Below are positions 1 to 64,000 of a stretch of 64,000 nucleotides of DNA, piece by piece (within the stretch, counting starts at the first letter, position 1; each line of letters begins with the position of its first letter). The notes under the pieces are model-generated. The model was not told the DNA's origin. It made no database searches and saw nothing but the letters and a program-made list of their open reading frames with translations. Source of the stretch: Hericium rajendrae (lineage: Eukaryota; Basidiomycota; Agaricomycetes; Russulales; Hericiaceae); NCBI GenBank assembly GCA_033439255.1, contig CM065888.1, positions 2,046,001-2,110,000 on the forward strand, read 5' to 3'. Made by a program: the position numbers and the translations under genes.

Positions 1-370
1 CACACCTGCACATAGCAACACACAATGCATATATATAGTTGTGCTAGCTGACATGCTCACATTCAGCTGTAGTCATCTCTAAGCTGTCACTGGCCCATCC
101 ACAAGGTACATCAAGATGTGGTAGACCAGCATAGGGTGTGACCAGTGAACATGAGGCATAGTGAGCTGGCATGAGGTGTAGCAGGCATGCATGAGGCACT
201 GGCCCCAGCACAATGCTACATGCCAAGTATAAGACATGAGGTACAGGCCTGCATGCAAGATGTCAGTATACCTGTACATGACCATACATGACGGTAATTT
301 ATATACCTTCATTGATGATAAAAAAAAGGAATCGTTTTGCCATGCACAGCATTGGCCCTCTTCCACCAAG
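1..370 (+). mobile_element. Helentron 3' tail (H0), 5' part outside window
   Basis: This is nearly identical to 34545-34914, the 3' end of Helentron N2. It ends with AAGGAATCGTTTTGCC, then a GCC...GGC hairpin and CCTCTTCCACCAAG, the 3' signature shared by all five elements here. The next base is T, and the sequence changes at once to the interior of MITE A, so the element inserted between A and T of that MITE without target duplication. No coding sequence is visible. The body is TGCATG/TACATG-rich. Confidence 0.8.
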
Positions 371-599
371 TCAGACACTCTCAGATTTTCAAAAATTTTA
401 GATATCAAAGATTTTGATATATCTATTAGTTAGAGATTAAAAACTTTTATATCTGACAATAAATGTCTTTCCTTGAATGTAAAAGTCTGATCAGATATTT
501 GCTTCTCAAGATTGCTTTCAGGTGGATCAGGTCAATTAGGAGCTGTCAGTAGGGTTAAAAATTGTCAGGTCAATCAGAAAGTTGTCAACCTTCCTGATG
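371..599. mobile_element. MITE A1, right half
   Basis: This is the right 229 bp of the 581 bp foldback MITE A. It ends ...CAACCTTCCTGATG at 599. The missing left half lies beyond the window, on the other side of Helentron H0. The right flanking dinucleotide is CA. Confidence 0.85.
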
Positions 600-1501
600 C
601 ACCTCGCCTCATTTTAAATTTTCTAGATTCTTGTGTATAACGAACGTGTGCCGGCACGATCACCATAAGCCGTGCAATCTTTTACATAGATTCCGACTCA
701 CTTTGCCTCGTTGTCCATCCATCTCGTCAACAATCTCGAAAAACCCAAGTAAGTCGTGCGCCTCGCTTGAACTCGACACGACGTACTTACCTGGGCCCAG
801 AAAAAGAACGAAATCCCTCAAAAACCCAAGGCTACATCGCCTCTTACCGTGTCTTGATGCCGTCAAGCTGCACTGCCCAACGGCACACTCATTTCATCAA
901 ATTCCTTAACCTCGTCGTGATTTCCCAGTCTATCCCATCCTATCCGTACTCGCGCTGATCTCGGCCTGCGCGAGTACTCCCGGCAGTCGATCCATCGCAA
1001 TTTCAAGTAGTGGTCCCTTGGCGTGTCCCGGAGACACGTCGGAGAGAGAGTTTGGGGTGACGGGAGGGCCGTATGGCTCGCGACTCGGTAAGTCGCCCGA
1101 TCCCTGCCTCGCCTCCATTCCTCCATTTACGCTATCGCTGCGCGCTTCGCAGCCGGTCGACTTATGCCACCTTACCATGTCCTGACGCCACCTCGTCCAC
1201 CTCGCCATTCGTTCGTTCGCTGCACCTCGTTCAGGCCTCAAGTACTTCAATTTCTCATGGAAGTTAGTAGGAGTTTGTGGAGGTGGAATAAAATTCGCAC
1301 CCTCGGCAGTCATTCAGTGCCCGCGTACATGTTTGTATCGTAGTTTACTGGAATCTAATGCCTGGTTTGTGCAATATTTCGTGTGATCTCCCTGTCCGAT
1401 GACGGACTCCCTTAAGACTCTCGAGGTACAGTAGAGTTACAAAGTGTTTCGACACACACAGACTTCAGCACTTCAAACAAAGTTCAGAACTTATAGCTAC
1501 A
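600..1501. other. Moderately GC-rich DNA without a clear gene
   Basis: Open frames exist on both strands (for example 930-1313 minus) but none has a recognisable domain or convincing intron signals. The stretch leads into the Gypsy fossil and may hold its leader or remains of its upstream parts. No LTR pair was found. Confidence 0.4.
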
Positions 1502-3556
1502 ATGTTCTACAATATATTTCCCTGCAAGAATTTGGACTCTCCGCATCCCAAAGTACTACCACGACTCCCTCCGCCTTTCGATTCGATTAAGCGCCCAATG
1601 CGCCGCGCGATGCCAGCGCTAAGTCAACAGTCCCATACGGAAGTAATTCTAGAGCAGCCATTTTTTAACCAAATCACTCTGTTATTTCACCAATCGGCGC
1701 AGAATATGAGTCCCAATCTAAATCAATCAAATTCCATGATATTTACGGCCTACAAGAGAGTGGATAAGAAAATTCGACCAGTGGCTGGTACCTTTCCCGA
1801 AAATGCCCGAGTTTCTCGGCGATTCCCAGAAGACCCGCTTAGCAGTCTGCCTGAATTGATGCCACATCCTCCTCAGTTCATCTCATCTGACCGCATGACT
1901 CAAGAACAAATGGACCTGCTCAATGTAAATGGAGAAGGTTTCCTTTGGTCCGAAGAAGAGAAGTTATTCCAGCATATTATGTGCTTGAATCGGGATGCTC
2001 TAGCATTTACAGAGACTGAACGTGGTACTCTTAAAGAGTCATACTTTACGCCATATATAATTCTGACTGTCCCTCATACACCTTGGGTCTGTAGGAATAT
2101 TCCCATTCCTCCAGGCATTAAGGACAAGGTCATAGCACTGCTTAAAGACAAAATCGCAGCAGGTGTATATGAATCAAGTCAGTCAGCGTACTGCTCAAGT
2201 TGGTTTTGTGTCTTAAAGAAAAATGGCAAACTCTGTATTGTCCATGATCTTCAGCCCCTCAATAAAGTCACTATTCGAGATGCAGGTCTCCCTCCAATTG
2301 TAGATGATTTTGTCGAACCCTTCGCAGGACGTGCATGTAGTACGGTCTTCGATTTGTTCTGGGGTTTTGATGCACATAAAGTTGACCCCAGGAGCAGAGA
2401 TCTTTCAGCATTCAGAACACCTTTAGGCCTATTAAGAATAACCTCAATACCAATGGGATTCACCAATTCTCCAGCAGAATTTCAGAACTGTATGACATTT
2501 ATCCTGCAGCCAGAAATTCCCGATAAGGCCAATATCTTTATTAATGATTTAGGAGTCAGAGGACCCAAGATTATTTATCCTGACAAGAATGGAAACCCAG
2601 AGAAACTAAAAGAAAATCCAGGAATCCGGAAATTTATTTGGGAACATGCCCAGGATGTGCATCAGATTATGCATCGTGTTAAGCATGCAGGTGGGACATT
2701 TGCCCCTAATAAAGCCCAAATAGCCAGACCCGATGTGCTCATTGTCGGTCAAAAGTGTACACCATGTGGAAGGGTCCCAGAAAACAAGAAAGTTCAGAAG
2801 ATTTTATCTTGGCCTCTATTGACAAACACCACTGAAGTAAGAGGCTTCTTAGGATTATGTGGCACAGTGAGAATTTGGATTCCAAATTACTCTCAGATAG
2901 CCAGACCCCTGACAGAGCTTATAAGACATGAAGAGTCTTTTATTTGGAATAAAAGAAGACAGGAAGCTTTTGAAACCCTTAAGGAGTTAGCAACATCGGC
3001 CCCAGCCTTACATCCTATTGACTATCACTCAGATAATCCTGTAATTCTATCAGTTGACTCAAGTTATGTGGCAGTTGGATTTATTTTGTCCCAGCTTGAT
3101 GATGAAGGACGAAGACAACCTGCTCGTTACGGATCCTTGCCCATGTCAGAAGTCGAATCACGCTACTCTCAGCCGAAGCTAGAATTGTTTGGATTGTATC
3201 GTGCTTTAAGGCATTATAGTCTTTATATTGTAGGACTACGAAACTTTTATGTTGAAGTAGATGCAAAGTATATCAAGAGGATGTTAAATTCTCCAGATAT
3301 CCAGCCTAATGCAGCAGTTAATCGTTGGATTCAAGGCATTTTGATGTTTGACTTTGTGCTAGTTCATGTTCCAGCAAACAAATTTAAGGGACCAGATGCA
3401 CTGTCATGTAGAAAATTGGCAGATGATGAGAAACCTGACTTTGATGATGATGCATGGTTGGACAATATTGCCTTGTACATAGGAACCAAGCCACTAAAAA
3501 TTTCGGTGGACAAGCCTGTATTACCCTGGTATAGTCCCAAAACACTCCCGTCAGTA
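1502..3556 (+). pseudogene. Gypsy reverse transcriptase/RNase H region (fossil)
   Basis: The translation carries the typical Agaricomycete Gypsy pol pattern: a PPGI..K boundary before the RT domain, LKKNGK and DLQPLN in the fingers, FDLFWGFDA in the palm, PMGFTNSPAEFQ, then a connection region and an RNase H domain with VDSS and RYSQPKLELFG. It is followed directly by MITE B1 at 3557. It is part of a broken element. Confidence 0.85.
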
Positions 3557-3957
3557 CATCAGGAACCTTCAAAACTTTCTGTTTGACCTGCGAGACATCT
3601 GACAGTGTCTGCATGATCTGCAGCAGTTGTATCAGACACATCAGATGCTCTCAGACAACATCAGCTACTCTCAGCTAGCTGCAGAATATTTGACCTCAAG
3701 ATTTAAAAAAGTATCAATGCAGAATGCTCACAGACTGATCAGCACTGATCAGATTTATGTAAATTTTGAATATTGAAAACTTTGTTGTATCTAATGATGA
3801 GAGTTGGATAACTACTATATCTGCCAATAGTGATCAACTTCAAAATATAAAATCTCTGATCAGAAATTGTTCTCTAATTAGAGCCTGCAGCTGGATCAGG
3901 TCTTGCAGTTGATCAGACTCTGCAGGGTCCATCAGAAAGTTTTGAAGGTTCCTGATG
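3557..3957. mobile_element. MITE B1, full copy (401 bp)
   Basis: It begins CATCAGGAACCTTCAAAACT and ends with the inverted complement ...TTTTGAAGGTTCCTGATG. It is flanked on both sides by TA (3555-3556 and 3958-3959), a 2-bp target duplication. The interior is rich in TCAGAC/CTCAGA and non-coding. It sits inside the Gypsy pol region. Confidence 0.9.
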
Positions 3958-4305
3958 TATTAGCATCAACAGTATCGAAGCAAGACCAGACCCTTCTGGA
4001 TATATTCAAGTTTCTACAAACCCTGGAATATCCTCCAGGAGCAATGTCAGTTCAACAGCAGAAAAGATTCATTAAGAAGGTTTCCCAGTATTTTGTAAAA
4101 GCAGAAATTCTGTTCAAGCGCAATGGTAGCCGACCTCCACTCAAGGTTATCCTCAAGACAGCACAGCGACTTTCAATCATGACAGAAGCACATGATGTTG
4201 AAATCGGTTGATGACGCTAGTCTTGATGACAACAATTATGGAAAGATCTGGAACGATCTGGACTTTGGTGATTGCAGAATCACATGGAACATTTACATAG
4301 CCTTA

Positions 4306-4596
4306 CATCAGGAAAAGGGGAAATGTCTGACTGTCTGACTGTCTGACAGTTGTCTGAAATGTCTAAACTTCTGACCCACATATGGATGGAATTACATATA
4401 GATTATTATTATATAGAGCTCAGATAGACTCAGACTTCAGTCTGACATCAGACAAAAATGTCTGAAAGGCACTTGACGATAGGGACCCGTCTAATTGGTC
4501 TGATTGTCTGATCATCTGGACTAGACAGAACCAGACAGAATCAGATCAGATTAGACAAAGTCAGACACCATTCAGACAAATGCTGGTTTACTGATG
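4306..4596. mobile_element. MITE E1 (291 bp)
   Basis: It begins CATCAGGAAAAGGGG and ends ...TTTACTGATG, with flanking TA on both sides (4304-4305 and 4597-4598). The inverted ends are shorter and less exact than in MITEs A and B. It contains the motif GGCACTTGACGATAGGGACC, which also occurs near 16841 and, in inverted and decayed form, many times in 12.6-13.4 kb. Confidence 0.8.
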
Positions 4597-4598
4597 TA

Positions 4599-4935
4599 CT
4601 GTACAGGTTAGTAATACGCTCTGACATACGCTTACTGATACCTTAGTGAGCTGACTGATGCTGTTCCCATGCGATGAGCAATCCATTATGCTATGCTGTA
4701 CGATTACTGTACAATTTCTGATTGGTAGATATGCAGAGCCCTCAGTACTATATAAGGGCTCCCTCGTTCGCTCAGATACCTCAGTCTTTCACATCACAGA
4801 CTGAGGTGAGCATATCCTGCATTACTTATGAGTTTCATCTTTACTGACTCTACTTGTAGTATAGACTAACGTCTCTCTAAGGTACTGCAATATAGTCTTT
4901 CACATCACAGACTGAGTATAGACTAACGTCTCTCT
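4599..4935 (+). mobile_element. LTR-like block inside the Gypsy fossil
   Basis: A promoter-like stretch has TATATAAGGGCTCCC near 4751, then a repeated segment (CTTTCACATCACAGACTGAG near 4785 and 4900, and TATAGACTAACGTCTCTCTA near 4860 and 4918). It separates the linker from the integrase region. It reads as a solo LTR or LTR piece of another element. Exact ends were not fixed. Confidence 0.45.
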
Positions 4936-4939
4936 AAGT

Positions 4940-6064
4940 CGTGTTTCTTCACATGAAGGATTAGGACATAGAGGAGAGGTTGCAGTATTTGAAACTATTA
5001 GGGTTAGATTCTACTGGCCTTATATGCGAGCTGACGTTAAACATCACGTCGCATCCTGTCATCAATGTCAAGTATGCAGTACAAAGAAAGTTCGTATGCC
5101 AATAATCGTATCAACTCCTTCAACGATATGGACACGAGTCTACATTGACGTAATGTACATGCCAAAAGCAGGAGACTTTGAATATATAGTTGCAGCAAGA
5201 GATGACTTATCAAGAGCCTCAGAAGGACGTGCAATCAGAAAAGCAAATTCTAGGACTCTTGCCAATTTCTTCTGGGAAGAAATATTTTGCAGATATGGAG
5301 CAGTAGGGCAAGTTACAACGGACAATGGCCCAGAAGTAAGAGCAGCATTTGCAGATCTTATGGACAGAATGAATATTCCCCACATTCCAATATCACCATA
5401 CAATTCGAGAGCCAATGGAGTCGTTGAACGTGGACACTTTATCATTCGTGAATCTATTGTTAAGGCTTGTGAACACAAAATGAATCAATGGCCTTCAAAA
5501 GTGCTGGCAGCCTTTTTCGCTGATAAAGTTACCACCAGTCAAGTCACAGGATATTCACCATATTATCTACTGCATGGTGTAGAACCCATCTTACCCTTCG
5601 ATCTCACAGAAGCAACATTTATGGTAGAAGGATTTACATGGGGAATGAGTCCAGAAGATTTACTGTCATTACGTCTTCATCAATTGGAGAAAAGAGAGGA
5701 AGATCAGAAACATGCTGCATTTAGACTCAGCCAATACCGCATGAAGTCCAAGGAAGACTTCGAAGAAAAGTTCAAGGCAAGACTGATGAAGGAAGAATTT
5801 GAACCAGGAGATTTAGTATTACTCCGAAACTCTGGAATTGAGACGCAGCATGACAGAAAACCATTGCCAAGATATCTCGGACCTTATGAAGTTGATAGAC
5901 GCACACCAGGTGGATCTTATGTAATTAAGGAACTCACCGGCACTTTTAAACGAGATGCAGTTGCCGCATTTAGACTTATTCCGTATATCGCTCGCAATAA
6001 GAAGCTACTAAAAAAGCTTACCAAGGGCTCTCATGTGGAGTTATCTGATGAAGAAGAAGATTAA
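4940..6064 (+). pseudogene. Gypsy integrase region (fossil)
   Basis: The reading frame shows an HHCC-type zinc-binding module (GHRGEVAVF..., then SCHQCQ) followed by a DDE-type integrase core (TTDNGPE, and PYNSRANGVVERGH near the catalytic glutamate). The C-terminal region has the LGPYEVDRRTPGGSYVIKEL pattern seen in this lineage. It belongs to the same broken element as the RT region. Confidence 0.85.
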
Positions 6065-6422
6065 TGTAATAAGGTCATCCAGCAAGTTTGACAACCGAGG
6101 ACGGTTGATTTTCAAGTTCCCCGCGGATGTCGTGAACAAAACCCGTTTTGATCATCGACCTAAGTAATTCAGTGATTAAAATTGTACGATAGATCGGTAT
6201 TGGTGTGCGATAGATCAGTATGGGCCGATAAATGGGTTGCTGAACACTATGGGACCTGATCGGCAAGAACCAAGCAACCGGACCAAGTCGAGACCCAGAT
6301 TCAAGATCCCGATCACCATCAACCTGCAGTCTGGCGCCCGATCTTAAGATTCAGTAATATTCATGTGGAAGCAAGAATGATATTAAAGGGTTCGCGTTGA
6401 CACACAGTGCCACCTGGCAACC
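6065..6422. other. Spacer after Gypsy integrase
   Basis: About 360 bp contain short repeats around CGATAGATCGGTAT and CGATAGATCAGTAT, with no open frame of note. It could be element 3' sequence. No LTR end was recognised. Confidence 0.35.
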
Positions 6423-7247
6423 ATGCTCGGTATTTTCTGCCCTCACCGCTCATCTCTTGACACACAGCTTTATCCGCTGCTCGTCAATCCAATCTTCAAG
6501 GACAATCCCATCGAAGTCCGAGTAACCCACGAATACACCCACCACGTGCTACCTAATTCGGTCATCTCAGGTGTACAGCCCACGTCAGGATTCCCCAGGA
6601 TGTCTATCTCGAGCAGAGCATCGATAAGTGCCGTGCACCCTGCCTCGTGTCAACGGCCAGGTGGCATAGCCCCACCGGACCAGCATGCCCTACCACCTCG
6701 TCCCTCCTCTCCTCTCCAGATCATCAATGACCTCGACGATGATGACCACCTCACGTATCCCTCCTCCTATCGTCATCTCTCGGTAGAGGCACGGTATCCT
6801 GCCTACTCGCTCAGCTGGTTCGTCACGCAGCGCCCATCCCTTCACATCCGCAAAGGCCTGCTCGTCGAGCTGGTGCTGACTTACAAGAAGACCACCCTCA
6901 CCACCCGAGCTCGCTTGGCCAAGATCTCGCATGTCGGCCCAACCTGGGTGCACTTCCGAGCAGAGCATGAAGACACTTGGGGGTACGAACCGACAAGTGT
7001 CCAGCTCGTGGTCCCTCGCATCTGGACCGAGCTCCCTCGCTACTATCCCATCCTCGCTCTCCTTAGCTGCCGCCATCCGATCGATATTCACGAACTGTTC
7101 GACCCGGCAGGTGACAGGCAGATCCACAACCGGCCATTCATCCTCCCCGACAATGTCGACCCTGAGGATGTGGAGAGGGTGGAGCAGTTGCGGCAGTGGT
7201 CATGCAAGATGGATATCTTGACAGGGAAGGAACGGTACTACATCTGA
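6423..7247 (+). CDS. Unrecognised 274-aa protein downstream of the Gypsy fossil
   Basis: This is a single open frame from ATG to TGA with higher GC and more even codon use than its AT-rich surroundings. The first third is proline/serine-rich and probably disordered. The last 150 residues look folded (a basic strand-rich stretch LLVELVLTYKKTTLTTRARL, then GPTWVHFRAEHEDTWGYEP) and end DILTGKERYYI. No domain was recognised. It lies 359 bp after the integrase on the same strand, so it may be an accessory ORF of the Gypsy element or a captured host fragment. Confidence 0.45.
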   Translation: MLGIFCPHRSSLDTQLYPLLVNPIFKDNPIEVRVTHEYTHHVLPNSVISGVQPTSGFPRMSISSRASISAVHPASCQRPGGIAPPDQHALPPRPSSPLQIINDLDDDDHLTYPSSYRHLSVEARYPAYSLSWFVTQRPSLHIRKGLLVELVLTYKKTTLTTRARLAKISHVGPTWVHFRAEHEDTWGYEPTSVQLVVPRIWTELPRYYPILALLSCRHPIDIHELFDPAGDRQIHNRPFILPDNVDPEDVERVEQLRQWSCKMDILTGKERYYI

Positions 7248-8470
7248 GGAGAGGGAATGCAGCCATGGACTGCTCGTATGTTTTGTTTTGTCTCATGCTT
7301 TGCTTGTGATCACATCGTCGTCACTCATTTTTGCATCTACGCTATCTGTCATCATATTCTGCATGTCGATCTTTGCGCGCGAGCTATCCGGACCTTCTGC
7401 ATTAATCACACGACCATCTGTCCCATCGCACCCTCCTTCGTCGACTTCATCATTTTTCCTCATCTGTCACGAGTTAGGAAGTGCTACGTGGACTTTACTA
7501 CTATTGTTTACTCGGCTATGATGAGCGCGCATACTATACGTCACATGCAGCAGTTGTCCATAGCTTGTTCGTCATGATGGAATACATTCGTTCGGTGACA
7601 TGTTCAGAAAAGCTTGAAGGTTTACAGTAAAAGCTAGATAAATCTTAAAGATAGTTGAAAGTAAACTTGAGCTATTCTATGCCTAGTAATAGAGTGAGAA
7701 CAAGTGCCAGGACTCAGAACTAAGTCTGAATGACTGTAAAAATTAAGTAAAAATAAATACTCAAATTTGTAAATAGTCTAAGAATGAAGAATAGCTCTAG
7801 TCCATGGTTCAACAAGTTTACAAGTGATGAAGTCTGCCTAGCCCACAGGCTGACAGAGCAGTGGATTTGTAAGCACATTTGCTTACAGAGCACTGATAAA
7901 GTGTCAAATAGTAATAAATAAAGCTTATAAAGCAGAATCTCTGACTACAAAGCAAGATTTGGAATTACAAAGCAGGAAAGATGTATTATAAAGCATGCAG
8001 AGTGCTAAGAAAGTGGATTTATAAGCAAGAAATGTGATTATGAATCAGATCAGTAAGCGAGAATGTGATTACAAATGCACTTAATAAGCAAGGAATGCAG
8101 CATTACAAAGCTAAGTTTGCTTATAAAGCTCATTATAAATCACTAACAAATGCAGGAAATACTCTAAGGTTACATACATAGTAGATAGTTCTCACAGTAG
8201 TGTAGCATCATGTACATATATTGAAGTTCATTCTCGGGGCTCCAAAAGGTATATAAGGAGCTCCAGATTGACCTAACCCCCCCAATCAACCACTTGACTT
8301 TAAAACCACCATCTCCAGAGTGAGAATTAGTGTGAAGCATTTGAGTTAAGGTAAGTTTAGCTACTAGACCGATTGGAAGGCTAGTTAGTTAGTTGGTTCA
8401 CTTAAGTCCTATCTTTGCTTTTACGTCCGTGTACGTATTGAATATCGCCATCCCGTTTCAGTTCACGCAA
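7248..8470. other. AT-rich non-coding DNA with a promoter-like TATA region
   Basis: 7600-8160 is a decayed repeat rich in AAGCA/TTATAAAGC. Near 8250 GGTATATAAGGAGCTCC resembles a TATA box within a GGAGC(T)CC inverted repeat, much like TATATAAGGGCTCCC near 4751. It therefore probably belongs to an LTR. No gene was recognised. Confidence 0.4.
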
Positions 8471-8476
8471 GACCAA

Positions 8477-8588
8477 GTTACGACCTTTACGACTCTTTAC
8501 AACCTTTACGACCCTTTACGACCTTTACGACCCTTTACGACCTTTACGACCTTTACGACCTGTACGACCTTTACGACCTTTACGACCT
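8477..8588. repeat. Minisatellite (CTTTACGAC)n
   Basis: About a dozen imperfect copies of a 9-10 bp unit, CTTTACGAC(C), run in tandem. More dispersed copies occur at 8634-8652. Confidence 0.85.
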
Positions 8589-8811
8589 CAAGTCTCAACA
8601 CTTCAAGCTCAAGCCTTCTCAGAGTTTCAGCACTCTTACGACTTTTACGACCCAGCTATTCCGAAGTTTTGTTTGGTTCTATTTGTAGACGCATACACAA
8701 GGCCAAGCAATTCTGCTATAAAACCCACAAAATAAGCACTAGCAAAGAAAAGCATACAAAGAGCTGCTCAACCATACGACAAAGAGAAAAACCTGATAAA
8801 CTCCTCGAATG

Positions 8812-9120
8812 ACTAGGTACATCTGGGAAAGTGGAAAACCTGATAGTATCTAGGGTAGTGTGATTTGATTTATATTTTGGGTTGTTCATAAGCCTGGAAT
8901 ATATATCCATATCCTTCGAACCACACCACCGTCACGACACCAAGTAGTGTGCACTAAGCAAATGTCTCTAAGATCGAATCTCAGAGACTACAAGCTAGTC
9001 ACAAGTCCTAGGTTCGACTCTAGGTGTCTGCATGCTTGCAGAAGGACCTAGGATCAAGTCTTGACTGTGCTGTGATTTTGTACCAGGATGCTGAGTCAAA
9101 AGACTTCAACACTCCCCCTG
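8812..9120 (-). mobile_element. Copia-type LTR edge with polypurine tract (fossil)
   Basis: On the minus strand a purine tract (CAGGGGGAG, 9112-9120) is followed by TGTTGAAGTC (from 9111 downward), the usual junction between the internal region and the 3' LTR in Copia elements. The stretch below contains two hairpin-like segments, near 8975 (GTCTCTAAGATCGAATCTC) and 9008 (CCTAGGTTCGACTCTAGG). The other LTR end was not found. Confidence 0.45.
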
Positions 9121-9309
9121 GATGAAGCATGTCTGAGCAAAAGAAACAAAAGAGAGTAAGTGTAGCAAAGCAAACAGAGACCATGAGAGAAAGAGAGAAA
9201 GAAAACATAACACCACTCAGCTCCCTCCAAATCTCTTGACTCTTTAACCTTCAACCAATCTAAACATTTCCTGGCACTTAACAATGTGATCCCTTGCCAG
9301 GGCCTTCAT

Positions 9310-9570
9310 CTGAGAAAAACCACATAGATATATAGAGCTATATACTCTACATAGCCTATATAACTCCATAGCTATCCTCTTTTCTATATATTTGGCTATA
9401 GAGAGAGGTGTTCTATATAGTGTTATATAGCAATCAGAGATAGCTATATAGTGCTATAGATGCTATATAGATGCAAAGATAACTATATATGCTATGCAAT
9501 TCAACTCAGCTATAGATACTATATATGTTATATATAATCTATAGGCTATAATTACTTGTTTATCTTATGT
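9310..9570. repeat. CTATATAG-rich repeat block
   Basis: Irregular repeats of CTATATAG and GCTATATAGTG. Similar blocks lie at 12260-12425, 26690-26960 and 33680-33870, each time at the edge of a GC-rich or TGCATG-rich non-coding domain. Confidence 0.7.
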
Positions 9571-9599
9571 AACCTATATTTACTATACTTGAATACATA

Positions 9600-10015
9600 G
9601 ACTACAAAACAAATAATTAAATTTATAATATAAATGAGCACAAAAGGTTTGAAACTCAATATTGATGATCACACAATAGTAAATGAGGACACATCAAATC
9701 ATTTCATTGAAAAGCTATACAAACAGCAACTACAAATAACACATGATATAATGTAATACAAAAACTAAGTATACATACTACAAAAAGATAAGCATGAGTT
9801 AGATTCTTACAAAAGACTACAAGAAAAGCTTACCAGAATAACAAAAAATCGAAAATCTAATCACCTTAACAAAGACTAGTCAGTAAGTTAACACTAAAAG
9901 ACTATAGCATAGACTTACCAGCATATTAAAAAAGCAAGATATATATTAAGATAACATAAGACATCAGCATAGAATGTGAGACTGTAGAAGAGCATAAGGG
10001 TCACTTACCGGAATA
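9600..10015 (-). repeat. Intron-like repeat units (minus strand)
   Basis: Read on the minus strand this block has repeated donor-like GGTAAG(T/C) sites (for example near 9828, 9918 and 10006) and AAAATCGAAAA/AAAAAGC motifs on the plus strand. These match the units of the array at 23.2-24.1 kb in inverse orientation. It adjoins the promoter-like region at 10020-10440. Confidence 0.45.
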
Positions 10016-10019
10016 GCGA

Positions 10020-10491
10020 CGAGTAAAGACAAAGTCACAGAGATGGTTGTGGTTCGAGAGAAAGAGACGACGCGCGATGTGCACGATAAATACGTGGGTG
10101 CATCGGAGTTCAAATTGTGGCTTCCGGGAACTGCCGCGCGCCATGTCGGGGGCTAGCTGTTAGATTTTACTAAGTGCCCTGTGCTGTCCGGGACCGTGCA
10201 GTATAGTAGGTACATATGTATCTCATTCAATACATTTTAATTATGTTTTACAGAGCTTGCTTTTTTTTTCTTATTTTATTTTATTTTACTCGATTTGTTA
10301 CATCGCAAGAAACAACGAGTCACACGTTCGGTGGCTGGAGCACCGAACGCGCGTCATTGTGTTTCATCTTTACTGGTTACCTCTAACTTCTCACTCCCTT
10401 CCCTCATTCCCTCTGCCCTCTCCTATCTACTGCAGCAACATCAAGAAACCAGGGGGAGGGGAGGGGAGGACAGGAGTCTGTGAGGGTTTAA
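10020..10491. promoter_or_regulatory. GC-rich, possibly bidirectional promoter-like region
   Basis: It lies between inward-copied intron-like units on the left and a splice-donor cassette on the right. It holds an inverted pair CGTTCGGTG/CACCGAACG around 10325-10350 and a T/A-rich stretch at 10258-10290. A related arrangement occurs at 24800-25290 (GTGTTCGGTGAC near 25138). No coding sequence is evident. Confidence 0.35.
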
Positions 10492-10570
10492 AGGTGAGTA
10501 AAAGTAGTTCTTTTCATTCATTTTTCGTACTAACTTGGGGAGTCTTGCTCGAGAACGAGCGAGACTCCCC
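10492..10570 (+). other. Donor / branch point / hairpin cassette (type copy)
   Basis: AAGGTGAGTA (donor at 10494) is followed 36 nt later by CTAAC and at once by a strong hairpin, GGGGAGTCTTGCTCG with loop AGAA and its complement (10537-10570). The same order recurs about nine times in this window with different stem sequences but a conserved CTCG..CGAG core. The layout is that of an intron with a hairpin between branch point and acceptor. Confidence 0.6.
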
Positions 10571-10579
10571 TTTTTTCCC

Positions 10580-11318
10580 CTCGGCCATAACCCTCGTGCC
10601 CCCGCCATCCCCTCTGCATCACCGCCATTGCTGCCCTTGCATTGCCGCCCCCGCATTGCCACCATCGGCCACTCGCACCCCTCGCGTTGTGCACACCCTA
10701 GCACCACCCATGTCACGCCGCCCCAGCACCACCCACGTCACGCCGTCCTAGCAGCACCACCCACGTTGCGCCGCGCCAGCGACGCACCACGTGCCGCACC
10801 ACCAACACAATGCGAGCAGCATCAACGCAGCATGCGAGCGGCACCAGCGTGTGTGCCCTGCACGTCGCGTCACCACTGCCAATGCGACATGCACACCGCT
10901 GCCAATGCGCCGCGCATGCCGCACGTCCCAGCACTGCCCACGCCATGCCGCGCCAGCACCGCCAGCGACACCAACGATGCACCACATGCCACACCGCTAA
11001 CGCAATGCAAGCGGCGCTGATGCGGCATGCGAGCAGCACCAGCCGTGTGCCGTGCATCGCTGCACTGCATCACTGTGCCCCACACGCCATGTCACCACCA
11101 CCAATGTGCAATGCACACGCCACCAATGTGCCGTGCACTGCATGCCTCAGCGCTGCCCACGTCGCGCCGCACTGCCAGCGACGCCAATGACGCACCATGC
11201 GCCACGCCGCCAATGCAACACGCGAGCGGCACCAGCACATGTGCCGTGCATCGCTGCGCCGAGTTGCCGTGCCCCACACGCCACGTCACTGCCGCCAACG
11301 CACCGCATCGCTCCACGT
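10580..11318. repeat. GC-rich degenerate tandem domain
   Basis: This is a C-rich low-order repeat of words such as GCCACGC, CACCGCC, CAATGCG and GCCGTGC. All six frames stay partly open simply because stops are rare in this composition, so the overlapping ORFs are not credible genes. The domain resumes after MITE A2 at 11904-12050. Confidence 0.7.
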
Positions 11319-11320
11319 CA

Positions 11321-11901
11321 CATCAGGAAGGTTGACAACTTTCTGATTGACCTGACAATTTCTAACCCTACTGACAGCTTCTGATTGACCTGATCCACCT
11401 GAAAGCAATCTTGAGAAGCAAATATCTGATCAGACTTTTACATTCAAGAAAAGACATATATTGTCAGATATATAAGTTTTTAATCTCTAACTAATAGATA
11501 TATCAAAATTTTTGATATCTAAAATTTTTGAAAATCTGAGAGTGTCTGATTTCAAATCTGGAGGTCAAATATCAGTCAGATGGATCAGACAGTGTCAGAC
11601 ACCATCAGATGCTCTCAGACAGTTGCAGATAATTTTCAGATATTTGACCTTCAGATTTGAAAAAATTCTCAGATCAGACACTCTCAGATTTAGAAAATTT
11701 CAGATATCAGAGATTTTGTTATATCTATTAGTTGGAGATTAAAAACTTATATATCTGACAATAAATGTCTTTACTTAAATGTAAAAATTTGATCAGATAT
11801 TTGCCTGTTAAGATTGCTTTCAGGTGGATCAGGTCAATCAGGAGCTGTCAGTAGGGTTAGAAATTGTCAGGTCAATCAGAAAGTTGTCAACCTTCCTGAT
11901 G
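11321..11901. mobile_element. MITE A2, full copy (581 bp)
   Basis: A long foldback element from CATCAGGAAGGTTGACAACT to its inverted complement. The two arms pair over most of the length. The target duplication is CA (11319-11320 and 11902-11903). It is inserted in the GC-rich domain. The length is identical to A4 and to the summed halves of A3. Confidence 0.92.
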
Positions 11902-12059
11902 CACTGCCACCAATGACACCACGCACGACGCGTCGCTGCCACCAATGCACCGCGATAATGCTGCCAATGCACTAAACACGCTTGCCAATGACGTGCCAAT
12001 GCACTGAATGTGCCGAATGTGCCGTGCTTTGTCTGTGTGCCCAATGCCCTGCACTGTCT

Positions 12060-12448
12060 CTGTGTGGGCTTCCTGTGTTGCACACAGGCCTCTTTCATTA
12101 CTTTGTTCTGACAATGTAGTAGAAATTTTTGTAGATAATCCTACTATGAATATACAAAATTTGACATATAAAGTTGGAGGGCTATCTGATAGCATAGGAG
12201 AAAATGCTGCTACTGTAGTAGAGATAGAAGGCTTAGAAAGATCAAAAGTTCAAAGGTATATGACTCATATATAACTTGTATAGTTTATATAGCCAATATA
12301 GCCTACATAGAGAGCCACTAGAATTATATAGCTTGTATAGTCATTTAACCTAGCTATATAGCACTATATGTCTGATACCTGGTGCTATATAGCCTATATA
12401 GCCTATATAGTGCTATAATAGACCATATACCTTATGTACTTGTAAGTG
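12060..12448. other. Edge of composite module with CTATATAG block
   Basis: 12100-12250 is AT-richer and non-coding. 12260-12425 is a CTATATAG-rich block like that at 9310, closing the composite module that starts there. No gene seen. Confidence 0.45.
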
Positions 12449-13470
12449 CATCAGCAAAAGGGCAATCTTCTGACTGATCTGACTGTCTGACTCTTGTCTG
12501 AGATATCTGAATATGTTCATTTCTCTGATTCACATATGAATAAAATAGTGTGTAGATCATTTTGTAAAATTAGACAAATATCAGACCTGTCAGATTTTCA
12601 AAAATCTACTAGACATAGCTAATTTTGTCAGACATTTACTAAAACCTCAGACAATTGCTATGTTTTAGATACAATTAGATAGGTCCCTATCATCAAGTAT
12701 ATTTTAGATACTTCAGACTTTCAATATCTATCAGATATAAGTAAACTTGTCAGATGATAGGAAACTTATTAGACAATTATAACTTTTTAGATATAATTAG
12801 ATGAAGCTCTATCATCAAGTGTATTTTAGACACTTCAGACATTTTGCATTTATCAGATGTCATTGCTTTTGTCAGACAAACAATGTTAATCAGACATAAT
12901 TAGATGGGTCCCTATCATCAAGTATATTTCAGACACTTTAGACTTCTAGTATCTGTCAGATATAAGTAAACTTGTCAGATAACAGGGAACTTCTCAGATA
13001 ATAGGAAACTTCTCAGACAATTACAACTTTTCAGATACAATCAGATGGATCTCTATTATCAAGTGTATTTAAGATACTTTAGACATTTTGCATTCATCAG
13101 ATGCTGTTGCTTTCATCAGACAAACAATGTTATTTAGATACAATCAGACAGATTCTTATCATCAAGTACATTTCAGATATATTAGACTTTTAATATTTGT
13201 CAGATCTAAGAATCTTGTTAGATAATGAGAAATTCTCAGACAATTACAATATTTTAGATACAATTAGATAGGTCCCTATCATCAAGTGTATTTTAGATAC
13301 TTCAGACATTGTGAAATTATCAGATGTTCTTAATTTTATCAGACAATCAATATTGTCCAGACACAATCACTATTTTTCAGATAAGTCAAAGAGGTCTCTG
13401 TCATCTACTTTTCAGATATATTAGACATTAAACATCATCATATTTATCTTTAATATATCAAGGCATCTGC
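12449..13470. repeat. MITE E-like left end and TCAGAT tandem array
   Basis: It begins CATCAGCAAAAGGG (flank TG), like the start of MITE E1. From about 12660 there are seven diverged units of about 115 bp. Each carries AGGTCCCTATCATCAAGTG followed by a TTTCAGATA..TTAGAC stretch. The same motif occurs in MITE E1 and near 16850 and 17655. No right terminus could be fixed. Confidence 0.6.
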
Positions 13471-14002
13471 CTCTTGATTATTGACATATATCTTTCTCTT
13501 TATCAGAAATTAGACTTGGACTTGAACTTAAATTTGAACTGTCAGACTCAGAGTTGAGACTTGAGAAGTGAACTTAAACTTAAGATCAGACTTGGTCTTA
13601 AGCTTAGACTCAGCCTAACATCTATAAAATAAGCCATAGTAGTCACAAAATCTATGTGGCCTGCATTATTTCATTCTTTAATTAAGTAATTACAAGAATA
13701 TATGCAGTTAAGTAGTGGATCCATCATATCAGAGTGGGTCTGCAACAGCAAGGCCATATGTGACCATGCACAACCACACATAAGGCATGGATACTGTGCG
13801 AGGTCATCCATGAGACGGCGAAGGGTGCAAGAGAGAGGCCGGAGCACGCAGAGACATCCAGGGCATGCGCAGGGCAAGGAACATATGACACGAGAGGGCT
13901 GGGGCATGTACTGGATATGCAGCATGGGAGAGGTGGTAGGCAGGGCACACGGATGGGAAAGAGGGCAGCGACGATGGTGATCTTGAGATAGAACACAAAA
14001 TG
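13470..14002. other. Non-coding stretch before the hairpin-cassette region
   Basis: AT-rich to 13660, then GC-richer with GCATG-type words. The ORFs are low-complexity and lack supporting signals. Confidence 0.35.
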
Positions 14003-14082
14003 TGGAGTACAGCTCGATAACAAGCTGTACTCCCCAAGTTAGCACAAGAGACAGTTAGATAGTATTCTGTTTTACTTACCTT
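14003..14082 (-). other. Donor / branch / hairpin cassette
   Basis: Minus-strand copy: donor GGTAAGTAAAA at about 14081, CTAACTTGGGG at about 14043, hairpin GGAGTACAGCTCG..CTGTACTCC at 14003-14032. Confidence 0.55.
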
Positions 14083-14144
14083 GCGATCCTTTGGCCTAAA
14101 AAAAGCCCCTCCACCCTTCGAAACGTCCCTCCGCGCGCACCTGT

Positions 14145-14665
14145 AGGGCCCAAAACACAAATGTTTCGGACCCCACAGCCTTTGCGGCCAGGTAGACACA
14201 AAAATCAAAGACCCACGCACCTACAGGGCCCGAAACAAAAACGTTTCGGACCCTGCAGCCTGCGCGGGTACGTAGACACGATAAACGAAGGCCCCCGCAC
14301 TGTAGGGCCCGAAACGAATACGTTTCGGACCCCACAGCCTGCGTGGGCACGTTGACACGGAACTCGAAGGTCCGCGCATCTGCAGGGCCCGAAACGGATA
14401 ACGTTTCGGGCCCTACAGATGCACGGGCAGGTAGACACGATAAGCGAAGGCCCACGCACCTGTAGGGCCCGAAACGAACACGTTTCGGGCCCCACAGCCT
14501 GCACGGGCAAGTTGACACAAAAATCGAAGGCCCGCGCACCTGCAGGGCCCGAAACGAAAACGTTTCGGACCCTGCAGCCTGCGCGGGCACGTATATACGA
14601 GACTCTAAGGCCCCCGCACCTGTAGGACCCGAAACGAAAACGTTTTGGATCCCACAGCCTTGCAG
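14145..14665. repeat. Tandem array of about 77 bp hairpin units
   Basis: Seven units each contain a palindrome of the form GGGCCCGAAACG..CGTTTCGGGCCC, separated by CTGCAGCCTGCGCGGG-like spacers. The palindromes are the best conserved part. The array is flanked on both sides by minus-strand splice cassettes (14003-14082 and 14678-14757). Confidence 0.8.
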
Positions 14666-14677
14666 AAGAGAAAATGC

Positions 14678-14757
14678 GGAGTACTACTCGTTATCGAGCA
14701 GTACTCCTCAAGTAAGTGCATTAAACAGAGAAATAACGATTGTATTTACTTACCTTG
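14678..14757 (-). other. Donor / branch / hairpin cassette
   Basis: The hairpin GGAGTACTACTCG with inner TTATCGAG and its complement lies at 14678-14707. The minus-strand donor AAGGTAAGTAAAT is at about 14756. Confidence 0.55.
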
Positions 14758-15036
14758 CCATGTACGACATCGCGGGGCCACGCGCGACGAGCAGAGGCCG
14801 TGCCCATAGTGGCAAGGCCACACGAGCGACGGCAGGACCATGCATGATACACACAGCCACGCGCAAAGCATGGGTGCTGTACGGGCAATGACTGGGCTGT
14901 GCGGGGCATGCGTGCGGGCAAAGGATGCGGAAGAGGAGGCAGATGGGGCTCCGGAGAGATGACGGTTGGTACGCGGGCACGGGGCATGGGAGAGGTAGCG
15001 GCGCGGGTGGTGATCTTGAGATAGGACACAGAACAG

Positions 15037-15114
15037 GGAGTATTACTCGTTATCGAGCAATACCCCCTGAGTTAGCATGATTAACAGAGAGATAACGATT
15101 TTTTTTACTTACCT
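15037..15114 (-). other. Donor / branch / hairpin cassette
   Basis: The hairpin is at 15037-15066 (GGGAGTATTACTCG). CTAACTCAG lies just before it and the minus-strand donor AGGTAAGTAAAA is near 15113. Confidence 0.55.
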
Positions 15115-15435
15115 GAGAGTCCTCTCAACTCCTCCTACTTTCGAGTGATCCTTCCGGTCTTCAAGACGTCAGAAACCGAGCAATAGAGGGTGGAAGAGAT
15201 GGCAGAGACGACAAGCAAGACTTCAATGTGCAAGTCGCATGTTCAGCCACCGGCCCAGTCGGCAATCCCCGACCGGCAGTCTCCGGGAACGCGCGTCGAG
15301 TTCAACATATCGTTGAACTTCAACTTGTCGTCTCTCCCTCATTGCCCCACTCCCGACTGATCTTTCCTCTTATTTCCTCGTTCTCTCGTCAACGCACGCA
15401 CCTCAAAACCCGGTGGAACAGTATGGGAGAGGATC

Positions 15436-15972
15436 AAGGTGAGTATTAGTCATTCTTTCTTGTCATTCTCGCATACTAACATATTCTTTTCCCTTGCTGC
15501 TGCATCCCTGCTGCATCCCGGCTGACTTTCCCAGATCCCTGCTGGCTGTTTCGCATGGCCGCAGCTGTCGGGCATGGCAGGGTACCAGAGGTAAGTAAAA
15601 CTTATCACTTTTCGTTGTTGTCATGTACTAATTGAGAGAGTATCGTTCGTTATCGAGCGATACTCTCTGTTGCTTTCGTTTTCTGACCCTCTCAAGACCC
15701 TCTTTTTGCAACCGCAGCCACTCTGCACCCCGTTATCTTTCCCACATCCTGGCCACCACCTCCACATTTCTGCCATGTCATCGGTGCCCCAACATGGTGC
15801 GCATGTCCATGCATCTCAATGTCCTGTGCCCGCATGCCAGCAACACCAGCATATCATACGGGTGCGACTGCACCTCAATATTTATGAAAGGTGAATAGAA
15901 TTTTTTTCGTTGTCATTGTTCTCACGTACTAAGGAAGAGAGTATCGCTTGACTATGAGCAATACTCTGTTTT
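15436..15972 (+). other. Three plus-strand splice cassettes in series
   Basis: Donor at 15439 with TACTAAC at 15474 but no hairpin. Donor at 15591 with hairpin at 15636-15668 (GAGAGTATCG..CGATACTCTC). Donor at 15890 with hairpin at 15937-15967. Acceptor-like pyrimidine tracts with CAG follow at about 15718 and 15979. Intervening segments would be short GC-rich exons without an evident long reading frame. Confidence 0.5.
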
Positions 15973-16039
15973 CCTTCAGTTCTCTGTCCATGCCCCTACT
16001 GCTCCTCGTCCTCACTGCCCCTGTATTCTGCTCCCTGTT

Positions 16040-16480
16040 CCACATCGTTGTGGCCAAGGTATATCTATTGTCTTTTCTGTCGCATGCTGCGGGACATGAA
16101 GCATTTCTTGTTTCGTGTCCTAAAGAAGTATGTACATGTTCATTATGCTAAACATGCGTATCCTGTAGGTCACGAAGTACTTCCATTAGGTGTCCGAAGC
16201 AGGTATATCTTATTCTGATGTTCTGCCTGCTCACATTGAACTGATTTGTTGTGTCTTTCAGCTCTTCAAGACTGGTGCATGACCTCAGCTGCAAAGTCAG
16301 CTGATGCTGGTAGGCTCCTTTTCCTTTATGATCTTGAATTATGTAGTTTATTTGGTACCTCTGCATACATATCTTATGGTATGTCTAGCACCTGTGATGT
16401 AGCATGCTGTTACTTTGGCTCTAATTTTAGTGTTTTGAATAAAATAATCTTTATGTCTGTTCTGAAATAGATGATCTGGA
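16040..16480 (+). other. Possible degraded exon pair, unrecognised
   Basis: Two stretches (about 16050-16200 and 16261-16310) are separated by an intron-like segment (GTATATC..TTTCAG). AATAAAAT near 16437 could be a polyadenylation signal. Frames are short and no family was recognised. Confidence 0.25.
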
Positions 16481-16835
16481 CCCTATTCTGAGGTTCATCT
16501 GATCTGCCCTGATTTCAATCTAATCTAAACTTATAATCTGATTATGTCTGAAATTTTAATATATCTGATTGTAAGACAAGATCTGACTTCAGATACAAAT
16601 AAGAGAAATATCAGACAAGATCTAATATCCAGACACAATCTGACTTTTAGACATAATCTGACTTCCAGACTCCTAGACAAGATCTGACTCCTAGACTTTT
16701 GTCTGATTCTCAGACTTCTATCTGACTCTCGAACAAAATCTAACTTGAAGACATTTGTCTGACTCTCAAGCAAGATCTGACTTGCAGACATTTGTCTGAC
16801 ATTTAGACTTCTATCTAAAATTAGACACTTTGTCT

Positions 16836-16958
16836 AAAAGGCACTTGACGATAGGGACCCGTCTAATTGGTCTGATTATCTGATCATCTGGAACAGACTA
16901 CATTAGACTAGATCAGACAAAGTCAGACATCATTTAGACAAATGCACGTTTACTGATG
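16836..16958. mobile_element. MITE E-like right end (E2)
   Basis: It closely matches the last 140 bp of E1: AAGGCACTTGACGATAGGGA, then TCTGATCATCTGGA.., ending ..GTTTACTGATG (flank TG). The left end was not fixed. 16500-16835 is TCAGAC/TCTGAC-rich and could belong to it. Confidence 0.6.
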
Positions 16959-17040
16959 TGGTAGCTATATAAATTTAGGTTTTCTCTGATGTTTGTCAGT
17001 ACATCTGCAGGCATGTCTGTAGTCCCAAGGAACACAGGAT

Positions 17041-17566
17041 GCAACACTCCAGAGTCTACCTAGTCTCTCAACCAGTAGAACTGAAGCTGCATGTGCTTCA
17101 TCCAAGTATGATGCTCCGGGTGCTTCAAAGAGGCAATGGCTGATTGTCCATGTGCAAAGTTGAAGGACTCAACAGGACATCATAGCCAAACTTCGAAAGC
17201 AGGTTGCACATCCAACAGACCTCCTGACCAGCGTCGAAGGCAGCAATGTACTCAGCCTCAGTAGTAGAGGTGACAACAATTGTCTGAAGCCTCAAATGCC
17301 AGCTAACAGCACCAGTACTGATGCAGAGGACATAGCCAGATGTGGAGTGACCATCGTCTGGGTTGCCTGCATGATCAGCATCAGAATAGGCAGAGAAGAG
17401 CTCAGTCGAAGTCTCAGAGGGACTCGGACCATGAGCAAGCTTCAAGTTGACTGTGCCCTTGAGATACTTGAGCAAGTGCTGAATAGCCTTCCAATGTGTC
17501 ATGCCAGGATTAGAGGTGAAGCAGCAGAGGACTCCAACAGCATAAGCAATGTCTGGGTGCATGCCA
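17041..17566 (-). mobile_element. Copia retrotransposon fossil, RNase H end
   Basis: The minus-strand translation carries the Copia signature at the end of pol (HPDIAYAVGVL, YSDADHAGN, STSGYV, ALT-like TTEAEYIAA). It is a fragment of a broken element. A Plavaka element starts at 17567, and a further minus-strand Copia-like trace appears just right of that element (after 21922), which fits an insertion into this fossil. Confidence 0.8.
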
Positions 17567-17639
17567 CATCAGTAAACCTGGAAATTTCTGATTGATATCT
17601 GATTGTATCTGAATGATCTGATTCAGACTATTCAGACAG

Positions 17640-18110
17640 TCAGATGAGTCAGGTAGGTCTCTATCGTCCAGTGTCTTTCAGATAAAAGTGTCTGATTTCA
17701 GAACAAAGTCTGAATATCAGATAGTCATCTGAGTCTCAGATAGCCATCTGAGTCTCAGATCTTGTCTGAGACTCAGACAACCATCTGAGTGTCAGATCTT
17801 ATCTGAGTGTCAGATCTTATCTAAGTGTCAGATCTTGTCTGAGACTCAGATAGCTATCTGACACTCAGACAGCTATCTGAATATCAGATCTTGTCTGAGA
17901 GTCAGATAGCTATCTGGATGTCAGATCTTATCTGAGTCTCAGACAGTCATCTGAGTTATCTGATATCTTAATAATGTCTGAAAGTCAGATGGCTATCTGG
18001 ATGTCAGACAATATCTGATAGTCAGATAGTCATCTTAGTATCAGATAACTGTCTAGGTGTCAAATTTTGTCTGATATGAATCTGATATGAATCTGAAGTC
18101 AGATCAATCA
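17640..18110. repeat. TCTGAGACTCAGAT short tandem array
   Basis: Irregular repeats of about 45 bp are built from CAGATAGTCATCTGAGTCTC and CAGATCTTGTCTGAGACT, many of them palindromic. They are subterminal in the Plavaka element. Confidence 0.7.
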
Positions 18111-18756
18111 GATCTTACTAAAGTTAGTTTTTATGATAGCAAAGTAGTCCTTTCACTCCAATTTCTATCCTATCATTCTATCAAACTTGTATTGAATGAT
18201 ATCAGATCAGTCAGACACTTCAGACATATTTAAGATAATACTTCAGATAAGCTAGATATAATATCAGCATCAATCAGAATAGATCTAGACAAAATTAGTG
18301 CTATTTCAGATAAATCAGACAAATTTCAGCTCAAAATTAAAATTAACAGACTATACCAGAGCTTAATCAGAGACTCAGATATCATACCAAATTTTTAAAA
18401 CCACTGCACTCTAAAATTATGCAGGTAAACAACTTAGTGCCCAATGTAGCACAACTCCAAATACTAGACTATAGGTAAAAGAATTAATAACAAAAAAGAA
18501 TTAACTGTTCAAAAGATCAAAAGTAGCTGTATGAAAAACACTAATTCAAATATCAGACTAAATATAACATGAGAACAGAAAAAAGACAAACTGAAAGACA
18601 ATTTAAAGATTAAGCTCCTATTTAAAATTTAGTCAAAACAGCAGCCAGAAAATAAGAAAAGTACAAACAATGAGGATATCAAATTGAAAGCTAAATTCTA
18701 AAAAAAAAATCCAACATAAGTCAGATCATTATAGCAGAAGAAAAAGCAAAGACAAA
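18111..18756. other. AT-rich internal Plavaka sequence
   Basis: No gene is visible. It lies between the subterminal array and the minus-strand ORF. Confidence 0.3.
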
Positions 18757-19130
18757 CTATTCATCATCACTTATCCAGTTGATAAGATTGAGACGACGAG
18801 TATCAGTAGCATCCAAAGGCTTGGAGTTAGCAGAGCTACGGTTATGATTAAGCTTTATGTTAGCATACTCCTGAGCAGCCTCCATGATAAGCTTCCACTT
18901 CTTGTCAGTAAGAGTAGTGATGGCCTTCATATAATACACAGAAGCTGCCCCCCAGTTGGTAGTAGAGAAGTTGGGATCATCAGGATCCTGAAGACGAGTA
19001 GAATCTTGAAGGTGAGCAGGGTCCTGAAGATGGACAGAAAGCTCATCATATGGCAACTGGCATAGTAAAGCTCGCTCCACCTTTGCAAAGTTAGTCTCTA
19101 CAAAATGAATCTAAAAAAATACTCACAGCA
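18757..19130 (-). CDS. Unrecognised minus-strand ORF in the Plavaka element
   Basis: The frame reads from about 19095 to a stop at 18757: ALLCQLPYDELSVHLQD, a run of LQDP-type short repeats, then WGAASVYYMKAITTLTDKKW and the end LNLINWISDDE. A likely intron (GTGAGTATT..TTGTAG, about 19097-19128) precedes it. It may be a second gene of the Plavaka element, truncated at its 5' side where the transposase fragment begins. No family was recognised. Confidence 0.4.
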
Positions 19131-19787
19131 ACAAGAGCAAGACAAAGAGCTGACTTGGGCTATCCATCCTGCCTAGACTCAGCAGGAAGAGAGCTATTGC
19201 TGCATTTATGGAGTTCTGCTATCTTGCACGAAGGTCTGTTATTGATGAAACTGCACTAAGTGCTATGGAAGCTGCACTTGAACAATTTCATAAAGAACGA
19301 GTTATCTTTAAAGATGTTGAAATTCGTAAAGCATTTTCTCTTCCAAAGCAGCATGCTCTTATACATTATGTTGAACTTATTCGACTATTTGGTGTACCAA
19401 ATGGACTTTGTACATCTATTACTGAGGCCAAACACATAAAAGCTGTAAAGGAGCCATGAAGACGCTCCAGCAGATTTAATGCATTGGGTCAAATGCTACT
19501 TACAAATCAGAGACTTGATAAATTGGCTGCAGCTAAAAATGACTTTGTTGCTCGTGGCATGCTTGACTTGGGGGAAGAGGGCCGATGCTCTGCACGGCAA
19601 TACGATTCCTTTTGAATTGTTCTAACTTTGTAGTGTTATTCTCACAGAATTAATAAGATAATAGAGAGTTGAATATACTAGTATTGTAATGCTGCAAAGA
19701 TCTCCATATTCAAAGTATATTGTTTTACACTTATCTCTTATTTTTAAACTTTGTTACCAGCAAGAGTTGAACTAATGACAAAATAAT

Positions 19788-19836
19788 GGTCACATGCAAC
19801 AGTGAGCCCAGTCAGGCTCGCTGTTGCATGTGACTT
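19788..19836. repeat. Palindrome i (H1 copy)
   Basis: The inverted pair GGTCACATGCAACAGTGAG / CTCGCTGTTGCATGTGAC encloses a short loop. Homologous hairpins lie in H2 (35187-35232) and G1 (57078-57187). Confidence 0.75.
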
Positions 19837-20147
19837 CTCAAAAATTGTGTTTACATTTATGAAGTACATAAGTGTGGCCTTTGAAAGTCTGTCAACTGTT
19901 GTATGTTGCCTAGATTGATTTTATTTTTGCCTTCTAGGGGTCTGAATCAGTAATTTGGCTATATCTCTGTCAATTCTCTAGCTATAAACATAAACTCAAG
20001 TGTTTCTGAATAGTACTATCAATGGCCATATTGACACGATTTTTACTGATTTTTTACACTACTCAGTATGTGCCTATTCTCAGATGATTTGATGATTTGC
20101 CCCTAGACTTGAATGATTTTTTCGATTTTTTCCTGCTTATAAATCGC

Positions 20148-20247
20148 TTATGTAATCCACAGCACGGGCAAAATGACGTACTCCCGTCCCATGACATCAT
20201 GAGGGGGACGGGAGTATGTCATTTTGCCCGTGCTGCGGATTATGTAA
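20148..20247. repeat. Palindrome ii (H1 copy)
   Basis: A near-perfect inverted repeat with about 43 bp arms (AATCCACAGCACGGGC, AAATGACGTACTCCCGTCCC and complement) around a centre containing ATGACATCAT. Homologues lie in H2 (29085-29185) and G1 (55643-55737). Confidence 0.85.
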
Positions 20248-20930
20248 AACCTTGAAAATAGTCAAATAGGAGGTTTTGTGATAATTTGAGTGTACCTCCT
20301 TAACGACTGGAGATATCACCGGTCCCTTGATTGCGTCAAAAAGATCTCTATTATGCCTTTTCAACGACGTTAGGTACACTACAATTTGGATGAGTCAATA
20401 AAAAGATATGGCCTCAACAAGTTTGCCCTTACCTCTAATACCAACCCTTCAGTAATCGCTACCGCGTTTTCTCAATACTTACCCGATTGTCTTGTACAAT
20501 ATACCATTGGAAAGGTATGAATCAGGTCTTTCCAACGGTATCTTTATCGTGTAAATAGCACCACTCGTTGCGCCGCTATGATGCAATCACTATGATCTTC
20601 TCCTCAAAGGTATCTTTTGAAGTGATTTGCTCATATCTCAGTCATTTCTGAACCTATTCTCATGGAAAAAAATGTTCTGAGGAGGTAAAATTTGCCTTTA
20701 TCATGTTATCATACATTCCACTCACTTACATCAATAACAAGGTGTAGAATATCCTATTAAATATGTTTATCTGTTATTTCAACAAGTTTGCACTTTCTTA
20801 TACTAAAATCTTTCAGTTCCAATAAGACTAGCATTGATTTACATATGCATATAGTTTAACACTAATAAAATTTGATTTAGTAAACTGATATCTCTAAGAA
20901 ACATTTAAAATTACAAAAATGACAATTGTT

Positions 20931-20941
20931 AGAATCGAACC
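20931..20941 (-). promoter_or_regulatory. tRNA-like B box near the H1 5' end
   Basis: On the minus strand GGTTCGATTCT lies 116 nt from the 5' end and is followed within about 16 nt by TTTTT. ATGACAC upstream and TTGTCAT just after the box could pair like an acceptor stem about 88 nt apart. This suggests a tRNA-derived RNA polymerase III unit, but the D arm is poor. Confidence 0.4.
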
Positions 20942-21922
20942 TACAACCTTACTTTAAGATGTGAGAAATTATTACTATAAAAGGCATTACATTGGCTGGG
21001 TGTCATCTTTTTTGAGTTGAAAAGCAGGTTAGAGTAAACGATTCTAAGGAATCATAATTTGCCTTTAGACCTTGTTGATATTGATAATTCACTGCCAGAT
21101 GATGATTGGAAATCTGTATCAGACTCTGAATCTGAATTGAAATCTGAAAATGAAGATGAATCTGAATCTGAATCTGAAGATAAAGATGAGAATAAAGAAG
21201 ATGAGAAAAAGGCTATAAAGCATCATATAGATAGAGGACCAGCATCAGTACTCTTACAAACTTTCTGCTGGAACTTATTCTGTCTGATCTTGTCTGATCA
21301 CCTTATATACCTGACAGATTGTTCATTCCTGGCCACAAACAAAATCAGGCAAGTCAGGTAGAGTCAGATTTTATCAGATATGTATTTACACTCAGACCTA
21401 ATCAGATTTGAAATATCTTCTACTGTCAGACAGATCAAGCAGGGTGTAGTCTCCCAGACACAGTCAGATTTTAAATGTTGTTCAGATTTTGGATGTTCTC
21501 CAGATTTTGGATGTTAATCAGATTTTTTTTTCTTGTCAGGTCAGCCAGGCAGGGTGTAGTCTCTCAGACACAGTCAGATTTTGGATATCTTTCAGATTTT
21601 TTGCTGTCAGACAGATCAGACAGGGTATAATCTTGACACAGTCAGATTTTGAATATTTTCCAGATTCTGAATGTTTATCAGATTATTTTTTTTTGTCAGT
21701 TTAGCCAGACAGGTGTAATCTCTCAGACATAGTCAGATATCAACTTACATTTAAATTTTAGCTCAATATCAAATCAAGCAGAATAATCAAAAATTAACAA
21801 GTGCAGGTGCCAACTTGCAAGGCATGTTAGTATCTGATGCAACTGCTATAAGTCATGCAGATACAATTAGATATTGTCAGATGTCTTGCAGGTCAAATAA
21901 AAAGTTTTGAAGGTTTTTGATA

Positions 21923-22059
21923 AATCAAAGTAAACTAAAAATTGCTCCAATTCATGTACTAGGCATTTGCTGATATAGAAAGTGATTGACAAAGTTATTA
22001 CAAACTCAAGGTTCAAGTAGATCACCTTTAGCTGTAAACTTCCTCTAGATTAGTAGACT
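21923..22059 (-). mobile_element. Copia-like trace right of the Plavaka element (fossil)
   Basis: A short minus-strand stretch resembles sequence upstream of the Copia RNase H part at 17041-17566. It is consistent with one fossil split by the Plavaka insertion. Little else can be read. Confidence 0.35.
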
Positions 22060-23110
22060 AAGGTCACAGATTACATCCAGTGAAACTATGGTCAAAATAG
22101 TACAATATAATGCATAAGAGCTTATTGAAAAGCAATTACATAGGGCTTTCGACAAAAACTAATTGAGATAAATCAAGATCTCTAGTTTAAGATCAAAAGC
22201 AGAAATGGTCCTGCACAAGTGAGTTTTGCAGATATCAGACTGTACAAGATCTTATTGAAATACGGTAAATCAGACCTTTTCAATGCATCTAAGATTAGAC
22301 AAAACACTTAGAATTGACTAAGATATTATTCAATCTTCTTTCAAAATAAAACTACATCACATTCCATGAGTTTTGCATATAACATAGCATATAAAGGCTT
22401 GTTGGAAAGCCATTGAAAATATCTTTTGAAAACATCTAAGAATATTGAAATCAGATGCAGATGTGAATTGAATGAGATACTGCTCTATCTTCTTCTTAGA
22501 AGATCAAAAGCAAAAATGGATTGCATCCTATGAATTTTGAACATGACATAGTCTATGAAGGCTTGTTGGAAAGCTATTTTTCACACCTTTCTGATGCATC
22601 TAAGATCGAGAAAAAGCATCCAAAATTGACTAAGATATCATTTAATCTTCCTTCAAAACAAAAATGCATTGCATTCCATGAGTTCGACACATAACACAGT
22701 GTATAAAGGCTTGCTGGAAAGCGGCTGACAAGACCTTTCCGACGCATCTAAGAACGTCGAAATCGGATACAAATTGAGCAAGGTACCCCTCTATCTTCTT
22801 CTCAGAAGATCGAAAACAAAAATGAATTGCATCTTATGAATTTTTCACATGACACAGTCTATGAGGTATTGTTGGAAAGCGATTATTCATCCCTTTCCAA
22901 TGCATCCAAGATCGAGAAAAAGCGCCCAGAATTGACTGAGATATCATTCAATCTTCTTTCAAAACAAAAATGCACCGTGTTCCACGAGTTTTGCACATAA
23001 CATGGCGTATAAAGGCTCGTTGAAAAGCGGTTGAAAAGACCTTTCGAACGCATCTAAGAACGTCGAAATCGGATACAAATTGAGCGAGCTACAAGCGCCA
23101 GATCATATGT
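22060..23110. repeat. Diverged tandem repeats (about 165 and 320 bp periods)
   Basis: Words recur: TTCCATGAGTTTTGCA, AAAGGCTTGTTGGAAAGC, CATCTAAGA..CGAAATC and CTATCTTCTTCT.AGAAGATC. Copies at the right end (22.9-23.1 kb) keep CG dinucleotides (CACGAG, GGCGTA, GCTCGTTG, ACGTCG) that are TG or CA in the left copies. Confidence 0.7.
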
Positions 23111-23215
23111 CTTTGTTCAATTGTGGCTATGTGGCTGATTTAAACTCCGATTAAAAGACATATCAGACGAGTTTGCTCCGAAATACCTCTCTCTCTGCAA
23201 CCACCATCATCTCTG

Positions 23216-24130
23216 CTCTTGAAGGTAAGTTTGTTATCTTTGTTACCTTTGACTTCATTTTCGCTTTTTTGTAGTTATGTGACTACTACTCCTAAGATAA
23301 GTATTGTTGACTTTGTTATCTTTCTGATCTATTTTCGCTTTTTTGTAGTGTTGCTACACTTCTAAGGTAAGCATTTGTTATCTTTGTTATCTTACTACAA
23401 CTAATGTTGTTATCTTTTTGTACACTTTTCGCTTTTTTGTAGTCATTGCTATAACTGTAAGGTAAGGTTTGTTACCTTTTAAGTTGTTATCTTTTTGCTT
23501 TTTGTAGTGTTTGTTACATTGTTAAAGTAAGTTTTGTTATCTTTGTTATCTTATTACAACTGATGTTGTTATCTTTCTAGTTCATTTTCGCTTTTTTGTA
23601 GTCTTTGTTATACTTCTTAGGTATGATTTGTTATCTTTCTTATGTTGCTTACACTAATATTGTAACCTTTTCACTATATTTCGCTTTTTTGTAGTCTTTC
23701 TTATCATTGTAAGTTATGTTTTGTTATGTTTTCTTACATTTTCGCTTTTTGTACACTTTGGTATACTTTTAAGGTAAGCTTTGTTATCTTTCTTATGTTC
23801 CTTACATCTATATTGTTATCTTTCTAGTATATTTTCGCTTTTTGTAGTCTTGACTACACTTCTAAGATAAGTTTTGTTATCTTTGTTATCTTGTTAAGAC
23901 TAATAAAGTTGTAGTCTTTCAGATTTATTTTTGCTTTTTTGTAGTCATTATAAGGTAAGTGTTGCTATCTTTTTAATCAATTTTCGCTTTTTCTTATCTT
24001 TGTAATGTTGTTATTTTTGTAGTTTGTTTTACTTTTTTGGTAGTTCTAAGATAAGTCTTATAATCTTTGTTATGTTTTTCAGCCTGATGTTGTTATATTT
24101 GAAGCCTTTTTGCTTTTTTTTTTTTTTGTA
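23216..24130 (+). repeat. Tandem array of intron-like units
   Basis: About nine units of 90-115 bp each read donor (G)GTAAGTTTTGTTATC, a T-rich middle with TTGTTATCTTT, then ATTTTCGCTTTTTTGTAG (acceptor) and a 15-20 nt stub such as TCTTTGCTACACTTCTAAG before the next donor. Taken literally it is a chain of introns separated by mini-exons. The TTTTCGCTTTTTTGTAG block is the most conserved part. Confidence 0.7.
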
Positions 24131-24539
24131 GTTGAGATTAGAATGATTACTTATGTAGTTGATATGATGTTTGTGTAGTCTATAGATATATTAATTGATT
24201 GAAAAGCATAAATTCAATGTATGATATCAGATTTAAAATTGCTATCAGGTTTAAAGCTGCTATCAGCTTTAAATCTGAGGCCAGACATGAAATCTGAAGC
24301 AGATATGAAATCTGGAGTCAGAAATGAAATCTGGAGCTAGACATAAAATCTGGAGCCAGACATAAATCTGAGATCAGAAGTAAAATCTGAGACCAGATAT
24401 AAATCTGATTGTATCTGTGGTACTATACCCTGCATGATTGCCTGATGTGTCTGAATGTTGCTCCCAGGTGCAATCAGGTATGGCCAGATAGTTTGTAAGA
24501 GTACTGATGTATATTTATACTATTACACAACTACAAAAT
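24131..24539. other. TCTGA/GAAATCTG-rich spacer
   Basis: 24230-24420 is a short-period repeat of GAAATCTGGAGCCAGACAT type. No gene seen. Confidence 0.4.
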
Positions 24540-24810
24540 ATAAACACTACTATCAATTACAACAAGTAAAAACAATATACTTACTATTCAAAGATAAAGA
24601 TAAGATAAACTTACTAGACTTACAAACATTACAAAAAGCGAAAATATATATAATATAATCTACAAAGTAGAAGATTAGTTAATAACAAGATATAGTGACA
24701 AGACATAAAGACAAACCAATATATTAAAATAGCGAATACATAATCTAAGATATGAATAATGTTAGCATAAAACAGCAGACATGAAGACGAATGACTTACC
24801 AAAGGTTGAA
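24540..24810 (-). repeat. Inverted intron-like units
   Basis: The minus strand shows ATTTTCGCTTTTTGTAATG near 24640 and donor-like GTAAGT sites near 24616, 24583 and 24802. It is a decayed inverse counterpart of the array at 23.2-24.1 kb, facing the GC-rich promoter-like region as at 9600-10015. Confidence 0.45.
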
Positions 24811-25290
24811 AGAAAAGATACAAGGTGTCGAGGAAAGTCGGGGGATTGTAGTGGTTGAAGAAAGAGAGAGAACGCGCGTCATGCGAGGGTTATATAGGTG
24901 AGTGCAGGTTTGCTCGGCGGAGCCCAAATGTGGCTGCTAGGCGCTGCTGGGAGTCGCGGCTAAGGGCTAAGTAGCAGACTTCAATAAGTGGCCATTGCTG
25001 CCCAGTAGTGTACGACAAAATATATACCTACATAGCTCATTCAATTCACTGTACTAGATAATCGCTCATCTGTCATTTTTATTCGAATTAAATAGCATTT
25101 TATTTGATTAACTATGCATGAGACAGTCTGAACTCGCGTGTTCGGTGACTAATGCACTGAAGTCACGTCGTTCGACTTCGACTTCGTTTCTGCCGTATCC
25201 ATTTTCTCCCTACTTCTGTGCTCATCTCTCTCCCCTCGTCGTTCCTCAAGTCGAAGGTCGGATGGGTTCACTGGGAGCTGGAAAGGCACA
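24811..25290. promoter_or_regulatory. Promoter-like region of second composite module
   Basis: Similar in order and partly in sequence to 10020-10491: GAGAACGCGCGTCATG near 24869, GTGTTCGGTGACT near 25138, then a pyrimidine-rich stretch leading to a donor cassette. Confidence 0.35.
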
Positions 25291-25370
25291 AGGTAAGTAA
25301 AAAAAATCATCTATTGTTAGTTCTATTGTACTAATCTTGAGGGTACCACTCATTATCGAGCGATACTCTC
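25291..25370 (+). other. Donor / branch / hairpin cassette
   Basis: AAGGTAAGTAA with donor at 25293, GTACTAATC near 25328, hairpin GAGGGTACCACTC..CGAGCGATACTCTC at 25338-25370. Confidence 0.55.
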
Positions 25371-25379
25371 GTTTTTCTC

Positions 25380-26590
25380 GTTGGTTTTCTATTCCCTGCC
25401 GCATCCAACTGTCTTCCACACCCTGCCGCTCGCCTCGCGCACGTCTGCGCCTCTCCTCACCACACATCCCTTTGACAACTCCCACTCCCGCCCATCACAC
25501 TCCGTCTGCCAATGCAACGCCACTCACCTCAGCCCCGCCGTCTGCACCTACTCGCTGCCGGCCACCCGTCGTCCATGACGACTTTGCCTGCACGTTTGCA
25601 CGGTCACCACGGCTCTGCCCCCTGCCCGTGCATACGGCTTCGCGTGACAGCGCCAACATGGCCACGCCGCCCTGTGCCAGCGGATAGCACCACACAGTGT
25701 ACGCAGACCAGTACACAGCGTGCGCATGCCGACGTACAGTCGCACCTGTGCGCGCATCCCCTGAACACCAGCTGCTTGCGCACGGAAGCCAACACGCACA
25801 CCTCCCTGCGCCGCAGTGCCAGCACACGGCGACCACTGCCTGTGTATCCCAGCCCGCTCTGCATGGACCCAACGACCCACACACGGCCGCAGAGCACGCA
25901 CATATAGCTACGACACGCCGCGCATGGCCCCGGCCTTTCCGCGCATGCCCACAACCCACACGACAGTACCGGCGCAAGGCCACGCACACTTGCGTGCGCC
26001 GGGCCGTGGGTGCATGCGCACGCTGGTATACAGTCCTGCCACCCTATGCTTGTATGCCATGCACGTCACACAGACCCTCAGCCCACCTCACACGGACTTA
26101 CCGACGCAGGTATAGCCACAGCCCGTGTACGTGCAACCTGCACACCTCGCACACGTCCCCAGCAACACACGCACACCTGCCAGTACGTGCACACGGTCCC
26201 GCACCCACGTTCATGCCCTCGACTACGTGCTCATGCCATGGACTGCACGCGTACGGTTCCACCTGCCGCGACAGTGTAAGTACGCCCACGCATGCCACAA
26301 ACAGCGTGCGGACGGATCTCGGGTCATTCGGCCATGAGCACGTGCCCACGCCGACACCCAGCACCATTGCCCCTGCAGTAACATCACACCGTGCTGCCTC
26401 TCATGCGCTGTCTCTCCCACGCCGTACGCCCAGCACACCACCTCCCGCAACAGCACGTTCAGGGCGGACACGCTGCACGTGTCCGCTGCCGTTTCGACTT
26501 GTGTGGGCGGGGCTCTTAGCCTCGCGCATAGCTCTCACATGTCGGTGACAGCATATGCAAGCCCGCGATGGCGGTAACCTCACGCGTGCC
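25380..26590. repeat. GC-rich degenerate tandem domain
   Basis: C-rich words CACGCACACC, GTGCGC, CAGCAC and CCCAC recur without a fixed period. Long overlapping ORFs on both strands have skewed composition (His/Thr/Pro/Ala/Cys) and no domain, so they are not called as genes. Confidence 0.65.
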
Positions 26591-26599
26591 AGTGTCAGG

Positions 26600-26982
26600 C
26601 TACTTTGTATGTTATATATTGTAGTAGTTGAATATCATGTAATAATTCATGGTTGTAATAAATTATAATGCTAGAATATAGACTGCATAACAACTACAAA
26701 TTATATAGCAGCCTGAGATTTCATAGCAGCCTTTGAAGCTATATATTGAATATAGCATCTATAGCATACATAGAGGAAAACTGAAACCATATAGGTTACA
26801 TAGCAGACATAGTAGTGTGTTATTGCTATGTAGTGCTACATAGCTATCACTCATGGCTATGATAGCTATGATAACTCTCATAGCTCTGTATAGTTGTATG
26901 GCTCAAGTATATAGCAGCCATAGCACTATAAAAGCTAGCATAGCATTGGCTGATAGCTATGTAGAATTCACATTTTTGAGAT
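26600..26982. repeat. CTATATAG / CATAGC-rich block
   Basis: Repeats of CATAGCAGCC, CTATATA and TAGCTATG close the second composite module. Confidence 0.6.
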
Positions 26983-27765
26983 GTGCAATATATCAATACC
27001 ATCTCCTTGCAGCTTCGTCAACACTTTGCTATTATAAATCTTCTTATCTCTTTTCATCCTGAATTCATCTTTATAAATGTTGCTACCATCGTATTCCATG
27101 AGGGAGTCCTTTTTCCTCAGATCTATTCAATCAACCTTCCACAAAGACTTGTCAAAATTCTTTAAATCTTAGATGCCTATATTCTCAATCAGGCAGACAC
27201 TCTCTTTTCATGTCTCACCACCATCTCTTCTATTGTTATATCCATGGACAATATTCAATCTTATCATCTTCAAGTCATATTAAAATGGATGAAAAGTCTC
27301 AACCAACAATCCATCACTCTTTCTATCATCAATCATTCAGATGAGAACACTGATGTATATAATTTGGGTCTATTGTCCTCTCTAGTTGTTCTGACATATC
27401 TTATTTACTATAGGAGCCATATAGTCATTACACATATCTATGGCTATCAAGACAAATCTGGATCTCATCATTGATGCAGTTTTCAAATGTCATATGTCTT
27501 ATCATCTCAACCACATGGCTCATCTCAGATTGGCCAGAAGATTCCAGACAATGAAAACATCTCAGATGCTGATGATGAATCAGAACACAATTCAAATCTT
27601 GCATATTTTGAAAAATGTAGTGTTCTAATGCACAACCTGGAAACATCAGTGGTATTCAACTCAGTTGCAGATTTACTTCATCTAAAAGAGGTTTATCTGC
27701 ATTATGGCTCTAGTTTTGAATATAGAGAATTATCACATAGAGGAGAAGGAACCTTTAGTTTGTAG
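26983..27765 (+). pseudogene. Degraded unrecognised gene, possibly F-box/LRR-like
   Basis: One reading frame is coding-like over 780 bp but holds stops at about 27163 and 27472. Segments such as INLPQRLVKIL, ILDAYILNQADTLFSCLTTI, VFNSVADLLHLKEVYLHYGS and the leucine-rich spacing recall fungal F-box proteins with leucine-rich repeats. This is only a resemblance. It ends 92 bp before the stop of the convergent gene at 27857. Confidence 0.4.
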
Positions 27766-27856
27766 AAACAGTCAGATTATAATTGGATTAGATCAAATAC
27801 TTGGCCAGTTCAAAAGTACAAGCTATAGTCTCCATATTTCTAACTACTCTGCTCTT

Positions 27857-30800
27857 TTATATCTCATTGTCCCAGTATGCATTTCTTAGCTCTCTACCTC
27901 TTCTAGCCTTTGCTTGCTGTCTTGCTGCATTTACTACTCTCTTTGGAGTAGTTGTATATTTACCTTTGCTTTTTGTAGCTGGACCTCCTCTCCCTTCTTC
28001 CTCTCCTTCTCCTCTTGCAGTGCTTCTCATTTCACTTTCACCTGGTATAATAGTACCATGCATCTTCTTTGCATTCTACCACCTAGATTTTTCAATAAAA
28101 CATATTTACGATTCCTTAGAATCATTTACTCTATACCAGCTTTTCCTATCGAAAACGACACCAAAATGATGACCATCCCCATTTGGCAGTTGGCTTATAT
28201 AATCACAAGTCAACAATCTGACGAGTTTGCAGGTTCAATTTCAGTTCAACCTTGAATTCTTTTATTTCATTTTACAATCAACATATCTCACTGTCACTGT
28301 TCACAATCATTATACATAACATTTATATCTCATTATGATTTCTTGGAATCATTTACTCTAACTAATTTCTCATATAAAGTGAGGTTATAAGTTTGATTCT
28401 GTCAATTGCCATTCTTATAATTTTGGACATTTCTTAGAGATATTCAGTCTTCTAAATCTAACTAAATCATTGTTAGACTATATGCATATTTAAGTCAATG
28501 CTAGTCATATTAGGACCAGAAGTTCTCAGTATGAAAAAGTGCAAACTTGTTACAAGATAGTGGATAAATGTACTTCATAGTAAAGTCTGTATCTTTTTAT
28601 TGATATAAGTGAGTGTGATGTATGATAATATAATGAGAGCAAATTTTACCTCCTCAGAACATTTGTTTTTATAACAATAGGTCCAGAAATGACTGAGATA
28701 TGAGCAAATCACTTTAAAAGATATCCTTGAGAAGGAGATCATAGTGATTGCATTGTAGTGGAGCAATGAGTGGCGCTATTTACACACTAAAGATACCGTT
28801 GGAAAGGTCTGATTCGTACCTTTCCAACGGCATATTATACAAGACGATCGGATATGTATTGAGAAAACACGGTAGCGATTACTGAAGGGTTGGTGTTAGA
28901 GGCAGGGGCAAATTTGTTGAGGCCATATCTTTTTATCGACTCATCCAATTGTAGTGTACTAGCGTTATTGAAAAGGGTAATAGAAATCTTTCTGATGCAA
29001 TCAAGGGACCGATGATATCTCCAGTACTTAAGGAGGTACACTCAAATTATCACAAAGCCTTCTATTTAACTATTTTTAAGGTTTTACATAATCCACAGCA
29101 CAGACAAAATGACATACTCCTGTCTCATGACATCATGAGGGGGACGGGAGTACGTCATTTTGCCCATGCTGTGGATTACATAAGCAATTTATAAGCAGAA
29201 AAAAATCGAAATCATTCAAGTCTAGGGGCAAATCATCAAATCATCTGAGAATAGGCACATACTGAGTAGTGTACAAAATCAGTGAAAAATCGTTTTAATA
29301 TAGCCATTGATAGTTCTATTCTGAAACACTTGAGTTTATGTTCATAGCTAGAGAATTGACAGAGATATAGCCAAATTACTGATTCAGACCCCTAGAAGGC
29401 AAAAATAAAATCAATCTAGGCAATATACAACAGTTGACAGACCTTCAAAGGCCATACTTATGTACATCAGGAACCTTCAAAACTTTCTGTTTGACCTGCG
29501 AGGCATCTGACAGTGTCTGTATGACCTACAGCAGTTGCATCAAACACATCAGATACTCTCAGACAACATCAGCTACTCTCAGCTAGCTGCAGAATATTTG
29601 ACCTCAAGATTCAAAAAAGTATCAATTACGATTCCTTAGAATCGTTTACTCTATACCGCCTTTTCATAGTGAAAACGACACCAAAACGATGACGATGCCC
29701 ATTAGGCAGTTGGCTTATATAATCACATATCTTCAATCTAACGAGTTTGCAGGTTCAACTCCAGCTCTAGCCAAACTTTGTTGATTTAATGTAACTTGAT
29801 CAGTTCTCAACCAATTCACCTGTTCTCAAATGCATCTGGATCTGCTCATTTATTGCTTTCTGACAGTATTTTTTGCATCCTGATCTGTGCAGAACTCATA
29901 GAATGCAATGAATTTCTACATTTTCCCTCTATGACACTTGAACTTGAGCTAACTCAGTCCATTCTTCACCAATTTACTCATTCTCAAATGCGTCTAAATC
30001 TACTTACTTATAGCTTTGCTACCATACTTCATGCATCCAAATCGGTTAAGAACTCACAGAATGCAAAGTGTTTCTTTTTTTCCTCTTCTAAAATGCTTGA
30101 ACCCTAGCTAACTAGGCCAATTCTCAACCAATTTACTCGTTCTAAAATGCATCAGAATCTACTTATTGATAGCTTTCTGACAGTACGTCATACGTCAGGA
30201 TCGGTGCAAAACTCGCAGAATGCGAATTGTTTCTGCATTTTCCCCCTAGAATGCTTGAACTCCAGCTAACTTAATCAGTACTCGACCGATTCACTTGTTC
30301 TCAAATGCATCCAAATATACCAGAAAGCTGGTCTCCAACACAATTTACTGCTTATAGAAAGATACAGCCACTAAAATGATACACAGCAAACAAATGTACA
30401 TACTGTTTATTGATAAAATGAGCAAAAAATGCAATTTATCGGTAGCAGTGGGTCCTGAGACTCGGTCATGTGATCTTACAAGACCTTGTGCGGCCGAACA
30501 AGGTCTTAGCGCCTGCTTACATAAGCATAAGTCGCTTAGAGAGCCAATACACTGTATACAGTGATTGCTTTATAGCTCTGCAACAAAGCAATCAATCGAC
30601 AAATGGTAAATTGTGTTCATATACCTTGGATTACATCTTTCCAACCCAATTTAGAATACAAAAATCAGATCACTGTAAGCAGAGATATTCTTCGATTTAT
30701 ATGCTATATTAGCAAAACAGTATTGTCTCCTATCTCAACAACCAATGGTGCTATGATGTTGTACACTGTATTGTTAGAAAGCTATTGTAAATCTGAGTTC

Positions 30801-33800
30801 AACAAGCCCTCATACATCATGATTCATGCAGTATTAGCAGAGCTATAAAGCAAACAGTCTGCCACATCATCATAGACATATAGTCCAATAGGTCAGCATT
30901 TTGTCATGCTATTTTGTTGTTTGTGGCACTATTCTAGAGCTATTGTAAATCTGATTCTAACAAGCTTTAACTCATTCTGATTGATGTGGTATTGAGAGCT
31001 CTATGGCCTGATCTCTATGCCACATCATCAGCAGAAAGTTGGTGATGGCCCTACACCATCATTGGACACCTCAGCCGCAACTCGCTGCAGATGGGGACTG
31101 GCGTGTCCAAGCCTTGTAGTCAGTGTGCACTACTGGTAGTATCACACTGACTTCAAAGCTATCTGAAGAAAAGAAGAGAGAGCAAAGAGCGCAACATCAA
31201 CTACTGCTGACATAAGCTAAGCACAGCCACCAGACCTTGTGCGGCCGAACAAGGTCTGCTATTGATCACGTGATTGGCCATTGGCTTTGTTCAACAATAC
31301 AATGTTTGACATTGATCATATATTCAATCTTGAATCTTGTTTGATTAGACATACAACTAGACTACTATTATAATTGTAGATATTACAAGTATTTATAATA
31401 TAAGTATATATAATAATGTATATCATATATCGAGCTGAGTATAATAAGATATGACAAGTGTGTACTGTATTACATACCAGATTATATATATAATAAGGTA
31501 CTAAGATATATAACATAGCAGAAAATATAGAGTTATCAGAGGTAGGAGCTGAACTACTCATGATTGAATTAGATTAAATAGTGTTTTTTTATATGCTTTA
31601 GGGTTCGACACGAGTCAGAGTCACCTGTAGGTCAACACAGGTATACCCACGAAATTGACCTGCAGATATCTAACTTGTAGATCTAGATCACCTGGTGGCT
31701 GAGACCTGTACAAATCCAGATCAAAGTTGTGCTCAAACCCATTGACCTGTGAGTGACCTTTGGGTAACCTGCTATCCAAACTTTATTTTGGTTAACATAT
31801 TATATTGCAAAGTTCAAATCTATATGTCATGATCCCTAACTAACTACATACTATATGTCATCTGCCAACACTAACTTACAGCTCCAATCACATATGTCCA
31901 TTATCACTATATCTTGTCATACCTATGAAGTGTACAAAGTCCACAAGCAAGACATGGATTCAAAAGGCTGCATGCGACATACTTGTGGCATCAACATGGG
32001 CATGTGCATGTCGGTGGGGCAGCTTTGAGTATGTGTGTGCACATGGGCTAGCACATGTGCAAGGGGAGCATATGTGGGTGCTGGTGTACTGGCATAGCTG
32101 TGGGCATGCACACACAAATGACATCACCAGCTTGGATGAAAATTGGGAATGAGACTGGGGAGGGTGCATTTTGATTGTTGAATAGCACTGATGGCATATA
32201 AAACTTGCCTCACATTGGGCTTCTGTCAGACGAATGATATGACAGCATGCATAGTGGCATGTGTGATGTCCATGGGCACGAATGCACACATGTAGTTTGA
32301 GCAATGGACTATGGGATGGTGGGGGCATGCAGTCAAAAATGTGTATGCTGGCAGGGCATGTATTGGTAGATGTACACTGTCTCAGACATGCAAGGATATG
32401 CAAAGCTGTTTGTGGACAACTGCGCATTGTTGAGGCATGCTAGGCACTGCTCAGATGATCAGCAAAAAGATGTCAAGCCTTGCTGTTGTAGCAACAATGC
32501 TGTAGCAACAAGACCTGACAGGCATTGTGAGCCTTGCAGTTGCAGCGCTAGACTGGCACTGTGCATGCTCTTACTGTTGTGAGTGGGAATTAAATCTCTG
32601 GTGCACATGAGTGCTGGTTGTCGAAGATGGGTGAGGGCCGGTTGGCTGGTTGACCTGTTGATGAGGACGATGGAAGAAGCACAGATGGTACACGAGATAT
32701 GGTGGATGATGTCAAAAAATGGTGGGATGTCATAAAACCCATCAAACATCATGAAACTTGTCGAAGAACAGTGAAAAATGAGAGCCTTGCCTGTTATCGA
32801 GTAAGACTTCTGAGATCAGTATAGTACAATGAAATAAAAGGCTTTTGGACTCACCTAGAAGCCTCTCGAATCTCCATAACACCCATCCTGCCATTGAATT
32901 GAGGAGATATGGTGAAAAGGGGAGGATTAAGATGAAGAAACAAAGAGGAGGGCATCGTAAAAGTGAGACACAACTTTAAGACCAACTGACTTGCAAGTGA
33001 CCTGTGATGTCACAGATACCTGACCTGCAGCTCCAGATCACCCAGTGGTGCAAATCTGCATGGATCCAGGTCAGCACCTTGGACAGATAGAATACCTGCA
33101 AGTTCAGATCTAGGTCACCCACGAGTGCACTTGTGTTGAACCCTAATATACTTAAAGTGATGTTTGCACAATTGATGCTCTCAGGCATTTGTATAAGTTT
33201 TTTGTTACTCTAAACCTTCATGCTAATCGACAGGCAATTTTACCAGAAAGTAGTTGCCATATTTGGTCACTAATTTCTGCCAGTATACAAAATATGGTTT
33301 GAAGGTAAGAATTCAATTTTTATAGTATTTTATGCATGTAAAATAGAAAAATACTGACTAGATTATACATTGAAGAGATATAAGCTCTATTAAAAAAAAC
33401 TGGTATGATTTATATTATTTTTTGTAAAAGTCAGAAAAAAATCCAAATATAGAAATCAAATTCTGCCTTTGGTGCTAGCAGCAATGCATACAAATCAATA
33501 GAAGGTGCACAGGCTAACAGGAAATGTATGAGGTAGTAGAAGCATACATAAGTTTGTTGTGATGCTCATAGGTTGATACATGTGTAAGCAGATTAACAAA
33601 TGTATGCATAGGTCAAAAAATGTGAGCCAAGAGTGCATATATGAGTCGGTGTAGTGTGTATCATCTGAAAAATTGAAATTTCATATAGCCCAGTATTGAT
33701 CTATATGTTTTATCATAGCACTATAAGGTCTATCACTATTTATGCTACCACAGTTCTCAACTATGTAAGACTATGAGGCCTATCATAGCTATCATAATAG

Positions 33801-36213
33801 TAGTTGGACACTATATAGTGCTACATGTTTCTGAAGGATAGCTATAGTTCTTGTACAAATCATATAAATTCAAAGGCTTGCTCTGATCTATATGGTCCCT
33901 ACTATGATCCCTGCTATTAGTACTGTCTCAGATCAATTAGGTACAAGAGATATAAAGCCAAAATCAATTATATTTCATACAGCTACTAGTACAATCAAGT
34001 ATATTACAAGTTCAAACAGTGCACACATGCACAATAGTACACATCATGTACAGGTAGAGCTATGTGCAGGCATGTGTGCACTGGTAAGGCACAACAAAAG
34101 TACATATGTGCATAAGGCACTAGGTTCATACATAAGGCATAATAAGTGTCATAGCTGTGCAGGAGGTCCAGTGGCCATGCTCACCAATGTTAAGCTGTAG
34201 TGGGCCTATATGTAAGATGCAATGCGCAGTGAGGATGTGTAAGATATTGAGAGCCATGCACGAGGCATAAAGAGTGAGCATAAGGCATACAGGCCCATAT
34301 GTAAGGCTGCTACTAGCTTGTACAGGAGATCAACAGGGTGTGGTGACCATGCACAGGGTGCTACAAGCATGTGCAGAGTGTCAAGATGCTATGGGCCTGT
34401 ACATGAAGTACAGTAAGCATCTATAGGATGGTGGCTTGTATGCAAGATGTAGTGTAGCATGATGAGCATACATAAGGCACTAAGCCTATGCATGGCTTGG
34501 TATGTCTGTGTATGAGGCATGAGGCACAAGGTACAGGCAGGTGACACACCTGCACATAGCAACACACAATGCATGTATATAGTTGTGCTGGCTGACATGC
34601 TCACATTCAGCTGTAGTCATCTCTAAGCTATCACTGGCCCATCCACAAGGTACATCGAGATGTGGTAGACCAGCATAGGGTGTGACCAGTGAACATGAGG
34701 CATAGTGAGCTGGCATGAGGTGTAGCAGGCATGCATGAGGCATTGGCCCCAGCACAATGCTACATGCCAAGTATAAGGCATGAGGTACAGGCCTGCATGC
34801 AAGATGTCAGTATACCTGTACATGGCCATACATGACGGTAATTTATATACCTTCATTGATGATAAAAAAAAGGAATCGTTTTGCCATGCACAGCATTGGC
34901 CCTCTTCCACCAAGTGCAGAATGCTCACAGACTGATCAGAACTGCTCAGATTTATGTAAATTTTAGATATTGAAAACTTTGTTGCATCTAATGATTAGAG
35001 TTGGATGACTACTATATCTGCCAATAGTTATTGACTTCAAAATATAAAATCTCTAATCAAAAATTGACCTCTAATTAGAGCCTGCAGCTGGATCAGGTCT
35101 TGCAGTTGGTCAGACTCTGCAGGATTCATCAGAAAGTTTTGAAGGTTCCTGATGTACTTCATAAATGTAAACACAATTTTTGAGAGGTCACGTGCAACAG
35201 CAAGGCTGACCGGGCTCGCTGTTGCATATGACCATTATTTTGTCATTAGTTCAACTCTTGCTGGTAATAAAGTTTAAAAATAAGAGATAAGTGTAAAACA
35301 ATATACTTTGAAGATGGAGAGTTTTGCAGCATTACAATACTAGTATATTCAATTCTCTGTTATCTTATTAATTCTGTGAGCATAACACTACAAAGTTAGA
35401 ACAATTCAAAAGGAATTGTATTGCCGTGCAGAGCATCGGCCCTCTTCCCCCAAGTTATGTCATAACAAATTTGCTTACCATACACATCCAAGCTGGGTGT
35501 AAAAATACACACTGTATGCTGTATAGGCAAAGTTAAAACTTGTATCCCTCAGGTCTTCAGATTTTGTGAGCTGACTACAGGCTGACCATCCTTCATCGTC
35601 GTCACTATGTTGAGGTGCTATGTAATCATTACAGTAAAAAAGATTGATGCCCATTGCACTGAGCCTTTTAAGCTCAGCATTGTCCTTGTCGCTTCGCAAA
35701 TCTGCTCTTGCAATGTTTCCTTCTGCTCTAAGAGATTGGGTTAGGATCTCAGCATCCTAAATCATCCTTAGTTCAAATACTAGCAGTATCAAACAATGCT
35801 CTTACTTTGGCATGGTTGAATAAGATCTGAATATTCTTAATAGTATTGGTCTCTGCTCCTGGATATTCCCTATAAGTGTCTCCAGCCATACCACCCATAG
35901 CTTGTCTTGCTCCTATTGGAATCATATCACTATATGTCCATTGCTGAAAGTCTGAGCCTCTCTTCAACTTGGATTGATTTGATTCAAATAGTTGATTGTG
36001 ATGCTCCACACACATGTCCAATAGGTCCCCTCTTATTGCATTGAACTTGATGCCACCAACCTGATGCTAAATGTTAGCACACAATACATAAATCAAATGG
36101 AGGTAACATTGAAGCTCACTATCTCCTGATTGTCACGAATCACTCCATTTCTCTCTGCCTTCTTCTCTGCCATCAAGGCATCACGTTGGTCATGTGCTCC
36201 AGCAGCCTCATCA
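27857..36213 (-). CDS. Unrecognised intron-bearing gene with Helentron H2 in its last intron
   Basis: Suggested exons on the minus strand: about 36213-36120, 36066-35806, 35756-35484 and 28075-27857. The two short introns have GTGAGC..TTTAG and GTAAGA..TTTAG. The last intron (GTATGG..GGTAG) would be about 55 nt if H2 is set aside. The frame stays open throughout: RDALMAEKKAERNG, VGGIKFNAIRGDLLDMCVEH, GARQAMGGMAGDTYREYPGA, then AELKRLSAMGINLFYCNDYI, an acidic patch, and a basic C-terminus (TKSKGKYTTTPKRVVNAARQ) ending YWDNEI. The 5' end is not found. No family was recognised. The conserved splice frame suggests it was a real gene. Confidence 0.5.
28232..28242 (+). promoter_or_regulatory. tRNA-like B box near the H2 5' end
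   Basis: GGTTCAATTTC lies 126 nt from the 5' end, preceded by GGCAGTTGGCTTATATAATC (A box-like). A TTTT run follows about 20 nt later. Confidence 0.4.
29085..29185. repeat. Palindrome ii (H2 copy)
   Basis: The arms AATGACATACTCCTGTCTC and GGGACGGGAGTACGTCATT surround ATGACATCATGAG. The left arm has decayed by C-to-T changes relative to H1. Confidence 0.8.
29465..29625. mobile_element. MITE B2, left half (161 bp)
   Basis: It starts CATCAGGAACCTTCAAAACT after TA and stops at ..AAGTATCAA, where Helentron N2 begins. With the right half the total is 401 bp, the length of B1 and B3. Confidence 0.92.
29752..29762 (+). promoter_or_regulatory. tRNA-like B box near the N2 5' end
   Basis: GGTTCAACTCC lies 126 nt from the 5' end with GGCAGTTGGCTTATATAATC upstream. 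No T5 run follows, so a terminator is not evident here. Confidence 0.4.
29798..30315. repeat. Subterminal tandem units of N2 (about 157 bp)
   Basis: Three full units and a partial one. Each has TCAACCAATT.ACT.GTTCT, AAATGCATC, CAGAACTC.CAGAATGC and GCTTGAAC.C.AGCTAAC. One diverged unit of the same type lies in inverse orientation at about 62870-63075, the matching subterminal position of G1. Confidence 0.65.
30481..30506. repeat. Palindrome AGACCTTGT..ACAAGGTCT, copy 1
   Basis: Ten-base arms surround a GCGGCCGA centre. A second identical copy is at 31232-31257, and GTGATC/GATCAC words flank the pair on their outer sides, so the interval may be one mobile unit. Confidence 0.6.
31232..31257. 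repeat. Palindrome AGACCTTGT..ACAAGGTCT, copy 2
   Basis: Identical to 30481-30506. GATCACGTGATTGG follows 9 bp later. Confidence 0.6.
31598..33146. mobile_element. TIR-flanked segment inside N2
   Basis: TTAGGGTTCGACACGAGTC on the left faces TTAGGGTTCAACACAAGTGC read inward from the right (33146). Inner regions also share TCACCTG/ACCTGCAG words in inverse order. No target duplication was seen and no gene is evident. It may be a non-autonomous DNA transposon of about 1.55 kb. Confidence 0.45.
32780..32857 (-). other. Weak donor / hairpin cassette
   Basis: Minus strand: donor AGGTGAGTCC near 32856 and an imperfect hairpin with CTCGATAACAGGCAAGGCTC at 32780-32812. It resembles the better cassettes but the stem is decayed. 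Confidence 0.35.
33147..34544. repeat. AT-rich then TGCATG-rich N2 interior
   Basis: 33680-33870 is CTATATAG-rich. From 33990 short words GCATGTGCA, CATAAGGCA and CATGAGG repeat up to the 3' part shared with H0. No credible gene. Confidence 0.5.
34915..35154. mobile_element. MITE B2, right half (240 bp)
   Basis: It resumes at TGCAGAATGCTCACAG and ends ..GAAGGTTCCTGATG, followed by TA, the second copy of the target duplication seen at 29463-29464. Confidence 0.92.
35187..35232. repeat. Palindrome i (H2 copy)
   Basis: GGTCACGTGCAACAGCAAG pairs with CTCGCTGTTGCATATGACC. It contains the E-box word CACGTG. Confidence 0.7.
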
Positions 36214-36988
36214 CATGTTCACTTTCTCACATGACCTGGGGCTATCCTTCACCCATCCATGCCCTTGTTCTCCTTTGGGACATTCTATTGTTCTCCCTCC
36301 TGTTGTTCTCCTTTTGGCCACCATTGTTCTCACTCTATTGTTTGACCCGTTATGGTGTTCATTGTTCTTTTTCCATTGTCGTCCTAGTACTTATAGGCTC
36401 TCTGTTGCTTGCCTATTTCCCTAGATTGTCTATTTTGTCTGTACCGTACTGTACCTCCAATACAGGTCACTGTACTGCTAGTTGCTCTCTGCTCTCTCGC
36501 TCTCATTATTGCTGGTGACTTGGGTGGTTCTCTGCTGTCTACAACCGAGTCTTGACACCTGGACAATCTCTTATACATCTGCCTCACCTTCCTACTATTG
36601 TTCATTATATCTCTCTTCTTTGAACCCTTCATCGCTGACATCTTCACTGTATCTTGACATCTATTCCATCAATCTCATCTCTCCTTCCCCATTGCCAACA
36701 CCATCGAGGGCAGTACACTCATCCTCCTCCTCTGCTATTGTGCTGTGAAGCGTTAGGAAGCCGAAGGAGTTTGGTTTTGATTGAGGTCGTGGACACCATG
36801 TGCAAGTGCTATCTCCATTGCCTTATACATTCGAATTCGAGTTGTCTTTGACATCGACTTGCAAGAATTCACGTTTGGTGCCTCGGACATCGCCTACCAC
36901 TGTTGCCAACCCAACCAAGGATCCCCTGTGAGCATCCTACCATCAACCTCATTTCTCTTTTGCACACTAGGTTTTTTCACCCTAGAAC
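36214..36988. other. Upstream flank of A3; possible degraded coding DNA
   Basis: 36230-36560 is a low-complexity TTGTTCTCC-rich stretch. 36780-36988 has a coding-like frame (LQEFTFGASDIAYHCCQPNQ) and an intron-like GTGAGC..CACACTAG ending at about 36970. The sequence continues beyond G1 at 63426 but no recognisable protein emerged. Confidence 0.3.
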
Positions 36989-37395
36989 CATCAGGAAGGT
37001 TGACAACTTTCTGATTGACCTGACAATTTTCAACCCTACTGACAGCTCCTGATTGACCTGATCCACCTAAAAGCAATCTTAACAGGCAAATATCTGATCA
37101 AACTTTTACATTCAAGTAAAGACATTTATTGTCAGATATATAAGTTTGTAATCTCTAACTAATAGATATAACAAAATCTCTGATATCTGAAATTTTCTAA
37201 ATCTGAGAGTGTCTGATCTGAGAATTTTTTCAAATCTGGAGGTCAAATATCTGAAAATTATCTGCAACTGTCTGAGAGCATCTGATGGTGTCTGACACTG
37301 TCTGATCTATCTGACTGATATTTGACCTTCAGATTTGAAATCAGACACTCTCAGATTTTCAAAAATTTCAGATATTAAAGATTTTGATATATCTA
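36989..37395. mobile_element. MITE A3, left half (407 bp)
   Basis: It starts CATCAGGAAGGTTGACAACT after AC (36987-36988) and breaks off at ..GATATATCTA, where Helentron G1 begins. It is about 98% like the same part of A4. Confidence 0.95.
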
Positions 37396-37491
37396 CTTGG
37401 GGGGAGAGGGCCGATGCTTCGCACGGCAAGATGATTCCTTTTTTATTTATTTATTTAGTCATTAAAGTGCATAAATAAGTAAACTTGCTTC

Positions 37492-40400
37492 TCACTCTTT
37501 TGCATAATGCAAATTATCAAAACCTGACAGCATACCTTCAAACTCACATTGCCTACCAGTAGTTACTCCATCATAGTACCAGATTCTTTTTCCTTTGTCA
37601 ATAATTCTTGCAGTAAAATGAACATCTCCAAAATACACTATAGCCACCAGTTTGAATGATGTCTTTTCATTATTTGTATGATGCTTCATAGTAAATGAGT
37701 GATTTATTTTAATGTTATGATAGTCAAGTTCTACTGCTATCAATGGTGGACTGTTGTTGGTAAAAACAGTAGTAGTATGAAGTGCACTATTGCACTGAGG
37801 GCATTTTTTCATACTAATTCCATTCATAATTTTTCCTAATTCACTAGCAGTATTTGAGTCTGCAGACAAGCTAGAAATATGCCATACAAAATTATGAACA
37901 TTTTCAGTCACAGAATACTCACAAGATGTACAATTGTCTTCTACATATCCTACATCTGTTTGACATGCATTGAAGTATAACAGAGGTTAACTCTCTGATA
38001 TCAGTTCCCACTCCTTGTGTATTAGGAAATTTGATAGGGTCAAATTGTGTGAGCAAAGCTCTAACATTTTTTCTTACTAACTCAAAGTCAGAATGTTCCA
38101 AGTGAGTCCATTCATTATTCAATGTACTACAGTAATTGTTCAAATTTGCTAAGTGATCTTCCCAAAGATCTTTTTTTGTCCTAAAAATATGATAAAGGAT
38201 GGTAAACAATGTATCATATGCACAGCTCCAAGTTTGACCACACCATTTCAATCCAATAGGAGAAGAAACTTTTACCTTTGAAGTACCACTTGTTTTTTGT
38301 TTTTTTATCTTTCTTTTATCAGCAGCTTCTTTACTAACCTGATCTAATGCTTTTGTTCCATTTGCCGTATCAAAGCTATCTGGCTTCTCTTCAAATGTTA
38401 CAAGCTTTCTTTTCTTAAGATTATCAGGCTCCTCTATACTATTTTTATTAATTGTATCAGTCTTTTGTTTGACTAAAATTGTCCATTCTGCATTCTTTGT
38501 GTTATGAAGAAGTTCAAAAGGATCTGATTTTGTCCATTTGAGTGGAGCAGGCACATTTGGTGGGACATAGTCAACTCCTTTCCACATTTGATACTGCTGG
38601 ATGCGAGCTACTCTAGTAGGAGCATCAATGATTGCAGGAAGTTTTTTGTAATATTGAAGACAAGTTATTTCATCTAATAGCTCAAGCTCTCTAAATTCTG
38701 ATCTTAGATATCCAGGGAGTCTTCCTTTAATTTTGTCAGTATTAAACTGCTGAAGAATGGCTGTTCCAGCAATACTTGAGCTTCGTGAGAGAGCAGTATA
38801 GACTCCTCTTTGGTCCTTACAATTTTGAATATCAACAACATTGAATGGTCGTGTTCTTCCTTGAGAAGCATAGTCTGTCATTGAAAAGTTAGGTAGGATA
38901 GGAATCTGAGATCTACTAATCCATATTTCTTTATCATTGGGCATAAAGCATTTGATTTTCTCTTCAACTCTGGAGATAGGAACAACATTAAGAGGCAGCC
39001 CTGTGAGTTGCACTGGCTTAGGTGCACAAGTCAATCTCACAAAGACTACATCTAACACAAGCTTATCATCAATACCAGTATGACACTTCCATCCTACGAC
39101 CACACCTTCAGCTCCATTGGTAACACACATCTCAGTTGCTTCATTGTGTTTGAGCATGACAGGCATTCCTATACACAAAGATAATTTTCCTGCATAGTGT
39201 TTAGTCATAGATGGAATTAACTCCCATAGTTTTCTTTGCAAGGTAACGTGAATTTGATTGTTTGCTCTTATAGGATCACTATACATATTTTTTTTCTTTT
39301 TACTTGACAAAGATTCATCAGCCTTATGCCATCTATCTATAGAATAAAAGTGTACAAGCTTTTGGCCGGACTCTATTCCACATTGAATTGTTCCTGCTTC
39401 ATTAATTTCATCTCTCTGAATATTGAATGATGTAATGATAGATACATTTCGAAATTGAGGATCTGCAATGTTGGGTCTATTGGCCCCAGGTCCTATAATT
39501 CTAGATCTAAGAAGGTTGATATCATCTTCTGTACAATATTTGTATCTCATATTTTCTAAAGCTCTTCTGAATCTAGCATCATCAGGTGTCTGTGTTTTTT
39601 GGCGCATATTCTGTCTTAAAATTACCACAGTCACAAACTGATGCCATAATGCTTTTCCTAAACAAGCCTTTTGTTTTAGATGAGAATGAGTAGTGTGAAT
39701 TACAGTATCTACATCTTGGCTGTACAAGGCACTATTAGCAGGAGGAGGCAGTTGAGCAAAGTCACCAGCAAGAATGATGTTTACACCTCCAAAAGGCTGA
39801 TCTTCTACTTTAAGTGCACTGCTCATTTGGGCACTGATATTGTATAAACTATTGCAATCTACCATAGACACCTCATCTAAAAAGATGTACTGAACATGTT
39901 GAAGCCTAGTACGAATATCAGCCAGAGTAGATACACCTTTGCCTCCTTCTAGTTGAAATTTATTGATAGCTAACATAGAATGGTATGTCGATCCTCCTAT
40001 CAAAGCTGCTGCAGCTCCCGTAGGTGCCATGATTAAAAATTTGTAAGACTCTTGTCTCTGCTCAAAAAACTTGATCATAGCTTTGATGACTTGTGACTTG
40101 CCTGTGCCAGCCATACCCCCTAAATACATCTTGAGCTGCTCAGACTGTGGAGTCACAGCATGATTTGCAATAATTTTGAACGCTCTTGATTGCTCAACAT
40201 TTAGTGTGAATGTCTTAGCTATTTCATCAATGTTTAATCTATCCTCTGGATTTTTTGGATGATAATTGTAATCTAAATATGCTTTACTCACCAACTTGAC
40301 TTCATTTACATTATAAGGATCTCCATAGGAAGTATCATTATTCTTTTCTGCATTGCTAGCTTCAAGATCTCTTTTGGCCAAAATGATATCTTTTTCTCGT

Positions 40401-43400
40401 GCTAGAGTTGCTTTCCATTCCTTTTGAGACTTGGATAACATGACATTCTCATCAACAGCATTTTCTGTCTGCTCTACTTTACTTGGATTTAACCATCCAG
40501 TACCTTGAATAACTTTATGCATCTCATACATATCTGTCAGTCTTTTTTGTTGTTTTTTGCCTATATCATCCCATTCTTCTTGAAGCTTTTCTGTAAGACT
40601 ATCAACACCCCAGTTGGCAGTTGCTTCATCTTCATCATGTTGACCATCAAGCTCATGCTGAAATGTGGCAAAGATTTTATCACCAAAGCTATCATTCAGT
40701 GCTTGTTGTTTTCGTTGTGCAGAAAAATCATCTCTAGTATCATTGCATTCATATTTGATTTGAAAAAAATCCATCACCTGCTTTTGTCGAGAAGTAAACT
40801 TGTAATTCTCAAATGCATCATCCCATGACTGTTCTTTCTTTTTGAGATCCAGACCAGATCTCCAAGGCTTGAATAATGTAAGCATAGTCTGACAATACTC
40901 CTCTCTATTTCCTTTATCCCTTCTGGGCAAAGGACCTCCAGTGAAGTTTGGCACTTTACTTTTGCTCTCATCAAATTTATGAATATAATGACTTTTTAAT
41001 TGAGGATAAGGCTCAATAAATAACATTTTTGGTACTATTTTTTTCTTTGTATCTTGATTATGATTTTTTGGATCATAATCCTTATCATTTGGATCATACT
41101 CTTCATCCTCTTCTTCTTCATCAGTATATACATAGTCATCGTTCTCCTCCTCTTCATATTCTATCTCTTTTCTCTTTTCCTCTTCTTCTTTCACATCAAT
41201 GTCCATTTTTTCAGTATCATCCACATTCACATCTAAGATGTATTCATCCTTAGACTGTGATTTTTTACTTGAGGAATATGATTTTGATTTTTTTAGTCCA
41301 CTCAATGGCCTTTTTTCATATAGACGTATCCAATCATATAAAGTCACATCACTTAGTTCTTTTGGTCTATACATATAATCAAGAATTGGAGACAAGCCTA
41401 CTAACTTTCCTCGAATTTGATTTAGTATCACTTTATCAGGAACATTTTCATGAAAATCATCAATTTGATTCCAATCTTGGCTCACTTGTTTTACATATGT
41501 ACTCCAAAAGAAAACCTTGAACAAGTGACTTGTGTAGTGATCTGAATGAGACAAAAGATACATACATGCCATGGGAGATCCCATTTCTAATTTTACAATC
41601 AAAGAATTTACTATCTGAACTATTAACTTTCTTGCTTTTTCTTGTCTAGAGCTGTCACCACCAATATAAGTAGTATTTTTATCAAATACACTGCGAATAG
41701 CTTGAAACATGACATGAGTATTTAAAGGTGACTTGGTAATGTAGTCAGTAATATATGCAACAATAGACTTAATGGCAGTTCCTGAAAGCATACTAGTTAC
41801 ATCTGTATTACATCCCAAAAGATATGTTAAAGGTGTGGAAAATGTGTTGAGCATGGCCTCTCCTTTTTTCATGATAATGCTACCACTGTCCTTGTCTATT
41901 AAAGAAGCTAGATATGTGTCTCTTGGAAAACGAGCTTTGCAACTGTCATATTTTTTATTCTTGCAACCTCCTTTATCGCAACTGTGAACATTAGACAAAT
42001 ATAAAAGTTCATTGACTCTCTTTTTAAAATGTGTCCACCATGAACATGTTTCTTGACAATTGCTGCAATCCATTACATATTCATTTGTATTATGCTCCAC
42101 TTCAAAACTTGATACTAAAGGTACATCATCTTTTTTTACATGTATTTTGCATGGTTTGGGTGGAGCTTCTGGTAAAACTTGAGTTGGTTCAACATAGTGT
42201 ACATCCTTTTCTACTTGTTGTATCATGTCATTTTCTACTTTTGCCATAGTGCTATCTATAAATTCTCCTTGATGACAACTTTCTAAGTATCTAATCATCT
42301 CCTTTTGAAACTCTGAAGTAGGGTCTAAAATTCTATCTCTAATTTCCTGAGGTGACAAACAATCTTGAATCCAGATCATAGTATGCAAATGAAGGCTTAA
42401 ACAACCTTGTTGTTCCACAGTTCCATAGTATCCAGCAGTCTTACCATACAATCCTCTTCTTTTGTCATTGAATCTCAATACATGTTTGATAAACAAGTCC
42501 ACCATGAGTTTGAAAAACCTGGCACCTGCTACAGGATTGCTAGCAATAAGACGAAACTGCTCATCCTTTCCATAAAGCTTTGGATAGAATCTTATGTCTT
42601 TGTCAGCAAAATACAAACAGATAGGATGTTTAAGATCTGCTGGTGCAAATGTAATAAACCAAGACGGAGCACCCAAATATGATATAAGAGACCAGATCTC
42701 ATTTCTCATATATTTGCGACCTGTCTTTGAACCTTGTACATGATGAGCAACATGGTCCAAATCATTGATAATTTGATAACAGAGTTTTTCCTCATCTGTC
42801 TCTGGTTGTACTCTTTCTCCCTCAGCCAATCTATCTATAAGTTGACTCAGAACTTCTGGATTCACTGACATGAGTCTATCTGCTATATTGGAAAAATTGG
42901 CTTTTTTGGCCAAAAGGTAACCACCTGTTGTACTCTCTTTGATTTGATCGTGATTGATACAGACCAAGGGAAACATAGCCTCATATTGAAATCTTTTGTC
43001 ATGGTACATCAATAGATCATTTTTTCTTGCATGATCAGAGATTTTTACACTGCCATTGTTATTGCCAACACCCCCTAGGCCATATGAAAATAGCCATGGA
43101 AATATTTGAGGATAAAGCTGAGGATTGTTATATATTGACTCTGGATTTGCAGCTTGTCCAACTCCTAAAGCTCTGTTGTTCTTGCCTCTCATATGCTGTA
43201 AAGCAATTGCTCTAAGCTGTTGAGTAGTCTTTTTCTCCAAATCTCCACCTATCAAACCATGTACAATAAAGGGACATTTTCCAGACTCTACACCTTGAAG
43301 AGGTTCATCAGACACCGACATCATTCCAGACTCAATAGCATCATCTGAAATTTTGCACTCTACAACTACAGGAGGAATGTCTTCTGGATATGTGTTCAGA

Positions 43401-44824
43401 TTCTCATAAGATATATCCAAGTCAGCATAATCAATATGATTAAGCTTAAGCCATTCTAAAGCATGAGCAACTTTGTTTCTTCGAACCAAAAGAGGCGTTC
43501 GCTTAAATTCTTTTTCTGTAGGCTGAGTTTGACCTATATAAACAAATGCTATAACTTCATCTAATTCATCAAGGCTAGGTAGAAGCTTTGGATATATCTT
43601 AGGCATAGGAGTAGAGAAAAAAACTGCATTTGCTGACATTTTGTGTAAGCCAGACTTGTGCACGCGTACAATGCATCGGTTGTGACACACCCTTGAGATA
43701 AGCATCTTTTCTGTCCAGCTGAGATTCTGTAGCTGCTCTGGAATCTCACCTATCCAATTGCCATTGATTAGAGCATGTTTTGGTATCTTTCTCTTTTTTA
43801 ACTCTTGAAGACAAATATTACAGATGCTTTGTGAGTGTTTATCAAGTAAGGGTCCTTTATAAGATTGTATTATATCTGATGACATGTGTCTTTCCTGCCT
43901 TGCAATGAAAATATTGTCAGTTTCAAGGATAGACAAGTCTAAATCATGTTCAGACATATCTGTCAGATGTTGAAGTGAAGTCAAAAGACCACAGACACTA
44001 CATAAGTTCTCCAATATCATATTTGATTGTATATCATTACAGTATTCAGAAACAATATCTTCAATAAGTGTTTTTGAAGGAGGACTTGGAGGAAAACATG
44101 ATTCATCTTGCTGGACCTTCTTTGTATTTTTTCTATATTTTTTACATTTTATGCTATTTTTATTTTTAGCAAGTTTAAACAATGTGAAATATTGTTGACA
44201 ATTTTCTGTCTTACAGCTATGATTGTTCAATTTATTTTGCAAGTCTTGCAACATATTTTGATTGTTTGCTTGTATCTTATGTTGACAGCATATATTAATA
44301 ATAGCACTTTTTGTGAGCCTAGTCAGCTTGAAAATTGGAATAGAAGTTATAATCATATCATTAGCTGCTGGTATTAAATCTTCACTATGAGAAACAAAGT
44401 TCCAAGATGTGTTATTATGAAATATAGCATCTCCTTGTATAAAGTCTGAGATTTCATCATATGACCAAGTTGCCTTTGTAGTAGAACCACCTAACATTTG
44501 TGGCTTTTTGATATTTATTGACAACAAGATATTACTTTTCATACTATCTTGTGTGTTGTATGATATACTATCTTTATAAGATGATATCCATTCAATAAAG
44601 AAGGACTTTTGTCTGCTCAATTTGGCTTCGGTTATGCATAATAGCAATATTAAAATTAAGCACGTCATAACATGTAATTTTTGTAGTGCGAGCACCTTGG
44701 CCCAATTATTTGTACACTTTGATACAGGCACTTTGGCCAATGTTAGCTGCACGTAGCAATTGGAGTGGTCCTTATCTAAATATATCATCAAAGAACTCAC
44801 CACAAATATAGCAAATAATAGCAC
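37492..44824 (-). CDS. Helentron Rep / PIF1 helicase with C-terminal cysteine-peptidase-like domain
   Basis: Rolling-circle transposition protein of about 2440 residues. Visible in order: a low-complexity N-terminus (start uncertain), a Zn-binding-like Cys region, a DUF6570-like domain (about 370-500), a Helitron_like_N/Rep domain with HUH motif LHLHTMIWI at about 811-819 and the two-tyrosine motif AYITDYITK at about 1021-1029, an acidic linker (about 1210-1260), and a PIF1-type SF1B helicase with Walker A GGMAGTGKSQ at about 1566, Walker B FLDEVSMVD and DYASQGRTR. The tail has a Cys box GLKWCGQTWSCAYDT (about 2195) and, after 37911, a His/Asp box VHFTARI..YYDG, as in USP- or papain-like peptidases. 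The long frame and the last segment (37492-37911) are in different frames near 37955: a one-base slip or programmed shift. Confidence 0.9.
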
Positions 44825-44864
44825 TAAGGCGATGGTCTAAGCAAGGATCTCTACCTCGTTTATG

Positions 44865-44894
44865 GGATTCTATCGCTCAATAGCGATAGAATCC
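44865..44894. promoter_or_regulatory. 12-bp perfect hairpin upstream of the Rep gene
   Basis: GGATTCTATCGC and its complement flank the loop TCAATA, 40 bp before the first ATG of the Rep frame. It could be an operator-like site or RNA structure. It lies between the Rep gene and the end of the next gene. Confidence 0.6.
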
Positions 44895-45012
44895 AATTGA
44901 ATTTTTTTTTCAATCACACGCAATGATGCATAATTAAAAAGATATATTTGAGTCCTAATATAAAAGTCAAAACAAAGATTTTAGAATTTCAACGCTTCTA
45001 CTAAGTAATATA

Positions 45013-47776
45013 TTAATCCTCCTTTTCGCGAGCAAGCAAGTAGACACCCTGGATGTTAAGACTAAGGTTGGAGAAATCGCCTTTCATCCAATGGGATGTG
45101 GTATGAATAATCGCAACTACATCTCCAGCATGCAAATCATCCTGAATCACCTTGACCTCAGAATGCGTATGAGCTCTACCGAACAAAAGAGATGGATCTC
45201 CTCGGTCAACAGATCCTCCATCACCAATACGCTTGTAAAGTGCGGTGCAGTCCCACACTAGAACTGTATAACAAAAAGATGGAGTTAGTTGATGAAAACA
45301 ACAAGATAGACGCACTTACCATCATAGGACACCGGAATGGCTCTCTTACTCATTCCTTTGATCCCCATCTTGAATGTGGCATCGGTCCCTGTAGCCTGAG
45401 AAGCTGGGCTAACATTGGACCACTTGTCTCGTGACTTGGAAGACGGAGTGGCCAACTCCTTGGAGCCTAATGTATAGTTCCACTTAGTATTTCAGGTTGA
45501 TAAAGATAATGGGCAAAACTTGCCGGATGACTGAGATTTCTTTTTGGAGGAAGAAGGTGCAACCGGACTCATCGCAGTTGAAAAAGGAAGTGCATTGTCC
45601 ATGCAGTATATGCTTAGCTTGGACTTCTGAAAGACCAGGCCGTAGAATGCCAAAGCCCTTTCCCATTCCATGCTCAAGGGAGAGACATAGAGCTCTTTGA
45701 TCTGACGTCCATCTAAAATAAGATAGTCAAATTGCATACAAGAGATGATAACAATAAAGAACATACTGCTTTCCAGCACCCGTGCATTGGCTAGATGAGA
45801 ATCTACAACAAATCCAACGGTGAGACACAAGGCTGTGCTTTTATTTCCATCCTTGAATGCAATAGCATGGCCGGTGCCTAAAGGCATAGCAACAAAGTCA
45901 CTTGGATCTGCACGAGAGGGATTCATCAAATTCAAAGATCGGTTCTCCTGAAATGTGATAATCTGAAGGAGATAGCTGTGCACATACCCTATTAATATAT
46001 TGTATGATGAAATGAGTTGAACAATAAACTTACTCGAGTGTAATGTTACCGTAGGCATCATCTGTCAGACGACTAACTGCATAGGTCATGACATCTACAC
46101 TGTCACCAATCAGACTAGTAGACGTGCTATAAGAAAAAAGAGTCGTAAGTCATTTGGAAAAGCTTACAACAAAAATCAAGCGTACTTTAGAGGTGGAAGT
46201 TGTTTGTAAAACATTGTCATAAGGGGATCAATCAACGTAGCGATGGTGACATTGCAGCCCTCTGGAATTCTGAAAGAAGAATGATTTAGTATTCCGATAG
46301 ATGTGACAATAACATACAGATTGTTGTCCATCACGTCCAAGTCAATGTTGTCTTGATTCTCTTTGTTTTCATCCGTGCTCTTCTGCACATCATCAGAAAC
46401 CATTGCATCTGTAGTGTCAGCAGCTTTGTCATCTAAAAAGACATCCTTTGATCTATAATGTGTAGGCAAATCAGCAATCATTCTACAGATAAAACTGTAC
46501 AACATACGTCTTCTGAGGATTAACCTCCTTAATCGAAAATGGACTGCCAAGTACAATTATAAAGCTAAGCAAGCTTGGACTATGCATGTGAAGAATGCAA
46601 TAAAATTACGTACTCATCATCTGATACCAAAGTACGCTCTTTTCTGCAAAGACAACAATATCAAGAAAGCAAATGTATGAAAAAAAATATATACGTACTT
46701 CTCGTTCATCTTCTGTTTCTTCGGAGCAGAAGCAGTCCCATTATTGTTAGTTGTTTCTGATGTTTTGCGTAAGCAGAGAGGCTCTCTTATTCTTATGTTA
46801 ATGCATATCTGAACAGTAAAAGATAAAAAAACTCACCGATCTGCTTTAGCCATCCGTTTAAAACGTGTAGTCAATGGAGTCTGCAACTCTGGCCTACACA
46901 CAAAATGGTCAGAAAAGTATGAAACAAAATCCCAAAAAGATAAGTGTACTCTTCATCGGACTCGAACGCTGGCTCTTCCAAAGCTCTCTTCCTACTGTCA
47001 ACAGCATTAGTCCAATCATATAATTGCACAAAATAAAGACATACGAGTTCATAGAACCTACTGAGCTAGCCAGAGATGATGTTCGGCTGAGTCCCTTGGG
47101 AGCCGAAGGTTGAACGGTCATCTTGGGCTTACAAACAGGGGTGGAAGGAAGAGCAAGGACCTTGTCCTTGTTCATCAGGAAGGTTGACAACTTTCTGATT
47201 GACCTGACAATTTCTAACCCTACTGACAGCTCCTGATTGACCTGATCCACCTGAAAGTAATCTTAACAGGCAAATATCTGATCAAACTTTTACATTTAAG
47301 TAAAGACATTTATTGTCAGATATATAAGTTTGTAATCTCTAACTAATAGATATAACAAAATCTCTGATATCTAAAATTTTCTAAATCTGAGAGTGTCTGA
47401 TCTGAGAATTTTTTCAAATCTGGAGGTCAAATATCTGAAAATTATCTGCAACTGTCTGAGAGCATCTGATGGTGTCTGACACTGTCTGATCCATCTGACT
47501 GATATTTGACCTCCAGATTTGAAATCAGACACTCTCAGATTTTCAAAAATTTCAGATATCAAAGATTTTGATATATCTATTAGTTAGAGATTAAAAACTT
47601 ATATATCTGACAATAAATGTCTTTTCTTGAATGTAAAAGTCTGATCAGATATTTGCTTCTCAAGATTGCTTTCAGGTGGATCAGGTCAATCAGAAGCTGT
47701 CAGTAGGGTTAGAAATTGTCAGGTCAATCAGAAAGTTGTCAACCTTCCTGATGTTGCTGCGAGACCGAGTATTCAT
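45013..47776 (-). CDS. Unrecognised multi-exon cargo gene 2, interrupted by MITE A4
   Basis: Probable start ATG at 47776 (MNTRSRSN), stop at 45013 (REKED). About eight introns of 45-55 nt with GTATGT/GTAAGT donors; one near 45525 seems to use GC-AG. The N-terminal third is basic and serine-rich (KPKMTVQPSAPKGLSRTSSL). The middle has an acidic stretch (DENKENQDNIDLDVMD) and RIPEGCNVTIATLIDP. The C-terminal half looks folded, with strand-rich GTGHAIAFKDGNKSTALCLT, ELYVSPLSMEWERALAFYG and a last exon DLHAGDVVAIIHTTSHWMKG that could be OB-fold-like. Helentrons often carry a single-strand-binding (RPA-like) gene, but no RPA signature was seen. MITE A4 sits after codon 8. Confidence 0.6.
47173..47753. 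mobile_element. MITE A4, full copy (581 bp)
   Basis: The target duplication is TT (47171-47172 and 47754-47755). It lies within exon 1 of cargo gene 2. Ignoring it gives a continuous frame MNTRSRSN to KDKVLALPST. It therefore arrived after G1 had this gene. Confidence 0.95.
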
Positions 47777-48910
47777 GATGAAAAAAGGTATAAAAAGAGG
47801 ATAATAGACGTGCAATAAGACAAATGAAGTGCCAGCAAAGATGCAGAAGAACAGTGGGGCAGCAAATGCTGAGGCAAAGCGATTGAACTGCTCTCTTCTT
47901 ATATAAAATGAGGATAGGAGTTTAGGGCAGGTGTAAATCTGACTTAGACCTCAAGTCATACTTTGTGAATGCACGGATAAATGATGCAATTGGAAATATT
48001 ATGATAGAGATCATGCTTACATCTGAATTTGTGTAGTCACCTATCAAATCGGTCTGACAGATCTTTGGGGTATGGTGACGTGTCAAGTAGTAACTGAATA
48101 CAAAAACAAATAAGAATTAGCAAGATGCAGAGCAAGATGAACAAGAGAATCAGAACCTGAGATCTACAAAATGCTTCAGCGTTGGCCCGAAGTACAGTAA
48201 AAATACGTATGTTCTTAGGATGTTTGTAGCCAACATTGGAAATGTAAAATATAGAATTTCAACCGGACAACAAAGTGTTAGGCATAACATGAAACCCTTG
48301 ATGGTTGATTCGGAAGCAATATGTTCTAGGCAAGATCTGCAAAGTAGCTGAACATTAAGCGAGCTTAAGACAAGATGACACGTACCATTGGACCTGAAGC
48401 TTCAGAACAAACATAAAACACAGGATGCCCATTGGACTGGAAGAGGGACAACCAGCAATGAAATTTCAAGAGAGCAATTGAAAGAAGCAGTGAGCAAAGC
48501 GCTAGGCATAACATGAAGCCATTGACCGTTGATTCGGAAGCAATATGTTCTAAGCGAGATCTTCTGAGTAGCCAAGCCTTGACCGGACTTAAGCAGAGAT
48601 GACACCAAGAAATCTCAATCACAAAGGATTATTGAAATTGAAATTGTTGAATTGTAATCTTGATACATTTGAAAATAAGCCCGCACCTTACTACGTTCAC
48701 AAAGAACATAGACCGGATTGTGCTGCTATGAATCTAGATGATCTTGTTGTTAATGCGGACCAATAGAAAAAACAGAGTCAGAATCAGACCACATCGTAAT
48801 TTTGAATGCTTTGTCCATTCTTTGCAGTTCTGCCATCCTGTCCTATCTTTCTTCTTTTCCCCCCTCTTAGGATTGTTTTCATTATCCATACGTTCTACGC
48901 ATCATTTAAG
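47777..48910. other. Intergenic region with a 222-bp direct duplication
   Basis: GATTCGGAAGCAATATGTTC and its surroundings occur near 48307 and again near 48529, with TAGGCATAACATGAA shortly before each. These are two diverged tandem copies of about 222 bp. It separates divergent cargo genes 2 and 3 and may hold both promoters. A CAAAACACC-type start region precedes gene 3. Confidence 0.5.
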
Positions 48911-50161
48911 ATGTCTATACCTTTGATTGAGTTTTTAGACAAGCCAGATTGCCGTAAGTGATTGGTGTTTTGTCTCTGTATAGTTTGTCTCATGAATATG
49001 TAGGAGCACATCTTATAAAGATCAGTGATGATGCTGTAAAGCAGTTACCACGTCATCTTCAACTCAGCAATATGTCTGATGTGCGTATTCATACCTTACT
49101 ATTGTTAGAATTCAGCTAACTAGCTTTGTTAGATGAAGTTCTTGAGAGAGAACTATGTCGCACATAAAGCCGTAGATGGATCTGCAAAGGTTGTGTTGCA
49201 AAACTCGGATCCTGATGCGGAGATGGAGGAAGCCGTCTGGGAAGGACAAGGTGTCTTGTTAGACTATGACTTGCCACCAATTTTGGATCACAACAGGTGT
49301 GTTATTATCTGCTTTTGTCGTCTTTCTCTTTGCTTAAAAACATATGACAGTCTACCTACGAAGATCATTTGGGCGAAACAGAGCATTCGCCTACTAGGAA
49401 TAGGATCTCCTCTCTTTGATCAATCAGTTGCCGGTGTTGCAGCTATCTATCATCTCATAGATAGCATCTATTCGGTGAAAGGTCTCAGACCATGGGTTCC
49501 TGATCAAGTTGAGAGTCATGCAAGCCTTAGCTTTGCCAACCGTTACGTCACTCCTCTCTCACTTGTCAACGGCTCAAGTCCTGTACCCTTTGGGGATGTC
49601 GTGGATCCACAAGGCATCTTGCTACTGGCCACATCCACTGCAGGTGCTCATCTTGATGATAATAAGGTTGAGTACTATGAAAGAAAGTGGAACAGCACGT
49701 ATGTCAACTCTATGCCGACTCTTGTGTTGTATTTTACTAATGTTAAAACCTCTAGATCTTCTGATTATCACTATATCACTATTGATCCAGCCATCATTTG
49801 ACCTGGTCAGATTGTTCAGGTGCAAGTGTCTTTTGTTACGGTACCTCTGTCTGGAAAAAAAAGGTTGTATCAGATAGCATGCAAGTTGCGATCTGTAGCT
49901 ATTCTTGATCGTCAATTGCAAGAGGTAAATTTGTTTGTATCTTTGTATAGATGAGACTTACAGATAGATTGTTACTAGGCCTATGATATGCAAGCATACT
50001 CTATTGAGTTTCAGAAGAAGGCATCTCCTCCAAAGGTATTGAAAAGGTGCATTGGATATGTGGTCTCAGTTGACGCTATGTCAAAAGAGGTGAAGAAGAC
50101 AAAGAGCACGGTCGTAGAAGGCTTAGAGGACACCTTTATGCAAGATTCTAGTTCTGTGTAG
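48911..50161 (+). CDS. Unrecognised cargo gene 3, type frequent near Agaricomycete transposons
   Basis: Start ATG at 48911 (MSIPLIEFLDKPDCR). Exons about 48911-48953, 49004-49080, 49133-49295, 49350-49924 and 49977-50161, with GTAAGT/GTGCGT/GTGTGT donors. The stop is at 50159. The core has IRLLGIGSPLFDQSVAGVAA, a DUF-like middle, then DPAII, stop, PGQIVQVQVSFVTVPLSGKK and CKLRSVAILDRQL. From memory, proteins with an 'FRPGDIVE..SF..VP' core are common in transposon-rich Agaricomycetes and have no assigned function. The in-frame TGA at 49799 stands where that core has Arg, which a C-to-T change of CGA would give. Confidence 0.55.
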
Positions 50162-50284
50162 ATCAATATTGTTTGTTGCGAAGTATTTTTTTTGGATTAT
50201 CTGTACGCATGATACCTATTCAATACTTCATTCCGTCCATCTGTTACAAGTTACTATAAGACAGATTAAATCAGAGTTGATCAC

Positions 50285-53200
50285 TTATAAATATATAAGA
50301 CATCTTACCAACTGCTCTAACCCAAAGTTCCACAGTCGAGATACTTTACATAAAGTATGTTCCAGCATAATAGGATCAAACACCATCTTCTCTTTCTCTT
50401 CTATAGTCAGCCGTGCATCTAGAAAATGAAATAGCAAAACAAATGCATCTTTGATGACCATCTTGTTTTTCTCCTTAGGATGGATCAATTGTAATTTTGC
50501 TAGGCCTTTCAGTGCTCCTGCTTGGATCTCTGATATAAGTTCACCCATATCATACTCTGATGGCATATCAATGACATCTGTATAAGCATAGTCTGCAGTG
50601 AGAAGCCACAAGCAGTCCAAAGCCATAGAACATGACTTCATTTGTTTTTGACTTTTTGTTTTTGATGCACTTGTAGAATGCTGTAAAGGAGCAATGTGCT
50701 GTTCTTTCCACCAAATTCTTCCATTCTATGTTTGCTGCCCTCCAATATTTGTCTGCATGTTCAACACTACGCTGGGTTGGACAACTATAAGCTGTGGTGT
50801 TACAGAAATAATTTGAGGATTTATTGGATTTAAGGCTGTCATAACAGGCTGACCAGTCTTTTAGGTCTGAAAACATGGCCTTCTGATCCAAGACAAACTG
50901 GCAACCATAAGTGATGCCACGGAAGATCAGAGCACTGAAAAATCCAGCTTGAGAGTGAACATTTGTTGGTGAAAAAGGAGTATCATCTTCTCTCATCCTC
51001 ACAAGACTTGGTGCACGCTGACGAAAGGGAAGATAATGGTCAAGTCGTGTAGCCATTTTTGTAAGGAGAGCCTGATGTTCTGGAGGTGCAGATTCTAGAT
51101 CACCTGTAAATGACAGCTCATTCTTCAAAGAAGATCTATCCAGGAAGAATATAGCTGCATGCAGAAACTTTAGACATTTTATGTGGCCAAGTGGAGGATG
51201 AGAAAATAGAGGAGGATGTGGTGAAGGGGAATGTCTCTCTTCAGACTGACTAGCAGTAGAGGGAATTGGCAAGGTCTCAATATGTTTACGAGCATCTTTG
51301 TTGAAACCAGAATATTGATCACAAACATCATTGATGGACATCATGAGTTTATGCTCCTCCGTGTCTGGTATGACAATAGCATGATGAGATAGCCAAGTTG
51401 AAAAATGTTGTAAATCATCTTGAGATACGGAGTGCCGTAGCTTTTTCTTTGCCACCATTGGACTAAATCCACAGAAGAGAACAAAAGTCTTTTCCAAGTA
51501 AAGAATCTCTATCCCTGTTTATCATGATGAGATATTATAAAATATTACTATTGATATATAAACATACCTGCAATAGAGACTAGATTCTATACAAATACTG
51601 CTTGAGCAACAGCGTGAGGAGAGACAGTTTGATCAGGATTTAACCATTGTCCTAAAGTCATTCGTAAAGATTGCTGAAGAAAGTGTTTTCGAGGGCTAAA
51701 GTCAACAGAGCTGAGATCATTGCGACAAGGTGGGAGACAGATAACACTGGGCACAGTAGAAAGATTTGAAGTAAAATGGGATGGTGTCAGAGTGATATTG
51801 CATGAATTAGTTGCATTAGCAGCAGCCAACAATATTCGCCCAAGCTTCACAATCCAGTTTTCTTCATCCTCAGCATGGACATTCAAGACTTGATCTGCAT
51901 AGTAGCTTGCAATATGATCAATCCATAGCCATGCTGTCATATGAGACATCATAACTATAAATTGATTGCAACGAGTGTCTAGAGATTGAAGTGCAATGTT
52001 ATGAAGAAGATCAGAAATGTTTTGTAGGCCTTTCTGAACTGAAGGCAAAGGATCCAGACATCCAGGAGTGCATTTTTTAATAGCTGTTGCCATGTTGCTG
52101 AGGCTGATATGTGTAGACGGCCCCACAACATAACTAGAGGAGGATGCAGAAATGGAGTTTCTATGAGTAGAGAGTGCTTCCAAGTCATTTTTGAGTGATT
52201 CTACTGAAAAGTATTCTGCTCTTGATGTTAGACTCATATTGTTAACTAAAAAAAAATCTCCATACCTTTCCATCGTAAAATAGAAGAAAACAGAATACCA
52301 TCTCTATCATCAGATTCTTTTGAGGAAAGCATATCTTTAAAGCACTCTTGGCTCCAAGATAGGGTCTTCTCCACATTTGCAAGGCTTTTTTGTACTTGAT
52401 CAGCACTGTTCTCCTCTTCTTGTTCATCTTCATTTTCCTGTTCTTCATCATCATGTTGTTTATCTTCATCTTGCCACTGATCTTCATCTGAAGCATCTCT
52501 CATTTCTTCATCTTCATCTTCATCTTCATCTGATCTCATACTATGCTCAGTATATAATAAATATGTTATATGTAATTGTTGAAAACTAACATGCATAATT
52601 CACCCTGTGGCACAACCTCTTGCTTCTTCGTATTCCTTCTTCATTGTCATCTTCTCTGGTCCTTTTCTTTCCTTTGTCTGATGTTTTTTCCTTGTATGGA
52701 GAAATAAGTGCATCTGCTACAGATCGTATTTTCTTGTTTATGTTGGAATGTGTTTTCAAACTGCCAACAGAAAAGTGCTTAGGTTTGCGTAGTTTTGCTA
52801 TTACAAAGAAAAAATGTTGAGCAATTAGTCTTAGCTAATGCACTATAAGTTAATTACTACCTGGCTTGGATCTTGTATAGGCCTTTGTCTTTCCTATATA
52901 AAAGATAATTTAGTTGAATCTCTTTTATATCAAAAAAATGTAAACACACCTCCCAAATAACTACCACCTAACACTTGAGACTCTAATGGATTATCTGGAT
53001 CAATGAATAGCTTTGGGAAAGACTTGTGATTGCTGGGCATAAGATTGTAGTTTTGAATTAACCATTCTTTCCATCTTTTCAGGACAGGATGTCTTGGATC
53101 TTCTACCACTTCTTGGCCATTTGTAGCGGATGGAACCACAGTGATAGGAATAGTATCAATGTTATCGATATGCACTGCAACTTGACCAGGTGCTAGAGCC

Positions 53201-55014
53201 CAAGTTTTTGCAACATATCGATGAGATGAATTTGAATCTGCTGATTTGATGCTAAAAGCAGAGACAAACTTGTCAACATCAATTTGAACCTATAGAGTGA
53301 AATATCAATAATCAACAAAATAATCAAGTAAGAACAACAAACTTGAAGCTTGGGCCAGATCTGTGCACATATGAAAATACACAACAACAGAAGATGTCGT
53401 ACAATAAAATCAAGTAAGGAGTCAGGCTGCATGATGATGTGTCCATCTCTAGCCCAGCTACCCTTGCCAGCATTGATGGGATTATCTGTAGTGTCACTTC
53501 TATCCTCTGGACTAAATTTACAAAGATAAATCAATATATATAGCTTTAATATTACAAGTAGAACTCACTAATATCTAACTTCAGGACCTAAAGGTAAAAA
53601 GCCTTCCTTTGATGATTTTGAGGACCAAGCGCACAAAGGTAAGATGCCTTTCATATCATACAAGATATCATTTGGATAACCAATAGCATTGAGGCGAACT
53701 GTAGTCTTCAAGGCCGATGGTGATGTTCCTAAAGGAGCCTTTGGAGAAGTACCACCATGCATAAGCAAGCCTGAAAAATAACAAGCCAAAGTATCCTCTA
53801 GCATGATGAAAACACCAAGCTCTAGCAAGTGAAAGCGACCAGGATCGTATCCATTTTTAGGATGCTTGGAATGAGAAACCATAGCAGTAAAAGCTCCAAG
53901 GGCATCATATCCATCTTTATGTTTGCCACCATAATGACCAAGGATAGATGCAAGATCCACATCTATGTAGATATTAATTTTGAATCTTTGTTATATTCAT
54001 TTCAATTTTACTAACCTGCTTCAGAAGTAGTGGCATTTGAGATATTTACTTGCATGGCCTGGGTCATAAAATTGTCTGACGATCCAATTTTGGGAAAAGA
54101 TGCAAGTCTGCAAAAGACTGAACATAATTTTGTATGCCTGGCAAGCATTTATAGCCCTCTGAAAACAAGCCAGTAGTTGCCTATACAGCTTTAGCCAAAT
54201 TGATATTGGAAAGATCTTATAAACCTACATCCAATAGTTCTTTAGACATCTTCTGTGCATCTGTCAACTCTCCACTTTTCTCTAACTTGCCATTTTTTGA
54301 AGGCGCAAAAAGATGTGGTGGCTTTTGATGTGTTGGTCCAATCTGATATGTTCTACCTGATTTATCTGGCAGAATACCAGTACGCTCAAAAGCAGTACCA
54401 CCCAATAATGTTTTAGAATCCAAATCCCACACAGGCATTGATGCTGTACTCTCCTCCTCTTCTCCAAGAGCATTTTCCAATGCCTGTTGCAAATGCTCCA
54501 TTTTTTCTGAAGAGAAAAATTTTCTATCACATAAAGTTCTTGAATTAGTATAGTGATACCAAGCTAAAAAGTTTAAACAACATACCCTGCTATCATGGTT
54601 CCCTGAAAAAGATCCTTCTTGCCTGTCACATCTCCATCTTGTTGTGATCGTACAAACACCATATCACCAGAATTCAACTGAATCAAGCCTGACAAATATT
54701 ATTTTTATTAGTAGCTGTCCAAAAATGTTAGCAAAACACTCACCAAATTTGTCTTTCATCTCTCTCAAGGTACCCCGAGGTACTCCAACTCGAGCTGCAT
54801 ACTCTGCATTTTTCTGCTTGCCTGCTGAACTTGTATCCACTATGCACACATATGTTGTACCATCCTTGAATGTATTGTACAAAGAATCATTGCTATTCAA
54901 AAAGTTCTTTGCATGCAGAGGATGATCTGGCCATATGCTAATAGGAGGAAGTTCAGAATCCCGACCATGTAATTGTAATGATTTTAGATCATTTGGTAGA
55001 GTTTGAGAAGCCAT
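50285..55014 (-). CDS. TET/JBP-like 2OG-Fe(II) dioxygenase with long acidic C-terminal region
   Basis: Start ATG at 55014 (MASQTLPND), many 40-80 nt introns, end at 50285. The dioxygenase-like core lies at about 54020-53570: MQVNISNATTSE, then GGKHKDGYDALGAF (HxD iron ligands, 53913-53921), PGRFHLLELGVF, FSGLLMHGGTSP (second His, 53757) and VRLNAIGYP (Arg for 2-oxoglutarate, 53694). This order and spacing fit the TET/JBP family expanded in basidiomycetes, whose members oxidise 5-methylcytosine or thymine. Downstream are a region with PRHPVLKRWKEWLIQNYNLM, a basic nuclear-type stretch (KGKKRTREDDNEEGIRRSKR), an acidic run (SDEDEDEDEEMRDASDEDQW) and an unrecognised domain (51497-50285). One in-frame TAG (about 51588) and a frame change near 50640 suggest decay. 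It could be two genes. Confidence 0.5.
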
Positions 55015-55642
55015 AACTATATTTATTATAATTTATATCAGTCTTAGTACTTGCAAACAATATGAGAGAAGTTGACTTACTATAGAAAAAAGCACTAAAA
55101 ATGTCAAATTGAAATATTTTTATTGTTGTTGTTGAAAAGTAGCTATTTATTGCTCTATCTTTAGCTTTAGGCCCATATGGATAGACCAATTAGATTCACT
55201 CCAAAAAGAATCACTTGAAAAGAAGTACCTATCCCGCACCGAACGGACCAAACTGCTCAAACCCTACAAAAAGCTCCAAAGATGCCACTGATTTTAGAGG
55301 CCGACTCTTTGCTATTGAGACCTCTGTAAGCATATACATACGCATATGATATAAGGAAAATATAGCTTACTATCAAGACAACCTGCTAAAAGGAAGCGCC
55401 CAGCTCCAACAGTATACCGAAAGTACTCAAAATGCCTGTGAATTGACAATCCACACTCGGATTGCTAAAAATAGTAGGTATTATGATTTATTTTAGCCAT
55501 TTTATACATCTACACACAGATTATAAGAATAATTAGACTCACTGCTAAAGAAAACCACGAAGAAGACAAGATTTGAGCACGGTTGTCGAGATGACAGGAA
55601 GAAGTAAGGAGCCTGGCAGCAAGCGCCCGCTAAGCGCCCGCA
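55015..55642. other. Upstream region of the dioxygenase gene
   Basis: About 630 bp hold no clear ORF. AT-rich stretches at 55020-55180 could be promoter. 55200-55500 may hold remnants of an exon or an upstream transcript. Confidence 0.3.
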
Positions 55643-55737
55643 GCGTCCGCAGCACGGGCGAAATGATGTACTCCTGTCCCATGACATCACCAGGGGGACG
55701 GCAGTACGTCATTTTGCCCGTGCTGCGGATTACGTAA
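55643..55737. repeat. Palindrome ii (G1 copy)
   Basis: GCAGCACGGGCGAAATGATG and the inverted CGTCATTTTGCCCGTGCTGC flank CCATGACATCACCAGG. It is followed by GGATTACGTAA, as in H1 and H2. Confidence 0.8.
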
Positions 55738-55865
55738 GGCCCAATCGTGATTTCCGGTGCAAGTGCTACCTCTTGCTCTTTCTCCAGGTAAGTACTTCGC
55801 TCTTCTCGCATTCTTCTCGCGTAGTTGGGGCAGGGTGGAATGTTGGGAGGCTTTGCAGACCACGC

Positions 55866-55947
55866 AGGTGAGTAATAAACTTTCTTATCTCAATCTTTTA
55901 ACTAATGATGAGCACTAACTCGCTCGTTTCGAGCGAGTTGGTGCTCG
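55866..55947 (+). other. Donor / branch / hairpin cassette inside G1
   Basis: AGGTGAGTAATAAA (donor 55868), AACTAATG at 55899, hairpin GAGCACTAACTCGCTCG / CGAGCGAGTTGGTGCTC at 55909-55947. The stem is the longest of the set. A further donor-like CAGGTAAGTAC is at 55785. Confidence 0.55.
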
Positions 55948-56194
55948 TTTGAAGCCCATCCCCTGCAACATCACCACATCCCTCTCCCCACTCCTCCGAC
56001 CTCCTCCATTGCCCCCCGAGGCTCGCGCGCAGGGCCCAATGGCCTCATTCAGGTCCAACGACCTCGGAATGGCACAACCGCGCTCACTTTCGGCCCAACG
56101 GCCTTACTTCTGGCGCCAAGGCTTCCAGCACTGCCCCGGGCAGTTGCAGCCAGTGTTTCGCTAGCTGAATAAGGTATGTAATCTTTCTGCATTG

Positions 56195-56990
56195 TACAGG
56201 CCCGGAATCGCAACCGTTTGGTCGTGATTTTGGGTCTGTACGACCCGTTCTTCTTGTGCAGCGTGCGGATAGCTCCCGCATGCCGTGCAGGGCCAGAATC
56301 GTCACCGTTCGGTGACGTTTCTGGCTCTACACGATGCATTTCGTGTCCGGGACGTGTGAGTAGCACCCACACGTCGTACGGACCCAAAATTGCGACCGTT
56401 TGGTCGCAATTTTGGGTCTATACGACCCGGACTTGTCCTCCATGTGCAGGGCTCGAAACGTCACCGTTCGGTGATGTTTCTAGCCCTGTACGAGACGCTT
56501 CGTGTCCGGGACGTGTGGGTAGCACCCACATGTCGTATGGACTCAAAATTGCGACCATTTGGTCGCAATTTTGGGTCTATACGACCCGGACTTGTCCTCC
56601 ATGGTGCAGGGCTCGAAACATCACCGTTCGGTGACGTTTCTAGCCCTGTACGAGACTCTTCGTGTCCGGGACGTGTGGGTAGCACCCACACGTCGTACGG
56701 ACCCAAAATTGCAGCCGTTTGGTCGCAATTTTGGGTCTATACGACCCGGACCTGTTCTGCATGGTGCAGGACTGGAAACGTCACCGTTTGGTGACGTTTC
56801 TAGCTCTGTACGAGAGGGTTTGCATCCGGGACGTGTGGGTACACCCACACGTCGTGCTGGCCCAAAATCGCGACCATTTGGTCGTGATTTTGGGTCAGAC
56901 TTCTGCTGCATGGTGTGGGTATGCCTCACATGTCCTGCAGCTTGAAATCGTGACAGTTTGGTCTCGATTTTGAGTCTGCACGTTTCCGTC
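56195..56990. repeat. Tandem array of about 160 bp hairpin units
   Basis: Five units start near 56200, 56379, 56540, 56698 and 56858. Each holds three palindromes: CCAAAATTGCGACC..GGTCGCAATTTTGG, GAAACGTCACCG..CGGTGACGTTTC and ACGTGTGGGT..ACCCACACGT. Between units stem sequences co-vary (CGCAACC/GGTCGTG, GCAGCC). No long credible reading frame is present. Confidence 0.8.
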
Positions 56991-57077
56991 TTATCACGCT
57001 AGGTAGCATACCACTGTATTGTATATTAGGGACTTCGAATAAAATTTGTTTCTTTTTTTTTTTGTCTCGCAATCCTG

Positions 57078-57187
57078 AGGGATCACGTGCGACAGCGAGG
57101 ACGGTGAGGGATCACGTGCGACAGCGAGGACGGTGAGGGATCACGTGCGACAGCGAGGACGGTCGGGCTCGCTGTCGCACATGATCA
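57078..57187. repeat. Palindrome i with triplicated left arm (G1 copy)
   Basis: GATCACGTGCGACAGCGAGG occurs three times in 29-bp steps, followed by a single inverted arm CTCGCTGTCGCACATGATC. It lies about 170 bp before the start of the JmjC-like gene, so it could be a promoter element (CACGTG boxes) or a replication site. Confidence 0.8.
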
Positions 57188-57356
57188 AAGATGTCATGTG
57201 ATCATGTTCACTTTCAGCCACCCGGCCTCATTGCTGCCACATCTCTCTTGCTCTTTGCTGTCATCTTTGCTACAGACAAGGTAGGCTCTCACTCTCTTTT
57301 GCTCTATGTTGATGGTGCATCTGACCTTCTGTAGACTCTCCAATCTTCATCTCATC

Positions 57357-60300
57357 ATGCCTCCTAAGCCAGCACAGCCTGATATCAGGTATGACCCCTG
57401 AGTCCATTTCTGATCTGATATCTCATTCAAGTCATCCCTTGCCAGTTTCATACCTTCTAAGGAGTTCAGTAAAGCCACCATCCATCCAGCCGTAGTGACT
57501 GTAGATAAGGCACAAGAGAAGAAGGCAGACTTCAGAGTAGAGGCAAAGCTGCTCCACACCCTACCCTGGTTCAATGGAGATATCATGACTGTCTCCACAA
57601 TCCGAACCTTGTTGCAGGGAAGGCATGCACATGCACCAGACAGAGAGGCCATGAAAATGTTGGTACTAGCAGATCAGGATGCTGAAGACTGGTTGTCTAC
57701 TGTCTATGAGGTAATGCCATACTCTTCATTCTATTTGTGATGCTGTGATTAAATGTCATGCAGACCTTTCTCACACACATGGATTCTTGGGGCAAAGAAG
57801 GGTTCTATGACTTGCCACCTCCAGAAAAAGCCAATCTCTGGAGGCTTATGGTTGAAGGTGGTAAAAATCTAAACAATGAGCAGGAACGCAAAGAGATCTT
57901 CAATGCGGTTCTGAACCTCTATTCTGGTCATCTGACTCTGGTCACAAATGTGATCGCACGATACCAGATTGTCGATGTCATCTGCAAGATTCACGATATG
58001 ACTCCTGCTCGAGGCCAGAAGCACTTGCATATGCCTCAGATTGCTGCATACAAGCAGCTTGTGCAAAAGACTAGTCTTTTGAAATCAGTATGAGCTATTA
58101 TTCTTTTTTTTTTGCTTAATAATCTGATGTGTCTAAGGTGGTGGATGATCTAAAGTCTTGGCCAACTATCATTGACAAGGCATATGATGCATTTCATACT
58201 CCCAACAAGCTAGCACTCTCTGATGGAACAGTGGCCACCACATCAACATCAGGAACCTTCAAAACTTTCTGATGAACCCTGCAGAGTCTGATCAACTGCA
58301 AGACCTGATTCAGCTGCAGGCTCTAATTAGAGGACAATTTCTGATCAGAGATTTTATATTTTGAAGTCAATAACTATTGGCAGATATAGTAGTCATCCAA
58401 CTCTAATCATTAGATGTAACAAAGTTTTCAATATCTAAAATTTACATGAATCTGATCAGTTCTGATCAGTCTGCGAGCATTCTGCATTGATACTTTTTTG
58501 AATCTTGAGGTCAAATATTCTGCAGCTAGCTGAGAGTAGCTGATGCTGTCTGAGAGTATCTGATGTGTCTGATGCAACTGCTGCAGATCATGCAGACACT
58601 GTCAGATGCCTCGCAGGTCAAACAGAAAGTTTTGAAGGTTCCTGATGAAGTAACAGTATCACATCTGCAACTGTGAAAGTCCTTGAAAATCATTGGTCAT
58701 CAGGAATATGGAATGATGAGGTTGCAGCTCAGATCACAAGTGCTCTCTTGGAGGGTGTGATGAAGAAGGAACAGGCCAACTTATCCTTTCGTATCATTCA
58801 GCATTTTGAGATAGCAGCTGCTGGCCTGCAGGCTTTTATGAAGGTAATAGAGCTCAATTTCTTATACCTTACTACAAATTTAATAATGTAACTGTAGGCA
58901 TATATCTTCATCATTGAAGATGATATATTCTGGCAAAACATATTTATGTAAGTCATATTATCTAGACTTAATGAACCATTTGTTTTTAATATCAGTCTTG
59001 TTATAGAGATGCTGATCTATCAGATGATAAAATTAAAAACATGGACAAGCCTAAACGTTCTAAATGGCTATCACCCATTCTACTTTGCCTATCTTTCTCT
59101 CCTATTGTGCTATTTCTGAGACGATCATTGCATATAGAGGCCTTCAGTCGATCTGCATATCTACAGGTATGTTCTATTTAGTAATATTATTTTCTCTGTT
59201 GATATCAAACATATATATATTCTAGGTCATGATTCTTCTGGGAAATGTGCAGCGGCCTCCACATCTGGTCAAATTTGAGAGAATGATCTGGATTGCTTTG
59301 TTTGCTATTGCACGTGGTGCACCTGCCAATGTGCATGTGCCAGAACTGTTGCAATTTTAGAAAACCCATTTTTCTAAAACTGAAGATATAGCAGATGAGG
59401 CCACCTGGTTTCAGGAGCCCAAATATGGTTAGAGTTTACAATATGATCTTTGATTTTTGCTGATCTAATACTCTTTTTAGGACGAGCAGAACAGCAGGAT
59501 GAGCCAACATCTTCTGATAAAGCTGAAGAACACCTTTCCCAAGATATAGTGCTGAATGCAAAGACAGAGAAATTAGTTCATAGTTTGCCAGATGACTTTA
59601 GAACTACTATTGCTGAGGTCATGGCTGGCTTAGATTTCAGTAAGGTAGATCCAAATGCAATTGTACAAGGTCTTGTGGCAGTTTGGAAAAGCAATCCAGG
59701 TAAGTCTTAATTTGCTATGTATTCAATCCAATAATCTAATATAATTATCTTTTAGTTAAAAAATCAAAGTCTCCAAGGCAGAAGAAAGTGGTGAAGAAAT
59801 TAGTTGAGGTAGAGTCAGAGTCAGAGGATTCAGAGGAGGATTCAGAAGAGGAGGATTCAGAGCAGGAGGAAAAGCAAAGGAAAGTTAAGGAGAAGGAGAG
59901 AAAAAAGGAGAAGGAGAAGAAGGAAAAGGAGCAGAAGGAGAAGAAAGAGAAGGAGAAGGAGAAGAAGGAGAAGGAAAAGAAGGAGAAGGAGGAGAAAGAG
60001 AAAAAGGAGAAGGAGAAAAAGGAGAAGGAGGAGAAGGAGAAAGAGCTGCAGAAGAAACAACAAGACAAAATAGCAGAGCAGCCAGAGGAGCAGACACAGG
60101 AAGAGATTCAGATCAGGGTGGATCCTAACAGGTTTATCAGAAACATGCAAGACAGAAAACAAGGTAGTGTTCCAGACAACAAAATCATTCAGGCTCTTAA
60201 AAACAAGATCAATACACTGCATCATGAGCTGGCTAACATACCAGTAAGCTTCTGATCCTACTATTTTTGTTTGCATATAACAATTCTAATCATATATTAG

Positions 60301-62449
60301 AAACTGCCTGCATTAGATAAGAAACCTGCTAAGGTATGCATGCTATATTATTCAGAGCTTTATTACTGACTTGCTTTGTTTAAATTAGCTAAATTCTGAG
60401 CCTATCATGCTTCCTGCATACTGTGCAAAAAGAGATGATATGGTCAATGTTCCTTATATACCTCTTATTATGGAGAATGAGGTGAGTGACTACAAGCTTT
60501 ATTTTGTTTTTACCACTAACACTTAGTATTCAATAGGACGACTTTCAGGTTACTTTAGGCAACAAGCTAAAAACTGCTTTATTTGCCAGCCTACAGCCAG
60601 ATGGACAGCCACGCATGTGTAACAAGTCTGCCAAACAACAGGAACATCCTGACAGAGACACTAGCTCAGCAGTCTATGTTACCTCCTGTGACAGTTTTGC
60701 AGATCTAGACACCACTATCATTCAAAGCATCTTCTCTCGCAGGCATATCTTGGTGCATAGTCAGTCTAGTTCCAGAAGATGGAGTTGGAATGAAGAGTCT
60801 ATAGGAAGATTGGGTGATCTGGATGAAATTATTGAAATTCAAGGTAAGATTATATTTATATCATAGGACAGAAACTAATAAATGTTTATATGGCAGATAT
60901 GGCTTATAGGTCTGCAGACAATGCACAGGCGCAGTTGAGAAAGGGCATACGCCATGACATTCTTCTAGCAGGCATAGATCCAGAACTGCTTTCAGAAGAT
61001 CTGTGCACCTTGTATGATGGCAAGATCTTGAATGGGTTAGATAATGCTTGCCCAGAACCTTTGGCAGAAATGCCCAACTTTAGGTATGATTATAATTTAC
61101 ATCTGTTTTCTAATTATACTAACTAAGGAATACTCAGCTCTCTAGCCAGTCATGAACTTGTCTTGAGGCACTCTGAGGCTATTTTGCAGACTCATCTGCA
61201 TGATAGGCCAACGACTGATTTGTCCTGGGCCACTGTAGCAACTAAAGGGTCTATTTCAGACTTCCATGAGGATACAGATGGTCTAGCTACAGCTTCAAAG
61301 CCTTTGGTTGGTAGCAAGCTCTGGATTCTGCTTACACCCAAAGATCCATGGAAGGACGATATCAGCAACTTGAACACCTATCTGGACATCCATGACTTTT
61401 CTAATTTAGATCTCAATGAGTACTATGTAGAAGCTATTCTCTTGCAGCCAGGCCAGACTCTGTAAGTAAAAATAATTGTTCTTTTGCTCTTCAATTCTGA
61501 CTTTTGACATTCATTTAGCTATCAATGGCCTTGCACTCGACACTGGGTGTATGGAATTGAGGCAACCATGGTTTATGGTCGGCATTTCTATGCCCAAGCC
61601 TGCTTGGATCGTAGCTTTTTTGGACAGATTCATTCTCAGATGCTGGGAACCATTCACAATAACACATCTCATCCATCTGTCTGTCCTATACTAGCTGATT
61701 TTATGGCTTGGTGGGCTTATCTTTTAGACCATCCCTCTTCTGGTGGTGAGTCATATTTTACATTTATCTTTAATATTCTGTCTAATTATATTGTAGCTCA
61801 ATACCCAGACATCAACACAGTTCAAGGGATGCACATCTTTTTGGCAGCTGCACATGCTGTCATCTTTGCACCAACCTTATCAGCTGTCAAGAATCTTGTG
61901 CCTCGACCTGATGCTACAGCTCAAGCTCACAAAATTATCAATGGACTGGCTTTGACAAAGATGATGAAGCACTACCTCAGTGAAGGTTGTCAGGAGGAGT
62001 GGGCCTATCCTCTGAAATTTTTTACTAGCATCAGCAGAGATGTTGCTCAAGCTTGGATCCACTATAGTGAGCAGATTGAGATCAGGCCAGATCTTCTTCA
62101 AGCTATTGGCCCAAGAAGGTCCTCTTCTGATCTGTACACCTCTCTCTGCTCTGATCTAAACAAGTTCTGGAGCAAGAAGCTGAATATTCAAGAGGAAATG
62201 GATGAGTGGTGGTTGGATAAAGATGCTGACCTTCCTGAAAGCCTACAGCCTTATGTTGGAGATGAATCAAGACCTGTATGGAAGAAGGCTGATGACTATG
62301 AGAGTCCTCGCTGGGTGGAAACTCACTTTGAATCATCGTTGGCAGTTTGGGAGACTATAGGTGGGGGCATAGCAGAAGAAGAGCTAGAAAAGAGAAAGAT
62401 GGGAGATCAGGATTCAAGTCAGCCATCCAAGAAGACTCGTCACAAATAG
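57357..62449 (+). CDS. JmjC-like dioxygenase cargo gene, interrupted by MITE B3
   Basis: Start ATG at 57357 (MPPKPAQPDI), stop at 62449, about 15 introns of 40-60 nt. The N-terminal half is helical and unrecognised (TLPWFNGDIMTVSTIRTLLQ, KEGFYDLPPPEKANLWRLM). A linker at 59760-60110 is a highly charged KEK/KKEKE coiled stretch after an acidic serine run. The C-terminal third carries a JmjC-type core: SDFHEDTDGLAT (HxD, 61265-61273), GSKLWILLTPKDPW, LLQPGQTL then TRHWVYG (second His, 61541) and YGRHFYAQ. It ends in a basic tail (KKTRHK). JmjC enzymes are Fe(II)/2-oxoglutarate hydroxylases, many of them histone demethylases. An in-frame TAG near 59357 may be a CAG-to-TAG change or part of an unrecognised intron. 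Confidence 0.65.
58247..58647. mobile_element. MITE B3, full copy (401 bp)
   Basis: The target duplication is AA (58245-58246 and 58648-58649). It lies in exon 4 of the JmjC-like gene. Ignoring it gives a continuous frame VATTS to SNSITSATVKVLENHW. Confidence 0.95.
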
Positions 62450-63094
62450 TGATATTACTCTATAGTAGAAATGATTGTATGGCAGGAAAGCAGAGTTTAT
62501 TGACTTCTCTTTTATTTTTCACTAAGATAGAGTATAAGAGAGTGATGATGCACAATATAGTTAGTTTTTTGAATTTATTGGGCGGATCATCTACTTCATT
62601 CTCACTTTCTCATTATATAATGCTAGGAATGCTACATGTCTGACACAGATAGATGTGGAGAGCTAACTAGTGGTTTATGATCAAATGATCAAATGAGAAA
62701 GTTTGCTGTTAAAAAGAGAACCCTTTTGACAAGGATGACAAATGTCAGCTGCAGCTGGCTAGCAAGGATCAAGCCATTGCAGAAAGGTCTACACATATCA
62801 AACATTAGCTAAACCAAGCTGTCAACTGCAAGAGGAAACCCTTGAGTTGACAATCAGAAGAGAGAGGAGAGTTAGCCCACAAAAGACTCACTTAAGTGAT
62901 ACTTAAGTGATACCTTTAAATCAAGTACACTAAGAGCAAAATGCGAGAGTGCTTTACGTTCTGCAAGTTTTGCATAGATCAAGATGCATAGAATAGGTTA
63001 AAAAATGATGAATGAGTAAATTCTGACACATTTTAGAACAAGTGAATTGGTCAAGAACTCACCGAGTTATAGTAAATAAAACAAAGTGTAAAAG
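62450..63094. other. 5' subterminal non-coding region of G1
   Basis: No gene. 62870-63075 contains, in inverse orientation, a unit like the subterminal repeats of N2 (AACTTGCAGAACGTAAAGCA and TTCACTTGTTCTAAAATG on the minus strand). Confidence 0.5.
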
Positions 63095-63200
63095 AAAAAG
63101 TCAGGCCAGAGCTGGAATTGAACCTGCAAACTCGTCAGATTGATGATCTTGCAATTACATAAGCCAACTGCCAAATGGGGATGGTCATCGTTTTGGTGTC
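63095..63200 (-). promoter_or_regulatory. tRNA-like Pol III module at the G1 5' end
   Basis: Minus strand: GGCAGTTGGCTTATGTAATT (A box-like), then GGTTCAATTCC (63124-63114, B box, one mismatch to the tRNA consensus GGTTCGANTCC) and TTTTT at 63100-63096. GCAGG/CCAGC can form a T-arm stem around the box. It lies 127 nt from the element end, as in H2 and N2 (126 nt). No full cloverleaf was found. Confidence 0.45.
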
Positions 63201-63251
63201 GTTTTCGATAGGAAAAGCCGGTATAGAGTAAACGATTCTAAGGAATCGTAA

Positions 63252-63425
63252 TTAGTTAGAGATTAAAAACTTATATATCTGACAATAAATGTCTTTTCTT
63301 GAATGTAAAAGTCTGATCAGATATTTGCTTCTCAAGATTGCTTTCAGGTGGATCAGGTCAATCAGAAGCTGTCAGTAGGGTTAGAAATTGTCAGGTCAAT
63401 CAGAAAGTTGTCAACCTTCCTGATG
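63252..63425. mobile_element. MITE A3, right half (174 bp)
   Basis: It starts TTAGTTAGAGATTAAAAACT directly after the G1 5' end and ends ..CAACCTTCCTGATG, followed by AC, the partner of AC at 36987-36988. Confidence 0.95.
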
Positions 63426-64000
63426 ACCCTCGCCTGAGCCTGCGTGGGCCAGAAACTGCCTCAGCCACCGATTCCTCAGAACTCTGTACTCCATCACCTT
63501 GTACCCTTGTGCCCTTGGATGTTGTCCAGTTGCAGCAGACTTCCTGTAGGTTGTCACCATTGATTCCACTGACCCCCACTTCCAGACCACTGCACCCTTC
63601 CCACTTGAGATCTTCGAGTCCCTTGGAGACTATCATGTTCACACCTTTGCTGGCATTGCCCGGATCCACTTTTCTCACCAAGACGCTACCACCTGCCAGT
63701 GATACTTCGCTGATCATGAAGACTTCCCCTACCTCAAACTCGTTGACTTCGACGTCACCAGAGAGGAACACCACCACCTACACCCAGCCACTCCACCACT
63801 CCTCACCATTGCTCCTCCTAGTGTCGACTCCCCTCCCACATGCATTGAACCCCTCTTTGTACCAACAGGTATCATCTTCAACACCGTTACCAAAAAGTAC
63901 TATGCATACCGTTCCAACTCTCGATGCCTAGTCGTTGGCTGGAGACCAAACCTAGTAGAAGGAAGAGATCAGTGGTTTTGGCAGGCCAGTAGCATTTTTA
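63426..64000 (+). pseudogene. Possible degraded gene fragment, unrecognised
   Basis: One frame reads FESLGDYHVHTFAGIARIHF, then after a TGA near 63700 YFADHEDFPYLKLVDFD, VPTGIIFNTVTKKYYAYRSN and WRPNLVEGRDQWFWQA to the window edge. The residue pattern is coding-like. A possible intron (GTAGGT..TTCCAG) lies at about 63547-63588. It was next to 36.8-37.0 kb before MITE A3 and G1 arrived. No family was recognised. Confidence 0.4.

What the first reader, a model, noticed from the sequence alone, without database searches (positions are those of the whole stretch)
37396..63251. 25.9 kb Helentron with exact ends, proven by a split MITE
The two flanking MITE A halves (407 and 174 bp) sum to 581 bp, the length of two uninterrupted copies, and the MITE's own AC duplication is intact outside. 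This fixes the element's ends to about a base and shows insertion at A|T with no duplication. Known fungal Helitrons are usually much shorter, so a 25.9 kb unit with at least five genes is unusually large.
Basis: partly seen in the sequence, partly recalled or inferred. Interest (0 to 1): 0.9.

Follow-up and report, generated by a model that had tools for sequence, protein, structure and literature searches.

The report
Very large gene-carrying fungal Helitron
A 25.9-thousand-base rolling-circle jumping element has landed inside a smaller jumping element, so its ends can be read almost to the base; it is a known type of element but unusually large and carries several extra genes, possibly ones that erase chromatin marks.

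Summary
MITE A is split into 36989-37395 (407 bp) and 63252-63425 (174 bp). Joined, they align over 581 positions without a gap to two uninterrupted copies in the window (572 of 581 identical to the nearer). The MITE's own 2-bp duplication (AC) is intact outside. The 25,856-bp block therefore entered an A|T site with no duplication or loss; its ends are uncertain by one base. Two relatives with the same kind of ends also interrupt MITEs at A|T. The block encodes an open RepHel frame of about 2,300 codons.

The label 'Helentron' is not supported: no endonuclease domain was found, and the target is A|T rather than T|T. Hairpins at both ends and 10-bp asymmetric inverted repeats fit Helitron2. 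Ends do recur with unrelated interiors in the window; these look like non-autonomous relatives and do not undo the split-MITE proof.

The interior holds about four intron-bearing gene models and two later MITE insertions. One gene is probably JmjC-like (one weak Pfam hit); one looks like a 2OG-Fe(II) oxygenase by motif only. At nearly twice the largest fungal Helitron in the papers I read, it is a large variant of a known kind. No second copy could be sought: no genome is held.

The parts
37396..63251 (-). Helitron2-type element E5, 25,856 bp; 5' end at 63251, 3' end at 37396
   Evidence: Both ends at the break of a split MITE; gap-free rejoining
36989..37395 (+). left part of MITE A copy A3 (407 bp), with the first AC duplication at 36987-36988
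   Evidence: 97.8% to 47173-47579; flanks
63252..63425 (+). right part of MITE A copy A3 (174 bp), with the second AC duplication at 63426-63427
   Evidence: 100% to 47580-47753; flanks
63212..63251 (-). 5' terminus TTACGATTCCTTAGAATCGTTTACTC..., hairpin from base 3, containing the 5' asymmetric inverted repeat ACGATTCCTT
   Evidence: fold; four further 5' ends alike in the window
37396..37450 (-). 3' terminus: inverted repeat AAGGAATCAT 35 bp from the end, hairpin GCCGTGC-GAA-GCAtCGGC, end CCCCCCAAG
   Evidence: fold; four further 3' ends alike in the window
37919..44824 (-). RepHel open reading frame, 2,301 codons from a GTG (first ATG 13 codons later); HLH (HUH), YITDYITK (two tyrosines), GMAGTGKS and LDEVSM motifs present
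   Evidence: Pfam DUF6570 1.7e-40, Helitron_like_N 4.3e-30, PIF1 4.3e-26; motifs (motif meanings recalled)
37492..37986 (-). reading frame continuing the RepHel C-terminus in another frame (short intron or frame change); cysteine-peptidase-like motifs by eye only
   Evidence: only weak zinc-ribbon hits below cut-off, best DZR E 0.0024; no peptidase hit
45013..47175 (-). gene model of unknown function, 5' end at MITE A1
   Evidence: spliced model; only a weak Transposase_24 match, E 0.067, below cut-off
47173..47753 (+). MITE A copy A1 nested in E5, 2-bp duplication TT
48911..50161 (+). gene model of unknown function
   Evidence: 222-codon frame at 49133-49798; spliced model; no Pfam hit
50220..55014 (-). 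multi-exon gene model; HKD...HGG motif (exon 53569-53962) suggests a 2OG-Fe(II) oxygenase, possibly TET/JBP-like (motif reading only)
   Evidence: no oxygenase hit in Pfam and no PDB hit
57357..62449 (+). multi-exon gene model with JmjC-like core (61238-61606); interrupted by MITE B1; start chosen by eye (the script chose 57191)
   Evidence: Pfam JmjC E 0.16, below cut-off, on a 104-residue core only
58247..58647 (-). MITE B copy B1 inside the JmjC-like gene, 2-bp duplication AA
29626..34914 (+). relative E4 (5,289 bp; no frame of 140 aa or more except one of 155 aa) with the same kind of ends, splitting MITE B3 (29465-29625 and 34915-35154) at A|T
28333..35454 (+). relative E3, holding MITE B3, which holds E4
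19567..21057 (-). relative E2 (1,491 bp), which has the site empty where E3 has MITE B3
1..370 (+). 3' part of relative E1, inserted in a MITE A copy (rest at 371-599)
   Evidence: 98% to E4 over 370 bp

Best explanation
The block is one autonomous-type Helitron2 element. RepHel would nick at the 5' terminus, unwind and copy one strand, stop at the 3' hairpin, and insert the product (probably via a circle) at an A|T site without duplicating it. Shown here: the ends, the insertion without duplication or loss, the open RepHel frame with its catalytic motifs, and several relatives with the same kind of ends. Inferred: the rolling-circle steps, trans-mobilisation of E1-E4 by an E5-type RepHel, present activity, and transposition of the other gene models as part of the unit. 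Two MITEs jumped into it later, one of them into a cargo gene.
For: Gap-free rejoining of the split MITE with both Helitron ends exactly at the break. The same A|T insertion of relatives into two other MITEs; with E5, 3 of 3 reconstructed sites, the E1 site being read from its 3' side and the intact copy because its 5' side is outside the window. RepHel domains and motifs. Asymmetric inverted repeats (7 to 10 of 10 bases in 4 elements) and two hairpins with one compensatory pair change in each. No further 5' or 3' end inside the block at the mismatch limits used. No LTR-like pair of long direct repeats in the block; only tandem arrays and a 112-bp pair at 48271-48605.
Against: Only one copy of the full unit is visible, and no other genome, read set or empty allele could be searched. 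Cargo brought in by an older insertion without recognisable ends is not excluded; the scan for nested inverted-repeat elements is of limited power (MITE B1 itself, at score 33, was inside the range of the controls). The 3' inverted repeat lies 35 bp from the end, a little beyond the 20-30 bp given for Helitron2 in PMC3627910. In the 5' hairpin one changed pair is lost in the orphan end (C, A) and is T-G in E2. The RepHel C-terminus changes frame, and one cargo gene is interrupted, so this copy may be partly decayed.
Confidence: 0.82

Rival explanations
1. A shorter Helitron inserted in MITE A3 and later grew in place: other elements or a host segment entered it, so the 25.9 kb has never moved as one piece.
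For: Two MITEs demonstrably entered afterwards. Cargo genes lie in both orientations. GC is 0.35-0.37 over RepHel and 0.51 at 56-58 kb, where tandem arrays lie. The 45013-47175 model has a weak Transposase_24 match (E 0.067, below cut-off). The nested-element scan would miss short inverted repeats, as it scored MITE B1 within the control range.
Against: In that scan (repeats of 12 or more, at most 2 mismatches, duplications of 2-9 bp) only structures of MITE A1 exceeded the best control score of 34; the non-MITE hits scored 28 or less. No LTR-like direct repeats, no second set of these Helitron ends inside, no transposase hit at cut-off in the cargo frames and models tested.
Confidence: 0.25
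2. A true Helentron with an endonuclease.
For: Sub-terminal inverted repeats and a 3' stem-loop are shared with Helentrons and their non-autonomous partners (passages of PMC4067079).
Against: No endonuclease family hit in RepHel (up to E 0.01) or in the frames and models tested; target A|T, not T|T.
Confidence: 0.05
3. Assembly artefact: two MITE copies collapsed or mis-joined around a block from elsewhere.
For: An almost identical MITE copy lies inside the block (right part 100% identical to 47580-47753), the kind of repeat that misleads assemblers.
Against: The break falls at the exact Helitron ends on both sides, and relatives with the same kind of ends behave alike in other MITEs. A mis-join would not choose these bases.
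Confidence: 0.04

Closest known systems
Helitron2 (Bao and Jurka 2013, PMC3627910, abstract and passages seen)
   Same: 5' T start; 5' hairpin containing the 5' asymmetric inverted repeat 0-2 bp from the end; 3' repeat upstream of a 3' hairpin; compensatory changes; no endonuclease (the last from PMC4067079)
   Different: Target A|T rather than TTTT|T/C; 3' repeat 35 bp from the end rather than about 20-30; 25.9 kb with cargo
FoHeli1-5 of Fusarium oxysporum (PMC5148889, abstract and sections 6, 10, 13, 14 read)
   Same: Fungal Helitron2-like elements; asymmetric inverted repeats, hairpins, non-autonomous copies, doubled 5' termini
   Different: About 5-11 kb; other end sequences; FoHeli1 and 2 insert at TNAT|A; no comparable cargo in the sections read
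proto-Helentron-Pi of Phytophthora infestans (PMC4067079, passages seen)
   Same: 5'-TT start, A|T insertion, no duplication; [quoted passage not shown]
   Different: 3' CTAG end; about 14 kb; an oomycete
HELPO1 Helitrons of Pleurotus ostreatus (PMC4289320, two passages seen)
   Same: Fungal Helitrons with captured genes
   Different: Up to 13.7 kb in the seven table rows seen
TET+ Helitrons of fungi (Kojima 2025, PMC12730594, abstract, passages, sections 23 and 34 read)
   Same: Helitrons carrying a dioxygenase gene, one of them a Helitron2 in Agaricus bisporus
   Different: The A. bisporus Helitron2 must be of PE type (HxE) by the paper's lists; the candidate here reads HKD and its membership is unproven; the word JmjC does not occur in that main text

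Membership tests
Helitron superfamily | RepHel with HUH Rep domain, two tyrosines and PIF1-type helicase | tested here: met
   Pfam hits; motifs HLH, YITDYITK, GMAGTGKS, LDEVSM (meanings recalled)
Helitron superfamily | Insertion without target duplication | tested here: met
   3 of 3 reconstructed sites, one of them from its 3' side only
Helitron2 | Short asymmetric inverted repeats, the 3' one sub-terminal | tested here: met
   10-bp repeats agree in 9 (E5), 10 (E4), 9 (E2) and 7 (E3) of 10 bases; 35 bp from the 3' end in 5 of 5 3' ends
Helitron2 | Hairpins at both ends | tested here: met
   3' hairpin in 5 of 5 ends; 5' hairpin with 7 pairs in E5, E4, E3 and with 5 pairs in E2 and the orphan end
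Helitron2 | RepHel clusters with Helitron2 in a tree | not testable with these tools
   No named Helitron proteins were available; viral contigs gave no relative
Helitron2 | Target after TTTT (the Chlamydomonas elements) | tested here: not met
   A|T in 3 of 3. Targets vary among Helitron2-like elements (PMC5148889), so this is not taken as excluding membership
Helentron | AP endonuclease domain fused to RepHel | tested here: not met
   None among the hits of RepHel up to E 0.01, nor in the frames tested up to E 1
Helentron | Insertion in TT | tested here: not met
   A|T
Canonical Helitron1 | 5'-TC and CTRR-3' ends, no 5' hairpin | tested here: not met
   Ends TTAC and CAAG, with a 5' hairpin
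TET+ Helitron | TET/JBP dioxygenase domain in the element | tested here: inconclusive
   HKD...HGG motif only; no oxygenase hit in Pfam, no PDB hit; fold model unusable

The most novel reading that the evidence does not exclude
A giant Helitron2 that carries its own pair of chromatin-mark erasers, a TET/JBP-like DNA dioxygenase and a JmjC-like protein, and uses them to escape both DNA and histone silencing; it would be a rolling-circle counterpart of large cargo-carrying fungal elements.
Probability: 0.2. Interest if true: 0.75.

Novelty: new variant of a known kind. Interest (0 to 1): 0.5.

Why it matters
Ends proven by a split MITE give a clean example that a fungal rolling-circle element can span about 25 kb with several intron-bearing gene models, whereas a 2019 review calls capture of full-length genes by Helitrons exceptionally rare (PMC6431247, passages). 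If the oxygenase-like genes are real and recur in other copies, anti-silencing cargo in Helitrons becomes directly testable. The nesting (E4 in MITE B3 in E3, with E2 showing the empty site) also gives a relative order of insertions.

Tried and rejected
Relatives were sought without success. No whole genome is held. RepHel, the JmjC-like exon and the oxygenase-like exon found no confirmed relative in viral contigs (these scans reach close relatives only), and the 26-base 5' end had no exact match there. In phage records RepHel matched 315 records, all under 60% identity; the 10 rows listed all lie on the helicase part, 24-29% identity. Genome contigs was not scanned.

Single-sequence structure models of a JmjC-like stretch and of the oxygenase-like exon were unusable (mean pLDDT 33.7 and 38.3), so no fold search was run. 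NCBIfam gave RepHel two helicase families (RecD2, RecD) and two weak ATPase matches, and nothing for four cargo frames. Rfam gave no match in the window at gathering level. A cysteine-peptidase reading of the RepHel C-terminus (OTU- or USP-like) was considered; the motifs are suggestive by eye, but Pfam gave no peptidase hit (only weak zinc-ribbon and PPE hits below cut-off) and the PDB only two chance-level matches (E 1.3). A VTD domain as in PMC9741609 (passages) was considered and has no support. The JmjC hit appears only for one trimmed core of 104 residues; its two halves given apart in the same call and longer pieces gave no JmjC hit, and the PDB gave none or only chance matches. Weak, below-cut-off Pfam matches to other families (RRN3 E 0.011, DUF6978 E 0.04, Transposase_24 E 0.067 and others) were not taken as evidence. 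A sixth hit of the 3'-end pattern at 6892 (5 mismatches) was dropped because no repeat or hairpin was seen by it.

Because of the second, the main reading was lowered from 0.85 to 0.82 and the 'grew in place' rival raised from 0.20 to 0.25.
Full report
The observation. The two flanking pieces of MITE A, 36989-37395 and 63252-63425, join to 581 bp. They align over all 581 positions, without gaps, to two uninterrupted copies: 47173-47753 (98.5%, 572 of 581) and 11901-11321 (97.6%). The MITE begins CATCAGG and ends CCTGATG. Its 2-bp duplication AC is intact outside, at 36987-36988 and 63426-63427. The 6 of 6 near-full MITE copies of families A and B with both ends in the window have such duplications; a short fragment at 21829-21915 was not examined. 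Exactly at the two break points lie the two ends of a Helitron. One base (A) is shared by both sides, so the ends are known to within one base.

More of the same in the window. A scan for the two ends (at most 7 of 26 and 5 of 18 mismatches) gave five 5' ends (28106+, 28333+, 29626+, 63251-, 21057-). It gave six 3'-pattern hits; five are taken as ends by their context (370+, 34914+, 35454+, 37396-, 19567-), and the sixth, at 6892, was dropped. They form E1 (up to 370), E2 (19567-21057, 1,491 bp), E3 (28333-35454), E4 (29626-34914, 5,289 bp) and E5, the finding; the 5' end at 28106 has no partner. E4 splits MITE B3, and E1 interrupts another MITE A. With E5 this makes three interrupted MITEs, and 3 of 3 reconstructed sites are A|T (CTAA|TAGA, TCAA|TGCA, GAAA|TCAG) with no duplication; for E1 only the 3' side is in the window, and the base before it is read from an intact MITE. 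E4 lies in B3, and B3 lies in E3. E2 is the relative without B3 (E3 against E2: 1,275 of 1,420 ungapped positions identical, 79 gap positions), and it shows the empty site with the TA duplication of B3. E4 shares with E5 about 280 bp at the 5' end (79%) and 49 bp at the 3' end (84%), and otherwise only repeats of the 5' region; E2 shares the two ends, a 92-bp palindrome and a 39-bp stretch. I read these as non-autonomous relatives.

The termini. The 5' end TTACGATTCCTTAGAATCGT forms a hairpin from base 3. The 3' end has the inverted repeat AAGGAATYRT, then the hairpin GCCRTGC-NNN-GCAtYGGC, then CCCTCTYCCNCCAAG; the repeat ends 35 bp from the end in 5 of 5. The 5' stem carries a C-G to T-A change in E3; the same pair is T-G in E2 and unpaired (C, A) in the orphan end. 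The 3' stem carries a G-C to A-T change in E1 and E4. This matches the description of Helitron2 in PMC3627910 (passages): 8-15 bp asymmetric repeats, a 5' repeat 0-2 bp from the end inside a hairpin, and a 3' repeat upstream of a 3' hairpin. It differs in target (A|T against TTTT|T/C) and slightly in the distance of the 3' repeat (35 against about 20-30 bp). FoHeli1 and FoHeli2 have 38-51 bp and another target (PMC5148889). A 5'-TT start with A|T insertion is also known from proto-Helentron-Pi (PMC4067079, passages). Helentrons are defined by an AP endonuclease (same source). None was found in RepHel or the tested frames, so 'Helentron' is not the right name.

RepHel. One frame of 2,301 codons from a GTG (37919-44824, minus; the first ATG is 13 codons later) has Pfam DUF6570 (1.7e-40), Helitron_like_N (4.3e-30) and PIF1 (4.3e-26). 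It contains HLH, YITDYITK, GMAGTGKS, LDEVSM and YTALSR (the meaning of these motifs is recalled). In 30 order-1 Markov sequences of the block's size the longest stop-to-stop frame was 187 codons; observed 2,305, with 9 frames of 150 or more against a mean of 0.17. The C-terminus continues at 37492-37986 in another frame, by an intron or a frame change; this is not resolved.

The cargo. A simple splice model of my own, trained on frames of this block and not checked against transcripts, gives four further genes: 45013-47175 (minus), 48911-50161 (plus), 50220-55014 (minus) and about 57357-62449 (plus). For the last the script chose a start at 57191 and a faulty join at the MITE; the start at 57357 was read by eye. 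Pfam gave no hit at its cut-off for any cargo frame or model tested; weak matches below cut-off include Transposase_24 (E 0.067) for 45013-47175 and RRN3 (E 0.011) for 50220-55014. By eye the 50220-55014 product has HKD...HGG in a context like 2OG-Fe(II) oxygenases of the TET/JBP kind. This rests on recall and found no support in Pfam or the PDB. The 57357-62449 product has DFHED...GSKLWIL...YGRHFY, which recalls JmjC. For a trimmed core of 104 residues the only one of 24,736 Pfam families reported was JmjC, E 0.16, 12.9 bits against a cut-off of 24; longer pieces and the two halves of the core gave no JmjC hit. I take JmjC-like as probable and TET-like as possible. MITE B1 (58247-58647) sits inside the JmjC-like gene and MITE A1 (47173-47753) at the edge of another, so the cargo was present before these MITEs arrived.

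One unit or several? No other end of this family lies inside E5, and no LTR-like pair of direct repeats. A scan for inverted repeats of 12 or more with flanking duplications gave 218 hits against 136-175 in 10 Markov controls. Only structures of MITE A1 exceeded the best control score (34); MITE B1 scored 33 and the non-MITE hits 28 or less. This speaks weakly against a nested DNA transposon carrying the cargo: long inverted repeats would have shown, short or decayed ones would not. A second full copy, the decisive test, could not be sought because no genome is held for this window and the collections searched gave no relative of use.

Comparison with print. FoHelis are about 5-11 kb. HELPO1 elements reach 13.7 kb in the seven table rows seen. 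A 2019 review gives 14 kb for fungi and 39 kb for maize. Searches showed no larger fungal Helitron in the passages I read; most listed papers were seen only as listings, and most subscription papers are missing from the library. Helitrons with a TET/JBP gene were described in 2025, including a Helitron2 in Agaricus bisporus, by the paper's lists of the HxE type (PMC12730594). A dioxygenase in a Helitron would therefore not be new in itself; a JmjC partner would be, as far as one search shows (one paper listed, on stramenopile epigenetics, seen only as a listing).

Verdict. A real, precisely bounded, unusually large Helitron2-type element with several gene models. It is a variant of a known kind; its mechanism is inferred from anatomy, and its cargo functions are unproven. 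The host is probably a fungus, perhaps a basidiomycete, judging by the short introns of the models and the transposon content (inference).

Noticed in passing
28106-28332: An orphan 5' Helitron end (88% to the first 169 bp of E5) directly upstream of E3's own 5' end, like the doubled 5' termini reported for FoHeli; its upstream flank is T, not A.
   Followed up: partly
11321-11901, 47173-47753, 3557-3957, 58247-58647, 29465-29625/34915-35154: Two MITE families with CATCAGG...CCTGATG ends and 2-bp duplications of varying sequence (TT, CA, AC, AA, TA, TA with A3), like the CA..TG ends and 2-5 bp duplications of the CMCT clade in PMC12730594.
   Followed up: partly
20147-20247, 29089-29184, 55646-55738: A palindromic repeat of about 90 bp occurring in E2, E3 and E5, possibly a small fold-back element.
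   Followed up: no
56285-56896 and 14136-14660: GC-rich tandem arrays (about 160-bp and 80-bp units), one inside E5 and one outside.
   Followed up: no
57076-57163: Three identical 29-bp repeats just before the JmjC-like gene; a similar palindromic stretch (GCGACAGCGAG / CTCGCTGTCGC here) occurs in E2 and E3 (by eye).
   Followed up: no
1502-6064: Retrotransposon frames; part of the first matches the RNase H domain of reverse transcriptase (Pfam); the integrase reading of the second is by eye.
   Followed up: partly
17125-17562: A frame resembling a Copia RNase H piece (by eye).
   Followed up: no
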